The position numbers and the translations under genes were made by a program. A stretch of DNA of 64,000 nt, taken from Planctomycetota bacterium. GTDB taxonomy: Bacteria; Planctomycetota; Planctomycetia; Pirellulales; Pirellulaceae. The notes beneath the pieces were generated by a model, which was given only the letters and a program-made list of their open reading frames with translations, was not told where the DNA came from and did no database searches. Each line of letters begins with the position of its first letter. The first letter of the stretch is position 1. The stretch is taken from the NCBI GenBank assembly GCA_026692865.1, contig JAPLNI010000026.1:94395-158394 (forward strand), read 5' to 3'. Positions 1 to 64,000 of the stretch are shown piece after piece.

Positions 1-92
1 GTTTGACAGCCGAGTTCATTCCCCACTACAAAGTGTCGGCGTATAGATTGAATTTCCAACAATTTTCTTTTGTTCAAAGATCTCACAACTTG

Positions 93-524
93 ATGGCCTC
101 GGACTCTCCTGACAGCATTCCCGGCGATTCGAATCGATTCGATTTTGCACCTATCTCGCAGTTAATCGGATTTCAAGTTGACCCGCCCAAGGCAGATTTG
201 CTTGGCGAATGTACGGTGAGGCTTCCCGTCGATAGTCGTTTGCACAATCCGATGGGCCGTGTACATGGAGGCGTCCTGGCCGCTCTTGCGGATGCTTCTA
301 TGGGAATCGCATTCGGCAGGACATTAGATGCCGAGCAAGATTTTTCGACTATTGATCTCCACATTCATTTCATGCGACCAGTGCGCGGCAAAGGATTGGT
401 CGCTCATTCCACCGTTCGCCAACGAGGTCTTCGTGTGGGCTTTGTCACTTGCGACATTCAAGATGATCGTGGCCGATTGGTGGCATCGGCGACTTGCTCG
501 TGTACTGTTCTCGACAAAATTTAG
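93..524 (+). CDS. PaaI-type hotdog-fold thioesterase
   Basis: 143-residue cytoplasmic protein of the 4HBT/PaaI thioesterase family, which hydrolyses acyl-CoA or aryl-CoA thioesters. The family signature is visible as HGG at residues 58-60 followed by an Asp near residue 67 (LAALADAS), on the hotdog central helix, and by a later strand pattern LHIHFMRPV. The frame stays open upstream to a TTG at position 3, but the ATG at 93 gives the usual family length and starts shortly before the domain. The substrate cannot be read from the sequence. The next gene on the same strand begins about 215 bases downstream and is unrelated. Confidence 0.85.
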   Translation: MASDSPDSIPGDSNRFDFAPISQLIGFQVDPPKADLLGECTVRLPVDSRLHNPMGRVHGGVLAALADASMGIAFGRTLDAEQDFSTIDLHIHFMRPVRGKGLVAHSTVRQRGLRVGFVTCDIQDDRGRLVASATCSCTVLDKI

Positions 525-740
525 TTTCTCTTGTGCTAAACTCTGCAGCTTGCCTGGTCGAAAGCTCGCATTCGAACCGTTGACAACATGCTGGAGAGTC
601 TGGGTCACGCCGGTAAGAGGCTCTAAAGATTCCGGTATTTTGCGGTGAAGCACATCCCTAGCCGTAGCCGAAATCTATTGATACATGAGTCATATTGCCC
701 AGGAGGAACTCAAGCAGTGTTTTCGTTTTTTTATTCTGCT

Positions 741-1769
741 ATGTCGCGATGTAAGTTTTCGAATCAAACGAAGCTTTCATTTGCAATTACCACCTTCATC
801 GCTTCGATCACATTTTGCACTACAGCCAGTGGGCAAAACTGGGCAGCCAAAATGTTCGAAACAACCACGCACGATTTTGGATCGGTGAGTAGAAACGCAA
901 AAACAGAGTTTGCATTTGTTCTCGAGAACATCTATGAAGAAGACCTCCACATCGCAAGCGTGCGTAGCAGTTGCGGTTGCACCAAACCAGTTATTGGGAA
1001 TTCGTCGTTAAAGACTTGGGAGAAAAGTGAAATCACAGCCCAATTCAACACGCGATCATTCATTGGCCACAAGAATGCAGCCATCACAGTTACTTTTGAT
1101 CGCCCTTACTACGCGGAAGTGCAACTGCTGGTCAAAGGGCACATTCGGTCCGATATTGTGACCGAACCCGGTGAGATTGCCTTTGGTGAAATCGAATCGG
1201 CAACGAAGCGTGAGATACCTGTGCGTATTTCTTATGCTGGACGTGGCGATTGGCAGATCGTTGACGTACGAGGCAAAAACGACTACCTGTCCGTTCGAAT
1301 GGATCCACCGCAGCGGCGCGGCAACTTGGTCACATACGTTTTAAACGTGGCTCTTTCGGAGAAGGCTCCGGTTGGCGAGCTGCATGATGAGCTTGTGGTG
1401 GTAACCAACGATTCTGTAGATAATGAGTTCACTTTGCCGCTTTTGGGTCGCGTTGTTCCGCCGATTACGGTTGCACCAGCCTTGATTGGGCTGGGTGATG
1501 TGACAGCTGGTCAAACCAAACAACAACGCTTTGTCGTCAAAGGTAGTAAGCCTTTTAAGATTGTAGACGTAACTTGTCCAGACAGTCGCTTTCAATTTAA
1601 ACCCGATGTCGAATCCAAGGCAGTTCACGTTGTCCCTTTCGAGTTCATTACAGCAGCTTCTGAGGATGAACAACAACTTGGCGATTTCAAGCAAACCGTG
1701 TTGGTCAAAACCGACTTGGGAGAAGCTTTTGTCGCGGAGTGTGCTGTGAGTGGAAAATTGATTCACTAG
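741..1769 (+). CDS. Exported DUF1573 domain protein
   Basis: 342-residue protein. Residues 10-31 form a hydrophobic signal peptide ending TTASG, so it is probably exported. The mature start has the DUF1573 signature: a HDFGSV segment, then SSCGCTKP with SCGCT at residues 77-81, and Ig-like beta strands after it. DUF1573 proteins are abundant in planctomycetes and Bacteroidetes; their role is not established, although an extracytoplasmic beta-sandwich is expected. The frame is open back to a GTG at 645, but only the ATG at 741 places the signal peptide at the N-terminus. The second half (residues about 170-340) looks like further Ig-like repeats without the Cys motif. Confidence 0.8.
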   Translation: MSRCKFSNQTKLSFAITTFIASITFCTTASGQNWAAKMFETTTHDFGSVSRNAKTEFAFVLENIYEEDLHIASVRSSCGCTKPVIGNSSLKTWEKSEITAQFNTRSFIGHKNAAITVTFDRPYYAEVQLLVKGHIRSDIVTEPGEIAFGEIESATKREIPVRISYAGRGDWQIVDVRGKNDYLSVRMDPPQRRGNLVTYVLNVALSEKAPVGELHDELVVVTNDSVDNEFTLPLLGRVVPPITVAPALIGLGDVTAGQTKQQRFVVKGSKPFKIVDVTCPDSRFQFKPDVESKAVHVVPFEFITAASEDEQQLGDFKQTVLVKTDLGEAFVAECAVSGKLIH

Positions 1770-2107
1770 TGCTTGCCTGTTGCACAAGCGGCGTCTCCAC
1801 TTTTTGGTTTCGCTGAATCACCAGGCCTTACCAAAAGGATTTGGATGAATACTGCATCGAATTGGCCGATGGGCTCAACTCTCGCGCAGCTCAATCTTGA
1901 ACTTCAGACCACGCCGCTTGCGGTTTCAAAAGTCAGCGGTGACAAAACCAGGGCAGGCCTTACTGCGGGCTTGAAGATCGTTTCATCGCAAAGCGCTTTC
2001 GCTTCGTTGATCACCCAGCCGATGTCGCTGAGCATTACTTCTAAAGCGGGACCACCAGGTGACGTAACAAAGTGGTCTCAAACGCGGTAACTTAATCGCG
2101 TGACGAT
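1770..2107. other. Intergenic stretch, no supported gene
   Basis: About 340 bases between the DUF1573 gene and the flippase stop. A forward frame is open from 1773 to 2090, but its product has low-complexity Ser/Thr/Leu composition and no recognisable motif. The opposite strand has only short open pieces. Decayed coding sequence is possible but cannot be shown. Confidence 0.4.
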
Positions 2108-3706
2108 CTATCGCCAAAAGCAACGGCCATCCGCAGCTAGGCCGAGTCGTCTCAATATCGGCCTCATGTGTACACTGAGAGCTTCTTTCTCGTCGGCACT
2201 GAGTAGCAGATTCGTCCTGCTGATCAAAAGGATGACTACGGTGAAAACCAGCATCGATAAGCTCGTCGATACTGCGAGACTAGAAGGCAAAACGGCGAGA
2301 ACAACAGCCTGCGGACCAACCCAGCAATCGTGTCGAGCCATAATCGCGATCGTCATTCCTAGAATCGCCACGCCAGCCAAAAAAGTCGCGAACATCGCTC
2401 CGTAAACACACCATAGAGGTACCATTAAAAAGTTCAATGCGATGTTAAGTATTAAGCCAAACGCCATTAACTTAGTGACCAATCCACCCTTTTCTTCACA
2501 CCAGAAATAGCTGCATAAAAATGCGGCGAGTGCAGTGTACGTGCAGTGAACTAATCCTAATGGCATGATCGACAAACCATCTGCATACCGCCCTATAAGA
2601 AGCGTTTGAAAGACAAATGGCGAAACCACCATTCCGCCGATCGATAACGCCCAAAAGAACAATGTCATCAGCTTCATAGTCGATCGGATTCTTGCCTTCA
2701 CCGTTTCGCGTTCGCCAGCCTCCCAGTCCGCACTAAGATGCGGAAGTATCATTCCGTTAAGCATGGCCGCGAGACTGGTGATTAGAACCGGTAGTATTCG
2801 ACCACTGTGATACTGCCCAACAATGGCTGTGCTGCTCAGTACTTCCGTATTAGCCAAATGGAGCAGCATATAGCGATCCACAACGTCGAAAAGATTCCCA
2901 AGTAAGTTCATGAGCCATACGCTTGCAGCAAACGGCAATACGCGACTCCACATCCCTCGGGTATCCATCGGCTCTTGATTCGTGAACGCAATCGCACATG
3001 TGTTTCGAAGTCCTATCAAGCCAGGAATACACCCAAGTAGAGAAGCAATCGCGAACGAAAGCAAGACACCTCGCCAATCACTGAACAGCAACAACCACGA
3101 AACCGACATCATTGTGAAGGAGATAGAATTCACCATCTGCATGCCAGACACGATTCGGTTCTGTCGCAGGCCACTCAAAAGCTCGGTGAGAAAATTAAAC
3201 CCAACCACAAGGACTAATGTCGCGGTCAACATTGCGACGGTTGCGAACGATTCCTCATTATCAAAGATTAACGTCGCGCTCCACCACGGAAACATGACGA
3301 GGGCTAACGAGAACGCAAGCAACCCGGCCGCAGATCCGACCACCATCCAACCAAGATAACTTACAAGCTGGTTCCGCAGTCGATAGAACTCGGTAAACCT
3401 ACCGAGCGAACCCGGCAGTCCGAGTACTGACAAAGGTGCTGCAAGTATGAAAAATCCACTTGCTAAAGCCCAAAGGCCAAGCTCGTGCTCTGATAGAAAA
3501 TGACAGAATGCAATGTTACGGAGGAATCCGATTCCACGCTGTAAAACATTCGCAATCAACATGAAAGAAATGCCCGACGCGATTGTGTCGGTCGACATCT
3601 CTTTCTTCGCAGATTCAGATTCTGGTATTCCGAAAGAAACAGCACGCTCTTCTTGCAATTCCGCAGAATCGATTGGACTAATTGCAAGAGCCATTCGGGA
3701 ACTCAA
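2108..3706 (-). CDS. Polysaccharide/oligosaccharide flippase (Wzx/MATE-like)
   Basis: 532-residue polytopic membrane protein with about 12-14 hydrophobic segments. It resembles the MOP-superfamily flippases that move lipid-linked sugars across the inner membrane for exopolysaccharide or O-antigen assembly. The first helix region (IASGISFMLIANVLQRGIGF) and the following FLRNIAFCHFLSEHELG match the start of these exporters. Residues 1-38 form a polar cytoplasmic N-terminus; the ATG four codons later (3694) is an alternative start. No glycosyltransferases are adjacent, so the sugar substrate is unknown. The AAA ATPase gene lies upstream on the same strand with a 143-base gap, so co-transcription is possible but not shown. 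Confidence 0.82.
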   Translation of the reverse strand: MSSRMALAISPIDSAELQEERAVSFGIPESESAKKEMSTDTIASGISFMLIANVLQRGIGFLRNIAFCHFLSEHELGLWALASGFFILAAPLSVLGLPGSLGRFTEFYRLRNQLVSYLGWMVVGSAAGLLAFSLALVMFPWWSATLIFDNEESFATVAMLTATLVLVVGFNFLTELLSGLRQNRIVSGMQMVNSISFTMMSVSWLLLFSDWRGVLLSFAIASLLGCIPGLIGLRNTCAIAFTNQEPMDTRGMWSRVLPFAASVWLMNLLGNLFDVVDRYMLLHLANTEVLSSTAIVGQYHSGRILPVLITSLAAMLNGMILPHLSADWEAGERETVKARIRSTMKLMTLFFWALSIGGMVVSPFVFQTLLIGRYADGLSIMPLGLVHCTYTALAAFLCSYFWCEEKGGLVTKLMAFGLILNIALNFLMVPLWCVYGAMFATFLAGVAILGMTIAIMARHDCWVGPQAVVLAVLPSSLAVSTSLSMLVFTVVILLISRTNLLLSADEKEALSVHMRPILRRLGLAADGRCFWR

Positions 3707-3849
3707 AAGACGGAAACAGAAAACTGATTCGAATCTATACCCTATGAATATGCAGTGCTCCGTGAAGATCGAACTTCACATCTTTACTTGCAGCGAAAGA
3801 TTTACGATTACGCCGGTTGTAACGGCGATATCGTCTTGAAGCATTCGGC

Positions 3850-5673
3850 CTATCGAATCCCTTGTAACTCGAGCGCACGGATTTCGGCATCCATTGCGGC
3901 ACGGTCACTTTCGGTGATATCAGGATTCGGCAGCAATGATCGACGCGTGCAATTGACCAAAGCTTGAAGTGTCTGATAACGCCGCGTCATTTCGATGGCG
4001 GGCGAGAGGAAATCATAAACAATCGCTCGAAGCTCTTCCTCATCCTTGGGGGGAATTGCTTTGAATTGGCTTCGAAGAGCCGCATATCCCGCCGACGAAA
4101 AGTTGACATCTAATCCCTCCCGATCAAGCCAATCCACAAGCGAGTCGGAAGAAAGGCCAGTTGGCTTTATCATCCACTTGATGAAATCGATTCGATCTTG
4201 GCCAGTTGCATCCAGCACAGGAATAATTAAATCGCCAACTCGACCAGGACGCCGAATGTCGGGTGAGAGCAAATGAATTCGTGCTGTCATTAACAGCCAG
4301 ATCACCTTTCCACGCAACCGCGGATCGCTCATCATGGCCTGAATCTTTCCAGTCAACCGGCGTTCGGTTTCGTGCGATCCCTCACCGACACTCCCAAACT
4401 GAGTATCTGCCTCATCGACAAAGATGACTACTTTTTCGAGCGCTTCAAGGACTCTGCGTAGTCGCTCAAAGATCACATCCGTTTGACCGAACCATTGACT
4501 CCGAATGTTCTTAAGGACCAACACGGGCATACTTAATTCGGCAGCGACGGCTTCGAAAATAAAGGTCTTGCCGCCACCGATAGGACCGGCAATCGCTGCA
4601 CCGGGAAGCGCGCGATCATCGCCCAATTGCATTCGCGGAATTAAATAAGTTGCAAGGAACTCCTTCAACTTGGAAAAACCAATAACATCTTTGAGAGAAT
4701 GCTCCGGTTTCTTGAATTCAATCACGTCTTCGCCCAATTGGCTCTGAATGAAGTGCTCGACTTGCGCGGTTGTATCATCACGCTGAATCGGCTTGCCAGC
4801 ATAGTCCGAGTCCAGCATGAGTTGTCGCATCGCATGAAGACTCAAACCGGCTGTTGCTTGCGCGATCATGTCGATCGGTTGGTCGATTGCGGGAGTATTG
4901 GTGGACCGGCCGTTCGTTCGGCTTTTCGATGATTGGATATGCCACTGCGCGAAGTGCTTTCTTCCCGCCGTATCAGGCGAAGGAATATCAACCGATAGAA
5001 CTTGTGGAAGTCGCGAGACACGTGAGTGAATCTGCGAAACGGATTCTGAAATTAGCAAAACCGTGTCACGCCCCGCGAAGAAATCGGGATCGCTAAACCA
5101 ATCGGTTACGACAGCGATTCGACGCATTTGCACATCGTTCATTTTCGATACGTCACCATCACCTGCCGGCAGAATCATATCCGCCCCCTCGATCATGATT
5201 AGCAAGTTGTCCCGCATCGTCGAACGTGAGCAAATCGTCAACTGGCGAAGAAACTCTAGGGCTTGCGTTGCGTTACCAATGGCATCACGAAGATACTGGT
5301 CAAACTCGCGGCGCCTCAGATCGAACTTTGAGCCGTCTTGCAAGACTTCCTTCATCGGCATTGCATCAACAGTGGATCCGTTCTTCCAAGCTGCCCACGC
5401 GTCACGCAGCTTATTGCGATCGGACTCGTTCAAGCGTACCGGCCCGTTGAGCTCGTAAGTTATCTGAATCAGGCCCGGTGCAGTCAGCTTATTCTTCAAA
5501 AACGTAATGATCGGTACGTAGCCTTGGCCATCAAAATACAAATCGTAGATATTCCCTGCAATAACGATCGACCGAGATTGCCCCGAATTGATCATTCGAG
5601 CAAGCCGACTATAAAATGGATATGATGCTTGCGGCAAATCGCCGATCGGCACATTGATAGGTTCAGTTCCCAC
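3850..5673 (-). CDS. AAA ATPase with degenerate N-terminal AAA-like half
   Basis: 607-residue soluble protein. The C-terminal AAA domain is intact: Walker A GPIGGGKT at residues 363-370, Walker B VVIFVDEAD at 415-423, a sensor-1-like strand IWLLMTAR near 458-465 and a second-region-of-homology arginine pair in DIRRPGR (472-478). The N-terminal half has SIVIAGNIYDL (35-45) and a Walker-B-like LLIMIEGAD (157-165) followed by VLLISES. This is the layout of a second AAA module that has no P-loop. Such tandem architecture suggests a remodelling ATPase with one active ring. Its target is unknown. It is divergently oriented from the lipoate-ligase-family gene across about 110-170 bases. Confidence 0.8.
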   Translation of the reverse strand: MGTEPINVPIGDLPQASYPFYSRLARMINSGQSRSIVIAGNIYDLYFDGQGYVPIITFLKNKLTAPGLIQITYELNGPVRLNESDRNKLRDAWAAWKNGSTVDAMPMKEVLQDGSKFDLRRREFDQYLRDAIGNATQALEFLRQLTICSRSTMRDNLLIMIEGADMILPAGDGDVSKMNDVQMRRIAVVTDWFSDPDFFAGRDTVLLISESVSQIHSRVSRLPQVLSVDIPSPDTAGRKHFAQWHIQSSKSRTNGRSTNTPAIDQPIDMIAQATAGLSLHAMRQLMLDSDYAGKPIQRDDTTAQVEHFIQSQLGEDVIEFKKPEHSLKDVIGFSKLKEFLATYLIPRMQLGDDRALPGAAIAGPIGGGKTFIFEAVAAELSMPVLVLKNIRSQWFGQTDVIFERLRRVLEALEKVVIFVDEADTQFGSVGEGSHETERRLTGKIQAMMSDPRLRGKVIWLLMTARIHLLSPDIRRPGRVGDLIIPVLDATGQDRIDFIKWMIKPTGLSSDSLVDWLDREGLDVNFSSAGYAALRSQFKAIPPKDEEELRAIVYDFLSPAIEMTRRYQTLQALVNCTRRSLLPNPDITESDRAAMDAEIRALELQGIR

Positions 5674-5841
5674 AGTTTTTTATTCCATTGATGGTAATTT
5701 TGCCGACCGAATTAGTGTGGCGTGACACGTCAAGTCGTCTATGATTTCAGTTTGGCCATTATAACTTCTCCATTATAACATTGAATGGCTGCTTTTACTT
5801 CTCCCCATCGCACCACCCTTACAAGAATCATATTCGTCGTA

Positions 5842-6642
5842 ATGCGATTGTTTCTATCACCTAACGAGCAACCAACTGGTGACCGCAGGAAACATCCAGA
5901 ATCCGGGATTATTAATGCTGAGCCGATGGCGCTAGCTACGGGTGTTGACAATGCTACAGTTTGTAAGGTGGCACCCGAGGCTAGCGTCACCGGCTCAAGT
6001 AATACCACACTCTCCTCATCTGATCCTCAGGCGATCCTCAAGTGGGAAGAATCACTCATCCACGGTAACCCTTCATCACAAACAGCAGGCGAAGAACTCG
6101 ACGAGGGATTCAGCACGTGGGAGTTCGATCGCATTTGTGTTGTCCTGGGCCGCGGTTCGAAAACTTCGGAAGCCAATCTCGAACTTTGTGTCGAAGACAG
6201 AGTGCCGATTGTTCGTCGATGCAGCGGCGGCGCGTCGATCGTAGCCGGTCCCGGTTGCTTGATGTACAGCGTGATTCTTTCGCTAGATAAGCGGCCTGAT
6301 TTACGTTCGATCGATGCAGCGCATCGATTTGTTATGGATAGAATACGGCTCGCAACATGGAGATTGGATTTTAGGGTTACTCTGCAAGGAATATGTGATT
6401 TGACGATTGAGGATCGAAAGTTTTCGGGCAATGCCCTCCGATACACTCGAGATTGGCTGCTTTATCACGGCACAATACTCTATCGGTTCCCAATCGAATC
6501 CATCTCGCGCTACTTAGCGACACCCCCGCGACAACCAGCCTATCGTAGCGGCCGCTCGCATGCAGATTTTCTTACGAACCTTGAATGCAAACCAGAGGCA
6601 TTGAAGCAATCACTGCGCGAAGCCTGGGGATTGAAACAGTAG
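5842..6642 (+). CDS. Lipoate-protein ligase A family protein
   Basis: 266-residue member of the LplA/BPL/LipB fold. Visible motifs are VVLGRGSK, RRCSGGAS near residue 123 (the RRxSGGG loop), the following GPGCLMYSVIL strand, and KFSGNA with Lys near residue 193, the lysine that binds lipoyl-AMP in ligases. It probably attaches lipoate or octanoate to carrier domains such as the E2 encoded at 42.9 kb; that link is inference. ATG 5842 (MRLFLSP) resembles the usual first strand of the family; ATG 5785 is an alternative. Between that strand and the first helix (AILKWEESL) lies extra sequence, residues about 26-53, that is an inverted repeat also found in intergenic DNA here. Confidence 0.75.
   Translation: MRLFLSPNEQPTGDRRKHPESGIINAEPMALATGVDNATVCKVAPEASVTGSSNTTLSSSDPQAILKWEESLIHGNPSSQTAGEELDEGFSTWEFDRICVVLGRGSKTSEANLELCVEDRVPIVRRCSGGASIVAGPGCLMYSVILSLDKRPDLRSIDAAHRFVMDRIRLATWRLDFRVTLQGICDLTIEDRKFSGNALRYTRDWLLYHGTILYRFPIESISRYLATPPRQPAYRSGRSHADFLTNLECKPEALKQSLREAWGLKQ
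5917..5999. repeat. Palindromic repeat inside a coding region
   Basis: Left arm CTGAGCCGATGGCGCTAGCT (from 5918) and right arm ending CTAGCGTCACCGGCTCAAG (to 5999) are near-perfect inverted copies separated by about 25 bases. The same arms occur at 6690, 9269, 39672 and elsewhere in intergenic DNA. Here the element is translated within the lipoate-ligase-family gene without breaking its frame. Confidence 0.8.
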
Positions 6643-7002
6643 CGTCAGGGATTGATTTGAAGCTTTGACGATTCGACTCTCTTTTCAACAGAGCCCTAAT
6701 CGCTAGCGAGGGCTGCTCAACGCGCAAAGTATTGAGTCTCGGGCGATAGCCGTGTTCAAAAGACAGACCAATCGCTTGCGCAGGAACGTCCACTAACGCG
6801 GCTAGCGCCAGCGGCTCAAAATCTATATTATTGGACCTGACGTAACCGGCTGAAAGATGCGATTGTTCAAGGATGAAGGCACGCTCGCTTCGGGCTAGGA
6901 AATAGGCTTACTAAAATAAGATACGATTTGAGTTTCACCCAGAGAACGATCGACACCTGCTTCATCGATAAAAGCTTCTGTCCGCTACAAATTATTCTTC
7001 GT
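6643..7002. other. Intergenic region between convergent genes
   Basis: 360 bases between the lipoate-ligase-family stop and the flgH stop. It contains the palindromic repeat at 6690-6818. Apart from that I see no gene or clear terminator. Confidence 0.5.
6690..6818. repeat. Inverted repeat, GAGCC/CTAGC family
   Basis: Left arm GAGCCCTAATCGCTAGCGAG starts at 6691 and right arm ACGCGGCTAGCGCCAGCGGC starts at 6796. The reverse complement of the right arm aligns with the left arm and with the arms at 5917 and 39672. The spacer is about 80 bases, longer than in the other copies. Confidence 0.6.
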
Positions 7003-7944
7003 TTAGAATGGCTTCAGGTAAGCGTACCAGCGGCTCCACCATCCGCGCGCGTAACCGTCTCGAACTTGCCCTCGTTCTGCTTTGTTCACATTCAACTCGG
7101 TAATATCTTTACTTAGAATTACGTTGTCAGGACCAACGTCTTGAGGGCGGCAAACTCCTGAAAGCGAAACCTCCCAATCGTTATCATTCAGCTTGATCGT
7201 TTTATGAGCGGATATCACAAGATTGCCGTTAGGGCGAATATCCGCAATTTCAGCTGCGATGTTAAAGGTGATTTCTTCTCGAGTTTGCAGGTTCGAGTTC
7301 GCTCGGTAGACTTCGTTTTCTAGACCACCCACGCGTTGGTCACCATCCGACTGCTTGGCGGGCTTGATTGTATCAATCCCAACAAGACGGACCCAATCCG
7401 AGAGCCGCGCATCATAGATTAAATTCTTTCTCGATTGAGCATTTCCCAGCGAGTTCGATTGTGCAATTTCGGAAACTCGAATCGAAATGATGTCGTGAAC
7501 GCGAAGGTTTCTAGATGCCGAAGGTGGTACGAAAGTCCATGACGAAGCAAGCGGGTTCTGATTCTGTGAAGGATCCATCATCATTGGCTGCATCCCTGGG
7601 AACGGTCCCGCAAAGGAACCAGGCGTGGGAGCTCCGTACCCTGCCTGTGCCTGTGCCTCTAGTTGGTAGGCCATTTCAGGAGATATCGGAAATTGCCCGG
7701 GAACGCCTGAAGGATTCGCATATTGCTGCATCATCTGAGGCGGCATCTGGTTCGTTCCAGGAAACGCTTGCTGCACGTTTGCAACTTGCGAAATGCTCAC
7801 CGGTCTCGGTTTGTTGTACAGACTTCCTGATTGTCCAAAGGAGGCGGTATCTATCGACGCAATCAACCCAAACAAAACGATGTACCAAAGTACTACGCGG
7901 AGTAAGTAAGCACTTCCTCGATAACAATCTATAAGGTTTTTCAT
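7003..7944 (-). CDS. flgH: Flagellar basal body L-ring protein FlgH
   Basis: 313-residue homologue of the outer-membrane L-ring subunit. The C-terminal two thirds carry the FlgH pattern: SWTFVPP, LRVHDIISIRVSE, a central strand run NFNIAAEI-like (TFNIAAEIADIRPNGNL), and the terminal sequence ending WWSRWYAYLKPF. A hydrophobic segment (residues 13-32) is the signal sequence, but no lipobox Cys follows it, although FlgH is usually a lipoprotein. Residues about 60-130 are an extra Pro/Gln/Met/Gly-rich linker. GGAG lies about ten bases before the ATG. It is the last gene of the minus-strand flgF-G-A-H run, 27 bases after flgA. Confidence 0.9.
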   Translation of the reverse strand: MKNLIDCYRGSAYLLRVVLWYIVLFGLIASIDTASFGQSGSLYNKPRPVSISQVANVQQAFPGTNQMPPQMMQQYANPSGVPGQFPISPEMAYQLEAQAQAGYGAPTPGSFAGPFPGMQPMMMDPSQNQNPLASSWTFVPPSASRNLRVHDIISIRVSEIAQSNSLGNAQSRKNLIYDARLSDWVRLVGIDTIKPAKQSDGDQRVGGLENEVYRANSNLQTREEITFNIAAEIADIRPNGNLVISAHKTIKLNDNDWEVSLSGVCRPQDVGPDNVILSKDITELNVNKAERGQVRDGYARGWWSRWYAYLKPF

Positions 7945-7971
7945 GCTACTGGAGCTCCATTTATGGTTCGA

Positions 7972-9240
7972 CTAGCGAAGGGTATTTGCGGCCGCGATAG
8001 CTTCGACTTGCCCTGGTCCGATCACGCGGGCGACAAGTTTCTTCTTGTTGCCAATGACTTCTACTTGAATCACATCATCCTGGCCGCCGCTTTCCAGCGC
8101 CTTGCCGCTTGTCTGTGCGACAATCGCACCGGCGACAACTTGGATTTCAATCGTTTCGTTTTGGAGCACGATTCTAGGCGCACCAACATCACGTCGCATG
8201 ATCGGTTGGCCGGTGCTAATAGCGCGGCGGAGTTCCCGACCAATAAGTTGTGATCGATCGACAAAATAATCGTCCATTGGTGTTTTTGAACTCGACGGCA
8301 ACACGATTTCCTTTAAATCTTCATGCGACACAATCCGACCCTTTGGTAGTGGCCCGACAGCCGCCCAAACCGATGGCGGCAGGGAGATTGTTGCGTCGAC
8401 TAACGCCGTGCGTTTCTCGCCGTTGGATGTGAACAGAATCTCAAACTGCTGTGATCCGGCCCATGGTGCATGGCCACCCGAAACACCGACAATGTTGTTG
8501 CGAAGCGAAAGAGTTTGCTGAACCTGTAAGGGAAGTTCAACTTCGATCTGTAATGGAAGACTTTCGTTCGCAGTCGTTTGAATGTAGTTGAGGATGACTT
8601 GAACAACGTTTCGCTTTGCATTAACAGTTGTTTGAGGCGTTAGGTAGGCTGGCGTAAATGGTTTGGTATCTATTGTTGATGCCGTGGATGCTGCACTGGC
8701 AGCGATAACCGAATTGGGGTCTCTGATGTTTGGGACGCTACGAGTCAGTTTGCTTACCGAAGCACCAAGCCACTGTATGTTTTCCGCCGGTAGACCGCGA
8801 AGTTCGAGCGATCGCTGGATGTCTTGGCGAGTCCACGATTGAATCTCACCGAGCGCTGGCGAGGGGCCTATTGAGATCGCATCGATTGCGCCAAGCGATG
8901 CCGGAACATCCCCGGAGATGGTCGCGAGATCACTGAGACGCACAAGATTGCTTGCGCAACTTGAAGTCGCCTTTAAATCGATTCGGATGGGATTTCTTCC
9001 GATTGCAAATCCGGCAGTTGTCCCAGTCGACGGTTGCTGGGAATGGGTCAAGCTTACCATAAGGAACCAGACGGCGCATCCAAATAGCAGCCTACGAAGA
9101 TCCAGTAGCTGACTGATCAATCGGAACCGCCAACGATTCGATAGGCGATTAAAAGCCAAGCCTTCATTGGTTCGGTTTGATTGATTGTTTTTCATAAATT
9201 TGTTTTTGCTAGTACTAGCACACATTAAATTTTTTAGCAT
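7972..9240 (-). CDS. flgA: Flagellar P-ring formation chaperone FlgA
   Basis: 422-residue periplasmic protein, about twice the usual FlgA length. The C-terminal SAF/FlgA module is clear: KGRIVSHEDLKEIVLP, a segment GRELRRAISTGQPIMRRDV, then the beta-rich ending QVVAGAIVAQTSGKALESG and IQVEVIGNKKKLVARVIGPG. FlgA assists assembly of the P-ring. The N-terminal region (residues about 75-250) is an extension not typical of short proteobacterial FlgA. A hydrophobic signal segment LLFGCAVWFLMVSL lies near residues 52-65. ATG 9195, 15 codons downstream, is an alternative start that shortens the unusually long pre-signal part. It lies between flgG and flgH. Confidence 0.88.
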   Translation of the reverse strand: MLKNLMCASTSKNKFMKNNQSNRTNEGLAFNRLSNRWRFRLISQLLDLRRLLFGCAVWFLMVSLTHSQQPSTGTTAGFAIGRNPIRIDLKATSSCASNLVRLSDLATISGDVPASLGAIDAISIGPSPALGEIQSWTRQDIQRSLELRGLPAENIQWLGASVSKLTRSVPNIRDPNSVIAASAASTASTIDTKPFTPAYLTPQTTVNAKRNVVQVILNYIQTTANESLPLQIEVELPLQVQQTLSLRNNIVGVSGGHAPWAGSQQFEILFTSNGEKRTALVDATISLPPSVWAAVGPLPKGRIVSHEDLKEIVLPSSSKTPMDDYFVDRSQLIGRELRRAISTGQPIMRRDVGAPRIVLQNETIEIQVVAGAIVAQTSGKALESGGQDDVIQVEVIGNKKKLVARVIGPGQVEAIAAANTLR

Positions 9241-9268
9241 TTGCCTTATGACGGAATTCGAAGCTTAA

Positions 9269-9326
9269 TGAGCCTCAAGTGCTAGTCGACTGATGTTACA
9301 GATAATCGGCTAGCGTCTCAGGCTCA
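9269..9326. repeat. Inverted repeat between flgG and flgA
   Basis: Left arm TGAGCCTCAAGTGCTAGTCG at 9269 and right arm ending CTAGCGTCTCAGGCTCA at 9326 pair as an imperfect hairpin with a short spacer. It belongs to the same family as the repeats at 5917, 6690 and 39672. It sits within the flagellar operon, where it could form a hairpin in the transcript. Confidence 0.65.
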
Positions 9327-9369
9327 AAAGGTTTAAATTCGGCGTTCATTGGTAACTTTGGATTTAAAA

Positions 9370-10173
9370 TTATCGACGAAGATTTGCAATTTGCTGCAAG
9401 ATCTGGTCACCAGCCTGAATTGCTTGCGAGTTCAACTCGAATCCACGTTGAGTTGTAATTAGATCAATCAGTTCTTTGACGGGCTCGACATTCGACGCTT
9501 CTAAGGAGCGTTGTCGAAAGACGCCCAGACCATTAGTACCAGCTGGTTGAAGGTTTGCAGCGCCCGAGGCATCGGTTTGCATGTACATATTTTCTCCCAT
9601 TTTCAATAATCCATCAGGATTAATAAAACTCGCCAGCTGCATTTCGCCTTGCTGCTGGAGCTCGACCGTCCCTGGAAGCCGGGTCATGACTTGTCCATTG
9701 GAATTAATAACAACGGCAGTCGCTTCAGGTGGAATAGTAACGGGCGGTTCGAGCAATCGACCTGTTTGAGCAGAACCGATGACGAGCTGACCATTCGCGT
9801 TGACGTTTAGATTACCGGCACGCGTGTAAAAGAAGTTTTGCGTGACCGGGTCTTGAACTTGTAGAAATCCGGGGCCTTCAATCGCGACGTCAAGATCTCG
9901 TCCGGTATCTTGGAGTGTGCCTTGTCGATAGTCAGATTGTGTACTTTGAACACGCGCACCCATCCCTACTTCGATACCGGTGGGTGTGGGGTTTTGCTGA
10001 GCGTCAAGCTGCCCGGGATAGGTTTCATTGCGATACAGAAGATCTTCGAAGTTGGCACGATCGCGTTTGAAGGCGGTTGTATTGATGTTGGCTAAATTAT
10101 TGGCGATCACGTCCAGCTTGGTCTGCATCGCATCCATGCCAGTCGCTGCTGTGTAAAGAGTCTGTACGCTCAT
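9370..10173 (-). CDS. flgG: Flagellar distal rod protein FlgG
   Basis: 267 residues, close to the usual FlgG length. It begins with the rod-protein N-terminus SVQTLYTAATGMDAMQ and the motif VIANNLANINTTAFKRDR, has the middle-domain pattern DLDVAIEGPGFLQVQDP and FYTRAGNLNVNANGQLV, and ends with the matching C-terminal helix (GFELNSQAIQAGDQILQQI). The paired N- and C-terminal helices form the coiled coil of the distal rod. It follows flgF by 39 bases and precedes flgA on the same strand, the order expected for a basal-body operon. Confidence 0.96.
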   Translation of the reverse strand: MSVQTLYTAATGMDAMQTKLDVIANNLANINTTAFKRDRANFEDLLYRNETYPGQLDAQQNPTPTGIEVGMGARVQSTQSDYRQGTLQDTGRDLDVAIEGPGFLQVQDPVTQNFFYTRAGNLNVNANGQLVIGSAQTGRLLEPPVTIPPEATAVVINSNGQVMTRLPGTVELQQQGEMQLASFINPDGLLKMGENMYMQTDASGAANLQPAGTNGLGVFRQRSLEASNVEPVKELIDLITTQRGFELNSQAIQAGDQILQQIANLRR

Positions 10174-10212
10174 TGACTTGTTCCAATCAAAAGATTCGTT
10201 TTAGATTTGTAG

Positions 10213-10965
10213 TTATTCTTTAAGCAATCTTCCAACAAGATTTCCGTACGCTTGATCTTGATGCTGCATCATGCGCAGGTTGGCTTCATACAATCGTGTC
10301 GATTCGATCAGCTCCATCATGGCCGATGTTGGGACAACGGCTGACTTTTCCAGGTGTCCCGATACCACATTCCGCTCGTTGGGAGCAACAGGATCTACAG
10401 TCGCAAGCGAACGAAATAAGTTGTCTCCAACGCGAGAGAGATCGCCCGGCTCTTTGGGAGCCACAATCATCAATGTCCTAGACTCGCCAGCTTGCTGAAT
10501 CTCTCCATTGTCACGCGAATTGAAGGGTAGTCGCGGATCGATTCGAATCGGATTTCCGTCGGATGCTAGAACTGGATCGCCATTGGTGGTTGTAAGCGTT
10601 CCTGATGAATCAAAGAGAAAATTACCAGCACGAGTCAGCAGTTGCTCTTCGCCACGCTGAACAACGAAAAAGCCCGAGTTGTTGTTGATAGCGAAATCAG
10701 TCTTGCTTCCGGTTTGTTCGATCGGCCCCTGATCCATCATGGTCTTGTTGGGCTTGATGGCGACTCCGCCACCGATGTCATCGATTCCGCCAGTGCCCGG
10801 AGAAACCATTCCTTGCTCAATCGCTTCGCTATGACGAGCTTGGAGCATCGCAAGATGAGGCTTGAAACCTGGGGTGTTCACATTCGCGAGATTATGGCTC
10901 AGAACTTCCAAGCGATGATTCTGAGCATTCGCACCAGCGGCTGACAAATAGATTCCGTACGCCAT
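10213..10965 (-). CDS. flgF: Flagellar basal-body rod protein FlgF-like
   Basis: 250-residue rod-family protein with the N-terminal motif GIYLSAAGANAQNHRLEVLS followed by HNLANVNTPGFK, a middle DFAINNNSGFFVVQ and LLTRAGNFLFDSSGTL, and a C-terminal helix (MMELIESTRLYEANLRMM). The shorter middle domain and its position before flgG support FlgF, although FlgG-type paralogues cannot be excluded. The ATG at 10965 (MAYGIYLSAAG) matches family N-termini; an in-frame start 21 bases upstream would add MVVGCCF. It is the first gene of the flagellar run. Confidence 0.88.
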   Translation of the reverse strand: MAYGIYLSAAGANAQNHRLEVLSHNLANVNTPGFKPHLAMLQARHSEAIEQGMVSPGTGGIDDIGGGVAIKPNKTMMDQGPIEQTGSKTDFAINNNSGFFVVQRGEEQLLTRAGNFLFDSSGTLTTTNGDPVLASDGNPIRIDPRLPFNSRDNGEIQQAGESRTLMIVAPKEPGDLSRVGDNLFRSLATVDPVAPNERNVVSGHLEKSAVVPTSAMMELIESTRLYEANLRMMQHQDQAYGNLVGRLLKE

Positions 10966-11502
10966 GAAGCAGCAACCCACAACCATTCTTCATAAATACG
11001 AATGAACAGTTGATTCGATTAGTTTTCGCTCCCCTGCAAACTACAACCGATACATTGCTGAATACAGTACGAAAGATCGTTGATCGAGCGAAAGAGCAAT
11101 ACAAATCGATTTTTGATCTGCAGTAGCGATCGATGTGTTTTGAATACACTTAAATTATAAGACGCACCGAAAAGCCCCGAGGCGTGGAGGCATTCTTGAA
11201 GAATAAGTCTCGCAAAGAAAAATCTCACAACGCCCGTATTTCAACAGCCCGGGGCGAGTTCAATAGAGCTGGACAATTAGGTAGCTGGACAATCGCGTAC
11301 AACGAAACTGGGCCTGGTGCCCACGTGTCGCGACAGGTCTGGTGTGCTAAAAACGCAAGCTCTCCCTCCTTAGGCTTTATGACCCTCAAATGAGCAAAGG
11401 CACGAAGTTTTTGACTTTGGCCTTGTTGATGCGGGCCTTGATTATCAATGGATGAGGATCGAGGGAGGAAAATCATTCCTTTTACAACTTTACCCGCATC
11501 GC
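10966..11502. other. Intergenic region upstream of the flagellar operon
   Basis: About 540 bases between flgF and the hybrid kinase stop, both on the minus strand. It must hold the flagellar operon promoter, but I could not recognise a sigma-28 or sigma-54 site. A 10-base palindrome TGTCGCGACA lies near 11326-11335. An open minus-strand frame (11225-11476) has no recognisable domain. Confidence 0.4.
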
Positions 11503-14500
11503 TTAAGCGGTAGTCGGGCTAACGCTTTTTTGTGCAAGCTCAAGAATGCTAACAAGCTCGTAGACAGATTCTTGGATAGCTAAAAGTTCGGATTCGGTTG
11601 GATTTGCTTTCGATTTTACTTTGGCTTCCACCTTGGATGCTGATGCACTTATAATTGGAAATCCAAAGCCTCCGCCAGAGCCCTTAAGCTGATGGGCCAA
11701 CCGGCCAAGTTGCTCGTAGTTTCGAGTCTCGAGTGAGCTTTTAATATCGGAAACAGTTCCTTCAAACGATGCAATGTATTCGTCTAATAGCTCGACCATA
11801 TCAGGGTCATCCGCAAATTCGCTCGTATAAAGTTGAGATGTGTCGGGCTGGGACTGTTTGAACATTTTAATCCACCTTTCGCAAGTAGTGATCAGTAACC
11901 GTTGGTCTATAGGTTTGGTGAGGTGAGCGTTACAACCGGCGGCTTTGCTTTTGTCGGCATCGCTACTCATGGCGTGCGCCGTTAATGCGAGTATCGGAAG
12001 CTTGCAGCCCTTTTCACGCAGCAATCGTATCGAAGTCAGGCCATCCATAACCGGCATCTGAATATCGGAGATGATCAGATCGAACGGAACAGGATTTAAA
12101 AGTGGACCGTCTAGTGTTCCATCTGTCGTCAATGATTCTACGGCCAGCTTTCCATTCTCAGCAAAGGCTACTGTCGCTCCCGCTTTTTTGAGATGGAACG
12201 AGATTAACCGCCTATTATCAACACCATCTTCCGCGAGCAAGATTCGCATCCCGGCAAGTATATTTGTATTGGATTCGGTCTTCGCGGGTTCTGCAGTCGA
12301 CATCGCTTTCCTGCCCCGATTAAATTCGATCATCGGCGTTCCCTCTTTACAGTTCGTTTTGACGCGAGCCGTAAACTTACTTCCATTACCATACTTGGTC
12401 TCCAAAGTCATACTGCCACCTAACATCTCCGCGAGCGTCTTGCTGATGCGAAGCCCCAGCCCACTCCCACCGAACCTTCTGGTGGTCGATGCGTCAGCCT
12501 GTTCAAAGGAACCAAACAAACGGCCAACCTGCTCCGGTTTAATACCGATCCCAGAGTCGATGACCAACATCATAAGTTGACTTGGCTCTGCAGGATCAAT
12601 TCCAACCTCGATTTTCACTCCGCCTCGATCCGTAAACTTAATTGCGTTTCCAACTAGATTGTCTAATATCTGTCTGACACGTGTTGGGTCGCTTTGGATC
12701 GTTTTTGGAATTGCGCTTACAAATTCGGCGATGAGCGTTAGTCCCTTTGCCTTGGCCTTCACTTCCATCACGGTCATGACGTCATTAACGATCTTGATTG
12801 GGTCGGTATCGATCTGCTCGACCACCATTTTTTCAGCTTCGATCTTTGATATGTCAAGAATATCGTTGATGATCGACAACAGGTGTTCACCATTTCTTTT
12901 TATGGTGTCGACGTATTCAAATTGTTTTGGAAAACGTTTTGCATCGCTTTCTTCGGCAAGCAAGTCTGCGAAACCGAGGATCGCAGTCATCGGAGTGCGA
13001 ATCTCGTGGCTCATGTTGGCAAGGAATTCACTCTTGGCAAGATTCGATGATTCAGCTTGCTTGCGAGCGTTTTTAAGAGCTGTGATATCTGCGCGAAGTG
13101 CGAAGTAGCCACGCGTTTTCCTAGCCTCGTCGAACAGCGGTGCAATGGTCGTATCAACCCAGTAGAGCCTCCCGCTCTTGGAGCGGTTACATATCTCGCC
13201 GCGCCAAACGCCACCATTGGCGACGGTCTTATACATGTCTTGCCACATAGACTTCGGGTGTATTTCCGAATTCAATATGCGGTGATTTTTTCCGATTAAT
13301 TCCTCTCTTGAGTAACCACTTATCTCGCAGAAAGAATCGTTTGCATAAACAATTGCGCCCGTCACGTCGGTCTCAGCGACGATCGCGTGCTCGTCGACGA
13401 TTAAACGGTAGACATCTAAGTACGAGGTTGCTTTCTTTAGTGAGGCTTCTGCCAATTGACGCGCCTCCAAGTCAACCTGCAACCGGTCATTTAGGTCTTT
13501 CAACTGGCTTTCATTTTGTTTTCGAAGTGTAATGTCCCGAACGGTCGTCTGCTGAACCAAACGACCATCGAGTTCGAACGCGCTCAAAACCACCTCGGCG
13601 GGGAAAACCGAACCATCTGCTCGCCGATAGATCCATTCGAATCGACTCTCACCATCAGCGGCGGCGATAGTAGAGTGCCATGCAAGCTTTTCAATTGATT
13701 CGCTTCCATCGCTTTGCAGTCGCGGTGTAAGATCTTCAAACTTTAGTTTTAGAAATTCCTCCCGATTGCCAACGCCAAATAGCTGAAGAGTCTTTTCGTT
13801 ACAGTCAAAAAAACCCGTTTTATCCGATAGCATGATGGCGTCGCTGGAGCGCTCGTAGATGCGACGAAACTTCGACTGAGCATTGGTGAGACGGTTCTCA
13901 GAAACCTTCCGTTGAGTTATATCTTCATGTGCTACGACAACATAATTATTACTGCAACATTGAAAGATAGTCACAGTTAATTTGAACCATCGATGTTCAA
14001 TGTCATTGCGAAAAGGGAGCTCCATTTGAAAATCGGTCTCCAAACCTTCGATAACTTTACGAATTCCTGTCGCTGCCAATAGAAATTCGCTGCTAGATTT
14101 ACAGGTTCGTCGTTCAATAATATCTAAATAGTTAACCCCGACCACTAAATGAGATTCCTGGTTTAGGATTTCACGGGTGAAGTCTGGCCATCTTGCATTT
14201 ACATGGATAATCATTCCGTTACTGTCGAGAATGGCTATGTGTGCGGGGATCGCATTGAAGGCTGCTTCGCGGAGTTGGCTTTCCAAAGTACCTTCACCGA
14301 TCTTTACTTCTGACGGCACTCTATGTGTTGTACCTAAGAACGCTTGGGCAACTGCAATACAAATGAGTCCAAGGAATAGACCCAGTATTAATGTCATTCC
14401 CAAGACGTCGCGATGCAATCCGATGACATGCGCAAGCTCATTGCTAAACATGTAGCTAACGCTATACGCGAATACCAACCCCAAAACCTGAGAGAGTATC

Positions 14501-14562
14501 AGTAGCCATTGCTTTTGGCTCCGGCGAGTCTCTGCAGGCTCAGCGGGTTGAGTACTCTTCAT
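11503..14562 (-). CDS. Hybrid sensor histidine kinase with PAS, receiver and HPt domains
   Basis: 1019 residues. In order: two membrane helices (residues about 20-38 and 54-76), three PAS-type sensor modules (about 96-220, 230-350 and 380-500, the last with ISGYSREELIGKNHRIL), a HisKA domain with SHEIRTP and phospho-acceptor His519, a HATPase domain (N box NLVGNAIKF near 635-643, G1 DSGIGI, G2 GGSGLGL), a receiver with IISDIQMPVMDG and Asp833, and a C-terminal HPt with HQLKGSGG and His957. This is a complete phosphorelay in one inner-membrane protein. Its ligand and output are unknown; the lone receiver at 15080 is a possible partner. It is transcribed alone. Confidence 0.93.
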   Translation of the reverse strand: MKSTQPAEPAETRRSQKQWLLILSQVLGLVFAYSVSYMFSNELAHVIGLHRDVLGMTLILGLFLGLICIAVAQAFLGTTHRVPSEVKIGEGTLESQLREAAFNAIPAHIAILDSNGMIIHVNARWPDFTREILNQESHLVVGVNYLDIIERRTCKSSSEFLLAATGIRKVIEGLETDFQMELPFRNDIEHRWFKLTVTIFQCCSNNYVVVAHEDITQRKVSENRLTNAQSKFRRIYERSSDAIMLSDKTGFFDCNEKTLQLFGVGNREEFLKLKFEDLTPRLQSDGSESIEKLAWHSTIAAADGESRFEWIYRRADGSVFPAEVVLSAFELDGRLVQQTTVRDITLRKQNESQLKDLNDRLQVDLEARQLAEASLKKATSYLDVYRLIVDEHAIVAETDVTGAIVYANDSFCEISGYSREELIGKNHRILNSEIHPKSMWQDMYKTVANGGVWRGEICNRSKSGRLYWVDTTIAPLFDEARKTRGYFALRADITALKNARKQAESSNLAKSEFLANMSHEIRTPMTAILGFADLLAEESDAKRFPKQFEYVDTIKRNGEHLLSIINDILDISKIEAEKMVVEQIDTDPIKIVNDVMTVMEVKAKAKGLTLIAEFVSAIPKTIQSDPTRVRQILDNLVGNAIKFTDRGGVKIEVGIDPAEPSQLMMLVIDSGIGIKPEQVGRLFGSFEQADASTTRRFGGSGLGLRISKTLAEMLGGSMTLETKYGNGSKFTARVKTNCKEGTPMIEFNRGRKAMSTAEPAKTESNTNILAGMRILLAEDGVDNRRLISFHLKKAGATVAFAENGKLAVESLTTDGTLDGPLLNPVPFDLIISDIQMPVMDGLTSIRLLREKGCKLPILALTAHAMSSDADKSKAAGCNAHLTKPIDQRLLITTCERWIKMFKQSQPDTSQLYTSEFADDPDMVELLDEYIASFEGTVSDIKSSLETRNYEQLGRLAHQLKGSGGGFGFPIISASASKVEAKVKSKANPTESELLAIQESVYELVSILELAQKSVSPTTA

Positions 14563-15079
14563 GCGGTCGCTCGAAAAAATGTGACGAAAAAAGTTGGACC
14601 ACGAGATTTCAGATCCTTTGAAACGCGGTGGCAGCAGTCATGGAGAGATTACGATGCCCCCACTAGATATAGATCGCGATGTTGTTCATGCCGCGAAGAC
14701 CAAATCAAGAAATGATTAGGATTCGGCATTCCGAGAAGCTCTTGCACACATATGCCGAATTTGCGGCCTAGCGAACACTCGTTTCGGCTACCCGTCTTTT
14801 AACCGGGAAATCGCTGAAAAGCCTACTTTTATTCAAAGTAAGATTAAAAAACATTAAGAGATCCGCTTAGTCTTACTTTTTTATTCGACAGTCTCAGATA
14901 ATTGACCTACTGTTTTGTTAGTCGATGGACAATTTGATTCTATGCGAGCTATCGACATGACGTTCGCAGAACAAAGATCATCGGTTTTTATTTTGTGTAA
15001 ATCGTAGCTGTAAACTTGTTCAGAGTACACAAGAAGGCTGGCTCACTTTTAGGAACACAGTACTTACTCAGGTCACTCT
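14563..15079. other. Divergent intergenic region with an AT-rich hairpin
   Basis: 517 bases between the divergent hybrid kinase and response regulator genes, so promoters for both are expected here. The hairpin at 14835-14882 is the only clear structure. I see no gene. Confidence 0.5.
14835..14882 (+). terminator. Terminator-like hairpin in a divergent promoter region
   Basis: AAAGTAAGATTAA (14835-14847) pairs with TTAGTCTTACTTT (14867-14879), a 13-pair stem with one GU and a 19-base loop. It is followed by a T-rich run. On the plus strand it has the form of an intrinsic terminator, yet no upstream plus-strand gene is seen. Confidence 0.45.
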
Positions 15080-15523
15080 ATGAAGTATGAAAAAACGGTC
15101 TTACACGTTGATGATGATCCAGCGATCCTCCGATTGGTCGCCAAGGCGTTGACCAAGCACGGGGTGCAAGTCATTTCCGTTTCGAAACCAGCCGAGGCGA
15201 TTAGTCAACTTTTTCATACAGGTGCACGAGTTGTTCTCCTGGATATTGACATGCCCGACAAAGATGGGCTTACTCTCTTGGCAGAAATTAAAAAGCATGA
15301 CGCCGGTATCCAGGTGATCATGTGTACTGGAATGGTTTCGATGGGAACCGTTCTCCAGTCAATATCATTGGGTGCTGAGGGCTGCGTCTTCAAGCCCATC
15401 CAGGATTTTGGCAGACTTACCGAGTCTGTTGATCGTGCGTTTGAAAAAATCGACCGTTGGTGGATCTCGCTCCATCAGTGGATGGAAAACACTACAGCAG
15501 CGGAAAAAGTTGGTTGCAACTAA
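15080..15523 (+). CDS. Single-domain response regulator (receiver protein)
   Basis: 147-residue CheY-like receiver with no output domain. The acidic pocket is VDDDP (residues 10-14), the phospho-acceptor is Asp55 in LLDIDMPDKDG, the Thr position is in IMCTGM and the conserved Lys is in FKPI. About 25 residues follow the receiver. It lies divergently from the hybrid kinase at 11503-14562 and could receive phosphate from it; that pairing is inferred from position only. Such lone receivers act by protein-protein contact, for example on flagellar or pilus machinery. Confidence 0.9.
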   Translation: MKYEKTVLHVDDDPAILRLVAKALTKHGVQVISVSKPAEAISQLFHTGARVVLLDIDMPDKDGLTLLAEIKKHDAGIQVIMCTGMVSMGTVLQSISLGAEGCVFKPIQDFGRLTESVDRAFEKIDRWWISLHQWMENTTAAEKVGCN

Positions 15524-15544
15524 CGATCCGCCGTGAGCCTCAGG

Positions 15545-15573
15545 CGTTCGGAAGGTATGACTTCCTGACGAAC
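15545..15573. terminator. Hairpin between convergent genes
   Basis: GTTCGGAAG and CTTCCTGACGAAC form a bulged stem of about nine pairs in the 61-base gap between the plus-strand receiver and the minus-strand reductase. No clear U-run follows, so a terminator role is inferred mainly from its position. Confidence 0.3.
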
Positions 15574-15584
15574 ATCATCTGAGC

Positions 15585-16718
15585 CTAAGTTGCCATTTGA
15601 TCTCGAACAGGAAAATCCGTGTATCCTGCGGCAGTCGGTGCGGACCACACAGCAGTATCTGCGGGGGGATTTAACTCCCAGCCACCCGTGAATCGCTCGA
15701 CAAGATCAGGATTGCTTAAGAACGGACGACCGAACGCAATGAGGTCAGCATTCCTTGATACGATTGCTTCTTCAGCGGACTCTTGCGTATAGCCGCAATT
15801 TCCCATCAGCGGCCCATCGAAAACACTTCGAAATTCAGAGAGCAACATCGGGCTCCCTTGTTCGTGAAATCCAAACGCAAGGCCGTCTATTACGTGCAAA
15901 TAAGACAACCCGAGCTTGTTCAACTGAGATGCGAAGTACGTAAACGACTCTCGAAAATCTACGGAACCCATATCGTTGAAGCTTCCGTTAGGTGACAACC
16001 GAACACCAACCCGAGAGGGCTCCCAAACGGTAAATACTGCTTCGATAATCTCTTTAAGAAATCGAAAACGGTTTACTTCGCTTCCGCCATATATGTCTGC
16101 TCTGTGGTTTGTCTTTGATTGCATAAATTGATCGATTAAGTATCCATTAGCGGCATGGATTTCAACTCCATCAAATCCAGCTGCTTTCGCTCTTTCAGTT
16201 GCGCGGCGATAGTCTTCTACAACCACTTTTATTTCATCAATCTCCAGCGGTCGCGGCACTTCATAAGCTTGTTTCCCTGCGGGGGTATGTATGTAGTCTC
16301 CAACGATCTTCATAGCCGAAGCTGACACCGGTAGTTGTCCGTCGTGGAAACTGCTATGCGACGCGCGGCCACAGTGCCATAGCTGCATGAAGATTGGAGT
16401 TCCACGCTTGCGAAGCGCACTTGTGATCTTAAGCCAACCTTCCACCTGGGCTTCGTTATATATCCCAGGAGTATCGACCCAGCCAAGACCTTGCTCAGAA
16501 ATCGCAGTCGCTTCGGAAATGATCAAACCTGCAGATGCACGCTGCGTGTAGTACTCAACCATCATATCGTTTGGGATTCGAGCGCTCCCCGCACGGCCTC
16601 GAGTCAATGGCGCCATCACGACGCGATTTTTCAACTTCAAGCCATGCAAAGAGAAAGGCGAAAGCAACTCCCGTGACGCAGGAGTAGGCGTTGCGGCATT
16701 CATCGTGATATCCATCAA
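15585..16718 (-). CDS. Old Yellow Enzyme-family NADH:flavin oxidoreductase
   Basis: 377-residue FMN-dependent reductase of the OYE/NemA group, about the usual length. Visible features are the first strand KNRVVMAPLTRGRA, IFMQLWHCGRASH, the active-site pair in EIHAANGYLIDQF (His and Asn), the downstream segment VGVRLSPNGSF and the phosphate-binding end NADLIAFGRPFLSNPDL. These enzymes reduce activated alkenes, nitroesters or related electrophiles with NAD(P)H; the physiological substrate is usually unknown. Three in-frame ATGs lie within the first six codons, so the exact start is uncertain. It is a single gene, divergent from the secretin gene across about 240 bases. Confidence 0.9.
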   Translation of the reverse strand: MMDITMNAATPTPASRELLSPFSLHGLKLKNRVVMAPLTRGRAGSARIPNDMMVEYYTQRASAGLIISEATAISEQGLGWVDTPGIYNEAQVEGWLKITSALRKRGTPIFMQLWHCGRASHSSFHDGQLPVSASAMKIVGDYIHTPAGKQAYEVPRPLEIDEIKVVVEDYRRATERAKAAGFDGVEIHAANGYLIDQFMQSKTNHRADIYGGSEVNRFRFLKEIIEAVFTVWEPSRVGVRLSPNGSFNDMGSVDFRESFTYFASQLNKLGLSYLHVIDGLAFGFHEQGSPMLLSEFRSVFDGPLMGNCGYTQESAEEAIVSRNADLIAFGRPFLSNPDLVERFTGGWELNPPADTAVWSAPTAAGYTDFPVRDQMAT

Positions 16719-16955
16719 AAACTCGATCTTGGTTGCGTAGTAAGAAGAACCGCTTTTCGCCAGGTACTCTAAACTTTCGATATTATAACGGCCATGCCCT
16801 CAATTCCCAACCGTTCAAAAGCGCAAGCCACTACCGAACCGGAAGATAGGAAAACTGGGCGATCTAAACCGGTTTTATCAAAGATACTACCTGTTCCGCA
16901 TTTAATCGACGATATACCTATCACGCGAACTTCCTGAATCAGCATTGAAAGTGTC

Positions 16956-18743
16956 ATGTCCTCAATCGCAATCAGACATCACAAAGTCGTCTACTCGCCC
17001 TGCGAAGTAGTCACACTATCTGTCTTCGTTTTGTTGTTTTTCGCAATCTGTCCCGTGGCTCAGCACGCGTCGGCACAAGACCCGCTCGCCGAGCAACTCC
17101 TCAGTAACCCCAGCGTACTACCAAGCCCACAACAGGTGCCTTCGAATCCAAAACTACAAGCGACGGTTTTGCCGCTTGCACCGCTGCAGAACGACCCGAA
17201 GGATCGCGTCTCGATTCAAAGCAATCTGGACCAGATTACCCTTGTAACTCGAGATGCTCCGCTATCGACAGTTCTCTCGATGATCGCCGAACAACAGGGA
17301 TTAAACATCGTCACAGGTGAAGATGTTAGTCAGCAGGTAAACGTAACACTCAACAACGTACGTCTGGTCGATGCGTTAGACGCTATCCTTGCAGTCCATG
17401 GCTATACTTGGACACGCCAGAACAATATCGTGATCATTTCCAGCATGAGTAGCGAACGAAAGACTTCACCGGCCGTTCAGGGTCGAATGATCCGTGTTTT
17501 TGAACTCAATTACATCCTTGCGAGCGATGTGGATAGGGTTGTGAAGGGACTGATGTCACCACTTGGACAATCCTTCATCAACCAAACAAGTACAAAAGAG
17601 CAACGCAATGCACACGAGCAGTTGGTCGTCGAAGACCTCCCTCCCTACGTCGATCGGATCGCGGAGTACATCGCTCAGGTCGATTCCATGCCCCGTCAAG
17701 TAGTCGTCGAAGCGAACATCCTCCAAGTCACGCTTACCGACAACAATCGCCACGGAGTCAACTTTAATCAGCTGGCTCGAATCAGCAATACGAACATCAA
17801 CTTTGAAACAATGGGACTTGCCACCGGTACTGCCCCAGCCTCGGCACTAAGAGTCGAAGGCTCTGACCTAACAAGTTTGATTGATTTACTAAAGACCACT
17901 AACGATACAAAGACCCTTGCTTCTCCAAAGGTAGCAGTACTCAATGGCCAGCAAGCAAGAATCTCTGTTGGCGGTCAACTGGGATACCTACTTACGACAG
18001 CGACTAATACCAGCACCTTGCAAAGTGTTAGCTTTCTTCCCTACGGTGTCGTACTAGACGTGACACCGATTATTACCGATGATGGCCGAGTGTTAATGAC
18101 TGTTATGCCGCAAGTTTCAACAGCTCGCATCAATCCAACCTCGAAACTGCCCGAGAGCGAATCGACCGAAGTTTCGACCACAGTCATGTTATCGGAAGGT
18201 CAAGCGATCATTATCGGCGGTCTCATTAAAGAAACGAGCAACGACGGACAGAACAAGATCCCATTCTTTGGTGACTTATGGGTAGTGGGTAGGCTCTTTC
18301 AAAGTCGCAATCGCCTTCGCGAACGCAACGAGATTATCGTCACGCTCTTGCCTCGTATTGTCAGACCGGGCGACTACTGTGCATTTGGATCCGAAGAAGA
18401 TCATGCTCAAGCGACCACTCCACTGCTTGACCGCAATATTAACCCAATCGATCGAAGCCATTGGGAAGGTTTGTTACCAGACGCATCGCAGCGCCGCGTA
18501 CACGGGAATTGGTTTCGAAGATCGAAAACGGATACTTCGGTACCAACACCAGACGGTTCCATCCCCGTGGCAGTCGAGACACAATTCATGGGCCCCCTCT
18601 ACCCGGGCAGTTTGCCTGCGAATCAACAAGGCCAGTTAGCTTTTCCATCAGACGCGTTGCCTGCGCCGCAAGGCATGGTCCGGACGGTCCCAGTCCCGAC
18701 GGTCCCAACGGAGAATCCCCAGCCTTGGAAACTTGCGCCGTAG
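16956..18743 (+). CDS. Type II/IV secretion secretin (GspD/PilQ-like)
   Basis: 595-residue outer-membrane channel subunit. A signal peptide covers residues about 18-41 (ending QHASAQ). An STN/N0-like module follows at about 90-160 (LSMIAEQQGLNIVTGEDVS), then an N-domain with VVVEANILQV, and the secretin barrel domain from about residue 320: LASPKVAVLNGQQARISVGG, VTPIITDDGRVLM, IIIGGLIKE near 417 and PFFGDLWVVGRLF. The C-terminal 100 residues are Pro-rich and probably disordered. It lies near two operons encoding pilus/T2SS inner-membrane and pseudopilin parts, so it is probably their outer-membrane pore. Confidence 0.92.
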   Translation: MSSIAIRHHKVVYSPCEVVTLSVFVLLFFAICPVAQHASAQDPLAEQLLSNPSVLPSPQQVPSNPKLQATVLPLAPLQNDPKDRVSIQSNLDQITLVTRDAPLSTVLSMIAEQQGLNIVTGEDVSQQVNVTLNNVRLVDALDAILAVHGYTWTRQNNIVIISSMSSERKTSPAVQGRMIRVFELNYILASDVDRVVKGLMSPLGQSFINQTSTKEQRNAHEQLVVEDLPPYVDRIAEYIAQVDSMPRQVVVEANILQVTLTDNNRHGVNFNQLARISNTNINFETMGLATGTAPASALRVEGSDLTSLIDLLKTTNDTKTLASPKVAVLNGQQARISVGGQLGYLLTTATNTSTLQSVSFLPYGVVLDVTPIITDDGRVLMTVMPQVSTARINPTSKLPESESTEVSTTVMLSEGQAIIIGGLIKETSNDGQNKIPFFGDLWVVGRLFQSRNRLRERNEIIVTLLPRIVRPGDYCAFGSEEDHAQATTPLLDRNINPIDRSHWEGLLPDASQRRVHGNWFRRSKTDTSVPTPDGSIPVAVETQFMGPLYPGSLPANQQGQLAFPSDALPAPQGMVRTVPVPTVPTENPQPWKLAP

Positions 18744-18802
18744 TACGATTTCTATTTCGCAAATCTAGTTTAAAGATTGGGGTTCGTTTTGAAGTGGCTT
18801 AA

Positions 18803-18844
18803 GCTTCCAGCCTGAGTAGTGAGCCGGAATCACAGGCTGGAAGC
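18803..18844. terminator. Bidirectional hairpin between convergent genes
   Basis: GCTTCCAGCCTG (18803-18814) and CAGGCTGGAAGC (18833-18844) form a perfect 12-pair stem with an 18-base loop. It sits between the plus-strand secretin and the minus-strand tip-like gene. There is no long U-run. It may be a terminator or a dispersed palindrome. Confidence 0.6.
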
Positions 18845-18867
18845 CTATGTCACATGAAAGCCAACAT

Positions 18868-20628
18868 CTACTGAATCGAGCTTGTATTCAATCGCATCTT
18901 GGGAGGATCCGCAAAAAATCCCGGGGGCGGGTTCAGGATCATGTCAGACGGAAAATTGATTTCAAGATCGTTCGACGTCACGGTAACTTTTTGAGGTGTC
19001 ATCACAGGCCCAGTTAACTTCGCTACTCCATCGAGAATGACATCACCTATCGCGATGATTGGTCCAGTGATAACACTCGGGTAAGACTCGCTTACGACCG
19101 TATTCGAGTTGCCAAGATAGGGTGCGGTGGATGGATTCAGATTGACTCCAATGGCCGCTTCGCTGAGCGCATAATTTGACGAACGATCTTCCAGCGGAGC
19201 GTTGGCAATTATAGCAGGGAAGTTTCTGCCAACGGGTTCCCAAGAGATGGCGTTCTCGATTTCAACTTTATTCGCATTCAAAACAAGGATCGTTCCATTG
19301 ATGCGACAATCACGAATGAGTAAGTCCTGCCCCGAGGCGTCGATGCTGTAGACTCCGTTTGCCGAAACGATCCCACTACCAAACGGGTTGGATGAGCTAC
19401 CAAATAAAACGTTCTCGATGTAACGCGTCCCGGGTAATCTGTCATTGTTAAGTAGGCTCACACCATCAATATGGTAGTTACTCGACTTCGAGCTTCTAAT
19501 TTCTAAATCGGCGTTAGTCAATGTCCCTGACCAAGTTACGCCTAGAGTGCGCGTAACCAATTTCCATGTCCCAGCATCCACCGAAACTCCCTCCCCGGAT
19601 ATAACCAAGGGTAGTGCCGAACCCGAATAAGAGATCGATATCGTCGGATAGAAAACTTGGTCTTCGACGGCTCTTACCCAGAATGAGACAGTGTAGTTCC
19701 GTCCTTTTAACATGTGCGCCGTGATGTTCTGTACTGGTGAACTAACAAGGAGGCTTCTGCCGCTTACAAGGCATGCCGCAGTTCCTGACCTTTTCACCGC
19801 TGTATCGCGTGTCAGGGTACAACCGGATGTTGTCCAGTTTGATGTATTCGTTTCGAAACCACCGTTGACGATCAATTCGGTTCCACCCGTGGGAAGATCG
19901 TTGACACCCAATGCAACGGCATTATCATCAAGATAGTAACTGCCAACATAACTGGTTGAAGTTGGATTGAAATCTGGCGATTTCATAGGCCAAACTCCGC
20001 CGATTCTCTTCCTTTGCAAATAGCCGTTACCAGTACATCCATTGGCTGCGTGGCAGTTCAGGTTGACCGCAGGATTCCCCGTGGCCTTGATCTTATCATT
20101 ACTAAAAACCCAGTTATTGGATGTGGCATTACATTTATCAAATTCAATATCTTGCGTTGCATAAATCGCGGATCGACAAGCGGCGTAGAGTTGGTTCTGT
20201 GGCTCTAGATAAGCAGTTGCAGTTTGCTGTGCTGAACCAAAAGTGCCAACCGACGTGACGATGATTGGATCGGTCGTTTGATTGGCGACGATCCCGTCGT
20301 CTGGGTCGGTAAGCGTTACTGAAAAACTCCCGCCGGTCGTCGTGCGACTTACTGGAACGCCATTGGCAAACTGCGAACGCCAACCTGTATCCGTGAGTAT
20401 TCGATGTTGAACGAATTCAAGCCCAGACTGAGCAAGCTTTCTAGCGTTGGCCGCCTGCGAAGTCGAATCATTCATTCGTCGCTGGACGCGCACCGACTGG
20501 AGGCTCGCTACGGCTAGGCACACAACAATGAGACTGGTTCCCATTGCCATCACGTAGATGGTCCCTGAACGATCCTTCGATCGGTGAAGAGACTTACTTC
20601 CACTTTTAAGCTTTGCCAGATGGACCAT
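18868..20628 (-). CDS. PilX/GspK-like minor pilin fused to a carbohydrate-binding module
   Basis: 586 residues. After a basic N-terminus, a single hydrophobic helix (YVMAMGTSLIVVCLAVASL, about 26-44) with SG before it and no Glu at +5 resembles PilX or GspK, the tip-complex prepilins that lack Glu5. The helix continues into ARKLAQSGLEFVQHRIL, typical of PilX. Residues about 248-396 read as a CBM4/9-like beta-sandwich: ELIVNGGFETNTSNW, a central FWVRAV strand and YHIDGVSLL at its end. A polar C-terminal region follows, possibly beta-helical. It is the last gene of the minus-strand prepilin operon. Sugar binding at a pilus or pseudopilus tip is inferred from the fusion. Confidence 0.72.
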   Translation of the reverse strand: MVHLAKLKSGSKSLHRSKDRSGTIYVMAMGTSLIVVCLAVASLQSVRVQRRMNDSTSQAANARKLAQSGLEFVQHRILTDTGWRSQFANGVPVSRTTTGGSFSVTLTDPDDGIVANQTTDPIIVTSVGTFGSAQQTATAYLEPQNQLYAACRSAIYATQDIEFDKCNATSNNWVFSNDKIKATGNPAVNLNCHAANGCTGNGYLQRKRIGGVWPMKSPDFNPTSTSYVGSYYLDDNAVALGVNDLPTGGTELIVNGGFETNTSNWTTSGCTLTRDTAVKRSGTAACLVSGRSLLVSSPVQNITAHMLKGRNYTVSFWVRAVEDQVFYPTISISYSGSALPLVISGEGVSVDAGTWKLVTRTLGVTWSGTLTNADLEIRSSKSSNYHIDGVSLLNNDRLPGTRYIENVLFGSSSNPFGSGIVSANGVYSIDASGQDLLIRDCRINGTILVLNANKVEIENAISWEPVGRNFPAIIANAPLEDRSSNYALSEAAIGVNLNPSTAPYLGNSNTVVSESYPSVITGPIIAIGDVILDGVAKLTGPVMTPQKVTVTSNDLEINFPSDMILNPPPGFFADPPKMRLNTSSIQ

Positions 20629-20641
20629 TTTGTTTCCCTAC

Positions 20642-21247
20642 CTAGTTGGTACTACTAAAACCCGCAAGCGAGCTTGCACCCGATGACCCGGAAGTTCGGT
20701 AGGTTACTAGGCGACATACTTCCGAGCTACCAACACGGACGACAACGGTGATTCGATAGACTCCCGCATAAGTACCCACAACAGAGTTCCAATTGGTTGA
20801 GGAAACCCTGTCTACTGAAACCGTGCGAGTAAAACTGGTATAGCCATTGAGGGTAATTCCGGCCCGCGACTTCGGAGGAGAGTCAACGAGATTACGATAG
20901 TCATCAACATCATCAAAATCGCTTCGATCGGTTCCCAGCTCACTAGTTCCTGGTCCGAAGCCGCAATCGCAAGGTTGATCACGCATGGGTAATTGAGTGA
21001 TCTCCGCAATCATCGATTCCGCGATCGCGAGACCTCTTATCCTATTCGATTCCGCAACTTGACTTCGGCGTGACGCGGCAATCGTGGAAAAGGATGTCAC
21101 CATCAAGACACCCACAATAATCGTTGATATCGAAACTTCCGCTTGACTGAGTCCCGAACGCGACTTTTCGGATACAGACATCAACCAAGGAGACTTCCTT
21201 GAAAGTGGTTTCGCAGAGTTTGAAGTATTCGGTTTCTGAAGACGCAT
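20642..21247 (-). CDS. PilV/GspI-like minor prepilin
   Basis: 201-residue prepilin-like protein. SGLSQAEVSISTIIVGVLMV shows Gly before the cleavage point, Glu at +5 and a hydrophobic helix, although the residues between are polar rather than the usual FTL. The helix continues into a region with SNRIRGLAIAESMIAEI, which is characteristic of the PilV/GspI family. A CDCG motif in the globular domain may form a disulfide. The leader of about 36 residues is long. The start overlaps the stop of the upstream PilW-like gene by one base, which supports translational coupling. Confidence 0.72.
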   Translation of the reverse strand: MRLQKPNTSNSAKPLSRKSPWLMSVSEKSRSGLSQAEVSISTIIVGVLMVTSFSTIAASRRSQVAESNRIRGLAIAESMIAEITQLPMRDQPCDCGFGPGTSELGTDRSDFDDVDDYRNLVDSPPKSRAGITLNGYTSFTRTVSVDRVSSTNWNSVVGTYAGVYRITVVVRVGSSEVCRLVTYRTSGSSGASSLAGFSSTN

Positions 21248-22323
21248 TATGGAATCTCCGGACCGCTTGGCAAGCGAACAGAAGTCTCTATCTTTTGCAG
21301 TCCGGCACGAGAGCTGGTTAGATTTAAGTTGACATTACTTAAGAATTTTCGTCGGCTGTTGTATCCGTTGTAGAAGCCATAGGCGTAGAACCGCAAGTCG
21401 CGACTGTTATCAGAAGCGGTCCAACTCGTTCCGCCGTTTATCGACCTAATCAAATTGGTGTTGCTGGGCATTCCCACTCCGTTTTCAACGAACTGGACCC
21501 TTGCGACATCGCCAGTACCACCCGCATACGTAAGCGTGATACACAGCGGCGTTCCTGGTGACTGCCAACTGATCGGTGCTATGGGGATTTCAAGCCATTG
21601 GTAGCTTTCGCCTAATCGCCACTCCGCGAGTTTCACTTCCGCAAGAATTGGAGCTATCGGAAGACGTGATGCTGTGTTGGCCCGAGTAACACGAATACAA
21701 AGAACACCATCTTTGTTACTATCGGCAGCACAAACCATAACGCTGATCGCACCAAGATCCCATCTAGCACTAGGTGGGGTGTTAGGAATTATATATTGTC
21801 CAATACTATTGGAAGAATTGATGACTTGTTCACGAAAAATGCCATTCTGAAAAGCGTCGCTCGATTTCAAAACGGCAACCTCCGAACGGAAATGATTAGG
21901 TGGAGGAGATGAAGCGAGTGTATTGCTTGTTTGCAAATTGAAATCTCCAACGTCATCAAATAGGACCGATAGTGGATTCTGGTTGTACTTCCAAAGTATC
22001 TTATTCGCATTCGGACCCGACGAGCCGCCCCATTCGTATCGCATTTGCTCTGGCAGCCTATCTCCATCTCGATCTGGTACTACGAATTCAATGTGAGTAG
22101 CCGAAGATGAGACGAGCGAAACTGCACTTTCGATATCTGACGCGATTTGCGTAACAGCGGTAGATAAGTCGTAAGAACCACGAAACAAGGTATCGTCCTG
22201 CGATTTAGCTCGCATCATGATCGTTACACACATCGACATTGCACCGATCAGCACCGTCGCAGTCGGAAGCGTGATCATCATCTCCAATAAACTCAATCCA
22301 TTTCGGCGTTCTCTTCGACTCAT
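21247..22323 (-). CDS. PilW/GspJ-like minor prepilin
   Basis: 358 residues with a short basic leader (RRERRNG) and a type III signal sequence GLSLLEMMITLP: Gly before the cut and Glu at +5. A hydrophobic helix and then a beta-rich domain follow. PilW/GspJ proteins are low-abundance subunits of the pilus or pseudopilus tip complex; the length and the position after a FimT-like gene agree. Internal sequence (SVLFDDVGDFNLQ) resembles the GspJ-type core. Its start codon overlaps the FimT-like stop by four bases and its stop overlaps the next start, so the cluster is tightly coupled. Confidence 0.76.
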   Translation of the reverse strand: MSRRERRNGLSLLEMMITLPTATVLIGAMSMCVTIMMRAKSQDDTLFRGSYDLSTAVTQIASDIESAVSLVSSSATHIEFVVPDRDGDRLPEQMRYEWGGSSGPNANKILWKYNQNPLSVLFDDVGDFNLQTSNTLASSPPPNHFRSEVAVLKSSDAFQNGIFREQVINSSNSIGQYIIPNTPPSARWDLGAISVMVCAADSNKDGVLCIRVTRANTASRLPIAPILAEVKLAEWRLGESYQWLEIPIAPISWQSPGTPLCITLTYAGGTGDVARVQFVENGVGMPSNTNLIRSINGGTSWTASDNSRDLRFYAYGFYNGYNSRRKFLSNVNLNLTSSRAGLQKIETSVRLPSGPEIP

Positions 22324-22823
22324 TGAATGGTAACCCGTCCCGAAATCGGTGCCAGATCAACTCGCTTTTGGAAAGCCCCCGCTCGAACTGTCACCGAGAT
22401 GCCTTGATCAGGCATACCGAAACTATTGAACGCGACGGATACGCTAGGTAGTTGTGATGAAGGATTGGCAGCAGTCACCAATGACGATATATCCACTTGG
22501 TATGGCGATTGATTGAATGAGACACGATAAGGCTGGCTGACACGATCTAGGGAGCTTAAGCCATTGATTACACAACTATCATCGCTAGTGGTAAAAGTTA
22601 CAGTTTGTGTGGAGTTGGTTTGCCTAGCGCTTCTTTGCGTTGTGGCAATATCTTGAGCGATTCTTTGAGCCGCGATATCAACGCGAAAACGAGCGAGACT
22701 GTCGGAATAGACTGGAACAGCGACTGCAGCAAGAATTCCGATAATCATGATCGTGACACTAAGTTCCAGTAGCGTAAAGCCAGATTTTCGTTTGGGCGAA
22801 GCTATCGAATTAGACACTCGCAT
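22320..22823 (-). CDS. FimT/GspH-like minor prepilin
   Basis: 167 residues with a canonical prepilin site: KSGFTLLELSVTIMIIGILA, cleaved after Gly by a prepilin peptidase that is not encoded in this window. The helix runs into VPVYSDSLARFRVDIAAQRI, the typical FimT/GspH continuation, and the C-terminal half is beta-rich. These subunits cap or prime the pilus; some FimT proteins bind DNA through a C-terminal basic region, but I see no clear basic tail here. It starts 5 bases after the HD-GYP gene stop. Confidence 0.82.
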   Translation of the reverse strand: MRVSNSIASPKRKSGFTLLELSVTIMIIGILAAVAVPVYSDSLARFRVDIAAQRIAQDIATTQRSARQTNSTQTVTFTTSDDSCVINGLSSLDRVSQPYRVSFNQSPYQVDISSLVTAANPSSQLPSVSVAFNSFGMPDQGISVTVRAGAFQKRVDLAPISGRVTIQ

Positions 22824-22828
22824 GTGAA

Positions 22829-24502
22829 TTACCCGGCAGCCATATGAGTAATCGATTTTGCGATGCGACGCATGAGACTGCCGCTCGATTTTGAATCGAG
22901 GTCATTAGTACAAATCGAAGTCGTCAATTCGATCGAATGGGGCTCTATTTCATTGTTCTCAATACACTGAAGGAATGCGGCAACGATATCTGAGTCCCAA
23001 GTTTTGCTTGCTTCAGACCGTAAGATGGATTCGGCTTTTTCGCTAGGCATACCCGAACGGTACGGACGATCACTTGTCATCGCGTCGTAGGCGTCGGCGA
23101 CCGCTAGGATACGTGCCGCCAATGGAATAGATTCTCCTGTAAGACCATCCGGGTAACCACCGCCATTGACGGCTTCATGGTGGTGCAGAACGCCTGGCAA
23201 TACGTAGTCCAGTTTCTGCAAATGTTTGAGAATGGTGAAGCCAATTTCAGGATGCTTCTTGACGATCGCAAACTCTTCGTCCGTAAGTTTACCTAGCTTA
23301 CCAAGTATCGAATCGGGAACACCGATCTTGCCGACATCGTGAAGCAAGCCAGCCATGTATATTTTTTCGCATTCGTCGGCATCTAGTCCGATTCGAGTTG
23401 CAATACGTTTCGCATACGTTGCCACACGATCACTATGGCCACAAGTATAAGGATCTTTGGCATCGATTGCGTTGATGATAGCCCGAACGATTCCCGTCAA
23501 GAGGTTCTCTTGTTCATCAAAAAGCTCACGATTCTTGGCGTGAGAAGCCATGATGTTTGCCGCAGCAACTAGTAAACCAGCTTCAAAAGTACCGAACGTG
23601 ACGGTATTGGGATCTACGGTTTGAAAATCAGGCATCTCCTCAGAATCATTCAAACCCAATTTATTGAACGCCAGAAGCCATCCATAAACGCGCGGCCCTT
23701 TCGATACACTGGTCGCAATACAACTTCTTAAACCGGGGTAGCTAGGGATAAATTTCTCAGTCAATTTTCGATTGAGAACTCTCGGCCCTCGTGCAAGGCT
23801 AGGCATCGCATCTTCGAGAAAACGGACATAAGTTGTTTGTTCTACGTTGCAAAAACCCGTTGACGCGATGCGATTCAAGTCTGGTCGTAAAGCAACGTGA
23901 TTGGCATCCAATACAACTGGAATGAAAAGTATGGATTCCGCGCGGATTACTTTCACTAAATCTGGGAGACACTTGACTGCGATCGACTCGATCGAATGTT
24001 TGGGACCGCAAAGATCAAGTTGCTCATTCGCAGTTCGGAACCAAGTCAGTTCCTCAAAGTCTTGAGTCACTTGAACAATGAAGCTTTCCGTAAGGTTTCT
24101 GGCGTCATTTAGTTCGTCGCGATAACGCCCCGCCTCGATACGAGCGGAAACAAGCGAACAAACGAGAGATTCGTTTTGACAGGCAAGAGTCAATCCAATC
24201 ACGATTGGCCTACTCGAGTCCGGGGAAGTATTGACAACGACAATCATCTGGTCGTCGTATCGACAAACGAGAGGAGCAGAACTTCGGTTATCAAGCATTT
24301 CTAACGTGGCCAGCATTCGTTGGTCGGTTAACGCAACACCTTCCATACCTCCGACCTGCACCCAACCCAATCGTGAGCGTTGAAGCACAACGGCCGATGC
24401 ACCCAACTCGGACGCAAGGGTTGCGGCGACTTCGAATGCCGATTGGATTGAAATGGGATTGCTTGACATACTTTCAAACTGCCATAAAGGTGTTGTATCC
24501 AC
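22829..24502 (-). CDS. HD-GYP domain cyclic-di-GMP phosphodiesterase
   Basis: 557 residues. The C-terminal HD-GYP domain is complete: HSDRVATYAKRIA near 352, LLHDVGKIGVP near 386, HPEIGFTIL, HHEAVNGGGYPDGL near 439 (Asn in place of the usual Asp) and VADAYDAMTSDRPYR. HD-GYP enzymes hydrolyse c-di-GMP. The N-terminal part (about 1-310) has a GAF-like pattern without a recognised ligand. No membrane segment is seen. It is the first gene of the minus-strand operon with three prepilins and the tip-like fusion, and is divergent from the major prepilin gene. This makes local control of pilus activity by c-di-GMP plausible. Confidence 0.92.
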   Translation of the reverse strand: MDTTPLWQFESMSSNPISIQSAFEVAATLASELGASAVVLQRSRLGWVQVGGMEGVALTDQRMLATLEMLDNRSSAPLVCRYDDQMIVVVNTSPDSSRPIVIGLTLACQNESLVCSLVSARIEAGRYRDELNDARNLTESFIVQVTQDFEELTWFRTANEQLDLCGPKHSIESIAVKCLPDLVKVIRAESILFIPVVLDANHVALRPDLNRIASTGFCNVEQTTYVRFLEDAMPSLARGPRVLNRKLTEKFIPSYPGLRSCIATSVSKGPRVYGWLLAFNKLGLNDSEEMPDFQTVDPNTVTFGTFEAGLLVAAANIMASHAKNRELFDEQENLLTGIVRAIINAIDAKDPYTCGHSDRVATYAKRIATRIGLDADECEKIYMAGLLHDVGKIGVPDSILGKLGKLTDEEFAIVKKHPEIGFTILKHLQKLDYVLPGVLHHHEAVNGGGYPDGLTGESIPLAARILAVADAYDAMTSDRPYRSGMPSEKAESILRSEASKTWDSDIVAAFLQCIENNEIEPHSIELTTSICTNDLDSKSSGSLMRRIAKSITHMAAG

Positions 24503-24746
24503 TGGAGAATTAGCTTGGTCGACGAAGCCGCTTCTCCAATTCTAGGATGGATATATGTAGCACATAAACTTTGACGAATATGGAAAATTATCTGATAAAA
24601 TAATTTGCACGACGTTAGTTCTGGGCGTAGTGTTCCTCAGCTTCCAACGGTGAGTCTCAAGTAAGAGGCTTCGGAGCACAGATATCGATATATCTGAATG
24701 TGAGAAAGCGTTGAATTACCTCTGTCCAGCTTGTTAAATGGCTTAA

Positions 24747-25181
24747 ATGATGAACATCACATCGCAACCCAAGGGCATCAATAAGCGATCTGCTTTCAGC
24801 CTAGTAGAACTAGTCGTAGTCGTATTAATTATCGGAATCCTAGCGGCTGTAGCGGCTCCTCGGATGTTCGACACAGCGGGTGATGCTCGCGATGCAGCAA
24901 CGAAGGCTTCACTAGGAATCGTCCGTGACTCCATTGAGCTCTATAAGGCTCAAAACGGAAACTACCCTCCGTTCTCGAACTTTACGACTTTGATCAAACC
25001 GTACATAACGGGAGCATTCCCTAAGGTACAAACCACGACGGTTCCAACTGGCAATCGGAACAATAACGTTGTGGCCAACACCGGTAACCCAATCAACGCT
25101 CCTACAGGCACGGAGGGTTGGGCGTACAACGAAACCACCGGCGAGTTCGTCGTTAATCATGCGTCTTGTTTAAGTTGGTGA
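24747..25181 (+). CDS. GspG/PilA-like major prepilin
   Basis: 144 residues with the type III signal AFSLVELVVVVLIIGILAA: cleavage before Phe, Glu at +5. It continues into the GspG-like AAPRMFDTAGDARDAATKASL and YKAQNGNYPP, and ends with the GspG-type segment GTEGWAYNETTGEF. The small C-terminal domain fits a major pseudopilin or short pilin. Two ATGs are adjacent (24747 and 24750). A weak TTGAAT/TTAAAT pair with 17-base spacing ends only 8 bases before the ATG, so a leaderless mRNA is possible. It is the first gene of the ten-gene plus-strand operon. Confidence 0.88.
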   Translation: MMNITSQPKGINKRSAFSLVELVVVVLIIGILAAVAAPRMFDTAGDARDAATKASLGIVRDSIELYKAQNGNYPPFSNFTTLIKPYITGAFPKVQTTTVPTGNRNNNVVANTGNPINAPTGTEGWAYNETTGEFVVNHASCLSW

Positions 25182-25189
25182 TCAAACCC

Positions 25190-25603
25190 ATGTCGAAAAC
25201 CAAAAAAATACTTATTGCCGAAGATAGTCTCGTTTTAGGCGATGTGATTCGGTTCAACCTCCAACGGCTGGGATTCGAAGTGACGCTAGCTCGGAATGGC
25301 AACGACGCTTTTCGAGCGGTAGCTTCTGAGCACTTCGATGTCCTCGTCACTGATTTCGAAATGCCTGGCATGGACGGTGAGGAACTTTGCAGGGCAGTTC
25401 GCACAGATCTTGGGCTTCAAGACATCCGTATCGTGATGTGCTCCGCAAAAGGCCTGGAGCTCGACCGAGACGAGCTAAAGTCCAGACTTCGAATCGAAGA
25501 GATTCTTTTCAAGCCATTTAGCATCCGTGACCTCGCAACTTTACTTAAAGAGCTAGTTCTTTCCCCTCCATCGAATCCATCGCAAATGGCGTTGACAAGT
25601 TAA
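25190..25603 (+). CDS. Single-domain response regulator in the pilus operon
   Basis: 137-residue CheY-like receiver without an output domain: acidic pair AEDS near the N-terminus, phospho-acceptor Asp55 in VTDFEMPGMDG, a Ser in MCSAKG and the conserved Lys in LFKPFS. A short polar tail follows. It begins 8 bases after the prepilin stop and ends 4 bases before the histidine kinase, so the three are almost certainly co-transcribed. With no DNA-binding domain it should act by protein contact, for example on GspE or another pilus component; this is inference. Confidence 0.9.
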   Translation: MSKTKKILIAEDSLVLGDVIRFNLQRLGFEVTLARNGNDAFRAVASEHFDVLVTDFEMPGMDGEELCRAVRTDLGLQDIRIVMCSAKGLELDRDELKSRLRIEEILFKPFSIRDLATLLKELVLSPPSNPSQMALTS

Positions 25604-25607
25604 CATC

Positions 25608-27071
25608 ATGATCGCCGCGCAGTCCTATCGTAGTTTGACGCAGCGTCTAAGTGAGCAGTACTTTCTGTTCGGTTTAGCTGGATTGTTCTGTTTTGTTCTC
25701 ACAGCAGTCTATCTTTCTCTGCAAGGATCGTTTCTCAATTTAAGTGTAGCCGCTATTGGTATCCCGCTTGGGCTACTACTGATCGGCTCTTTTGCCTTGA
25801 GACGAACCTCTCATTGGCACGAAAATATCGAGCGTCAGCTTACTCATTTTGCCAACGGCTCTGCCGACGGAACCGGTCAAGGAGCCGGTCAATCGGTCGC
25901 CGCGCTGCGACCCTTGCCATCGGTCGATCCCTTTGCAACCGGTTGGAACCAGTTGTTAGCTCGAGTGAAAGAGCACTCGGACTGGAATGGGGTTGAACGG
26001 CGGCTATCAGAGGCATTACACAGTCAGCAAGCGAAAAGATGGGAAGGTGTTTTCCAAAACCTATCGGAGGGAATCGCAATCTGTGATTCAGACGGGCAGA
26101 TCATCCAACTCAATCGTTCCTTTGCAACATTATTGAAGCGAGCTGATTCAAAATCGCTGGTTGGATTAAAAATCCTGAGTTTACTTTCTGATCTTGTAGA
26201 CGAACCATCACTGGAGCGAATCCGTGGATTGAACAGTTGCCATGCGACACAAGTTATCGAGATAAATCGCTCATCCGATTTATCGCAAGGTGTTTGGAGA
26301 TTGAGTCGGATCATGCAATCAATCGACAGTAGCAATCCAGGCGATTCGATTTGGACGCTTCGGGATATTACGCAGCAAAAACTTGCAGAAAAAGCTCGCG
26401 AACAATTCGTATTCACCGCAACGCATGAGCTCCGAACGCCTTTGGCAAACATCAGAGCGTATGCTGAGACGTTGTCGCTTGCTGGCGACATTCCACCTGC
26501 GCAACAGCAGGAGTTCTACAACACGATAAACAACGAAGCGACTCGACTCGCCCGCTTCGTCGATGAGCTACTGAACATTAGCCAAATGGAAGCCGGCGCG
26601 ATCACCATTGAAAAACATGAAATTCAACTCGATCGACTGCTCGATGAAATCTTAGCCAGTCAGCGTCCTATGTCGAACGAAAAAAAGCAAACCTTCGATT
26701 ACTCGGTCGCTCCCAAGTTACCGAAAGTCATTGCTGACAAAGACAAACTGGCGGCCGCGCTCACGAATTTGGTTAGCAACGCTATCAAGTACACTCCCGA
26801 CGGCGGTAAGGTTACTGTCAAAGTTGACGCCGATGCTTCACGGGTTCTCTTTATTGTGGAAGACAGCGGGATCGGTATCTCCGCTGAAGACTTACCGAAG
26901 CTGTGCAGCAAGTTTTTCCGCAGCAGCGACGAACGCGTCCGAGCGATCGTCGGTAGCGGTCTTGGATTAGCCTTCTCTCAAGAAGTCGCACGCTTACATG
27001 GCGGAAACATTTCGATTCGTAGCCAGTTGAATCAAGGTTCTTGCTTTACACTTGAACTTCCCATTCGCTAG
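25608..27071 (+). CDS. Membrane PAS-domain sensor histidine kinase
   Basis: 487 residues: two membrane helices (about 18-38 and 45-64), a linker, a PAS domain (about 143-255, FQNLSEGIAICDSDGQIIQL), HisKA with TATHELRTPLANI (His about 273) and a HATPase domain with NLVSNAIKYTPDGG, EDSGIGIS and GSGLGLAFS. The architecture is like PhoR/WalK-type kinases. It directly follows the lone receiver and precedes the STAS gene inside the pilus operon, so the receiver is its likely substrate. No periplasmic loop of note separates the helices, so it probably senses membrane or cytoplasmic signals. Confidence 0.93.
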   Translation: MIAAQSYRSLTQRLSEQYFLFGLAGLFCFVLTAVYLSLQGSFLNLSVAAIGIPLGLLLIGSFALRRTSHWHENIERQLTHFANGSADGTGQGAGQSVAALRPLPSVDPFATGWNQLLARVKEHSDWNGVERRLSEALHSQQAKRWEGVFQNLSEGIAICDSDGQIIQLNRSFATLLKRADSKSLVGLKILSLLSDLVDEPSLERIRGLNSCHATQVIEINRSSDLSQGVWRLSRIMQSIDSSNPGDSIWTLRDITQQKLAEKAREQFVFTATHELRTPLANIRAYAETLSLAGDIPPAQQQEFYNTINNEATRLARFVDELLNISQMEAGAITIEKHEIQLDRLLDEILASQRPMSNEKKQTFDYSVAPKLPKVIADKDKLAAALTNLVSNAIKYTPDGGKVTVKVDADASRVLFIVEDSGIGISAEDLPKLCSKFFRSSDERVRAIVGSGLGLAFSQEVARLHGGNISIRSQLNQGSCFTLELPIR

Positions 27072-27086
27072 CCAGGTAGGAATGCT

Positions 27087-27422
27087 ATGTACCCATGCAA
27101 ACGTTCTGGAGCCGTGGATACGATCAGTGGCTCGCAACCTCTGACTCGCGATCATCAATCGGCATTCCTCAATTCGGTTGAGTCCTGTTTCGGCAACGGC
27201 CAACCGCGAATTGTATTTGACATGATTCACGTGCCACTTATGGATAGTGTCGGCATGGAAGCATTGTTGGAGGCACGTGATCGTTGCCATAAGCTTGGTG
27301 GAAGTATTGTTCTTGCAAGGCCAACACCTCTTTGTCGCGACATCCTTCGCATCAACGGGATCGATAAAGAACTCAACGTTTACGACGATGCCGTGAAGGC
27401 GATGGGGAGTTTCGCGAAATGA
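27087..27422 (+). CDS. STAS domain protein
   Basis: 111 residues of the SpoIIAA/STAS fold. The core strand-helix FDMIHVPLMDSVGMEALLEA contains the MDSVG site, where the Ser is the phosphorylation site of anti-sigma antagonists, and a later strand SIVLARP also fits. Such proteins switch partner kinases or anchor signalling complexes. No SpoIIAB-like kinase or PP2C phosphatase is adjacent. The stop overlaps the start of the GspE-like gene by four bases (ATGA), indicating translational coupling. This makes the assembly ATPase or the upstream histidine kinase candidate partners; that is inferred from context. Confidence 0.82.
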   Translation: MYPCKRSGAVDTISGSQPLTRDHQSAFLNSVESCFGNGQPRIVFDMIHVPLMDSVGMEALLEARDRCHKLGGSIVLARPTPLCRDILRINGIDKELNVYDDAVKAMGSFAK

Positions 27423-29200
27423 ACCTCACGCTCGATTCCAATATTGCATCGGACCAATCACTGGAACTTCCCGTCGCCAGGCCCCGCGCGTCCAGTCCTA
27501 GCCGCCTAGCGGTCATGGCAACGCCGCTAGGCGAGAACCTCGTTCGCGCAGGAATTCTCACCGATGGAGATCTAGAAGCTGCACTCCAGCAACACTCCAA
27601 TAGCAACACACAACTCGGCGAGACCTTGCTTGAGATGGGTTTCGTGGAGGAGGACACGCTGCTCTTATTCCTCGGTCAACAACTGGGCGTTCCTGCAGTT
27701 CGACTACGAAGTGGATTAGTAGATCCCACTGTAGTTCGTTTGATTCCACGTTCCAAAGCGGAAGCATTTTCGGTACTTGGGTTATTCTGTGTTCGCGGTC
27801 GATTAACGGTGGCAATGGCCGAGCCATCGAACTTGCGACAGTTAGATGAACTGGAGCGATTGACGGGAATGCCGATCCGTCCGGTCCTGGCAATGCGGTC
27901 ATCGATCGATCGGATGCAGGCGCATTGCTACGAAGAGAATTTTGCTGTCGATGCTGTGACAGCCGACCTCGAAGAGAACTCGCTCGAGATCCAAGCCGAC
28001 GCCGTTGATATATCGCTGGCGGATGTTGATTCGCTGACCGATGGCAGCCCGATCATTAACTTAGTCAACTACATCATCGTCCACGCAATTCGTCAGAAGG
28101 CCAGCGACATCCACATCGAAGCAGGGCAGCAATCGTCCCTGGTACGCTATCGAGTCGACGGGCACTTGCGAGAGGTACTTCGACCTCGTCGCGAGTTTCA
28201 TCCGGCAATGATTTCTCGGATCAAAGTCATTGCAAAACTCGATATCTCGGAGCATCGAATGCCTCAAGATGGTCGCGTTCACTTGACCGTCGATGGGCGC
28301 GAGATTGACTTACGTGTCTCGACGCTTCCAACCATTCTCGGCGAGAAGGTCGTGATGCGAGTTCTTGACCGCAAGAACGTCACGTTCTACCTGGATAAGC
28401 TCGGAATGCCTGAGGACGCACTGACCAAGACGAAGGCTTTGCTCAAAAGACCGCACGGCCTGATACTCACAACAGGACCTACTGGCAGTGGTAAGACGAC
28501 AACTCTTTATTCCGCCGTCGAACTTATCAAATCAATAAAGCGAAATATCGTCACAGTCGAAGATCCAGTCGAGTATCAGCTAGACCTAATTAACCAGGTT
28601 CAAGTTAGCAATACTAAGACAATGAAATTCTCAGAAGCATTGCGATCGATCTTGCGTCAAGACCCTGACGTAATCATGGTGGGTGAGATTCGTGACGCAG
28701 AGACGGCAGCGATTGCAATCCAAGCCGCTCTCACAGGCCACTTAGTCCTAAGCACACTTCACACCAACGACAGTTTCAGCGCTGTAACGCGTCTCCTGGA
28801 CATGGGAATCGAGCCTTTTAAACTATCGGCAGCGTTGTTAGGCGTGATTGCTCAGCGACTTGTTCGCACTATATGTCCGTCCTGTAAGACCGGCTATTAT
28901 CCTCCGTCCGAGCAGTTGGACGCGATCCGTTACGAAGGAGATCGACGTCGTCAGTTTACGCGTGGGCAAGGCTGTCGTGAGTGTTATGACACTGGATTCA
29001 AAGGCCGTACAGGCATCTATGAAGTTTTCTCCATCGATCGTGAAACTCGCGAATTGATTTCTTCAAATGCCTCGGTAGATGAACTTCGCGCATACCATCG
29101 TCGTCAAGGCGGAGGATCTTTAATGGACGAAGGAATTCATCTGGCCGAAGCAGGACGCACAACCCTAGATGAGATTATCGAAGTTGCTTACACGGACTAA
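27419..29200 (+). CDS. gspE: GspE/PilB-family assembly ATPase
   Basis: 593-residue cytoplasmic hexameric ATPase powering pilus or pseudopilus extension. The N-terminal region (about 35-190) is an MshEN/N1E-type domain (GENLVRAGILTDGDLEAAL), a fold known to bind c-di-GMP in MshE and some PilB proteins. The ATPase core has GPTGSGKT at about 353-360, an Asp box VTVEDPVEYQL, Walker B GEIRDAET near 422, a His box TLHTND and a tetracysteine zinc motif (CPSC near 486, CREC near 520). A nearby HD-GYP gene fits c-di-GMP control. Its start overlaps the STAS stop. Confidence 0.95.
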   Translation: MNLTLDSNIASDQSLELPVARPRASSPSRLAVMATPLGENLVRAGILTDGDLEAALQQHSNSNTQLGETLLEMGFVEEDTLLLFLGQQLGVPAVRLRSGLVDPTVVRLIPRSKAEAFSVLGLFCVRGRLTVAMAEPSNLRQLDELERLTGMPIRPVLAMRSSIDRMQAHCYEENFAVDAVTADLEENSLEIQADAVDISLADVDSLTDGSPIINLVNYIIVHAIRQKASDIHIEAGQQSSLVRYRVDGHLREVLRPRREFHPAMISRIKVIAKLDISEHRMPQDGRVHLTVDGREIDLRVSTLPTILGEKVVMRVLDRKNVTFYLDKLGMPEDALTKTKALLKRPHGLILTTGPTGSGKTTTLYSAVELIKSIKRNIVTVEDPVEYQLDLINQVQVSNTKTMKFSEALRSILRQDPDVIMVGEIRDAETAAIAIQAALTGHLVLSTLHTNDSFSAVTRLLDMGIEPFKLSAALLGVIAQRLVRTICPSCKTGYYPPSEQLDAIRYEGDRRRQFTRGQGCRECYDTGFKGRTGIYEVFSIDRETRELISSNASVDELRAYHRRQGGGSLMDEGIHLAEAGRTTLDEIIEVAYTD

Positions 29201-29239
29201 ATCCACGAAGACAACACCCCCACGAATCGGTAATCACCA

Positions 29240-30514
29240 ATGAAGTTTCAGTATCTCGCGAAAGATCAATATGGAAAGTCGATCGATGGCTTTCTTGATT
29301 GCGATAGCGCGCTTGCTGTTCGACAGCAATTGCGATCGCAAGGCCTATTCGCTTTGAAAGTCACGCCTGCCGAATCAGCGTCAAAGGGAAAATTACTCTT
29401 CGCGAATAAATCTAAAGCGTCAGGAGTAACGTCGACCGACTCGACGTGGAACAAATCGTTTCTCAAGGTGGGATCATCACGAGTTAAGACTTCTGATTTG
29501 ATCGTCGCGTTTTCACAATTGTCGATCATGTGTCAATCCGGAGATGATTTAGCAGAAGCACTGAAGACCGTTGCGAATCAGTGCTCATCTCCAAATCTTC
29601 AGCGTGTTTTGTTAGCAACGTATCAGGACGTTTCGCAAGGGGTAAAGTTCTCGGTTGCGCTGACAAAGCACCCTCACGTGTTTAGCGAGTCGATGGTTGC
29701 CGCACTGGCTGCGGGCGAGCAAGCTGGTCGCGTCGTCGATGTGCTCGAAAGAACAACTCGCATGCTTCGCAAAGATCAGAACTTAAAAAGTTCGGTCCTG
29801 GCGATGTTGATGTATCCGGCTGTTCTTTGTTCCATCACCTTCGTCGTTATCTGTTCGATGCTGTTTTTTGTACTTCCTCAATTCGCAACTGTCTTTCGCG
29901 ATATGGATCGTCCGGTTCCACCACTTACGAGCATTTTACTTGCCGTTGGCGAAGGCCTGCGTCAACAATGGATACCAATTGCAATCGCTGCCGGAACTTT
30001 GATAGGTTTGGGAATTACATTTCGGCAGCACCCGCGAGTGCAGCGCGCTATTGATTCATTTGTTTTGAACGCCTTGATCGTAAAGGATTCAATTCGTGCG
30101 TTGATCACAGGTCGAACGTTTCGTCTGTTGGGAACGATGCTCGAAAACGGTGTCCCATTGCTAGACAGCGTCCGACTTTGTCGCAAGGCGACTCGCAACG
30201 TTCTATTTCAAGAGTTGTTTGCAACTGTCGAGCAAGAGATTCTGCAAGGCGAAGGGATGAGCCAGACACTGATGAATGCTTCGTTCTTGCCAGCCGGTGC
30301 GGCTCACATGATCTCCACGGGCGAACGAACTGGAAAGCTACCCAACGTTCTGCAATCGGTCGGCGAGTACTTCGAAGACGAAGGTGAACGACGCTTGAGA
30401 ACCATAGTTAAAATGCTTGAGCCTGCCATCATCATTGGCTTAGGCGGTGTCGTGGCGGTGGTCGTGCTGTCGATTATTCTGCCTTTGCTGGATGTAACAA
30501 CCGCATCTTCTTGA
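29240..30514 (+). CDS. gspF: GspF/PilC-family inner-membrane platform protein
   Basis: 424 residues with two repeated T2SSF cytoplasmic domains and three membrane helices (about 190-215, 243-262 and 395-418). Motifs include FSQLSIMCQSGDDLAEAL near the start of the first domain, ALAAGEQAGRVVDVLE and the equivalent MISTGERTGKLPNVLQ in the second. The N-terminal KFQYLAKDQYGKSIDGFL is the standard beta-rich start of this family. It recruits the assembly ATPase and forms the base of the fibre. It lies 39 bases after the GspE-like gene. Confidence 0.95.
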   Translation: MKFQYLAKDQYGKSIDGFLDCDSALAVRQQLRSQGLFALKVTPAESASKGKLLFANKSKASGVTSTDSTWNKSFLKVGSSRVKTSDLIVAFSQLSIMCQSGDDLAEALKTVANQCSSPNLQRVLLATYQDVSQGVKFSVALTKHPHVFSESMVAALAAGEQAGRVVDVLERTTRMLRKDQNLKSSVLAMLMYPAVLCSITFVVICSMLFFVLPQFATVFRDMDRPVPPLTSILLAVGEGLRQQWIPIAIAAGTLIGLGITFRQHPRVQRAIDSFVLNALIVKDSIRALITGRTFRLLGTMLENGVPLLDSVRLCRKATRNVLFQELFATVEQEILQGEGMSQTLMNASFLPAGAAHMISTGERTGKLPNVLQSVGEYFEDEGERRLRTIVKMLEPAIIIGLGGVVAVVVLSIILPLLDVTTASS

Positions 30515-30576
30515 GCTGACACTTCAAAGTGGTCAGCACGACTCACGCTCTTTTGTACGACCTATGGTTACGTACC

Positions 30577-31737
30577 ATGCGTACTTTGTTATCTAAAATA
30601 GATCGAATCAGCGAGCGTTTTTTTAGTCGATCCTATGGATGGACTGGAATTGAAATCGGCTGCCATTGCCTGAACATGGCACAAGTCCGGAAGGTTGAAG
30701 ATCGTTGGCAATTAGCCGCAGTTTGGACTGTCGAGCATCCGGTCCCTTATGCCATCCAAACGGATTCGGAAACGCCACCGGTCGAAGAAACCTTTGGATG
30801 GTTATCGCCCAGAGATATTTTCGAATGTGGACTCTCTGCGACTGTAGCTAATCTCGATAACCTGGATTCGCTTTTTGTAGGAAAAAACTGCGCAGCAACT
30901 CTCAACGATGGATTGATCTCCTATCGCGAACTAGAATTACCGACTAGTGATAGTGCCGATTTGCAATCGATGGTGCATTCGGAGATTGCGATCGAGACAG
31001 AGTGCGATCTAGAAGACATCTTAACGGACTGCTGGGAGTTGCCTCAAAATCGACCCCGCTCTACAGCGTCGAGCTTTGGCGGCGTCTCTCTCCAGCGATC
31101 CACGGCGCTGGTACTCGCGAGCGATCTATTGCAAGCGGGTTTCGAGTGCCAAATATTGGACGCGATGCCTTGCGCGATGGCGAGGGCAACATCGATCGCA
31201 CTCGATAACTCAAGCGAGGATGGTCACGCTACAGCTCTTGCAATTGATCTCGGCTATCAACAAGCAACCATAACACTTGTTGATGATGGTCGACCAATCT
31301 TGACACGAACGCTTCGTAACCATGGGCTAGTGCAGCTGCTCTCGCAAATTGCATCTTCTTTTGCAATTAGCCTTTCCGATGCCGAAACGCTTTTGTTTCA
31401 ATCACCTTTTAATCCGACAATCAGTCCGGGCCAAAATGATGACTTTTCTAATCCTCTGAAGCATGAGCTGAACGGATACTTGATGTCGTTATCAAACGAA
31501 ATTGAAAAGACGATTCTCTATGCGAATCGTACTTATCGGACGGTACTACCAGTGCAAATTTTGCTAATGGGCGGCGGTGTACGAATACCCTACATCGAAA
31601 AATCGATCGAACAGCGAGTCGACCTGCCAACGCATTTGTGGTCGATTGATTTATCACCAAATTTATTCGGTGTGAAAAACCCCGCGATTTTTGCGATCGC
31701 TTGCGGACTCTCTGTTTTGGCTTGGGAGGGCGTATAG
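30577..31737 (+). CDS. pilM: PilM-like actin-fold pilus assembly protein
   Basis: 386 residues. GIEIGCHCLNMAQV is the first phosphate-loop strand of the actin-like fold, and IDLGYQQATITLVDDGRP and LLMGGGVRIPYIE are the second phosphate and adenosine motifs of the PilM/FtsA group. PilM binds nucleotide and the cytoplasmic tail of PilN. The ATG at 30577 is preferred; an upstream in-frame GTG at 30529 would add 16 residues. Gene order gspF-pilM-pilN-pilO-pilP matches type IV pilus alignment complexes rather than the fused GspL of classical T2SS. Its stop overlaps the PilN GTG as TAGTG. Confidence 0.87.
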   Translation: MRTLLSKIDRISERFFSRSYGWTGIEIGCHCLNMAQVRKVEDRWQLAAVWTVEHPVPYAIQTDSETPPVEETFGWLSPRDIFECGLSATVANLDNLDSLFVGKNCAATLNDGLISYRELELPTSDSADLQSMVHSEIAIETECDLEDILTDCWELPQNRPRSTASSFGGVSLQRSTALVLASDLLQAGFECQILDAMPCAMARATSIALDNSSEDGHATALAIDLGYQQATITLVDDGRPILTRTLRNHGLVQLLSQIASSFAISLSDAETLLFQSPFNPTISPGQNDDFSNPLKHELNGYLMSLSNEIEKTILYANRTYRTVLPVQILLMGGGVRIPYIEKSIEQRVDLPTHLWSIDLSPNLFGVKNPAIFAIACGLSVLAWEGV

Positions 31738-32390
31738 TGCACGTCAATTTGCTACCAAAATCTTTTTTGTGGCGCAGAGCGATTCGTTTAAGGGTGCGCC
31801 GATGGGGATTCTTCTATGGTGCACTGGCCATTGCACTGCTGTGTTGGAAAGTACCATTGATCCTAAGATGGAATTCTCATCAAAACCAGCTTCAAGAAAT
31901 CCACGCTGCCACCAATCATATACGTAATATGCAGGCCGAGCGAATAAGTCTCGCGAAGGAAGTCATGTCGTTTGAGCACAAGGTCGGCCAATTAAAGCAA
32001 GCCACTACAAACGATCAAACAACATCCATACTCGGTATTCTCGCTAATGGAGTACTCGCAACCGAGCGAGAAGTTCAGATTCAAGAGATGCAAGTCTTAG
32101 TAAGCCCCGATGTCAATGACTCGCCGAATTCAATGGATGTAGCCGCTAGCCGCCCGCGAACTAAAAAATTTGTTTCCGCAGATAGTAAATCTTCTGAGCA
32201 ATCGCAGCGCAACGAGTACCGATTGACTTTGCGTGGCGTTGCAACCAAAAGCGAGGCAATCACCGCTTTTGTGAATTCACTTCAGGGATCCAAGGCCTTT
32301 CCAATCGTCGAACTTCGATCAACGCAGGAGCGGCTTGTTTCCAATCAATCCGTTCACGAATTTCAATTGGAGTGCATAGGCTATGAGTAG
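31737..32390 (+). CDS. pilN: PilN-like alignment protein
   Basis: 217 residues starting at a GTG that shares one base with the PilM stop (TAGTG) and is preceded by a strong GGGAGGG Shine-Dalgarno six bases upstream. The N-terminus VHVNLLPKSF is the conserved PilN tail that docks into PilM. One membrane helix (WGFFYGALAIALLCW, about 23-40) is followed by a coiled coil and a C-terminal ferredoxin-like domain (EYRLTLRGVATKSEAITAF). It forms the inner-membrane alignment complex with PilO. It overlaps the PilO gene by eight bases. Confidence 0.85.
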   Translation: MHVNLLPKSFLWRRAIRLRVRRWGFFYGALAIALLCWKVPLILRWNSHQNQLQEIHAATNHIRNMQAERISLAKEVMSFEHKVGQLKQATTNDQTTSILGILANGVLATEREVQIQEMQVLVSPDVNDSPNSMDVAASRPRTKKFVSADSKSSEQSQRNEYRLTLRGVATKSEAITAFVNSLQGSKAFPIVELRSTQERLVSNQSVHEFQLECIGYE

Positions 32391-32973
32391 TCCGCTGAGT
32401 AGTTCTTTGAGAAAATACAGCCCGTCACTGCGAAACGAACGCTTTCTGCACATCGGAATGGCAATACTTACCATTCTGATCCTTGTGGGAGCCTACTCGC
32501 TTCGGTGCACGATCGCACAGAACGTTGATTCGATCGCTTCCGATATCCAAGATTGTGAAATTCTACGCGATTTAGAAACCGAGCTCACAGATTCGATCAC
32601 TGAACTTGATCTAAAGAAGCAAAAACTAGAGAAAGAGTATCTTGCGTTAATGGGTCGCATCCCAAAGAAGATCGCTGACTCCGATATACTATCGTCCGTA
32701 CGGAAAAGTGTGCAAAACGCTCGGTGTAGCTTACTAGATTTTAGGCCGACGATTACTCAGCGAAACGGCGAGTACCATACTCGGTCATACGATTTTCAGT
32801 TAGAAGGGAGTTTTAAAAGCATCTTTCAGTTCTTTATCACCCTTAGCGAAGCGCCACTTACTTTTCAAACAAGTCGACTTAAGATTTCTGAACCTAGTAC
32901 GCCGGGAGGCCCTTGCCATCTCGATCTAGAACTAAAAGTTATTTTCGATCACAGCTGGAATCCTTCGGCATAA
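32383..32973 (+). CDS. pilO: PilO-like alignment protein
   Basis: 196 residues: a short cytoplasmic N-terminus, one membrane helix (about 24-41, GMAILTILILVGAYSL), a coiled coil rich in Glu, Leu and Lys (about 50-90) and a C-terminal ferredoxin-like domain with SYDFQLEGSFKSIFQFF, the pattern of PilO/GspM. It pairs with PilN in the periplasm. The gene overlaps PilN by eight bases and is followed seven bases later by the PilP-like gene. Confidence 0.83.
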   Translation: MSSPLSSSLRKYSPSLRNERFLHIGMAILTILILVGAYSLRCTIAQNVDSIASDIQDCEILRDLETELTDSITELDLKKQKLEKEYLALMGRIPKKIADSDILSSVRKSVQNARCSLLDFRPTITQRNGEYHTRSYDFQLEGSFKSIFQFFITLSEAPLTFQTSRLKISEPSTPGGPCHLDLELKVIFDHSWNPSA

Positions 32974-32980
32974 CTTAGCG

Positions 32981-33490
32981 ATGAATTCACCGTCTATGAA
33001 TAACAACCATAAGATCGCATTGATTCCGGTACTTGGATTGGTTCTTGTATATTTAGTTATGCGAAGCCGCACCGGTAGCGAACAAACCTTGGCCGAGCCT
33101 CCCGCCAGCATAGCGCTGAATGAGACGTCATCCGGCACCCCAAACCAAGAGCCAACAAAGCCTGTTGCCCAAGCAATCTCGAACTGGCCGAAGTTTGAAA
33201 TTCACGATCTTCAAAATACAGATCCATTCGACCGAAAAGCAGTGTTTCCCGATCCTCCAGAAGCCACAGCCTCGAACGATCCAAACATAACTTTAGTTGC
33301 CACAGCAGATCGCTCTCCGGAGGAAGCTTTGAAGCCAATCAAGATTCAAGCCATCTTTCAATCACCCAGTGGAATCACTGCGCTGGTCGAAAACCGTGTC
33401 GTTCATATCGGTGATCGGCTTGCAGACGGATCGGAAGTAATCGGTATCACGCCAGAACAACTTCTACTCATGAAACCCACGATTCATTAA
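32981..33490 (+). CDS. PilP/GspC-like periplasmic connector
   Basis: 169 residues with an N-terminal helix (IALIPVLGLVLVYLVM, about 12-27), a Pro/Ser/Thr-rich linker and a small C-terminal beta domain (IKIQAIFQSPSGITALVENR, then VVHIGDRLADGSEVIGI). This is the HR/PilP pattern that links the inner-membrane PilNO complex to the secretin. There is no lipobox, so GspC-like anchoring by the helix is as likely as PilP. A second ATG five codons in is possible. It is the last gene of the operon; no prepilin peptidase or PilT retraction ATPase is present nearby. Confidence 0.72.
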   Translation: MNSPSMNNNHKIALIPVLGLVLVYLVMRSRTGSEQTLAEPPASIALNETSSGTPNQEPTKPVAQAISNWPKFEIHDLQNTDPFDRKAVFPDPPEATASNDPNITLVATADRSPEEALKPIKIQAIFQSPSGITALVENRVVHIGDRLADGSEVIGITPEQLLLMKPTIH

Positions 33491-33681
33491 TCCATCAACT
33501 CATTGACACGTACCTTTAAGTCGCCTCTCGCTCCGCCGAAAGTAGCCCCGCAAGTGATAGCGATCTCGACCTCGCAATGACAACCCTGTCGCCTGGGATC
33601 TCGGAAAAGTAAGCCCAAAAGCCTGTCTCGGAGGGTCTCGAAGATTCCCTTATTGTCTCAGTCGGAGCAGATCAAGAAACG

Positions 33682-33708
33682 AAAAAACCCCTAGTTTCCC
33701 AGGGGTTT
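33682..33708 (-). terminator. Intrinsic terminator after tRNA-Val
   Basis: On the minus strand AAACCCCT pairs with AGGGGTTT around an eight-base loop and is followed by a run of six T. It lies about 47 bases beyond the tRNA-Val 3' end and may also end rpsU transcripts. Confidence 0.85.
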
Positions 33709-33754
33709 GACGACATTTGTCGGCTTATGACTGCTTTTGGCTTCACCATAGAAA

Positions 33755-33828
33755 TAGGCGAGGAGGGACTCGAACCCCCAACATCCACTGTGTAAGAGTG
33801 GCGCTCTAACCAATTGAGCTACTCGCCC
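33755..33828 (-). tRNA. tRNA-Val (anticodon UAC)
   Basis: 74 bases, full cloverleaf. Acceptor GGGCGAG pairs with CTCGCCT with one GU; T8 A9 GCTC starts the D arm. The anticodon stem is CCACT/AGTGG with loop CTTACAC, giving TAC. The T arm has GGTTCGAGTCC. The discriminator is A and CCA is not encoded. It lies 49 bases after rpsU on the same strand. Confidence 0.95.
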
Positions 33829-33877
33829 GGCGAATGGGTTATTCGGGGCTGTTTGAAAAGCATGCGGTAACGGCGAA

Positions 33878-34078
33878 CTAGCCTTGGATGCCTAGCAGTC
33901 GATTACGCCGGTTACGGCGTTCGGCTCGTTGCTTGCTTCTTCGGTTGATTTCGCTTGGCTTCTCGTAGAATTCTCGGCGACGCATTTCTTTCTTCAAACC
34001 GCTACGTTCTACCAGCTTTCGAAATCTTCGAACGGCTTCTTGAATGGTTTCTCGGTCTCGGACCAATAACCTTACCAT
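33878..34078 (-). CDS. rpsU: Ribosomal protein bS21
   Basis: 66 residues, very basic, matching bS21: [19 protein letters not shown] at the start, then [20 protein letters not shown] and an Arg-rich C-terminal tail. It is a small-subunit protein near the platform and the 16S 3' end. AGGAG lies seven bases before the ATG, one of the clearer Shine-Dalgarno sites in the window. It precedes tRNA-Val and a terminator on the same strand. The tail [11 protein letters not shown] is slightly longer than in many bS21 proteins. Confidence 0.96.
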
Positions 34079-34557
34079 GCAACACTCCTGAATTCAAAAC
34101 AAATCATTTAATGGGGTTCGACAGGTTGATTGGCCCTATCTGTGCGGGCCACACGAACGTTATCGGTAAATCGAAAGTCACAATTTCTTGAAACGAAATC
34201 TGTCATCTTTCGCGGGGCGATAAGTTTAACGAGTCGACGCGGCTTGGTCCAGTCCATCCGGATGCTGAATTTTTTCGTCTTTCCGCGAGTAGAAAGTCTC
34301 CCACAACTTGGAAAAACGGGCCGCTCAGTATGTTTTTCTTGATTAAGCACCCAGCAGTCCGACTTAAAGTTAGCGGATGGGTGGAAAAATTCTTTGTTTT
34401 TGGTTTCAGTGCCTCGGCATATCAATAGGTTCTGGGCCGGGGGGACGAAATGGGAATTTTTCTGAGCCGTAGTCGTTAGCTAAGGGTGTTTGCGTTGCAA
34501 CAGTTTCCCCACCCGATACTCGAAGCTGGACGGCCCTAGAGTCGGACGAGTCAATTT
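34079..34557. other. Intergenic region upstream of rpsU
   Basis: 479 bases between rpsU and the ABC-like gene, both on the minus strand. The rpsU promoter should lie here but I could not assign it. The region holds one arm of the dispersed palindrome at 34462-34488. No gene is seen. Confidence 0.45.
34462..34488. repeat. Solitary arm of the dispersed palindrome
   Basis: CTGAGCCGTAGTCGTTAGCT, followed by AAGGGTG, matches the left arm of the repeats at 5917 and 39672. The expected right arm is absent or too degraded to pair. Confidence 0.5.
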
Positions 34558-36822
34558 CTAGTGCGAGTGCTGGCCTTCACGCGTGTCAAAGCGAAACACT
34601 TGAGTTGCCTCTGTAAGGACGCGTTCATCGTGTGTCGTTAAAAGAAGCGTCCACGGCTGCGTCGAAGCCCGCAACTGGTCCCAAATCTTGTATCGAACTC
34701 CGGCGGGCAATAGATCGAGACACCAATCGACCAGCAGAACTCGAGGTTTCCCTGCGATAGCTCGAGCGATCATCAAACGAGGTAATTGATCTTCGCAAAG
34801 CGGGTAACCTCCGGTTTGAAGCCGAAGGTCCAGGCCCCCATGCAACGGAAGCAATTCGTCCCAAAGATGGACTGTTTCCAAAGCCTGTCGCAAGTCCGTA
34901 TCGCTGATGCCTGAACGGCCGAGTCGCAAGTTATCAGCCACACTTCCCGCGAAAATCTCTCTCGGACCCGCATAACCGACCAACGATCCATCGCAAAACC
35001 GAAGTGCATCGCGTGAATCCAGGCCATCGATCTCCACAAATCCATGTTCGGGCTGAATCAAGCCGACGATGGTCGGAAGCAACATCGAGTCGGCGGCTCC
35101 CACGATCCCAGCGATCGCCATGCGACCTCCTGCGGGGACTTCGAAAGAACCAACGTGAACGACTTGCCGTGAAGCCGGATCGATGATCGAGAGATCTTGG
35201 ACGCGGACCTGCACTGGCCCAATTTCACTATCCATCGGGACTAGTGGTGGATCAATCGATAGATCGAGCATGTGTCCCACCTTATTCATTGCAGCCATCA
35301 GATCAAAATATGTCTCGAGCAGCTTACCGCTTTTCGCAAATGCACCAACGATAACCGCAACGATCAGCTCCGAAGCGACAAGCTGGCCAAGTGTTAGCTG
35401 ACCGACCAGTACCAAGTAACCACCAAGTGCGAACAAAGTTGTTAGGGCGATAATTTGCAGCAGCATCGCAAAAATCATTTGCCGCAACAAAACAACGAAG
35501 TGTACTCGACGATTTGTAAGGTATTGGACTGCTAAACGGTTAGATCTGTCGGAGCTCATGTCCGCGCCGCCGTGCAGCTTGAAGGCTGAAGGGGACGCAA
35601 CCACATCCTGCAACCAGTGGGCAATCGAGTATTTAACCATTGATTCATCGATCGCTGTCTGAACGCCGCCGCGACCAAGAACATAGGTAACAACAACCAT
35701 GCAAATTAGAAGAACAATATCAAATCCAAGCAAAAATGGATGATAAAACGCCAGCAGCAAGGAGCCGATAATCGTTTGCATCACAATCGTGATTCCATCC
35801 AAAAGAAGTGAAGCGGTCGACTTCTGGATCGTCATAATGTCAAAAAATCGATTGACCAATTCGGGCCCATGGACCCCTTGAAGCTGCATTCGATTTGCAT
35901 GAGGCAACCGATAGGAAAGGTCTCCTACCAAGCGAACGAAGAAGCGTCGCTGCATAATTTCAACGACGAATATGTGAAGCAATTTGAAAGCAGCCGAAAG
36001 AAACAGCACGCCCATCAAAATCATGGCGAGCACAAAAATTGGCTGAAAGCTACTTCCAAATCCGATTGTATTCACAAGGACTTCGACAGTCAGTGGTGTG
36101 GCTAAGCCAAGCACTACCGACACAAAGCTAAATATAAGGACCGAGATGATGTCGGACCGCTCGGGTTTCAATAACGCGAGGAACCTTCTTTGAGGACTGA
36201 GGTGCTCGCCGCCGTGGCTATTGTGTCCGTCTCCATGGTCGCCACCATGACCATGGGGCCCATCGTGGCCATGCCCAGTATGGTGATCTGAAGCCCCCAA
36301 ACCACCGATGGCATTGGATGACGAAGCGTTGGAACCATCGTTAAAAAGTGCTGGCTGTGCGATAAGGAATGTGTATCCCGATTCGGGACGAAACAGGTTC
36401 GCGATGGCTCGTTTCGTAAGCCGTTCGGGCTGAATTGCCGTATCGATTCGGACCGCATCAATCCCGCTGCCAGCAGTCGACTCCATGATCCACCAAGGAG
36501 ACATCCCGGTTTGGACATTAACGGCGACCAGATGAAAGCCGTCTGCAACCAAATTCCATGCGGCCGATGGAGTCAGCTCGATTGGTACCAAGCGTATCCG
36601 CGCCGACTGAGCCGCTCGCATCATCCATAGAACCAAACCGTCGGCAGTCGCGTCGGTCGTCGCGTCGGAGCGTCCTTTGCTGACGTTGGTAAGGGTGCGT
36701 TGGATCTCGCTCCGTTCAATTGGAACGTGCAACTGCATTCCAAGACTTTGCAGGAGCAGGGTAACTTGTCGCCACACTTGGTCGTTCGGCTTTGCAACGG
36801 CGATAGACTGCTCTTTCAGCAT
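34558..36822 (-). CDS. ABC-exporter-like protein with degenerate ATPase and His-rich segment
   Basis: 754 residues. Residues 1-160 resemble a C39-peptidase-like domain without a catalytic Cys. Residues about 179-207 hold 10 His among Gly and Asp. A six-helix exporter membrane domain follows (about 220-500) and then a nucleotide-binding domain. The ATPase is degenerate: the Walker A position reads AGIVGAADS with no Lys, LSGGQ is replaced by LCEDQ, and Walker B reads LLVDWCLD without the catalytic Glu; the H-loop His (TTHDER) remains. It may work only with an active partner subunit or may not hydrolyse ATP. The start at 36822 follows GAGGA; in-frame ATGs up to 36891 are alternatives. Confidence 0.75.
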   Translation of the reverse strand: MLKEQSIAVAKPNDQVWRQVTLLLQSLGMQLHVPIERSEIQRTLTNVSKGRSDATTDATADGLVLWMMRAAQSARIRLVPIELTPSAAWNLVADGFHLVAVNVQTGMSPWWIMESTAGSGIDAVRIDTAIQPERLTKRAIANLFRPESGYTFLIAQPALFNDGSNASSSNAIGGLGASDHHTGHGHDGPHGHGGDHGDGHNSHGGEHLSPQRRFLALLKPERSDIISVLIFSFVSVVLGLATPLTVEVLVNTIGFGSSFQPIFVLAMILMGVLFLSAAFKLLHIFVVEIMQRRFFVRLVGDLSYRLPHANRMQLQGVHGPELVNRFFDIMTIQKSTASLLLDGITIVMQTIIGSLLLAFYHPFLLGFDIVLLICMVVVTYVLGRGGVQTAIDESMVKYSIAHWLQDVVASPSAFKLHGGADMSSDRSNRLAVQYLTNRRVHFVVLLRQMIFAMLLQIIALTTLFALGGYLVLVGQLTLGQLVASELIVAVIVGAFAKSGKLLETYFDLMAAMNKVGHMLDLSIDPPLVPMDSEIGPVQVRVQDLSIIDPASRQVVHVGSFEVPAGGRMAIAGIVGAADSMLLPTIVGLIQPEHGFVEIDGLDSRDALRFCDGSLVGYAGPREIFAGSVADNLRLGRSGISDTDLRQALETVHLWDELLPLHGGLDLRLQTGGYPLCEDQLPRLMIARAIAGKPRVLLVDWCLDLLPAGVRYKIWDQLRASTQPWTLLLTTHDERVLTEATQVFRFDTREGQHSH

Positions 36823-37200
36823 GTTAACTGGATTCCTCGAAACCGAAACGCGAACCATCAAAACGAGATTTACCCAAACAAGCCCCATCACGAGCCATGA
36901 TAAAGAGACTCGTTAGCTCAATGCCCTGAACTTGACAAAATTGATTCTTTCCGAACCCTTTTTTCATTTTTTACTAACCTGGGCGAAATATGCTGGAAAA
37001 CCACAAGCTTTGCCTCACGAGCTTTGTTATTCTACGGGAGTTGGCTGATTGGCCAAAGATTAGTCGAAAACGATGATAGTCGAAACTGATTATTAAGGAA
37101 CATTTGGCTGATTTGAATCATGTTGTTCCAGCAAACTTTCATTAACACAGATAACAATGGTTTGCTTGATTTCTTTGCATCTGCGCGGGAGAGGACACAT
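36823..37200. other. Divergent intergenic region
   Basis: Up to 378 bases between the ABC-like gene and the prepilin-like gene, depending on which starts are used. It probably holds both promoters. I see no gene or strong structure. Confidence 0.4.
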
Positions 37201-38166
37201 TTGATTCCGCACCTTGACGATGAAGTGCGAAAGCGACGCGAACCACTATCGTTAGGTTTCAGGCCTGCGCTGGGTTTCACGCTAGTGGAATTGCTAACGG
37301 TTATCGCGATCATCGGAGTTCTCGCCGGTCTTCTGTTGCCTGCCGTACAAGCCGCTCGTGAGGCCGCCCGCAGAATTCAATGTACCAGTTCTATCCGCCA
37401 AATTGGTATCGCCTTCGCAAATTTCGAGTACAGCTATAAAAAGTACCCAGCAGGATGTTCGATAGCACCGGGACTTGTCTCCAATCAGCGAATGCTTTGG
37501 AGCGGCCATATCCTGCCGTTCATCGAACAATCTACGCTTCGCGATTCGATAGACCTGACAAAGGACTGGGATGACCCTAGTTCGACAAACGCGCGCGCCC
37601 TTCAGTTTAGTTCGCCGATATTTCGCTGTCCGTCGGCGAACGCTCCACTTGCATTCGATCATCAAGTAGCCAGACGAGTCCCCTGCAATTATCTTGCATG
37701 TGCTACGGGCCTGAATTCTAGAGAATCAGGTTCGCAGCCGATCCTGGATGATTCCGAACAGGACGGAATTTTTTTCACAAACAGCAAAACTACCCACTCA
37801 GGCATCTTGGATGGAACTTCCCAAACAGTTTTTGTGGGCGAAGCACTTTTTCTCGATAATGTTTTCGGCAATGACTTGAACAACAACCCACAGCTCGTGG
37901 ACCACTGGGCTATTGGAAGCCCTACCATCGGGAACGCCGAACTCTCGGAGGCACTGGCTTCGACCGCTTGCCGAATTAATGCATACCGAATCAAACCGCA
38001 GGTCTTGATCGATGAGATTGAGATGAGCTACTCGTCGCGCCACATCGGAGGAGCTCATGTCGTTTTCGCGGATGGTCACACTGAGTTCCTAAACGAATCG
38101 ATCGACGCAGCCACATGGAGTGCCATGGGAACGCGGTTTGGAGTTGATATCGTGTCGAATTACTGA
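37201..38166 (+). CDS. DUF1559-type prepilin-like protein
   Basis: 321 residues. [20 protein letters not shown] followed by [15 protein letters not shown] is the N-terminal signature of the large planctomycete DUF1559/prepilin family, and [17 protein letters not shown] is the C-terminal H-x-G-G motif of that family. These proteins have type III signal sequences and a beta-rich body, are encoded in many copies per genome, and are of unknown function. The TTG at 37201 follows GGGAGAGGA by five bases and gives a leader of about 24 residues before the cut. The ATG at 37120 would give a leader of about 50 residues. It stands apart from the pilus operons. Confidence 0.82.
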
Positions 38167-38221
38167 CGTTGAGCATCCGCTCAGGCGAATTGCGGTTCGC
38201 AAAAAGCAGCTCTGCCGGAGT

Positions 38222-38467
38222 CTAATCGCCTTGATAAATGTCTGCCCGAACAAAGAACGGGCACTCGCGCAGCGGCTGTGGAGGATACTTAGGCCAGCGA
38301 TCCTTGATTGCCAGCAACTCTTTCTGTGTCTGGGCATCCGTGTTTGGCAGCTGAAGGTCGCCATCTCCATGCTTAGAGACCTTGCATAACAAGAAGACAG
38401 AACCCTTACCGGAAACAACTTCACGATGGTTTATACATCGCCAGCAAATTGAATTGGAAGTGTCCAA
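38222..38467 (-). CDS. Small four-Cys protein
   Basis: About 81 residues if translation starts at TTG 38467. The sequence contains CWRC near the N-terminus, a single Cys in FLLCK and a fourth in RECPFF, separated by a KYPPQP segment. This spacing suggests a small zinc-binding fold. I recall similar short planctomycete proteins with KYPP motifs, but the family has no function that I know. The reading frame stays open upstream into the YhaM-like gene, so the start is uncertain; no ATG lies in the gap. It follows the nuclease gene on the same strand, after a 17-base tandem repeat. Confidence 0.5.
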   Translation of the reverse strand: MDTSNSICWRCINHREVVSGKGSVFLLCKVSKHGDGDLQLPNTDAQTQKELLAIKDRWPKYPPQPLRECPFFVRADIYQGD

Positions 38468-38485
38468 ATATATGGCTCGGCAGTT

Positions 38486-38530
38486 TGATTTGAAGTGCAG
38501 TGTGATTTGAAGTGCAGTGTGATTTGAAGT
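38486..38530. repeat. 17-bp tandem repeat, 2.6 copies
   Basis: TGATTTGAAGTGCAGTG occurs at 38486-38502 and 38503-38519 exactly, followed by a partial third copy to 38530. It lies between the YhaM-like stop and the likely start of the small Cys protein gene. Confidence 0.9.
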
Positions 38531-38549
38531 ATTGACAAGGCGTTGTCGA

Positions 38550-39521
38550 TTAAGAGTTATCCGACGGCTTGTAAAACTTCCTTGCGATCGTTGGGTTGAA
38601 AGATGTCCATGGTGTGTCGGTGTTTCGGTCAGCACGGATCCATTCGGTAGCCGCATTGACTTTCGCGTCCATGTCATCGATCGCATGCAAAACAATCGCC
38701 TCAAGGGTTTGCGGTACGCGAGGCGAACCGTGCTCAAGCTGACCATGGTGGCTGACGATCATGTGTTGCAGTCGCCACTGAAAAGCTTTGTCCATCGGTG
38801 CCCCGAGAGTTGCTTCGGCTACTGGGATTTGGCGATCAAGCATTTGAACGCCTTGAACCAAGTGACCGATCAACTGCCCAGCGTCGCTGTAAGACATTTC
38901 GTCTTCAAAGAGGAGCTCTTCCAGTTTGCCAATGTCATGAAGCATGGCCCCCAGGAGTAACAAATCACGATCGATATGTTGATAACGAGTTGCTACCAAG
39001 CTGGCGATTTGCATCAATTCGACAACATGCTCAAGCAGCCCGCCAGCGTGTGCATGATGTGCCTTGACGCCCGCCGGAGCGATTCGAAATTTGGCTGCAA
39101 TGTCGCTATCGTTGTAAAACGCCATTGCGATTGCCTTCGCAGGAGCAGATGTCATCGTTTCGATTAGCGACCGGAGTTCGCTCCACAGACGATCGACCTT
39201 GCCGCGGTCTAATTGGTCGAAGTCTTCGAGATTCAGTGTGGCTGGGTCGGCCAGGTGAAGGTGATTGACTATCAACTGGAGCTGGCCGTTGTGTAGCTGG
39301 GCTGCCCCTTGGATTCGCAAGTAATCCCCTTTTTGGAACGATTCGTACATCCTCACGTCCGCATTCCATCGCATCCCGGAAATGCTCCCGGAGCGATCCG
39401 TCAATTGAAGTAGGAGGTACATGTTTCCTTGACGGTTCGCACGATGCTGCTTGTCCGCCACGCGAAAAACTTCGTCAACCGACGATTGAGGTTGGATCTG
39501 GTTGATAAAAACGCGAGTCAT
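38550..39521 (-). CDS. YhaM-like OB-fold/HD-domain 3'-5' exoribonuclease
   Basis: 323 residues. The N-terminal OB-fold (about 1-95) has YLLLQLTDRSGSISGMRW, and the HD domain (about 150-300) has HHAHAGGLLEHVVELMQIA, LGAMLHDIGKLEE, IVSHHGQLEHGSP and LHAIDDMDAK. This matches the YhaM/CBF1 family, metal-dependent 3'-5' exoribonucleases that trim RNA ends. Domain order and length agree with the family. The small Cys protein gene lies downstream on the same strand. The long 5' region before aceE is divergent from it. Confidence 0.9.
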   Translation of the reverse strand: MTRVFINQIQPQSSVDEVFRVADKQHRANRQGNMYLLLQLTDRSGSISGMRWNADVRMYESFQKGDYLRIQGAAQLHNGQLQLIVNHLHLADPATLNLEDFDQLDRGKVDRLWSELRSLIETMTSAPAKAIAMAFYNDSDIAAKFRIAPAGVKAHHAHAGGLLEHVVELMQIASLVATRYQHIDRDLLLLGAMLHDIGKLEELLFEDEMSYSDAGQLIGHLVQGVQMLDRQIPVAEATLGAPMDKAFQWRLQHMIVSHHGQLEHGSPRVPQTLEAIVLHAIDDMDAKVNAATEWIRADRNTDTPWTSFNPTIARKFYKPSDNS

Positions 39522-39970
39522 GGACGAGCAGACTTTCTCAAAGTATTCGGATTCGGCACCACCGGCGGAAACCAGCGGCAGAGCCCTACAATATGACGAC
39601 TATCGCCGTTTAACCAAGGCATGTTTTCCAATTACCTGAGCCAGGGCGTGGGCTGATGAAAAGGGCTTTTTTTGAGCCGTAGGCGCTAGCCTCGGGTGCT
39701 ATCTGGTAAATTGTGGAAAAATCGGAACCCGTGGCTAGCGCCATCGGCTCAGGTCATCTTAGGCTTAGGCTCCGATTCGGGTTTTGGTTTGTTCTGGGAG
39801 TATTTATGTGCGCTCGTTTGAGGAATTCAATCATTGCGATTGCACGTGTTCGTTCTAGGAAGAAAACGAATAACTCGTCCTTTACGTGAAGGCCTGCTTT
39901 AGCGACAATGCGGGCTTTGAAAAATCCGGCTTGGCGGCACTTTGAACACGTCTTGGAAGGTTGCGTTTGC
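39522..39970. other. Divergent intergenic region upstream of aceE
   Basis: 449 bases between the YhaM-like gene and aceE. It contains the palindromic repeat at 39672-39753 and presumably the aceE promoter. An in-frame ATG at 39908 extends aceE by 21 residues but does not resemble its N-terminus. Confidence 0.5.
39672..39753. repeat. Palindromic repeat upstream of aceE
   Basis: Left arm TTGAGCCGTAGGCGCTAGCC (39672) and right arm ending CTAGCGCCATCGGCTCAGG are near-perfect inverted copies with a spacer of about 27 bases. It is the best-preserved intergenic member of the family and closely matches the element inside the gene at 5842-6642. Confidence 0.8.
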
Positions 39971-42700
39971 ATGTCTGAAGCAAAGACTCTTGGTGAAGTA
40001 GACCCTGCGGTACTGGCCGCTGCGGGGCAAGTAGAAGCTCCTGTCGATGTCGATCCAGCAGAAACAAGCGAGTGGCTAGGCTCGCTCGACTATGTCCTTA
40101 AAAGCAAAGGCCCCGAACGCGTCCGCTACATTGTGAAAGCTCTCGAAAATCGAGCTCGCAAAGATGGTGTTGATATTCCGATCGAAACGACGACTCCTTA
40201 CGTCAACACAATTCCGGTCTCGAAGCAGCCAGCCTACCCCGGCAACCGGGAAATCGAACGTCGAATCAAAAGCCTCATTCGCTGGAACGCGATGGCAATG
40301 GTCGTTCGCGGAAATACGCGGCTTGATGGTATCGGCGGGCACATCAGCACTTTCGCAAGCTCTGCAACTCTTTATGAAGTCGGCTTCAACCATTTCTTCA
40401 AAGGTCGCGGCGAAGATGGTTACTCGGGCGACATTATTTACTTCCAAGGTCACGCCTCCCCAGGGATGTACTCGCGTGCGTTCATGGAAGGAAGGCTGGA
40501 TGTTGAAAAGCTCGACAATTTCCGCCGCGAACTAGCGACCGGTGGTGGGCTTTCTAGCTACCCTCACCCTTGGCTCATGCCTGAGTTTTGGGAATACCCA
40601 ACAGTTTCCATGGGACTTGGTCCCATTATGGCGATTTATCAAGCCCGATTCAATGAATACTTGAACGATCGAGGTCTCAAGGATACGACTGGTCGAAAAG
40701 TTTGGGCCTTCCTGGGAGACGGTGAATGCGACGAACCCGAAACGCTCGGAGCGATCACGCTTGCCTCGCGCGAGAAGCTTGACAATTTGATCTTCGTTAT
40801 CAACTGCAACCTCCAACGCTTGGATGGTCCGGTTCGTGGAAACGGAAAGATCATTCAAGAACTCGAAGCCATTTTCCGTGGTGCGGGTTGGAACGTTATC
40901 AAAGTCGTTTGGGGAAGCGACTGGGATCCGCTGCTCGATAAAGATGAATCAGGTCTGCTTGCTCAGCGACTGACGGAAGTTGTAGACGGGCAATATCAAA
41001 AGTATGCAGGGATGCCTGGCTCGTATGTTCGTGATCATTTCTTCGGCAAGTACCCCGAGCTGCTTGATCTGGTAGTAAACTACTCGGACGAAAAACTGCT
41101 CAAGATGAAACGCGGCGGACATGACCCAGAAAAGGTTTACGCTGCTTACAAACAAGCTGTTGAACATAAGGGCCAGCCGACAGTCATCCTCGCGAAAACC
41201 ATTAAGGGTTACGGGCTTGGCGAAGCCGGTGAAGGTCGTAACGTTGCTCACAACACGAAGAAAATGAACGAGAAGGAATTGCTCGAGTTCCGCTCGCGAT
41301 TTGGTATTCCAATTAGCGATGAAGAAGTAGGTCAAGCTCCGTTCTATCGGCCACCTGCTTCAAGCGTCGAAATGAAATATCTCGCGGATCGACGTGCTGC
41401 TTTAGGCGGTCCCGTTCCAAGCCGTCCTAGCGTTCATCCCAAGACAGAAGTCCCGACGCTCGACGAGTATCGCGAGTTCATGGGCAAACAGCTCGAGAAT
41501 AGAAAGATCAGCACGACTCAAGGCTTTGTGCGACTTCTAACTCGAATGGTTCGTGATAAGAAGATTGGAAAGATCATTGTTCCAATCGTGCCTGATGAAT
41601 CGCGAACCTTCGGAATGGAAGGACTTTTTCGCGACATAGGGATTTATGCTCATGCGGGTCAACTCTACGAACCAGTCGATTCGGCTGAGCTTGCCTACTA
41701 CAAAGAAGCCCAAGATGGGCAAATTCTTGAAGAAGGAATCACCGAAGCCGGTTCGATGAGCTCCTTCAATGCTGCAGGAACGGCCTACTCGTGCCACGGC
41801 ATCAACATGATTCCGTTCTATATTTATTATTCGATGTTCGGATTCCAACGAGTCGGTGATTCGATTTGGGCCGCAATGGACATGCGAGCGAAAGGCTTCT
41901 TGATTGGTGGTACCGCAGGTCGAACAACCCTCAACGGTGAAGGCCTGCAACACCAAGACGGACATAGCCACTTGAACTCGATCGCGTTCCCGACGGTTCG
42001 CTCCTACGAGCCCGCATTCGCATACGAAACGGCTGTGATTGTTTTCGACGGTATGCGTCGATTGTACCAAGAAGATGAAACGGCGATCTATTACATCACC
42101 GTTGGCAACGAAGACTACGACATGCCAGCAATGCCTGAAGGCGTCGAAGAAGGAATTATTCGCGGCATCTACAAACTCAAGAGCCAAGAATGCGAAGGAG
42201 CACGCACCCGAGTCCAATTGTTTGGAACAGGTGCGATTCTGAATTCAGTTCTCGAAGCCCAACAAATCCTCGCCGACAAATACAAGATCGCCTCGGATGT
42301 GTGGAGCGTCACTAGCTACACGCAACTGCGACGTGATGCTCAAGATTGTGAACGATGGAACATGCTTCATCCGGATCAACCACCTCGACAAAGCTACATC
42401 GAGAAAACGCTAGCCGGAGTCCAAGGTCCATTCATCGCGTCGAGTGACTACGTACGAGCGGTTCCTGAGCAATTGATTCGATACATTCCTGGCGATTACT
42501 TTGTACTGGGAACCGACGGCTTTGGTCGAAGCGAGTCTCGCGAGAATCTGCGACGCCACTTCGAAGTCGATGCCGCTTCGGTAGTCATCGCAACGTTGTA
42601 TCGATTGTTGGCTGCTCGGATGGTCGACGTTCACGAAGTCAAGCAAGCGATTCAGGACTTGGGCTATAACCCAGATAAGCCAAATCCACTCAACGTTTAG
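39971..42700 (+). CDS. aceE: Pyruvate dehydrogenase E1, homodimeric type
   Basis: 909 residues, the length of the single-chain AceE enzyme. The thiamine diphosphate motif is LGDGECDEPE with the trailing NCNLQRLDGPV about 26 residues on. Other family segments are RWNAMAMVVRGN, GHASPGMYSRAF, TIKGYGLGEAGEGRN and, in the transketolase-like C-terminal half, EGLQHQDGHSH and GTDGFGRSESRENLR. It decarboxylates pyruvate and transfers acetyl groups to the lipoyl domain of E2, which is encoded next. ATG 39971 is preferred because MSEAKTLGEVDP resembles family starts. An E1 of this type beside an E2 points to a Gram-negative-type complex. Confidence 0.97.
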   Translation: MSEAKTLGEVDPAVLAAAGQVEAPVDVDPAETSEWLGSLDYVLKSKGPERVRYIVKALENRARKDGVDIPIETTTPYVNTIPVSKQPAYPGNREIERRIKSLIRWNAMAMVVRGNTRLDGIGGHISTFASSATLYEVGFNHFFKGRGEDGYSGDIIYFQGHASPGMYSRAFMEGRLDVEKLDNFRRELATGGGLSSYPHPWLMPEFWEYPTVSMGLGPIMAIYQARFNEYLNDRGLKDTTGRKVWAFLGDGECDEPETLGAITLASREKLDNLIFVINCNLQRLDGPVRGNGKIIQELEAIFRGAGWNVIKVVWGSDWDPLLDKDESGLLAQRLTEVVDGQYQKYAGMPGSYVRDHFFGKYPELLDLVVNYSDEKLLKMKRGGHDPEKVYAAYKQAVEHKGQPTVILAKTIKGYGLGEAGEGRNVAHNTKKMNEKELLEFRSRFGIPISDEEVGQAPFYRPPASSVEMKYLADRRAALGGPVPSRPSVHPKTEVPTLDEYREFMGKQLENRKISTTQGFVRLLTRMVRDKKIGKIIVPIVPDESRTFGMEGLFRDIGIYAHAGQLYEPVDSAELAYYKEAQDGQILEEGITEAGSMSSFNAAGTAYSCHGINMIPFYIYYSMFGFQRVGDSIWAAMDMRAKGFLIGGTAGRTTLNGEGLQHQDGHSHLNSIAFPTVRSYEPAFAYETAVIVFDGMRRLYQEDETAIYYITVGNEDYDMPAMPEGVEEGIIRGIYKLKSQECEGARTRVQLFGTGAILNSVLEAQQILADKYKIASDVWSVTSYTQLRRDAQDCERWNMLHPDQPPRQSYIEKTLAGVQGPFIASSDYVRAVPEQLIRYIPGDYFVLGTDGFGRSESRENLRRHFEVDAASVVIATLYRLLAARMVDVHEVKQAIQDLGYNPDKPNPLNV

Positions 42701-42735
42701 CACAAAGATAAAACCCTGCGGTGAATCGAGTGCCA

Positions 42736-42792
42736 AGGCTCACCTGCTTTTGCTTCACAGTATTGCTACTGTGAGGTAACGAGGCAGAGCCT
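42736..42792. repeat. Long two-stem hairpin between aceE and the E2 gene
   Basis: CACAGTA/TACTGTG around a TTGC tetraloop extends to a 13-pair stem with two GU pairs. An outer six-pair stem AGGCTC/GAGCCT closes it. There is no U-run. It could attenuate read-through or stabilise the upstream transcript. Confidence 0.65.
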
Positions 42793-42880
42793 ATCCTATA
42801 AGGAAGCTGATTTCAGGCAGAGTCTGGAATCAGGAAACCAGAAAAACCCCACAACTACACTTTGAAAAATCTTTGGTGAT

Positions 42881-44341
42881 ATGGCTACAGAAATCAAACT
42901 CCCCTCGCTCGGTGATGGTATCGATTCAGCAGACGTTTTGGAACTGTTTGTCAGCGAAGGCGATATCGTTACCAAAGATCAAGGATTGATGGAGCTTGAG
43001 ACGGACAAAGCAACCGTAACCGTGCCGTCTCCTTTCGCAGGAAAGATTGTCAAGCTATCTGTCGCGGCTGGTCAAACGGTCGCCGTGGGAAGCGTAATCG
43101 GCGAGATTGAAACTACGGGTGCAGCGGCTCCGAAAGCTGCACCAGCGGCACCGGCCCCTGTTCAAGCTCCTGCTCCACCAGTTCAGGCTCCCGCACCTGT
43201 CGCTGCGGCACCTGCCACTGCACCTGTTGCTGCGGCAGCAACGCCTGCTCCGCAACCAGCCAAGGTCGTTGCGCCGCCACCTCCAAATCCAGCCGTTGCA
43301 CCGCGGCTAGTTCCTGTTGCGACTCCCGCTCCAGTTTCAGAAGACTCGGAATCAGAATACGAAGGAGTCATCCCAGCGGGACCTGCGATTCGAAGGTTTG
43401 CGCGCGAAGTAGGTGTCGACCTTGCAGGCGTTGTTGGAAGCGGCGAAGGTGGACGAATTACTCGTGAGGATGTCTTGGCTGTAGTACGCCAGGGGCAACA
43501 AAGTACCAAGATCGCAACACTCCCGAGCGCTCCTGCTTCTGCAACAACGAACGTTGCTCCGGCTGCGACTAGTACAAAAAGTGTCTCGACCAAAACCAGC
43601 GGAGCACTTCCAGGTAACGCAGCCGAAGATGATTACGGCCCGGTTCGCGTTGAGAAGATGAGCAAGATTCGCAAAACGATTGCGGCTCAAATGCATCGCT
43701 CTTGGACCAACGTCCCGAGAGTCACAAATTTCGACGACGCAGACGTGACCGAACTGGAGATTTTCCGACAAAGCAGCAAAGACGACTACGCCGCAAGAGG
43801 GATCAAACTGACAACGATGCCTTTCTTGATCAAGGCCGTAGCAACCGCCCTCAAGCATCATCCTTCGATGAATGCATCGGTCGATATGGAGAACGAGCAG
43901 ATCATCTACAAGGACTACGTGAATATCGGAATCGCCGTCGACACCGATCGCGGTCTTGTGGTTCCAACACTCAAGAATGTCGAGCGGATGGGGATTCCTG
44001 ACATTGCCCAAGGACTCGGTGATCTCTCCACTCGCGTTCGCAACAATGATTTTGGTGTGAATGATCTTCGCGGAGGATCCTTTACGATCAGTAACCTCGG
44101 TGCGATTGGCGGAACCTATTCAACACCGATCGTCAATGTGCCCGAAGTTGCCATTTTGTTAGTTGGTAGAACTCGGCGATTGCCGGTTGTGATGGAAGAT
44201 GATTCCATCAAGCCTAGGTCGATGATGCCACTGAGTCTCGCCTACGATCACCGGTTGGTCGATGGTGGTACTGCAGCTCGGTTTTTAAATGAAATCATTG
44301 GCTACCTGGAAGCACCAAGCCGACTGCTTTTGGCGATCTAA
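42881..44341 (+). CDS. aceF: Dihydrolipoamide acetyltransferase E2 of pyruvate dehydrogenase
   Basis: 486 residues with one lipoyl domain (about 1-80; lipoyl Lys43 in ETDKATV), an Ala/Pro-rich linker (about 85-155), a peripheral subunit-binding domain (about 163-205, PAIRRFAREVGVDLAGV and GRITREDVL), a second linker and the catalytic domain (about 250-486) ending in AYDHRLVDGG with catalytic His457. It accepts acetyl groups from E1 and transfers them to CoA. It lies 180 bases after aceE on the same strand, separated by a strong hairpin. No E3 gene follows. Confidence 0.96.
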   Translation: MATEIKLPSLGDGIDSADVLELFVSEGDIVTKDQGLMELETDKATVTVPSPFAGKIVKLSVAAGQTVAVGSVIGEIETTGAAAPKAAPAAPAPVQAPAPPVQAPAPVAAAPATAPVAAAATPAPQPAKVVAPPPPNPAVAPRLVPVATPAPVSEDSESEYEGVIPAGPAIRRFAREVGVDLAGVVGSGEGGRITREDVLAVVRQGQQSTKIATLPSAPASATTNVAPAATSTKSVSTKTSGALPGNAAEDDYGPVRVEKMSKIRKTIAAQMHRSWTNVPRVTNFDDADVTELEIFRQSSKDDYAARGIKLTTMPFLIKAVATALKHHPSMNASVDMENEQIIYKDYVNIGIAVDTDRGLVVPTLKNVERMGIPDIAQGLGDLSTRVRNNDFGVNDLRGGSFTISNLGAIGGTYSTPIVNVPEVAILLVGRTRRLPVVMEDDSIKPRSMMPLSLAYDHRLVDGGTAARFLNEIIGYLEAPSRLLLAI

Positions 44342-44342
44342 C

Positions 44343-44402
44343 ATGGCAGATCCGCTCGCCAAGCGAATTGCCAATGTTGGTTTTTTGAAGAACTGGATTT
44401 AG
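44343..44402 (+). CDS. Possible 19-codon leader ORF before lepA
   Basis: An ATG one base after the E2 stop opens a 19-residue frame (MADPLAKRIANVGFLKNWI) that ends 10 bases before the lepA ATG. The first two residues after Met match the start of LepA. There is no clear Shine-Dalgarno. It may be chance, or it may couple translation. Confidence 0.2.
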   Translation: MADPLAKRIANVGFLKNWI

Positions 44403-44412
44403 AAAAGCCTCT

Positions 44413-46230
44413 ATGGCAGACATTCCGCTAAAAAATATTCGAAATTTCTGCATCATTGCCCACATCGATCACGGGAAAAGCACGCTTGCTGATCGGCTTT
44501 TGGAACGAACGGGAACAGTTGCAGTCCGAAAAATGAAGGCCCAGTTGCTCGACGCCATGGACTTGGAACGAGAGCGAGGCATCACGATCAAGGCCAAAGC
44601 TGTAACGCTGCATTATGATTTTCGGGGAGAGACTTACGAGCTCAACCTGATCGACACGCCGGGCCACGTTGACTTCCAATACGAAGTCTCTCGCTCACTC
44701 ACTTGCTGCGAAGGAGCGTTGCTTCTCGTCGATTCCTTCCAAGGCGTCGAAGCCCAAACGGTTGCGAATGCTTACGCAGCCATGGATCACAACTTGAAGA
44801 TCATTCCGGTGATCAACAAAGTCGATCTTCAGCATGCACGGATCGATGAAGTTACCGAAGAGATGGAACAAATTCTCGGCATTGATCCGTTTGAGATCGT
44901 CAAGTGCAGTGGGAAAGCCGGCATCGGTATCGACGAGCTCTTGGAAGCCATTGTGACTCGTATTCCACCTCCAACAGGCGAACCTGATAAGCCCCTTCAA
45001 GCGATGGTGTTCGATTCGCACTACGATGATTATCGTGGCGCGATCACCTATGTGCGACTGATGGAAGGAAGCGTCCAACGAGGACAAAAACTACGCTTCC
45101 TTCGAGGTGGTCTCACGCATGAATGCCTTGAGATCGGCCACTTTGTCCCCGAGCGTAAGACCACCCACCTGCTTCGCGCTGGTCAGGTCGGTTACCTGAT
45201 CTGCAACATCAAATCGCTCAAGGATGTCTTCATCGGTGACACGGTGGCTCTAGCGAGTGATACCGAAACGCAGCCACTCGAAGGCTACCAACCTCCTAAG
45301 CGAATGGTTTATTGTGGTCTGTATCCGAGCGATGGACAGGAGTTCACAGAACTTCGCGATGCACTTGAAAAACTCTCGATTAATGATCCAAGCTTCGAGT
45401 TCCAGCCCGAGACAAGCGAAGCCCTCGGGTTCGGTTTTCGCTGTGGATTCCTCGGTATGCTGCACATGGAAATTGTCCAGCAGCGTCTCGAAGGCGAATG
45501 CGATATCGACCTGGTCCAAACCGCGCCTAACGTGACCTATCAAGTCATCAAACGCGGTGGAGAAGTGCTCACGATCCATCGCCCGCAAGAAGTTCCCGAC
45601 TCGGGTGAGATCGAGGAGTTCAAGCAACCAATTGTACGCGTGAACTTTGTCTTGCCCATCGAGTTCATCGGAACGGTCATGACCTTATGCCAAGATCGCC
45701 GCGGCACTCTTAAAAGCCAAGAGTACCTTTCGGCGACAAGAGCTCTCGTCACTTATGATCTACCGCTCGCAGAAGTCATCTACGATTTGCATGACAAACT
45801 AAAAAGTTCAACTCGTGGTTATGGGACCATGGATTACGAGATTATCGGCTATGAAAACGCAGATCTAGTTCGGATGGATATTCTCGTCAACGGAAAACCA
45901 GTCGATGCACTTGCTATCATCTGCGACCGGCGAGATGCCGACCGACGAGGCCGCGCGGTGGTCAAAAAGTTGAAGGAAGAAATCGATCGCCACATGTTCG
46001 AAGTCGCCGTCCAAGCGGCTATCGGTTCGCGCGTCATCGCTCGAGAGACTGTACCTGCGATGCGAAAAAATGTGACGGCCAAATGCTATGGTGGTGACAT
46101 CACTCGAAAACGCAAGTTGCTTTCCAAGCAGAAGGAAGGCAAGAAGCGAATGAAGTCGATCGGCTCGGTGGATATTCCTCAAAAGGCATTCATGGCAATC
46201 CTCGAATCAGGCAACGAAGGCAGCAAGTAG
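44413..46230 (+). CDS. lepA: Elongation factor 4 (LepA)
   Basis: 605-residue translational GTPase, the usual LepA length. G motifs are AHIDHGKSTL (G1), RERGITIKA (G2), DTPGHVDF (G3) and NKVDL (G4). The C-terminal domain has the LepA-specific segment LSKQKEGKKRMKSIGSVDIP, and GFRCGFLGMLHMEI is in the domain III/IV junction. It acts on stalled or initiating ribosomes. It is 71 bases downstream of the E2 gene and may share its transcript. Confidence 0.98.
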   Translation: MADIPLKNIRNFCIIAHIDHGKSTLADRLLERTGTVAVRKMKAQLLDAMDLERERGITIKAKAVTLHYDFRGETYELNLIDTPGHVDFQYEVSRSLTCCEGALLLVDSFQGVEAQTVANAYAAMDHNLKIIPVINKVDLQHARIDEVTEEMEQILGIDPFEIVKCSGKAGIGIDELLEAIVTRIPPPTGEPDKPLQAMVFDSHYDDYRGAITYVRLMEGSVQRGQKLRFLRGGLTHECLEIGHFVPERKTTHLLRAGQVGYLICNIKSLKDVFIGDTVALASDTETQPLEGYQPPKRMVYCGLYPSDGQEFTELRDALEKLSINDPSFEFQPETSEALGFGFRCGFLGMLHMEIVQQRLEGECDIDLVQTAPNVTYQVIKRGGEVLTIHRPQEVPDSGEIEEFKQPIVRVNFVLPIEFIGTVMTLCQDRRGTLKSQEYLSATRALVTYDLPLAEVIYDLHDKLKSSTRGYGTMDYEIIGYENADLVRMDILVNGKPVDALAIICDRRDADRRGRAVVKKLKEEIDRHMFEVAVQAAIGSRVIARETVPAMRKNVTAKCYGGDITRKRKLLSKQKEGKKRMKSIGSVDIPQKAFMAILESGNEGSK

Positions 46231-46443
46231 GGGCTAACATAGGCGGGGATCTTTAGACTCTTCGCGGTAATTGCCACCAGGGTTTTACTTTAAAAGTGCT
46301 CGTGCTGGTCCTCGATTTGAATCACTCCTCGAATCATCCCACCGAGTAGGAGTCCGAGCATCGCCGACGGCTAAGTACGAGTACGAAAGCTCAGGAATTA
46401 CGCGTGGAAACTTCAGTCAGACTGCATCAGGTTACGTCAAGAA

Positions 46444-47082
46444 ATGATATTCGATTTTAGTGCCGTTACTGCCAAAGCTAGATACAACTTGCTAACAGGC
46501 GTTGTCGTTCCAAGACCGATTGCATGGGTGACCAGCCGCAATGCAAATGACAGCATCAACCTTGCTCCTTTCAGTTTCTTTAACGTTGTCGGGACCGATC
46601 CGGGTTTGGTTGTGCTGAGTGTGGGAAACCACCAAGATCGTCCTAAGGACACGGCAACCAATATTGACCTGCGAACTGATTTCGTGGTGAATATGGTCGA
46701 CGAAAAATCGTCCGATGCGATGAGCCAATCGGCGATCGACTTCCCGGACGGAGTCAGCGAAATCAAATCGCTTGGCTTGGAGACTGTGGCTTCGACCCGT
46801 ATTGTGACTCCGCGTTTGAAGAATGCTCCAGCAGCGCTGGAGTGTCGCAAGCATTCGATCATTGAAATCGGACGCAATCGATTAATTCTCGGCGAAATTC
46901 TTGCGATGTACATTCGCAACGAATTTGTAACGGATTCCAGTCGGTATCATATCGATTCATCGGCGATGAATTTGATTGGTCGAATGGGTGGCAGTGGTGG
47001 ATACTGTAAAACTGACAACGGGTTCGACATAGCCAGAATGTCGTACGCGGAGTGGCTCCAGGAACAAGATGGCCTGACGTAG
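46444..47082 (+). CDS. Flavin reductase-like FMN-binding protein
   Basis: 212 residues of the flavin reductase/FMN split-barrel family: NLLTGVVVPRPIAWVTSR at the start, SINLAPFSFFNVVGTDPGLV in the flavin-binding region, and DFVVNMVDE and LECRKHSIIEIGRNRLILGE in the barrel. Proteins of this type use or supply reduced flavin; some are reductase partners of monooxygenases. No monooxygenase gene is adjacent. A 213-base gap separates it from lepA. The small membrane protein gene begins 26 bases downstream. Confidence 0.88.
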   Translation: MIFDFSAVTAKARYNLLTGVVVPRPIAWVTSRNANDSINLAPFSFFNVVGTDPGLVVLSVGNHQDRPKDTATNIDLRTDFVVNMVDEKSSDAMSQSAIDFPDGVSEIKSLGLETVASTRIVTPRLKNAPAALECRKHSIIEIGRNRLILGEILAMYIRNEFVTDSSRYHIDSSAMNLIGRMGGSGGYCKTDNGFDIARMSYAEWLQEQDGLT

Positions 47083-47108
47083 ATTCAAAGACTTGGGAGT
47101 GTATTGAA

Positions 47109-47384
47109 TTGGCTGATGAAGCGAATGATGATCCGGTAGCAGTGCGAAGGGCTCGTCGTGCGCTTGCGTTGTACATCGCTGGCTTCATATTTGTTAGTAG
47201 CATGCTGCTGATATTAAATGTTGGCATGGTCTATTCCCTCTACACAGGGATCGCCATCTTCATTCCAGAAACCTTCGCTCGACAGATTGGTCAGCTGTTG
47301 CTGCTGATCGGTCCGTTCATGTTATTATTCCTCGAGTGGTATTTATACGATCTGATTCGACAACCGTTTCGACGTTTTCGTTAG
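47109..47384 (+). CDS. Small two-helix membrane protein
   Basis: 91 residues from TTG 47109, which follows GGGAG by eight bases. Two membrane helices are predicted: ALYIAGFIFVSSMLLIL and GQLLLLIGPFMLLFLEWYL, joined by a short loop with VYSLYTGIAIFIP. The C-terminus is basic (RQPFRRFR). No known family is recognised. The frame is open upstream into the flavin reductase gene, so the start rests on the Shine-Dalgarno. It lies between the flavin reductase and histidine phosphatase genes and overlaps the possible upstream start of the latter. Confidence 0.55.
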   Translation: MADEANDDPVAVRRARRALALYIAGFIFVSSMLLILNVGMVYSLYTGIAIFIPETFARQIGQLLLLIGPFMLLFLEWYLYDLIRQPFRRFR

Positions 47385-47404
47385 TGGAAAGTGAGTGCTT
47401 GCAG

Positions 47405-48109
47405 GTGTTTGAACTTCTTTTGATTCGTCATGCTCAATCGGCCAATAATGCCCTGGACGAATCGCTGCGTGTTCCTGATCCGGGAATTACTGAGCTTGGT
47501 AAACGTCAAGCAGCTTGCTTGTCAGAGTGGCTGAAAACCTATCCACCGACAACTATTTACTGCAGCGGCTTTCGTCGTGCTCTGGAGACCACGCTGCCGA
47601 TTGCCCATTCGACAGGAATCAAACCTGTCGTGCGACAGGATATCTTTGAATGGGGTGGATGCTATGAAGGTTATCACAGTGGTAATATGCGACCATTTCC
47701 TGGTATGAACCGCGCGGAGATTGAAAAGCAATTTCCAGGATGGGAAGTAGACGACCGAATCGGCGATGCGGGTTGGTACACCGAGACGATCATGGAGTCG
47801 GACTCCATGGCGATGGAACGCTCTCGCAAAGTTGCAAGTTGGTTGCGAGGAATGTTTGAAGAATTGTACTCTGCAAACGCATCAAAGGGTACTCGATCAC
47901 GAATCGCCTTAGTCATTCACGCCGATTTCAAAGCGCTGCTTCTCCGGACACTGCTGAATGACAAGTCGCATTTTGGCGAAAGGTCATTCGAGCATTTGAG
48001 CGAAGTACCGAATACTTCGGTGACACAATTGACTTGGATCGGAAATGACTGGCGGCTCGATTTTTGGAGTTCGATAAGCCATCTCCCTGGAGACTTACTG
48101 ACGCGATAA
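47405..48109 (+). CDS. Histidine phosphatase (phosphoglycerate mutase-like)
   Basis: 234 residues of the histidine phosphatase superfamily. LLLIRHAQSANNALDE carries the phospho-acceptor His in RHA; PGITELGKRQAACLSEWL, IYCSGFRRALETTLPIA and the second catalytic His in VIHADFKALLLR complete the active site. The specific substrate is unknown; sugar phosphates or small phosphorylated metabolites are typical. GTG 47405 gives the standard short N-terminus. GTG 47384, sharing one base with the preceding stop (TAGTG), is a plausible alternative adding seven residues. It ends the flavin reductase-membrane protein-phosphatase run. Confidence 0.85.
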   Translation: MFELLLIRHAQSANNALDESLRVPDPGITELGKRQAACLSEWLKTYPPTTIYCSGFRRALETTLPIAHSTGIKPVVRQDIFEWGGCYEGYHSGNMRPFPGMNRAEIEKQFPGWEVDDRIGDAGWYTETIMESDSMAMERSRKVASWLRGMFEELYSANASKGTRSRIALVIHADFKALLLRTLLNDKSHFGERSFEHLSEVPNTSVTQLTWIGNDWRLDFWSSISHLPGDLLTR

Positions 48110-48456
48110 ATTTTTGCGTGCAGTGGGGCGAATCTGGCTTACTGAAGATGATATTTTGCATGCTCCGTTGTTGCGAGCCTCGAACGACTTCTTGTAATTT
48201 GCAGCAAAGTCAACACCCGTGGCTACGTCATAGGGTAAGTCCTGACGGCGTATGCATCTGCTAAACCGCTCCGCTTAGAACAATTGTAATATGAGATTGT
48301 CAGGCGCTTTCATAAACTTCGGGGATGCTATAGTAACTCATTCAATAATGTTAGACGCAATACAATTCTGCGATCTCGGCTCAATTTATCAAGCCAGTGC
48401 TTGGTAGGGCCTTATTGATCCAAAAACAAAACTCATATCGCAAAAATAGACTTATT
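48110..48456. other. Intergenic region upstream of mrp
   Basis: 347 bases with no supported gene. Near 48212-48232 the sequence ACACCCGTGGCTACGTCATA resembles one arm of the dispersed palindrome, without a partner arm. Confidence 0.4.
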
Positions 48457-49536
48457 ATGGAAGACGCTGCTTCACTGGACTCATTGCTCAAGGCTTCTTT
48501 GGAGAACTTCAAGGACCCTGACTCGGGGCGTCCGCTTTCCAAAACCGGACAGGTTACCGATTGGAGTATCACCGACGGGCACGTCGCATGCAAAATGTCT
48601 CTCACCACGCATTCCAAACCGATCGCTCAAGAGACCGCGGATGCACTTCGTGATTATTTGCAAGCGCAGAGTGAAAGTATTCGTGGAGTTACTGTCACGC
48701 TCGGTACGCAGTATCGTCCAACACCGGCGATCGGCCAGATCGGGCTGAAGGTCAAAAGCGTTATCGCCGTTGGTGCTGGAAAAGGAGGCGTTGGAAAGAG
48801 CACTCTTGCTGCGTCTATTGCGATTACGCTTGAGAAACTTGGCAGCCGTGTCGGATTGATGGATGCGGATGTTTATGGACCCAGTGTTCCTCATTTGTTG
48901 GGGTTGTCTGGCCGACCTGAAATTGTCGATGGGAAAATCAAGCCGATCATGAGCGAGACGATGCCGGTGATGTCGATGGGTTTCTTGCTGGAGAAAGACC
49001 AAGCGGTCGTTTGGCGTGGGCCGATGCTTCACGGTTCGATTCAACAATTCTTGCGAGACACCGCGTGGGGCGAGCTGGATTACCTGATCATTGATATGCC
49101 ACCAGGAACGGGTGACGTGGCACTTACGCTTTCGCAAATGCTCCCATTAGCAGGAGCGGTGATTGTTTGCACGCCTCAAGAGGTCGCATTGCTGGACGCT
49201 GGAAAAGCGATTGCGATGTTCGAGAAAACGAAAGTTCCATTGCTAGGCATTGTCGAAAACATGAGCGGATTTCTCTGCCCTGATAATGGAAAGACGTATG
49301 ATATTTTCGGTCGCGGTGGAGCTCGAGATAAAGCAGATTCGCTTGGCGTTCCATTCCTGGGCGATGTTCCGATTTACATGCAATTGCGATCCGAATCGGA
49401 TGAAGGCCGCCTGCGTGAAGCTCTCGAAGACCCAGTTGCTTCGAAGCCGTTCGAACACATCGCACGAGCCCTCGTTCGCTCACTAGCAGACCGAGCATCT
49501 CAGCAATCGCAAATCGCTGCACTGCCGGTTTTGTAA
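48457..49536 (+). CDS. mrp: Mrp/ApbC/NBP35-family P-loop ATPase
   Basis: 359 residues. An N-terminal MIP18/DUF59-like domain (about 1-90) is followed by the deviant Walker A GKGGVGKST at 108-116, DADVYGPSVPHLLG and DYLIIDMPPGTGDV. Mrp proteins bind and transfer iron-sulfur clusters. The usual C-terminal CxxC is altered: the site reads FLCPDNGK, so only one Cys remains. This would change cluster binding unless a dimer supplies other ligands. ATG 48457 (MEDAASLDSLL) is preferred over the upstream ATG 48397. Convergent with the punA gene. Confidence 0.9.
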   Translation: MEDAASLDSLLKASLENFKDPDSGRPLSKTGQVTDWSITDGHVACKMSLTTHSKPIAQETADALRDYLQAQSESIRGVTVTLGTQYRPTPAIGQIGLKVKSVIAVGAGKGGVGKSTLAASIAITLEKLGSRVGLMDADVYGPSVPHLLGLSGRPEIVDGKIKPIMSETMPVMSMGFLLEKDQAVVWRGPMLHGSIQQFLRDTAWGELDYLIIDMPPGTGDVALTLSQMLPLAGAVIVCTPQEVALLDAGKAIAMFEKTKVPLLGIVENMSGFLCPDNGKTYDIFGRGGARDKADSLGVPFLGDVPIYMQLRSESDEGRLREALEDPVASKPFEHIARALVRSLADRASQQSQIAALPVL

Positions 49537-49561
49537 AACTGTCAAATTTGGAAGAAGCTAG

Positions 49562-49660
49562 TCCAAATTTGGAGTGCTGTGGCTTGGCACAGCTTTTGGG
49601 GAAGCGACGTGGCGTGAATAGAAAGCTCGCGAGATGGAACGTCTTTGAGTTTGCTTGAAT
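49562..49660 (+). repeat. 99-bp direct repeat, copy 1
   Basis: Starts TCCAAATTTGGAGTGCTGTG and ends GTTTGCTTGAAT. It aligns without gaps to copy 2 at 49715-49813 over 99 bases with scattered mismatches. It lies between the convergent mrp and punA genes. Inside it TTGGCACAGCTTTTGGGGAA is one conserved core. Confidence 0.85.
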
Positions 49661-49694
49661 GGATTTGATTGACGACCGATAGATAAATCTTAAA

Positions 49695-49712
49695 GCGGCG
49701 ATTAGTCGCCGC
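49695..49712. repeat. GC-rich hairpin before repeat copy 2
   Basis: GCGGCGA and TCGCCGC form a perfect seven-pair stem with a TTAG loop, directly before the second 99-base copy. It could also help terminate the convergent transcripts. Confidence 0.7.
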
Positions 49713-49714
49713 AC

Positions 49715-49813
49715 TCCATATTTGGAGTGCAGTGGCTTGGCACAGCTTTCGGGGTAGCGACGTGGCGCGAAAGGATAGCTCGCGAGCTAGATAGCCGTTG
49801 GATTCGCTTGCAT
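49715..49813 (+). repeat. 99-bp direct repeat, copy 2
   Basis: Starts TCCATATTTGGAGTGCAGTG and ends GATTCGCTTGCAT. Same order and length as copy 1, with about a dozen or more substitutions. Only this copy has the hairpin at its left edge. Confidence 0.85.
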
Positions 49814-49828
49814 CGGCTGATTTAAAAG

Positions 49829-50668
49829 TTACTTGTTCAAACGTTTACGTTCGAAGTCGAGAACACCGGTTACTAAGGTCGTTAGTTTCGGTTCGGCGGC
49901 GTTAGCCGTTGCGATGATTCGAGGAACGTTAGCGGGTTCGAGAGCATCCGGTAAGCACATGTCGGTAATGACAGAAAACCCAACGGTTCGCATACCGCAG
50001 TGAGCCGCGACAATCGTTTCCGGAACGGTGGACATGCCGACCACGTCGGCTCCGATCATTCGCAAGAAGCGGTACTCTGCGCGGGTCTCCAAATTGGGTC
50101 CCGAGACGGCTACAAAAACACCTTGATGGGCAACGATATTGTTTTTGCGTGCCGTTTCTAAAGCGGCTTCGATGAGCTCGCGATTATAAGGCTCCGACAT
50201 GTCTGGAAAGCGAGGCCCTAAGCGATCGTCGTTAATACCTATCAGTGGGTTATCGCCCATCAAGTTAATCTGGTCATCGATGAGCATAATGTCGCCCGGC
50301 TTGTAGTAAGGGTTCATTCCACCACAAGCATTTGAAACAACTAACAGTTCTGCTCCCATCGCTTTCATGACTCGTATTGGAAGCGTAATCAGCTTAAGCG
50401 GATAGCCTTCGTACATATGGAAGCGACCTTCCATAGCCATGACGTTCAAACCACATAGCTCGCCACAAACGAGTCTTCCGCGATGGCTGGTCGCTGTTGA
50501 CTTCAGGAAGTTAGGAATATCACCATAGTCGATCGTGGCTTCAACCTTGATCTTCTCAACCAAGGGGCCAAGTCCGGTTCCAAGGACAATTCCGACGTCT
50601 GGCTTCTTCGCCCAAGACTTCTGAATAAACGCACTGGCTTCTTGGATTTTATCGAATAGGTCGAGCAT
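49829..50668 (-). CDS. punA: Purine nucleoside phosphorylase (trimeric PNP type)
   Basis: 279 residues, the size of trimeric purine nucleoside phosphorylase. Signatures are VGIVLGTGLGPLVEKI at the phosphate site, SHRGRLVCG, MEGRFHMYEGYPLKLI, VSNACGGMNPYYKPGDIMLI and SGPNLETRAEYRFLRMIGAD leading into VGMSTVPE. It cleaves inosine and guanosine to base and ribose-1-phosphate for purine salvage. It lies about 120 bases downstream of purQ on the same strand, so the two form a purine-metabolism pair. Confidence 0.95.
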   Translation of the reverse strand: MLDLFDKIQEASAFIQKSWAKKPDVGIVLGTGLGPLVEKIKVEATIDYGDIPNFLKSTATSHRGRLVCGELCGLNVMAMEGRFHMYEGYPLKLITLPIRVMKAMGAELLVVSNACGGMNPYYKPGDIMLIDDQINLMGDNPLIGINDDRLGPRFPDMSEPYNRELIEAALETARKNNIVAHQGVFVAVSGPNLETRAEYRFLRMIGADVVGMSTVPETIVAAHCGMRTVGFSVITDMCLPDALEPANVPRIIATANAAEPKLTTLVTGVLDFERKRLNK

Positions 50669-50787
50669 AATTTTTAGGGTTCAAGGCAATGAAAAAGATT
50701 GAAAATATTTTAAGGACTGGTGATACGATTATCATCTCGAAACGATTGCGACAATCTGGGAAATCATAGTCACTCGCGGAAACAACA

Positions 50788-51615
50788 TCATGCGAAAAAG
50801 TCGACTGCGTTTTGAAACATTTTCATTCCGTCACCGAATTCTGGTTGTTCGTCACGTCGTGTCCAAAAGGGATGCTGCGTCGGAAACAAGTGACGCTCGG
50901 GATGTGGCATTAAGCCAAACACGCGACCGCTTTCGTCACAGAGACCTGCAACATTCATTTCCGCGCCGTTAGGGTTGTCCGGATGAGGCAAAACATCGTT
51001 GCTTGTGAATCCATCGGGTCGACAGTATCGAAGTGGAATCTGCTTCTGCTTTTGAAGCGTCTCGGCCGCACTAGGTCCGGCTCCATTGGATGGACGAGTC
51101 ACGAAGCGACCTTCGGCGTGTGCCATCGGAAGGAACATTTGCTCGATGTCGCGCAGAAACGGCGAATCGTTTTCGGAGACTTTCAAATGCACCCACCTGT
51201 CTTCAAATCGCCCCTGCTGATTCCATGTCAGCGTCGCAAGGGGAGCGGGCATCGTTGATGAATTGGATAGCGAACTGCTTGAGTCTTCAAAAAAGATTCC
51301 CAGCCGAATCATGATTTGGAAGCCATTGCAGATCCCTAGAACAAGCCGATCTTCTTGGCGAAACGATTCGATCATGTCCGGCAAATAGGCGATCAATTGA
51401 GTCGCAAGGACTCGGCCAGAAGCAATGTCGTCGCCATAGCTAAAACCGCCCGGAAAGCAAAGAATTTGATGATTGTTCGCAAGAATTGGGCGATCAATCA
51501 GTTGCTGGACGTGGATACGATTGACAATCGCACCCGCGGATTCGAACGCAAATGCCGTTTCGACATCGCAGTTAGTCCCCGGTGCACGTAAAACGAGTAC
51601 TCTTGGTGCCGCCAT
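50788..51615 (-). CDS. purQ: Phosphoribosylformylglycinamidine synthase subunit PurQ
   Basis: 275-residue class I glutamine amidotransferase. The N-terminus RVLVLRAPGTNCDVETAFAF, FPGGFSYGDD and the nucleophile Cys96 in LGICNGFQIMIRLG define PurQ. The C-terminal GLMPHPERH contains the catalytic His-x-Glu. It supplies ammonia for step four of purine synthesis, working with PurS and PurL, which are not in this window. An insert around 115-130 rich in Ser makes it longer than many PurQ proteins. Confidence 0.96.
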   Translation of the reverse strand: MAAPRVLVLRAPGTNCDVETAFAFESAGAIVNRIHVQQLIDRPILANNHQILCFPGGFSYGDDIASGRVLATQLIAYLPDMIESFRQEDRLVLGICNGFQIMIRLGIFFEDSSSSLSNSSTMPAPLATLTWNQQGRFEDRWVHLKVSENDSPFLRDIEQMFLPMAHAEGRFVTRPSNGAGPSAAETLQKQKQIPLRYCRPDGFTSNDVLPHPDNPNGAEMNVAGLCDESGRVFGLMPHPERHLFPTQHPFWTRRDEQPEFGDGMKMFQNAVDFFA

Positions 51616-51899
51616 CCGAAGTCGCCAGTGTCCTAGTGAAGTCTAAGTGTCTAAAAAACCGTCTTAGTGGTTACGTTGTCTTAAAAGACAATCACCAGAA
51701 ATTCGGATTTGCAAACGAATTTCCTAGCCAAAAAGACCGCATGGAATGAGAGCCTACCAGATTACCAGCCGCGCGTTAAGCCGAGCGGCTGGCGGAAAAA
51801 TACCGGTCGTGATTGATACCATTAACCCTAACGAGAAACCGGACTGGACGATGGCCCCATACTACGGTGTTTGACCTTTGCTGGCTGCGAGCCAAACAA

Positions 51900-53699
51900 T
51901 CAATAAAGAGTCTGTTGTAGGTGGATGGGTTGTGTTTCGGCCGAAGGAGTACGATTCGGAAGTGCGAGCCGAAAGCAGCTTCCTTGGCCGATCTGGCTAG
52001 TCACCTCGATGTCGCCGCCGTGTTCTTGGAGTATCTTCCTACTCACCGGCAGGCCCAGTCCGGTACCGCGGTTACCCTTAGAAGATTCGAAAACGGAAAA
52101 AATTCGTTGCAAGTCCTCGGCTGGTATCCCGACTCCGTTGTCACGGATTTCAATTGCTACCCATTCACGAGCGAACGTCAGCGACATATCCACCAACCCG
52201 TCTGGAATGTCGGCGACCGCATCGATCGCGTTATGCAAGACGTTCAGTATCGCGCGATGCATTGCTTCGGAATCAGCCATGATCGAAGGGAACGAATCGG
52301 GGCGATTCCACTTCAGCGCGACATCCAGATCCTTTGCTCGCGACACACAAAGCTCGTAGCAGTCGTCGATTGTTTCGCGTAGGTCCGCCGCAGCCAGCAC
52401 CGGTTGCCGATCCTTGCTGTAGGTCAACATGTCCATCACCATGGAAGCGATTCGTTCCTGATTCTTTTCAACGATCCGCCAGCCCTTTGCAACAATATCG
52501 ATCTGTTGCCTTTTGATTCCTTCGTCGACCAAGTAACTGCCACCGCTGAGTCCTTGAAGAATGTTTTTTACGTGATGCGAAAGATTGGCGATCGTCTGCC
52601 CCATCACGGCAAGCCTTTCCGCTTGAACCATTCCTCGATAGTAGAAAGTATCTTCGACAGCGAGCGCAGCCTGATGTCCAATCGCGACCATCATTTTCAA
52701 GTGCTCCTCGTCGAACATCGGCGCGCTCTTATCAGTTGCATAGTCGACAACAGTCCGCGAAGTATCGATGTAGATTGTTCCTACAATTCCGTATCGCCCC
52801 TGCATCGGAACGCAGATCGCCTCGCGAATGCCGGCAGCTGCGATACTTGCTCCGGGTTCCCATCGCGTGTCATCACCAGCGTTGCTCGTCAGCACACCCT
52901 CGCGATTGCGAATGACATACTCAAGGATGGTTTGACTAATCTCGAAGCGGGCCTGAGATCGGTCGTCGGTTCGAAATTTTCGCGCCGCGGGACGCGGTGT
53001 TCCCGTTCCTTCATGCATCAACATCACGCATCCGCGATCACAATGCACCCACTGAAAAATCAGATCGAGTATCTGTTCAAGCAATTGATCCAGATCGAGC
53101 GTTCGGCTCACAGCGAGGACCGTTCGATACATGATCTCCCAGTGACTTTTGTCACGATGAATCGAGACAGTCTCACCAACCTTAGCTGCGGCTGCGTCAG
53201 GCGGTCGCGAATCGATCTGAAATGCACCTTCGTTCGATGTGAAATCGGGAGCACCTAACACGTGCCGAATTTGCGAGAGTTCTTCATTAGCAGACCGCGA
53301 GACCGGCATCTCTGCTTGAACATATTCTGCTTGCGGGGTTTTGACGATTTCGACACCGAATCCCAATTGGCTCGATCGCTGCTGAGCGGTCTTTCCCGTG
53401 CTGCCATCTTTGTTCTGGCCATTGAACACCAGCAGAGTCCTACCGATTTGCAGTCGATCTCCCGACTGGATCGACTGCCGCGAAACGCGATGGCCGTTTA
53501 AGAAGCAACCGTTGCTGCTGCTGAGATCGATGAGCTCGAATCCCTCGGGATTAATAACAACTTCCGCATGTTGTCTCGAGACTTCGTGATCGATAATTTG
53601 AATATCGCACGACGCGTCACGACCGAGCACTGTTCGCGGGCCTCGTAGCGAGAAATGCTGGCCAGCGTTCTTACCGCGTATTACAAATAGTGACGCCAT
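51900..53699 (-). CDS. FHA-GAF sensor histidine kinase
   Basis: 599-residue soluble kinase. An N-terminal FHA domain (about 1-95) has TVLGRDASCDIQI, EVSRQHAEV and SSSNGCFLNG, the phosphothreonine-binding loops. A GAF domain spans about 190-345. The kinase part has TIANLSHHVKNILQGL, with His in place of the usual HE-x-R context, then NVLHNAIDAV, EIRDNGVGIP and GTGLGLPVS. The FHA domain could bring it to a Ser/Thr-phosphorylated partner. No receiver is adjacent. It stands 37 bases before comF on the same strand, so they may share a transcript. Confidence 0.92.
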   Translation of the reverse strand: MASLFVIRGKNAGQHFSLRGPRTVLGRDASCDIQIIDHEVSRQHAEVVINPEGFELIDLSSSNGCFLNGHRVSRQSIQSGDRLQIGRTLLVFNGQNKDGSTGKTAQQRSSQLGFGVEIVKTPQAEYVQAEMPVSRSANEELSQIRHVLGAPDFTSNEGAFQIDSRPPDAAAAKVGETVSIHRDKSHWEIMYRTVLAVSRTLDLDQLLEQILDLIFQWVHCDRGCVMLMHEGTGTPRPAARKFRTDDRSQARFEISQTILEYVIRNREGVLTSNAGDDTRWEPGASIAAAGIREAICVPMQGRYGIVGTIYIDTSRTVVDYATDKSAPMFDEEHLKMMVAIGHQAALAVEDTFYYRGMVQAERLAVMGQTIANLSHHVKNILQGLSGGSYLVDEGIKRQQIDIVAKGWRIVEKNQERIASMVMDMLTYSKDRQPVLAAADLRETIDDCYELCVSRAKDLDVALKWNRPDSFPSIMADSEAMHRAILNVLHNAIDAVADIPDGLVDMSLTFAREWVAIEIRDNGVGIPAEDLQRIFSVFESSKGNRGTGLGLPVSRKILQEHGGDIEVTSQIGQGSCFRLALPNRTPSAETQPIHLQQTLY

Positions 53700-53736
53700 C
53701 GACTCGCTTTATTTCTCTCGGAATAAACTTGCATGT

Positions 53737-54705
53737 TTACTTACCACCGGTCCCAACTCCGCGAGCCGCACACAATCCGTCAACCGATGCGACTCGAGCA
53801 CGCTTCAGGACTGAGCTTATTTCAGCCATGGTCGAACCGCTAGTGACGATGTCGTCAACAATCAGAACTCGCTTCCCTTGAAACGATCTTGCTGAGTTTA
53901 CGGCAAACGCACCCGCAACATTTTGACGTCTCTGACCAGCCAGGAGTAGCCCCTGTTTGGAGGTCGGGCGAGTCTGAAAAATCGCATCGGTCCAAACGGG
54001 AACGCCTAGCCGACTTCCTATGGCTTCGGCAAGCAACTCCGATGCATTGTGTCGTTGCGACACACGCCGCGTCCAATACTTTGGAGTCGAGACCACTGCA
54101 TCAAATGACAATTCGCCAGTCAACTCGGGGTTTGATGTTTCCATAGCGACTTGGCGTTTGAGCCAATCGGCCATCGCGCTGCCTAACGCAACCGCCGAAG
54201 GTTCGCTCCCCGGACGTTTCAGTAAGACAAGCACGGTCGCGAGATTCCCTCCATAAGTTCCAAGAGCATAAACTCGACGCGCTGGCCATTTGCCTTGTCG
54301 ACAATGAAAACAACCAGTCGACTTCTCTCGCTTTCTCGAACTCGGCGCGACGGTCTTCGGCAACTCGGCTTCCGATGCCGCATGAGAAATCGAATCAACG
54401 TTTCCATTGGTATCTGAGTCATTTACGTCAGCGTTATGTTTCGCTCTTTCTATCGATGGCAACTCGGCTCCGCATCGACGGCATCCGTGGGTTACAGTCG
54501 GAAAGCTATCCAAACATGCTTTACAAATCCCACCCTTCAGTGGCCATTGAACCGAATTGTCGCACAACTGACAAAACGCCGGAAACAAGATGTCCTGCGT
54601 TCGCCCCAATAGCTCGCAGGATTGATCCCAGTAACGACCAAGCAGATCTGCGCGGCGAGATTCTCGCGTTTCGATGATCGATTCGTTGGAAATCAGTATC
54701 GCCAT
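53737..54705 (-). CDS. comF: ComF-family phosphoribosyltransferase-like protein
   Basis: 322 residues. The N-terminal part has pairs of Cys (FCQLCD, CKAC, CRRC, and a later CFHC) consistent with a zinc ribbon. The C-terminal PRTase domain has FDAVVSTPKYWTRRVSQRHN-like context and the PRPP loop VLIVDDIVTSGSTM. ComF is needed for DNA uptake in naturally competent bacteria and acts in the cytoplasm, though many homologues are uncharacterised. A spacer of about 60 residues between the zinc part and the PRTase is Ser/Asn-rich and longer than usual. Divergent from the LptF/G-like gene with about 85 bases between starts. Confidence 0.85.
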   Translation of the reverse strand: MAILISNESIIETRESRRADLLGRYWDQSCELLGRTQDILFPAFCQLCDNSVQWPLKGGICKACLDSFPTVTHGCRRCGAELPSIERAKHNADVNDSDTNGNVDSISHAASEAELPKTVAPSSRKREKSTGCFHCRQGKWPARRVYALGTYGGNLATVLVLLKRPGSEPSAVALGSAMADWLKRQVAMETSNPELTGELSFDAVVSTPKYWTRRVSQRHNASELLAEAIGSRLGVPVWTDAIFQTRPTSKQGLLLAGQRRQNVAGAFAVNSARSFQGKRVLIVDDIVTSGSTMAEISSVLKRARVASVDGLCAARGVGTGGK

Positions 54706-54790
54706 AGGGAACACTCAAGCTCATCCAGGGAACGACGCGAGAAAGACTGTATTTGACTTGCGAAAGGAGAGTATTGTACAAGTTTTAGCT

Positions 54791-56008
54791 ATGACGCGCA
54801 TTGATCGATATATCTTGTTCTTATTCTTACGAGTGATCGTGATTTGCTTCTGCTGTTTAATTGGACTGCTCGTTGTCGTGCATGCGTTCACAAATCTGGA
54901 CGAATTCATTGCGTTCGGTAAGGCTCGTGGGAGCATGCTCCGTGCACTAGGTGAATACTACGGACCCTATTCAATTGCTCTTTTAGACAAGTTCGGGGCA
55001 ATGCTAGCTTTGATGGCAATCATGTTCGTCGTTTCGTGGTTGAAGAGGACAAACGAACTGACTTCGATGATGGCCGCAGGAATCAGCCCCAGAAGAATTT
55101 TGATCTATCCAATCATCGCATCGGGGATTTTCTTCGCAGCACTAGCCGTAAATCGCGAGTTGATTATCCCTCGCTACGAAGAGATGCTTGGCAAGAATCC
55201 GCAAGACCTTTCAGAAGGCCACTTGAGATCCGTCAAGCCGACGTACGATGGTAAAAACGGGGTGTTAATCGGTGGTCGTTCGCTGAGTATTGCAAATCGA
55301 ATGATTGTTGAACCGATCTTTCGAATGGACGGATACGCATCGGCCGCGGCCAAGCAAGTCATTGCGAAAGAAGCCTACTACCAAGATGCAACCGACACGC
55401 ACCCTTCTGGTTTTTTAATGGTAGCCGTAAGTGTCCCCGTAAACCTAAGCAACATCCCCTCGGTTCGTGACGTCGATCCGTCTGCTATAAATTCATCCGC
55501 AGCAAATCCCTCCACATCATCAGTCGCACCATCACGTGCGGTTACCAACGATAACGATTTTGTATTCTTAACGCCGAAAGAGAATCCATGGCTACAACCC
55601 GATCAGTGCTTTATAAAAACGGACATTGAGTTTGGGGAACTACGCGGCGGATCGGGTTGGAAGCAGTATGCATCAACACTGGATATGATTGAACGATTGC
55701 GAAGTCCCGCCAGCCATTATGGTGACGATTTGCGAGTCACGGTTCACTCTCGATTTGTTCAACCAATCATGGATATGACTCTGCTCATGATTGGCCTTCC
55801 TATCGTGCTCAAGCGACAAGACCGACACCTCTTCTACATTGCTGGAGTAACACTCGCAACAGTCGGCGGATTCATGGCAATCACGATGGGCATCCAAGCC
55901 GCTGCGGGAGCCGGATTGTGGATTAGCCCGTTTTTCGGAGCGTGGCTACCCGTGCTTTTGTTCGCTCCGTGGGCATGGGCTCAAGCACGAGTCTCACTCG
56001 ACGCCTAA
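54791..56008 (+). CDS. LptF/LptG-family (YjgP/YjgQ) permease
   Basis: 405 residues. Six membrane helices are arranged as three N-terminal (DRYILFLFLRVIVICFCCLI first) and three C-terminal (LLMIGLPIVLKR, then FYIAGVTLATVGGFMAI), with a periplasmic beta-jellyroll-like domain between. FVVSWLKRTNELTSMMAAGI and SPRRILIYPI are the family signature. LptF and LptG extract lipopolysaccharide from the inner membrane with the LptB ATPase. Only one copy is present here, so its partner must be elsewhere. Part of the periplasmic domain (about 245-300) is a Ser/Pro/Asn-rich insert. ATG 54791 is preferred. Confidence 0.88.
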   Translation: MTRIDRYILFLFLRVIVICFCCLIGLLVVVHAFTNLDEFIAFGKARGSMLRALGEYYGPYSIALLDKFGAMLALMAIMFVVSWLKRTNELTSMMAAGISPRRILIYPIIASGIFFAALAVNRELIIPRYEEMLGKNPQDLSEGHLRSVKPTYDGKNGVLIGGRSLSIANRMIVEPIFRMDGYASAAAKQVIAKEAYYQDATDTHPSGFLMVAVSVPVNLSNIPSVRDVDPSAINSSAANPSTSSVAPSRAVTNDNDFVFLTPKENPWLQPDQCFIKTDIEFGELRGGSGWKQYASTLDMIERLRSPASHYGDDLRVTVHSRFVQPIMDMTLLMIGLPIVLKRQDRHLFYIAGVTLATVGGFMAITMGIQAAAGAGLWISPFFGAWLPVLLFAPWAWAQARVSLDA

Positions 56009-56517
56009 TGGGCTATGCTGGCACGGTGAAACGCAACACCGAGTTAACGAATCTACAAAGCAATGTATTCGTTTTTGATTCCCGCATCGAAGGCTCGGCT
56101 TTCTCCGATCTTAACCGAGATGCGCGTCGTGACCCTCGCGAAGCCGGCTTGGCAGGTTGGACTGTGGAGCTAGTCGATTCTGATAACGAAGTTGTCTCGA
56201 CTCAAGTAACCAATAGGACTGGCAACTATCGGTTTGATGTCCAAGCAGAAGTTCGAACAGGTCGTTTGGAGATTCGAGTGACGAAGGATCCGGAAGGCGT
56301 GGCACTGAGCACCGCTGTCGCGCGCCAAGTCGACATCACTCGAGGTAATCAGTTAGCTAAAGTGGACTTGCCGATCGCTCGTCCGGCCCGCCCGATTCCG
56401 GCTCCAACTGGCACGGGATCGGCCAGCCAAGCTACTCCACCGATTCAGACAGTCCAAAGTGCGTTCGACATTGTCTTTGCTCAAGTGGGAGAGCAGCGCA
56501 GAAGAATCGGAAGGTAA
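56008..56517 (+). CDS. SdrD B-like/CNA-B-like single-domain protein
   Basis: 169 residues starting at an ATG that shares its first base with the LptF/G-like stop (TAATG). Residues about 30-110 match the SdrD-B pattern: GSAFSDLNRDARRDP, AGLAGWTVELVDSDN and RTGNYRFDV. A Pro/Ala/Thr-rich tail follows. Such beta-sandwich domains usually occur in surface proteins, yet no signal peptide is visible with this start. Either the real start lies inside the permease gene in another frame or the protein is not exported in the usual way. The overlap suggests translational coupling. Confidence 0.6.
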   Translation: MGYAGTVKRNTELTNLQSNVFVFDSRIEGSAFSDLNRDARRDPREAGLAGWTVELVDSDNEVVSTQVTNRTGNYRFDVQAEVRTGRLEIRVTKDPEGVALSTAVARQVDITRGNQLAKVDLPIARPARPIPAPTGTGSASQATPPIQTVQSAFDIVFAQVGEQRRRIGR

Positions 56518-56590
56518 CTCTGCAGCGAGTAGGATGCAAATAGATTGACTAGATTGAGGCAAATCTCTGAGGAGATTTGTGAACCGGCCA

Positions 56591-57403
56591 TCAAGCGTCC
56601 ACAGTCATCCAACCGTGGATTGCTTTGGCGGAGTGATCGAGAGCTTCTTCGTAATCAAGATGCTCGACTTCTTCGCCTTGCAGTTCAATTTCATAATCAC
56701 CCGTGTATCCGCATTGCTCAAGTACACGAACAATATCGCTGAGCGGAAGATTCCCATCACCCAGCAAGCATCGATTTTGTTCCCCGGCTGGCACTCCCTT
56801 GGCGTCTCCCATTTGGACAAGCCGAATCGAATCGATCAAGCTGGGAATCCAATGCAGAATGTTCGGGTCATGCGCCATGTGGTAGCAATCCAAAACGATC
56901 CCAAGATTCGGCTTGTTCAGCTCAGCAATCAAATCCAGTGTGTCCGGTAGCTCAGTTAGAAATGTAAAATCGAAGGCGCAACCGACATGCATCGGTTCGA
57001 TTGCGAGCTGAATCTTGCAAGCAGCGGCCGCTTCACTGAGTTGTGTGAGCGCATCGCGTAACATTCGTCGCGAATGCTTCTTAGTGTGGCCGCCTCGGCT
57101 CCCGGTAAGAATTACCAAGCAACCAGCATTTAAGGCGGCCGCCTGCTCGATTGCCTCGAAAGCATCGTGCATAGATTCGTTGTAAGTTCGCCCATCGCTG
57201 CCGGTAAAGCCTCCTGCCCAGTGAAGTGACGAGACTCGCATCCCTTGCTCTTGAAGAAAGTCAGCAGCTTTTTCTTCACCAAACTCGGAAAGCTTGTAAC
57301 GCCAAACCCCCATCGCTTCGAAGCCTTGACGACGATAGTGCAGTACGTCCTCCTCAAAGCTCCATCGGTAGGTAGAAACTTCGCAGACTGACAGTCGAGA
57401 CAT
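56591..57403 (-). CDS. Sugar phosphate isomerase/epimerase-like TIM barrel
   Basis: 270 residues of the xylose isomerase-like/AP endonuclease 2 TIM-barrel family. Metal-ligand segments visible are IQLAIEPMHV (Glu), LGIVLDCYHMAHDPN (Asp and His), VQMGDAKGVPAGEQ and DYEIELQGEE (Glu). Members isomerise or epimerise sugars such as hydroxypyruvate or keto-sugars; the substrate here is unknown. The ATG at 57403 is chosen; a start five codons upstream is possible. It is a single gene, convergent with the SdrD-B-like gene. Confidence 0.85.
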   Translation of the reverse strand: MSRLSVCEVSTYRWSFEEDVLHYRRQGFEAMGVWRYKLSEFGEEKAADFLQEQGMRVSSLHWAGGFTGSDGRTYNESMHDAFEAIEQAAALNAGCLVILTGSRGGHTKKHSRRMLRDALTQLSEAAAACKIQLAIEPMHVGCAFDFTFLTELPDTLDLIAELNKPNLGIVLDCYHMAHDPNILHWIPSLIDSIRLVQMGDAKGVPAGEQNRCLLGDGNLPLSDIVRVLEQCGYTGDYEIELQGEEVEHLDYEEALDHSAKAIHGWMTVDA

Positions 57404-57814
57404 CCTGTTTCGCAACATCCTTGCAATCTGCTCCCGGACTGATTCGGCATGATTTCACTTCGTGACGGCATGAGTATGCCAAGTTGGTCAGGAACTGTAA
57501 AGAATGACTTTCGAATTCACTTGTATGGGTGCCTAAAACATAAACCACATGCCCAACAAACTGGCAGAGATGATCTTGTGTAAACGACTCTTTAGATCCC
57601 TGGAAAGAAAACTTGCGCGAAAAAAAGAGGCTGAAAAATATTTTTTTTCACCACGGCTGCATTTCCTGCCTCAAATACGGCGATGATTACTACGGGACAA
57701 AAGCATCATGAAAGGGGATTAAACCAACTTAAGCAAGCTTGAGCCGAGTGAGAATCGAAACTTCAGTTCTGCCAAATTGTGCAATCTAGACCCTTCAGTC
57801 GTCCTTTATGAAGA

Positions 57815-57843
57815 TTGATGGCACGGCAGCTGCAACTGATAAA
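57815..57843 (+). promoter_or_regulatory. Possible sigma-70 promoter for the small RNA
   Basis: TTGATG (57815-57820) and GATAAA (57838-57843) are separated by 17 bases, each matching four of six consensus positions. A start near 57850 would give a transcript of about 140 bases ending at the strong terminator. Confidence 0.3.
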
Positions 57844-57849
57844 CGTCAT

Positions 57850-57991
57850 GGACGTAAGGTTGAGTTCCACCTGCTTGGGATTCGCCCGCGTCTACTTCGG
57901 ACCACCTGAGCACCGTAGTTGCGAGTCTGGGATTTGTTGGGGGAGGGAGAGGACCTCCAACGAATTCCTTTCGCGACTACGGTGTTTTTTT
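57850..57991 (+). ncRNA. Candidate small RNA with intrinsic terminator
   Basis: The 3' part is a 14-pair stem, CACCGTAGTTGCGA (57911-57924) with TCGCGACTACGGTG (57971-57984), immediately followed by seven T. Inside its loop an eight-pair inner stem GTTGGGGG/CCTCCAAC presents a purine loop AGGGAGAGGA. The upstream part also has short hairpins. No protein gene precedes it on this strand, so the terminator implies a dedicated transcript. I could not match it to 6S, SRP, tmRNA or RNase P RNA. The 5' end is inferred from the weak promoter. Confidence 0.5.
57911..57991 (+). terminator. Strong intrinsic terminator with extended apical loop
   Basis: A 14-pair stem with one GU is followed directly by TTTTTTT. 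The 46-base apical region folds into a second hairpin. The nearest upstream plus-strand gene ends at 56517, so this does not serve an ordinary gene end. Confidence 0.8.
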
Positions 57992-58102
57992 GTGGACTTT
58001 CTTGAAGCCCGTTTCAACAATTCCTAGAATCGTGGCGATACGCGTGCCGGTTTACCGGCTCTCCCCGCGACCTCAAAAACGCTTTGCCATAGCTATCAAA
58101 CG

Positions 58103-58139
58103 AAAAAACCCCACGTTCTCAAGGAAAACATGGGGTTTT
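58103..58139 (-). terminator. Intrinsic terminator after tRNA-Lys
   Basis: On the minus strand AAAACCCCA pairs with TGGGGTTTT around a 17-base loop and is followed by T residues. It lies 18 bases beyond the tRNA-Lys 3' end. Confidence 0.85.
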
Positions 58140-58156
58140 GAAGGGTTTCATACCAA

Positions 58157-58229
58157 TGAGAGCGGAGGGACTCGAACCCTCGACCCAAGGATTAAAAGTC
58201 CTTTGCTCTACCGACTGAGCTACGCTCTC
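58157..58229 (-). tRNA. tRNA-Lys (anticodon UUU)
   Basis: 73 bases. Acceptor GAGAGCG pairs fully with CGCTCTC. T8 A9 GCTC begins the D arm. The anticodon stem AAGGA/TCCTT has loop CTTTTAA, giving TTT. The T arm is GAGGG/CCCTC with TTCGAGT. The discriminator is A and CCA is not encoded. Confidence 0.95.
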
Positions 58230-58697
58230 TCGCGCGTTTGGCCTCTAAGTTTTACAGTGACCGCTTTTTTTCTACAAGGTTCACTAAGCTAAATGGTTGG
58301 TTTTGCTTTCTACTGGTCATTTCTGATGGCCGTTTTGTTAACTAGTGAGGTCCTGGGGTGGAACGGGATGGGATGATGAAACCTGAGCCTTTGGTGCTAG
58401 CCACTGCTTTTGATTTGACAACCAATTGCCGTACGCCACCCGAGGATAGAGCCTACGGTTCGCGAAAAAACGAAACTTTCATTGAGTCGGGTTCGTGCAA
58501 CGGGCAACACGGGGGGATGCGAGGTTTTTATCAGGGAAAGAGTTTCTCCAGAGGCGTTTCAGAGGCAAAAAAGGGCAAATCGACTCACTTGGTGCGATTG
58601 CCATTGCTTTTAAGAAGAAGCATCCAGTACGAACCCACGTCTGGAATTTGGACTGGAGTTTGTCGATTTAGTCGCTGCACGGAGGCTGCGGGTAAGT
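58230..58697. other. Intergenic region between tRNA-Lys and the HEAT-like gene
   Basis: 468 bases. It holds a degraded palindromic repeat at 58383-58463. A forward frame open from 58358 runs through the repeat and has no recognisable domain, so I do not call it. Confidence 0.45.
58383..58463. repeat. Degraded palindromic repeat
   Basis: Left arm CTGAGCCTTTGGTGCTAGCC and right arm CACCCGAGGATAGAGCCTAC match the family arms with several changes, and still pair partly over a spacer of about 30 bases. Confidence 0.5.
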
Positions 58698-59171
58698 ATG
58701 GCTGGACACAATTTAAGTAATGCTTCGATGCCTTCGATCGATGACCTGCAGTCTTGGGCAAACGATCAAGAGCTGGCTCGATCTCAGTTGAAGGCGATCT
58801 TTACAGCGCTGGAATCCCAGCAGGAAGAAACCATGAACTGGGCTACGGAAGCCTTGGAAAACATGGGGCGGCCGCTGGTGACAGATACCGCTTGGCTAGG
58901 AAGCGTCGCCTCCAGCCAATCTGCCGACGCTGCTTATTGGGCAGTAACGCTTCTAGGGAGGTCCGACGATTCTATCGATTCGGTTCAAGATTCGATTGCA
59001 AACGTCTTCTTGGATTCGCAATCAACTCCTGCATGTCGACGACGAGCGATCGCGGCATTAGCCAAGGTACACACTAGGAGCAAAGCCACAGAATCGGCAA
59101 TCCAGTCCGCACTGAAGTCAGACGATTCCCAGTTGGCAGGTGCAGCTAAAGAAATTCTGCAATCCGTATAG
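58698..59171 (+). CDS. Small HEAT-repeat-like protein
   Basis: 157 residues, all helical in appearance, no signal peptide. Repeating helix pairs are seen: ADAAYWAVTLLGRSDDSID, ACRRRAIAALAKVHTRSKA and LAGAAKEILQSV resemble HEAT/PBS-lyase-like units. Such proteins are scaffolds for protein contacts. The ATG at 58698 follows a G-rich stretch. It lies 62 bases before the lipoprotein nuclease gene on the same strand. Function unknown. Confidence 0.65.
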   Translation: MAGHNLSNASMPSIDDLQSWANDQELARSQLKAIFTALESQQEETMNWATEALENMGRPLVTDTAWLGSVASSQSADAAYWAVTLLGRSDDSIDSVQDSIANVFLDSQSTPACRRRAIAALAKVHTRSKATESAIQSALKSDDSQLAGAAKEILQSV

Positions 59172-59233
59172 AAACACTTCGAGCATGAGGCTCACTGAAT
59201 ATGAAGCAAACCAGAGCAAGGAGGCTCGGGGGC

Positions 59234-60577
59234 ATGCGAAACACTGCATCTCTACCGGCGATAATCGCCGTTGTGACCTCGCTCGCAGCCTACGCCGGTT
59301 GTGAACCTGAAAATGGGCTACAGAGCCGAATCGATTCAACTGGCTACAACCAGCCCGCGTTCAATCAGCCACCGTCTGACCCAACTGGCTACAACCAGCC
59401 CGGCTACCAGCCTGGCTACACGTCGGGCTACACGTCGGGCTATGCGCAGCAACAAGCAGGGGCACCACAAGGTTATGGGCAGCAAAATTTTGGGCAGCAA
59501 GCACCTGGACAACCACAGCAGTACACCCAGCAAACACTTGGACAGCAGCAGTACGGACAGCAGCAGTATGGGCAGCCGGCACCAGGCCAATCGATCCCAC
59601 AGAATGGAGTCGCATCGGGCAGTTCAGCACCTCAAGGGCGATTCACGTCCACTCAGCCACCGTTGCAGGCACCGTTACAACCATCGGCACAACCATCGGC
59701 TGCGAATGCGACAGCCGAACTCATGCCACAGCGTCGAGCGGAGACGATTCTGGTTGGTAGCTTTAACATCCAGACCTTTGGGCAGTCGAAAATGGGTGAT
59801 CAATGGGTGATGGGAAGGTTGGCTGAAGTTATTCGAATGTTCGATGTTGTCGGCATTCAAGAAATTCGTTCAAACGATCAGACGATCCTGGACGTGCTGA
59901 TGACCTACATCAATTCAACAGGTGGTCGCTATCAATATGTTATGGGCCCCCGGTTAGGACGCACGGTAAGCAAAGAGCAGTACGCATACATCTATGACTC
60001 CAATCGTATTTCCACTGGCCCCAACGCGACGTACACGCTCAACGACGACATTGATGCACTTCACCGAGAGCCTCTGATTGGGCGATTTGTGGTTCGTTCG
60101 AATCTGACAAATCGACCTTGGACTTTCTCCTTAGTCAACCTGCACACCGATCCCGACGTCGCCGTTCAAGAAGTCAATTCCATGGGTGGAATCATGCGTG
60201 AGATTCGGAACTGGGAATTTGCTTCGGCGCAAGAGGACGACTGCATCCTACTAGGCGACTTTAATGCTGCTCCACCCAAAATGGGAGCCCTACAGAGCGT
60301 CGGCGGTGTTTATCCACTGATTTCCAATCAGCCCACAAACGTTCGGGAGACAGAACTCTACGACAACATCTTGATCGAACCCAATTTGACAAGCGAGTTC
60401 ACGCGTCGCGCCGGGGTTTTAAGCCTCGCAAAGCTTTTCGGCCTTTCTATGAAAGATGCCTTAAGGCTATCGGACCACAATCCAGTGTGGGCCGAGTTCT
60501 CTGTGGAAGAAAGAGTGCCTCAAAACTACAATCCAAACCAACAATCGGCAGCTCGTCCCGGATTGAGCCAACGCTAA
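59234..60577 (+). CDS. Lipoprotein endonuclease/exonuclease/phosphatase with Gln/Tyr-rich N-terminus
   Basis: 447 residues. A signal peptide ending AAYAGC (lipobox, Cys about residue 18-19) indicates a lipoprotein. Residues about 30-155 are Gln/Tyr/Gly/Pro-rich with repeats GYNQP and GQQQYGQ, a prion-like composition. The EEP nuclease domain starts near residue 170: SFNIQTFGQSK, DVVGIQEIRSND, LVNLHTDPDV, CILLGDFNAAPP and LSDHNPVWAEF contain the usual Asn, Glu, Asp and His residues. DNase I-like activity on DNA or a phosphodiester is likely. GGAGG lies about nine bases before ATG 59234. Confidence 0.82.
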   Translation: MRNTASLPAIIAVVTSLAAYAGCEPENGLQSRIDSTGYNQPAFNQPPSDPTGYNQPGYQPGYTSGYTSGYAQQQAGAPQGYGQQNFGQQAPGQPQQYTQQTLGQQQYGQQQYGQPAPGQSIPQNGVASGSSAPQGRFTSTQPPLQAPLQPSAQPSAANATAELMPQRRAETILVGSFNIQTFGQSKMGDQWVMGRLAEVIRMFDVVGIQEIRSNDQTILDVLMTYINSTGGRYQYVMGPRLGRTVSKEQYAYIYDSNRISTGPNATYTLNDDIDALHREPLIGRFVVRSNLTNRPWTFSLVNLHTDPDVAVQEVNSMGGIMREIRNWEFASAQEDDCILLGDFNAAPPKMGALQSVGGVYPLISNQPTNVRETELYDNILIEPNLTSEFTRRAGVLSLAKLFGLSMKDALRLSDHNPVWAEFSVEERVPQNYNPNQQSAARPGLSQR

Positions 60578-60929
60578 AAAAAGACGATAGGTGATTGAAT
60601 TGGATCGAGTATCGTTAGCGATTACGTTCTTTGTCGGATAGCACTTTGTTGTCCTCAGCCAACTAATGCTTTAGCACGATTTGACTTTGCGGTAGCTGAA
60701 TTCGCAAGAACTCGAATGTCAATGAAAACAATGGTAAAAGCTGATTTTTCCAGATGCCTTACGGCATCTGCAACAAGTCCAAACCCAAGTTTTTATCTGG
60801 ACGAAGCAGTAGCAACATCTCAGTGCAGACACCTCCATGCAGTAAACACTCCATGAATTTGAACTCCACGGATTGCATGCGTGCAGCGAGGCTTGCAAAA
60901 GTCTGTTTCACACTTTGGCTTGACGGGGC
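60578..60929. other. Intergenic region between convergent genes
   Basis: 352 bases between the nuclease gene and the disordered protein gene. It has one perfect hairpin, CAGATGCC/GGCATCTG with a TTAC loop at 60751-60770, without a U-run. No gene is seen. Confidence 0.5.
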
Positions 60930-62636
60930 TTAGTTTCTGCGGCGACTGCTGCCGTTGTTGCGATTGCCGCTGCGCCCGCGATAGTCATTGCTGCTCGGAC
61001 GTTTGTGATTCTCCATATTCCGATCGATGATACTTGCGATTGCATCGGCCCAAGCGGTGACTTGGAATCCTCGGTCAAGGCTCTCTACATCATCAACTAA
61101 ATCATCGTCATCTGCATGACGTCCGTAGACTTGTCGACCGCTGGACGTGGCCGGGCTTGAATCATCGCTTGACGATTCTTCGGCGACGGGTCTACGGCCT
61201 GCACCACCGCGACGACGTCGTCTTCGCTTGCGTGGCTCGTCCGATGTAGGTGCTTCTGAGTCTTCGGAGCTGACGAAATCGTTTTCGTCATCAACATCCA
61301 CTTCGACGAATACTTCTTCAACAGGCTCCAGATCGTCCCAACCGCGTTTGGCAGCCGGTCGAGCAGGAGTTCTGGGGGCGTTTGAATCCGAACGATCCGA
61401 GCGATCAACGCGAGGCGCACGCTCTCGTGAATCTCCAGCCGAAGCGTCGCTTCGTTCGTTGCGATTGCGGCTGGGTCTTGGTCGCTCTGATCGGTTGTCA
61501 TCACGGTCACGGCCTGCAGGCCCTGATTCGGTTGGTCGAGCAGTCCGAGGCGGACGTGAATCATTAGATCGCAAGTCATTTCTTGACTCGGAACTGCGAG
61601 GCTCCGCGTTTCTTGGTTCGGAGCTGCGAGCGTCGGAACTACGTGGTTCTGAGCTACGTCCTTCTCGATTTCTATCGCCGCGAGGAGGGCGAGATTCACG
61701 GGGTGGGCGGGGTTCACGCTCGGGACGTCTTGCGGCTGGTCTAATTTCGGAGTCATCCGAGTCGACAGGAAGATCTTGATCGAAAGCTACTTCTTCACGA
61801 ACAGGTTGATCCCCAGCTTCGTTACCACGGCCGCGACGGATATTTCGTCGACGACCTCGACGCTCGGGCTGGTCGCCTGAGGTGTCTTCGCTGGCCAGGG
61901 GATTGCTGGCACTTGAATCGCTTTCATCTAAACCGTCTAGCGGCTTGGAGCGTTCGTTTCGATTGTCGGAGCGGGAAGCGTCTCGGCTTTCGGATCGTGC
62001 AGGTCTTCTGCCATCTTGCCGAGGTGATTGAGGCCTCGTCGATTCGGCATGCCGAGATCTCGATGGAGGTAAATTGCTTTTTGGAGATTCGTGCGCGACT
62101 ACTTCAGGCTCTGGATCGACTGCGTCTTCGACGGTATCCCAAAAACTCTTATTTTTCTTCGGTGCAGGGTCCGCTTTTATGGCAGGTGAAGTGGGTTTGG
62201 GGGCTTCTTTTGCGACGGGTGCAGTTGGCGCTTCTACTGGAGTTGTCTCGCCCCACATGGACGACGGTTTGCGATCTTTCTTTTTACCAAAGCCCTCAAA
62301 GAGATCGTCAGCTTCATTGGAAGCCGCTGGTGCGACTGAATTTGTGCCAGTGACTAAAGCTTCGAGAGCCTGGCTAGGTTCGGGGCCACTCCCTACACCA
62401 AAAAGACGAGCGACAGAGTCCCAAGAAGATCGGAGCCGCGACGGGGTTTCGGATTTTACTTGCGGGGGCGAAACAGCTTCCGCTGAATCGACAACGTTCG
62501 ACTCAACGCTGGGCGTTGAATGTGATTCAACTGGCGATTTCGTTGGCTCTTTAGGCTTTGCCGAGGGCTTGCGTTGATGAGGAACGAGGGAAGGCGTACC
62601 GAGTTGGTCGGCTAGGGAATTCCAATGGTCGGACAT
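60930..62636 (-). CDS. Large disordered Arg/Ser/Asp-rich protein
   Basis: 568 residues, mostly low-complexity: N-terminal part rich in Pro, Ser and Glu, central part (about 190-420) rich in Arg, Ser and Asp with repeated DRSDRSD-like and SEPRSS-like runs, and a basic end. A Trp-based short motif recurs: HWNSLADQLG (W5), SWDSVARLFG (W72), SFWDTVEDAV (W166) and GWDDLEPVEE. The C-terminal 50 residues contain a likely helix FQVTAWADAIASIIDRN. The composition resembles RNA-binding scaffolds such as RNase E tails; no enzymatic domain is seen. The frame and codon pattern make it coding despite repeats. Confidence 0.75.
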   Translation of the reverse strand: MSDHWNSLADQLGTPSLVPHQRKPSAKPKEPTKSPVESHSTPSVESNVVDSAEAVSPPQVKSETPSRLRSSWDSVARLFGVGSGPEPSQALEALVTGTNSVAPAASNEADDLFEGFGKKKDRKPSSMWGETTPVEAPTAPVAKEAPKPTSPAIKADPAPKKNKSFWDTVEDAVDPEPEVVAHESPKSNLPPSRSRHAESTRPQSPRQDGRRPARSESRDASRSDNRNERSKPLDGLDESDSSASNPLASEDTSGDQPERRGRRRNIRRGRGNEAGDQPVREEVAFDQDLPVDSDDSEIRPAARRPEREPRPPRESRPPRGDRNREGRSSEPRSSDARSSEPRNAEPRSSESRNDLRSNDSRPPRTARPTESGPAGRDRDDNRSERPRPSRNRNERSDASAGDSRERAPRVDRSDRSDSNAPRTPARPAAKRGWDDLEPVEEVFVEVDVDDENDFVSSEDSEAPTSDEPRKRRRRRRGGAGRRPVAEESSSDDSSPATSSGRQVYGRHADDDDLVDDVESLDRGFQVTAWADAIASIIDRNMENHKRPSSNDYRGRSGNRNNGSSRRRN

Positions 62637-62818
62637 GTATTGGGCGTCGATGCCAGCGGCATTTGAAGGGAAAGAGACTGTAATGGCCAGACAACTAGCC
62701 GTGCGTGTCTACGCAGACTCCTTGAGAATTGTACCGCAGACATTGGCTTTCCGAAAGGACGGATTTTATGGTGTCCGGCCTCGCGGAGGGGGACTCAAAA
62801 CTTATTTTGGTCGCGGAG

Positions 62819-64000
62819 TTAGTTCGCCGGTTCGCTTTTGGCTCCGGCCTTAATTGCGTAGATCCGATTTCGATTCGCAATATAAAGGGTGTCATTGGCG
62901 ACGACTGGGGTCGTGTAAACTGCCGAACCCATGTTGAATTCGCCGAGCATTTCCATCTCCTTGGCGAGCTTGAAAATGACAATGTCGCCATCTTCGTCGC
63001 TATAGAAAATCTTGTCGCCGACAATCAAAGCTGACGCCCAGGAGGCGGCTAGCATATCGTAAGTCCAGTAAGCTTTACCTGTCTTTACATCTAGACAGTG
63101 AATGACTCCGCTGAAGTCTGCGATCACAAGTAAGTCATCTTTAATGGCGACCGTTCCGCAAGTTCGGTGCATTTGTTCTTCGAAAACCTTGGGATTGTTT
63201 CCCATGTAGTGCCACACGGCGGCGGAGTTCGGGTTGTCGCGTTGGAAGTCGCCCTCTTTTTCGATGAGCGCTTGCAAACGGCGTGAGGATGCGGGCGTGG
63301 ATGGGTCTTTGCTGTTGAACACGATTGTTGGACTGACGTCACCACGTTTGTTGGGATCGATGCACCAGAGGTGGCCTTGGCCTTCGCCGTGCTCAGGGTC
63401 TTCGCCTACGCCTACGTAAACCATGCCGTCGTAAACGACGGGGGTCGCAATAATATGGTTACGAGTTGCTCGATTGAGTGCGTAGAACGAGTCCTTTGGA
63501 TTGCAATCGAACTTCCAAAGCAATTTTGCTTTACCATTTTCGCCGGCTGGATCAAAACTGTAGAGCCAGCCATCGCCACCACCGAATAGAACTTGAGCCT
63601 GCCCATTGAAAACGCCATAACCAGGTGATGACCACTGGCCGTGTAAAATGTTCGCACCTGGCGTGTTATCAGTCCAAAGCACTTTACCCGTATCACGATC
63701 GATACAGATGAACGAAGGGGCTCGCTCCTTCGGAACCGTTACGTGTCCTTCGTCAACTCCGTTACCGGTGTTAACAAACAGAAGGTTACCGACGCAGGCG
63801 ACCGAGCATGAACACATATTGTGTTGCGAGACGCTCAAGTCCTTCATCATGTCGAGCTTCCAGATGACATCGGCTTCTTCTTCGTTTGCAAAAGCTTCTG
63901 TTTGAAACGGCCCATCATTCTCTTTGTTGTCGCGAAAGCCTTCCGTATCCAAGCACACGACTTCGCCACGGCTAGTCACGTACCAAAGTCGTTCACCGTC
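62819..64000 (-). CDS. PQQ-like beta-propeller protein (5' end beyond the window)
   Basis: At least 393 residues; the frame continues past the right edge at 64000 (DGERLWYVTSRGEVVCLD), so the N-terminus is missing. Repeats of the PQQ/beta-propeller type are clear: RDTGKVLWT, GGGDGWLYSFDPAG, YDGMVYVGVGEDPEHGEGQG, KTGKAYWTYDM and ANDTLYIANRNRIYAI. Such planctomycete proteins are usually exported and structural or binding; PQQ itself may not be bound. The end is about 180 bases downstream of the disordered gene start, on the same strand. Confidence 0.85.
   Translation of the reverse strand, partial: DGERLWYVTSRGEVVCLDTEGFRDNKENDGPFQTEAFANEEEADVIWKLDMMKDLSVSQHNMCSCSVACVGNLLFVNTGNGVDEGHVTVPKERAPSFICIDRDTGKVLWTDNTPGANILHGQWSSPGYGVFNGQAQVLFGGGDGWLYSFDPAGENGKAKLLWKFDCNPKDSFYALNRATRNHIIATPVVYDGMVYVGVGEDPEHGEGQGHLWCIDPNKRGDVSPTIVFNSKDPSTPASSRRLQALIEKEGDFQRDNPNSAAVWHYMGNNPKVFEEQMHRTCGTVAIKDDLLVIADFSGVIHCLDVKTGKAYWTYDMLAASWASALIVGDKIFYSDEDGDIVIFKLAKEMEMLGEFNMGSAVYTTPVVANDTLYIANRNRIYAIKAGAKSEPAN

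Follow-up and report, generated by a model that had tools for sequence, protein, structure and literature searches.

A conserved planctomycete locus joining type IV pilus-like genes to signalling genes

The window analysed here is a stretch of 64,000 nucleotides of a planctomycete genome. Positions 16956-33490 of this window contain 16 genes, all of them open frames, in which machine genes of the type IV pilus and type II secretion kind are combined with signalling genes. The cassette is characterized by its gene content, by a conserved order and by the preservation of catalytic and motif residues, and its most distinctive part is the signalling genes, whose constancy equals that of the machine genes. 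The order G-RR-HK-STAS-E-F-M-N-O-P, with the HD-GYP gene and the minor pilins divergent, recurs wholly or partly in 57 other genomes, and the arrangement therefore exceeds chance. We propose, at about even confidence, that the cassette encodes a signal-gated adhesive or sugar-binding type IV pilus-like machine, whose fibre is predicted from the genes.

Organization of the locus

The locus is composed of a divergent operon pair (18868-24502 on the minus strand, 24747-33490 on the plus strand) and of a separate secretin gene, as a sequence-only reading of this DNA had described it. The GC content is level throughout. The secretin (16956..18743, plus strand) has 595 residues and an STN-type N-terminal domain (PF00263, 2.3e-39; STN, 1.2e-7). 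The plus-strand operon starts with a G-like major (pseudo)pilin of 144 residues (24747..25181; N_methyl, 1.7e-6; GspG, 5.1e-12, under the cut-off). A receiver regulator, a PAS kinase and a STAS protein stand between this pilin and the assembly ATPase of GspE/PilB type, a protein of 593 residues with an N-terminal MshEN domain (27419..29200; T2SSE, 1.6e-141; MshEN, 3.1e-17). The ATPase is followed by the inner-membrane platform protein GspF/PilC of 424 residues (29240..30514; T2SSF, 2.2e-50), by the actin-like cytoplasmic protein PilM (30574..31737; PilM_2, 8.7e-9, over the cut-off; candidate starts 30529, a GTG, or 30574), by PilN (31737..32390; PilN, 6.1e-7) and by PilO (32383..32973; PilO, 4.6e-5, 24.0 bits for a cut-off of 22). 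The start of PilN is probably the GTG at 31737, which would put the motif VNLLP near the N-terminus. The last gene (32981..33490) encodes a PilP/GspC-like periplasmic protein, assigned from its position and from one hydrophobic stretch at residues 9-30; it has no family match among the Pfam and NCBIfam profiles, and its place is occupied by a profile match in 54/55 loci.

The minus-strand operon contains an H-like minor prepilin of 167 residues (22320..22823; N_methyl, 1.1e-7; GspH, 1.6e-10, under the cut-off), a J-like one of 358 residues (21247..22323) with the N-terminus GLSLLEM, an I-like one of 201 residues (20642..21247) and a K-like minor (tip) pilin of 586 residues (18868..20628). The I-like protein, which has no Pfam match, is placed by its position, by an N-terminal segment GLSQAEV seen by eye and by homologues at the same place. 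No N_methyl match was found with Pfam in the I-, J- and K-like proteins, whose prepilin-like N-terminal segment is recognised by eye only; among 28 J-like homologues scanned, the window copy being outside that scan, 18 have this match. The earlier gene list (a secretin, five prepilin-like proteins, GspE, GspF, PilM, PilN, PilO and a PilP-like protein) is borne out by the open frames and the Pfam profiles, which recognise most of the machine genes, the exceptions being the lack of a Pfam match for the PilP-like protein and of an N_methyl match for the three prepilins above.

The window contains no second ATPase of the T2SSE family and no match to a prepilin peptidase family, in agreement with the earlier statement that neither PilT nor a peptidase is nearby. 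Both were found outside the locus. The genome has two PilT-family ATPases (457.3 and 394.6 bits for a cut-off of 319.1), so that the retraction ATPase of type IVa pili is present only in trans, and it has prepilin peptidase matches elsewhere. The description of the locus as self-contained is thus wrong as to the peptidase, and a non-retracting fibre, which had been deduced from the absence of PilT nearby, is not supported and was rejected. A PilT-family gene above the cut-off was detected in 20/20 cassette genomes tested (of 57). The prepilin peptidase, and PilT if it is used, would work in trans.

Signalling genes and the assembly ATPase

Signalling genes appeared only in the title of the sequence-only reading and were left undescribed there; they are real, and four genes have profile matches. 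The minor-pilin operon is headed by a predicted HD-GYP-type cyclic-di-GMP phosphodiesterase of 557 residues (22829..24502, minus strand; HD_5, 1.3e-40). The window protein contains the HD and HHExxxGxGYP motifs expected of the family, and column counts give HD and its K in 41/41 sequences, HHE and GYP in 40/41. On the plus strand, the receiver-only response regulator of 137 residues (25190..25603; Response_reg, 1.4e-18) has no output domain, and its acceptor Asp is kept in 53/53 sequences. The membrane histidine kinase of 487 residues (25608..27071; HATPase_c, 7.3e-28; HisKA, 3e-15; PAS_8, 1.4e-6) has hydrophobic stretches within residues 16-65. Its H-box and G-box patterns are each found in 56/56 sequences, and the N-box, with a narrow pattern, in 20/56. 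The stand-alone STAS protein has 111 residues (27087..27422; STAS, 2.5e-12). The serine of its DSxG motif, the phospho-site in SpoIIAA/RsbV, is present in 51/56 sequences and replaced by Gly in the remaining 5, as expected for a STAS switch protein. Column counts were preferred here, since narrow patterns had given 43/56 for the STAS motif and 50/53 for the receiver motif.

In 58 planctomycete loci, counted where the flank was sufficient by limits that we set, STAS is beside the ATPase in 56/57, the kinase in 55/56 and the regulator in 50/52. The single STAS miss (G469) does hold the gene. The platform protein is found in 58/58 loci and PilM in 57/58, and the HD-GYP gene is at its expected place in 40/49 and missing in 9/49. 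The profiles used for counting were built without contribution from 39/58 loci. Orthologues of the ATPase were detected in at least 52/296 genomes of the order, own genome included, and in at least 5/392 genomes of the phylum; of the order genomes, all but G557 and G615 (gene at a contig edge) entered the locus comparison. Both counts are lower bounds because only 4 and 3 candidates per genome, respectively, were scored (E 1e-180). A PilM match was obtained in 22 genomes, own included, of which 19 were taken in (G037 and G023 were left out). The cassette is present in 14 of these 19 and absent from three (G004, G015 and G020), and the other two, G022 and G027, have a second arrangement in which HK-RR-STAS-E is retained and the remainder rearranged.

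The STAS stop codon overlaps the ATPase start (ATGA), and 44/56 STAS open frames end in ATGA; STAS would thereby be translationally coupled to the ATPase. We suggest that fibre extension would be switched locally, with the PAS kinase and its receiver-only regulator, STAS and c-di-GMP converging on this one ATPase. The docking of STAS on the ATPase and a route from the kinase to STAS or to the ATPase are inferred. The signalling genes could also be neighbours regulating something else, such as how the cluster is transcribed or how much c-di-GMP is present overall, without touching the machine: a receiver-only regulator, a STAS protein and an HD-GYP enzyme are able to act in trans, and no fusions were found among the cassette proteins (in the 58 loci no STAS-ATPase fusion was detected, and two multi-domain matches were rejected as hybrid kinases outside the cassette). 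The near-constant linkage in the 58 loci, the overlap of the STAS and ATPase genes and the retention of HK-RR-STAS-E in G022 and G027 despite rearrangement elsewhere nevertheless make this explanation rather unlikely. The kinase and STAS profiles matched nothing in the genome's three further GspE/PilB loci, in the gsp and hofB loci of E. coli or in five of six plasmid loci (L168 left out). An HD-GYP match lies at about 2.5 kb from the PilT-type pair on C57 and a receiver match at about 5 kb from the C58 ATPase, and the presence of such genes close to a pilus-type ATPase is therefore not wholly peculiar to the cassette.

Regarding c-di-GMP, the HD-GYP enzyme would remove it and the MshEN domain of the ATPase would read it. 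MshEN receptors are defined by two 24-residue motifs, RLGxx..LxxxLxxQ (PMC5013675). The domain of the window ATPase passes the c-di-GMP motif model NF053729 (52.4 bits for a cut-off of 38) and keeps 11/14 motif positions, Arg9, Arg38 and Gln32 being replaced by P, Q and H, respectively. Among the 58 orthologues, Arg9 is conserved in 13/58, Arg38 in 29/58 and Leu58 in 22/58; for several Leu and Gly residues in contact with guanine, conservation reaches 54 to 58 of 58, and all 14 checked positions are intact in 4/58, those of G024, G059, G533 and G627. Binding of c-di-GMP, predicted for the window copy from the motif, may therefore be weak or lost. Six GGDEF matches above the cut-off, five of them strong, were found in the genome, and these proteins could supply the nucleotide. 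An assembly ATPase with an MshEN domain is shared with the MSHA pilus of Vibrio cholerae, where extension is promoted when MshE binds c-di-GMP (PMC7096442). In contrast to MSHA, the motif in the window is partly degenerate and an HD-GYP enzyme, a kinase, a regulator and a STAS protein are linked in the cassette.

Class of the machine

Against the T2SS, T4P and MSHA models, the ATPase and the secretin remain under every class cut-off. The ATPase reaches 584.4 bits with the GspE model (cut-off 630.25) and 557.1 bits with the PilB model (cut-off 675.65), and belongs to neither curated class. The PilB cut-off is a weak test, since the PilB-like genes located beside PilT in the same genome miss it too (619.6 and 635.3 bits). 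The GspE cut-off is missed by the ATPases of C58 and C42 in this genome (603.8 and 581.5 bits); the E. coli GspE control scores 656.8 bits. The best NCBIfam model of the secretin is PilQ, at 193.1 bits for a cut-off of 284.35, followed by GspD (166.3 bits, cut-off 351.35) and MshL (157.2 bits, cut-off 250.2), and it is thus not assigned to the MSHA class. GspF is the best model of the platform protein, yet below the cut-off, and no curated class fits. PilM reaches 52 bits with the NCBIfam pilM model, under the cut-off of 133. In the ATPase tree, based on 25 cassette sequences chosen from the 58, a branch (UFBoot 84, SH-aLRT 99) sets the cassette ATPases apart on one side, and they are not put with T4P. 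Their place among T2SS and T4P is left open, and we claim no deep placement because the tree has meeting long branches and an open centre. The C42 ATPase groups with E. coli GspE, a join flagged for long branches.

PilM_2, PilN, PilO, T2SSE and T2SSF are all above the Pfam cut-offs, which is the inner part and motor expected of type IVa pili. This PilM-N-O inner part is accompanied by G/H/I/J/K-type subunits and corresponds to no single curated class, in line with the hybrid assembly proposed from the sequence. With type IVa pili the cassette shares the ATPase, the platform protein, PilM/N/O, a PilQ-best secretin and five prepilins. It differs from them by a locus without PilT or PilD, by a GspG-like major subunit, by the RR-HK-STAS genes inserted ahead of the ATPase and by scores under the cut-off of PilB for the ATPase and of PilQ for the secretin. 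With type II secretion systems it shares the G/H/I/J/K-type subunits and a GspE/GspF-like motor; it differs by having PilM/N/O in place of GspC, GspL and GspM, which were not recognised.

The cassette may alternatively be a type II secretion system, in which enzymes would be pushed across the secretin by a short pseudopilus, with secretion gated by the signalling genes. Its subunit set is of that kind, with GspG and GspH as the best models of the G- and H-like proteins, GspF as that of the platform protein and an ATPase scoring higher with GspE than with PilB, all below the cut-offs; a carbohydrate-binding module could also be carried at the tip of a pseudopilus that encounters a polysaccharase. 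The cassette profiles for M, N, O and P do not decide between pilus and secretion, since they also give no match in the hof operon of E. coli, which serves as a comparator of pilus type. On the other hand, the PilM_2, PilN and PilO matches exceed their Pfam cut-offs while the GspL model gives only an E of 0.047 on the PilN-like protein, and no GspC or GspM match is among those listed at E up to 0.1 with the NCBIfam models, so that the T2SS assembly proteins are not recognised. In addition, the cassette secretin profile ranks E. coli HofQ (149.8 bits) over GspD (110.3 bits), secretins being compared through profile scores alone, the O profile matches weakly an annotated PilO of Allomeiothermus (29.2 bits), and two further GspE-F-pseudopilin loci (C58 and C42) are already present in the genome. 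We consider secretion fairly unlikely. PilM-N-O and the PilQ-best secretin favour, at the level of the sequences, a pilus over a secretion pseudopilus; the machine would use its own PilQ-like secretin to extend a fibre at the surface.

The PilM-N-O-P-Q layout is also common to competence pili, and two PilT-family ATPases are available in the genome. A DNA-uptake pilus is nevertheless very improbable, since no DNA-uptake family is found among the profile matches of the locus and the tip pilin bears a carbohydrate-binding module.

The tip pilin and a possible sugar-binding fibre

In the proposed pilus, the minor pilins H, I, J and K would form the tip complex of the fibre. The K-like pilin contains a carbohydrate-binding module at residues 251-380 (CBM_4_9, 4.1e-17), and we propose from this module that, in this lineage, the fibre would act as an adhesin towards sugars or coated surfaces. 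The module was detected in 7/25 K-like proteins, including the window copy, and as a minority trait it was rejected as a general feature of the fibre. Five of the seven were identified (window, G011, G014, G029 and G210), with lengths of 578 to 608 residues. The profile scan revealed no module in G024, G116 and G173, whose K-like proteins were examined, nor in the G059 fragment, and a contig end cuts the G001 copy before the position of the module. By profile counts, H, I, J and K were not found close to the ATPase in a good number of loci (K, 24/42). A single-sequence fold of the K-like pilin was discarded (mean pLDDT 35.2).

The grafting of a non-pilin binding module onto a minor pilin is shared with the modular pilins, of which more than 1,200 were surveyed, with PilB and PilC of Streptococcus sanguinis as examples and binding modules including carbohydrate-binding ones (PMC8179133). 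The combination in the cassette, CBM_4_9 on the K-like pilin of a secretin system, differs in that it is not met in the available portion of that survey. In Planctopirus limnophila and Gemmata obscuriglobus, dextran-binding 12-nm fibres are located on crateriform structures, and the accessible text assigns no gene to them (PMC5394234). The fibre predicted from the cassette would resemble these as a pili-like, glucan-binding structure of planctomycetes, and the cassette offers candidate genes for a fibre of this sort. A more specific reading, which we consider quite unlikely as a whole, is a signal-gated, sugar-capturing planctomycete fibre in which the tip module would bind polysaccharide at crateriform sites, and in which, as a new type of switch, STAS, set by the kinase and the receiver, would dock on the MshEN-ATPase and compete or cooperate with locally controlled c-di-GMP.

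In a single locus, the cassette would show how a pilus motor can be tied to a two-component pathway, to a STAS switch and to c-di-GMP. No description of such wiring was found among the listed literature matches, a weak negative covering titles and abstract openings with few subscription journals. The cassette is a candidate for how these planctomycetes grip sugars and surfaces.

Gene content, conservation and spread of the cassette

The pilus-type locus is made of ordinary parts in an unusual, conserved arrangement. It lies in a genome of 5.55 Mb (72 contigs, 99.42% complete) and contains 16 genes, identified from open frames and profile matches. The gene set proposed from the sequence-only reading is confirmed, as is its hybrid nature. 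The major operon (24747 to 33490, plus strand) encodes successively a G-like major subunit, a receiver-only response regulator, a membrane PAS histidine kinase, a STAS protein, the assembly ATPase, the platform protein, PilM, PilN, PilO and a PilP-like protein; the stop codon of the STAS gene overlaps the start codon of the ATPase gene (ATGA). The minor-pilin operon (24502 to 18868, minus strand) encodes an HD-GYP enzyme followed by H-, J-, I- and K-like prepilins, and the secretin gene (16956-18743) is separate from both operons. Near the locus, outside the conserved order, lie a large hybrid histidine kinase that combines PAS and receiver domains (11503-14562) and a separate receiver-only regulator (15080-15523). 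An ABC transporter-like protein with a His/Gly/Asp-rich stretch adjoins it (34558-36891; ABC_tran over the cut-off, ABC_membrane below).

The gene order was counted in 58 loci (the surroundings fetched from 57 genomes and the window), the denominators being the loci with enough flank; the profiles were made from earlier loci, and 39 of the 58 were kept out of profile building. The platform protein is present in 58/58 loci, PilM in 57/58, PilN and PilO each in 55/57 and P in 54/55. STAS is detected in 56 of 57 loci, and the sole miss (genome G469) does hold a STAS gene. The kinase (55/56), the regulator (50/52), the major pilin (49/52), the HD-GYP gene on the opposite strand (40/49) and the secretin (36/41) follow, and the minor pilins were recovered in 24/42 (K-like), 26/42 (I-like), 26/42 (J-like) and 28/44 loci (H-like).

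The cassette is patchily distributed within one planctomycete order. Counting the own genome each time, PilM matched in 22 of 60 relatives, and the ATPase search (E 1e-180) recovered 52 of the 296 genomes of the order, representing 29 of 122 genera, with no E value between 1.9e-205 and the threshold; the ATPase search of the phylum recovered 5 of 392 genomes. Outside the order, the cassette occurs in the class (genomes G210 and G348) and, in a looser form, in the phylum (G116 and G173, the most distant loci), where STAS still adjoins the ATPase and the remainder differs.

As a control, other ATPase loci were scanned with these profiles at E values up to 1e-4. Neither kinase nor STAS matched in the loci on contigs C58, C42 and C24 of the own genome, in the gsp and hofB loci of E. 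coli, or in five of six plasmid loci (Pseudomonadota, Bacillota and Deinococcota; 4 to 5 kb flank; L168 was left out). The scan did detect an HD-GYP gene on C57, at a distance of about 2.5 kb from the PilT-type pair, and the ATPase on C58 has a receiver about 5 kb away. In two other planctomycetes, G022 and G027 (loci L172 and L171), the same signalling module adjoins an ATPase that is more divergent (identity 41 to 42%) in a second arrangement, H-M-N-O-secretin-HK-RR-STAS-E-F, all on one strand.

Relationship to pili and type II secretion

The ATPase, the platform protein and the secretin are below every class cut-off compared. Since the other GspE/PilB genes of the genome also miss these cut-offs while E. 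coli GspE passes, such scores are in part an effect of distance from the model organisms. A tree of 40 ATPases puts the 25 cassette sequences on one side of a branch (84/99, UFBoot/SH-aLRT; 86% of bootstrap trees) and gives no firm order of the deeper branches. A pilus is favoured by the Pfam PilM-N-O matches and by the secretin, whose scores with PilQ and HofQ exceed those with GspD. Two results count against it: the GspE and GspF models outscore the pilus models, and the profiles for M, N, O and P match neither the gsp nor the hof genes of E. coli. A large superfamily survey places many systems under 'generic', and no mention of planctomycetes was found in its available text (PMC6668835). 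In sum, the cassette is a variant type IV filament machine that carries a regulatory module of its own, with ordinary parts in an unusual conserved order.

Contrary to the sequence-only reading, the locus is not self-contained, since the prepilin peptidase family is matched only on contigs C59 and C58. In the window, a DUF1559 protein with a prepilin N-terminus (37120-38166) may be a further substrate for that peptidase. The proposal of a non-retracting fibre, drawn from the lack of a PilT nearby, is not supported either: PilT-family ATPases over the curated cut-off are located on C24 and C57, so that, by gene content, the fibre may retract, and such a gene was found in 20/20 cassette genomes tested. 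On C24, two PilB-like genes flank a PilT. Further GspE/PilB loci, each with pseudopilins, are on C58 and C42, and the ATPase at C26:14451 was judged by eye to be of the Tad type. The C58 locus is type II-like, with a 'secretin' that may be devoid of the barrel. Upstream of its GspE, a GspD-like protein of 1249 aa (L018:5331-9080) matches only positions 41-238 of the 600 of the GspD model, and C58 is absent among the Secretin PF00263 matches of the genome.

Signalling proteins and proposed working

The HD-GYP proteins keep HD and the following K in 41/41 sequences, and HHE and GYP in 40/41, the sole exception (G024) being a gene split into two frames. The receiver Asp is conserved in 53/53 regulators; the H-box and G-box patterns are each present in 56/56 kinases, and the N-box, searched with a narrow pattern, in 20/56. 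The serine of DSxG, the phosphorylated residue of SpoIIAA-type proteins, is found in 51 of 56 STAS proteins.

According to the MshEN motif definition (PMC5013675), the window ATPase possesses 11 of the 14 positions, having lost Arg9, Arg38 and Gln32. Among 58 orthologues, Leu10 (57), Gly11 (58), Leu25 (58), Leu29 (57), Leu39 (54) and Gly40 (58) are near-constant, Gln32 (48), Gln61 (49) and Leu54 (49) are intermediate, and Arg38 (29), Leu58 (22) and Arg9 (13) are variable; four possess all 14. Although the window ATPase passes the NCBIfam c-di-GMP motif model, its binding of c-di-GMP is uncertain, because Arg9 and Gln32 are reported to be important for this binding (PMC5013675). Six GGDEF matches over the cut-off are present in the own genome.

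In the proposed working, a prepilin peptidase acting in trans would cut the pilins, which the ATPase and the platform protein would assemble under PilM-N-O-P, and the fibre, tipped by H-I-J-K, would exit through the secretin. The ATPase is most likely the control point, by analogy with MSHA pili, whose extension is promoted by c-di-GMP binding to MshE (PMC7096442). Three inputs may converge on the ATPase. The first is c-di-GMP, whose level the HD-GYP enzyme would reduce; the second is the STAS protein, which is co-produced with the ATPase; the third is the pair of kinase and regulator. Elsewhere, STAS proteins bind ATPases (MlaB with MlaF) and receiver-only regulators steer pilus motors (PilG and PilH).

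K-like pilin and possible sugar binding

A CBM_4_9 domain is present in 7 of 25 K-like proteins, including the window copy and those of G011, G014, G029 and G210. Modular pilins bearing sugar-binding domains are already known (PMC8179133), and in Planctopirus limnophila and Gemmata obscuriglobus gold-dextran is bound by pili-like fibres on large crateriform structures, the fibre width being 12 nm in P. limnophila (PMC5394234). On these grounds, a sugar-binding fibre is a plausible product of the cassette. Near the cassette of G039, a Laminin_G_3 protein (L084:1004-1996) has two sub-threshold kinds of match, one PEP-CTERM-like and one dockerin-like.
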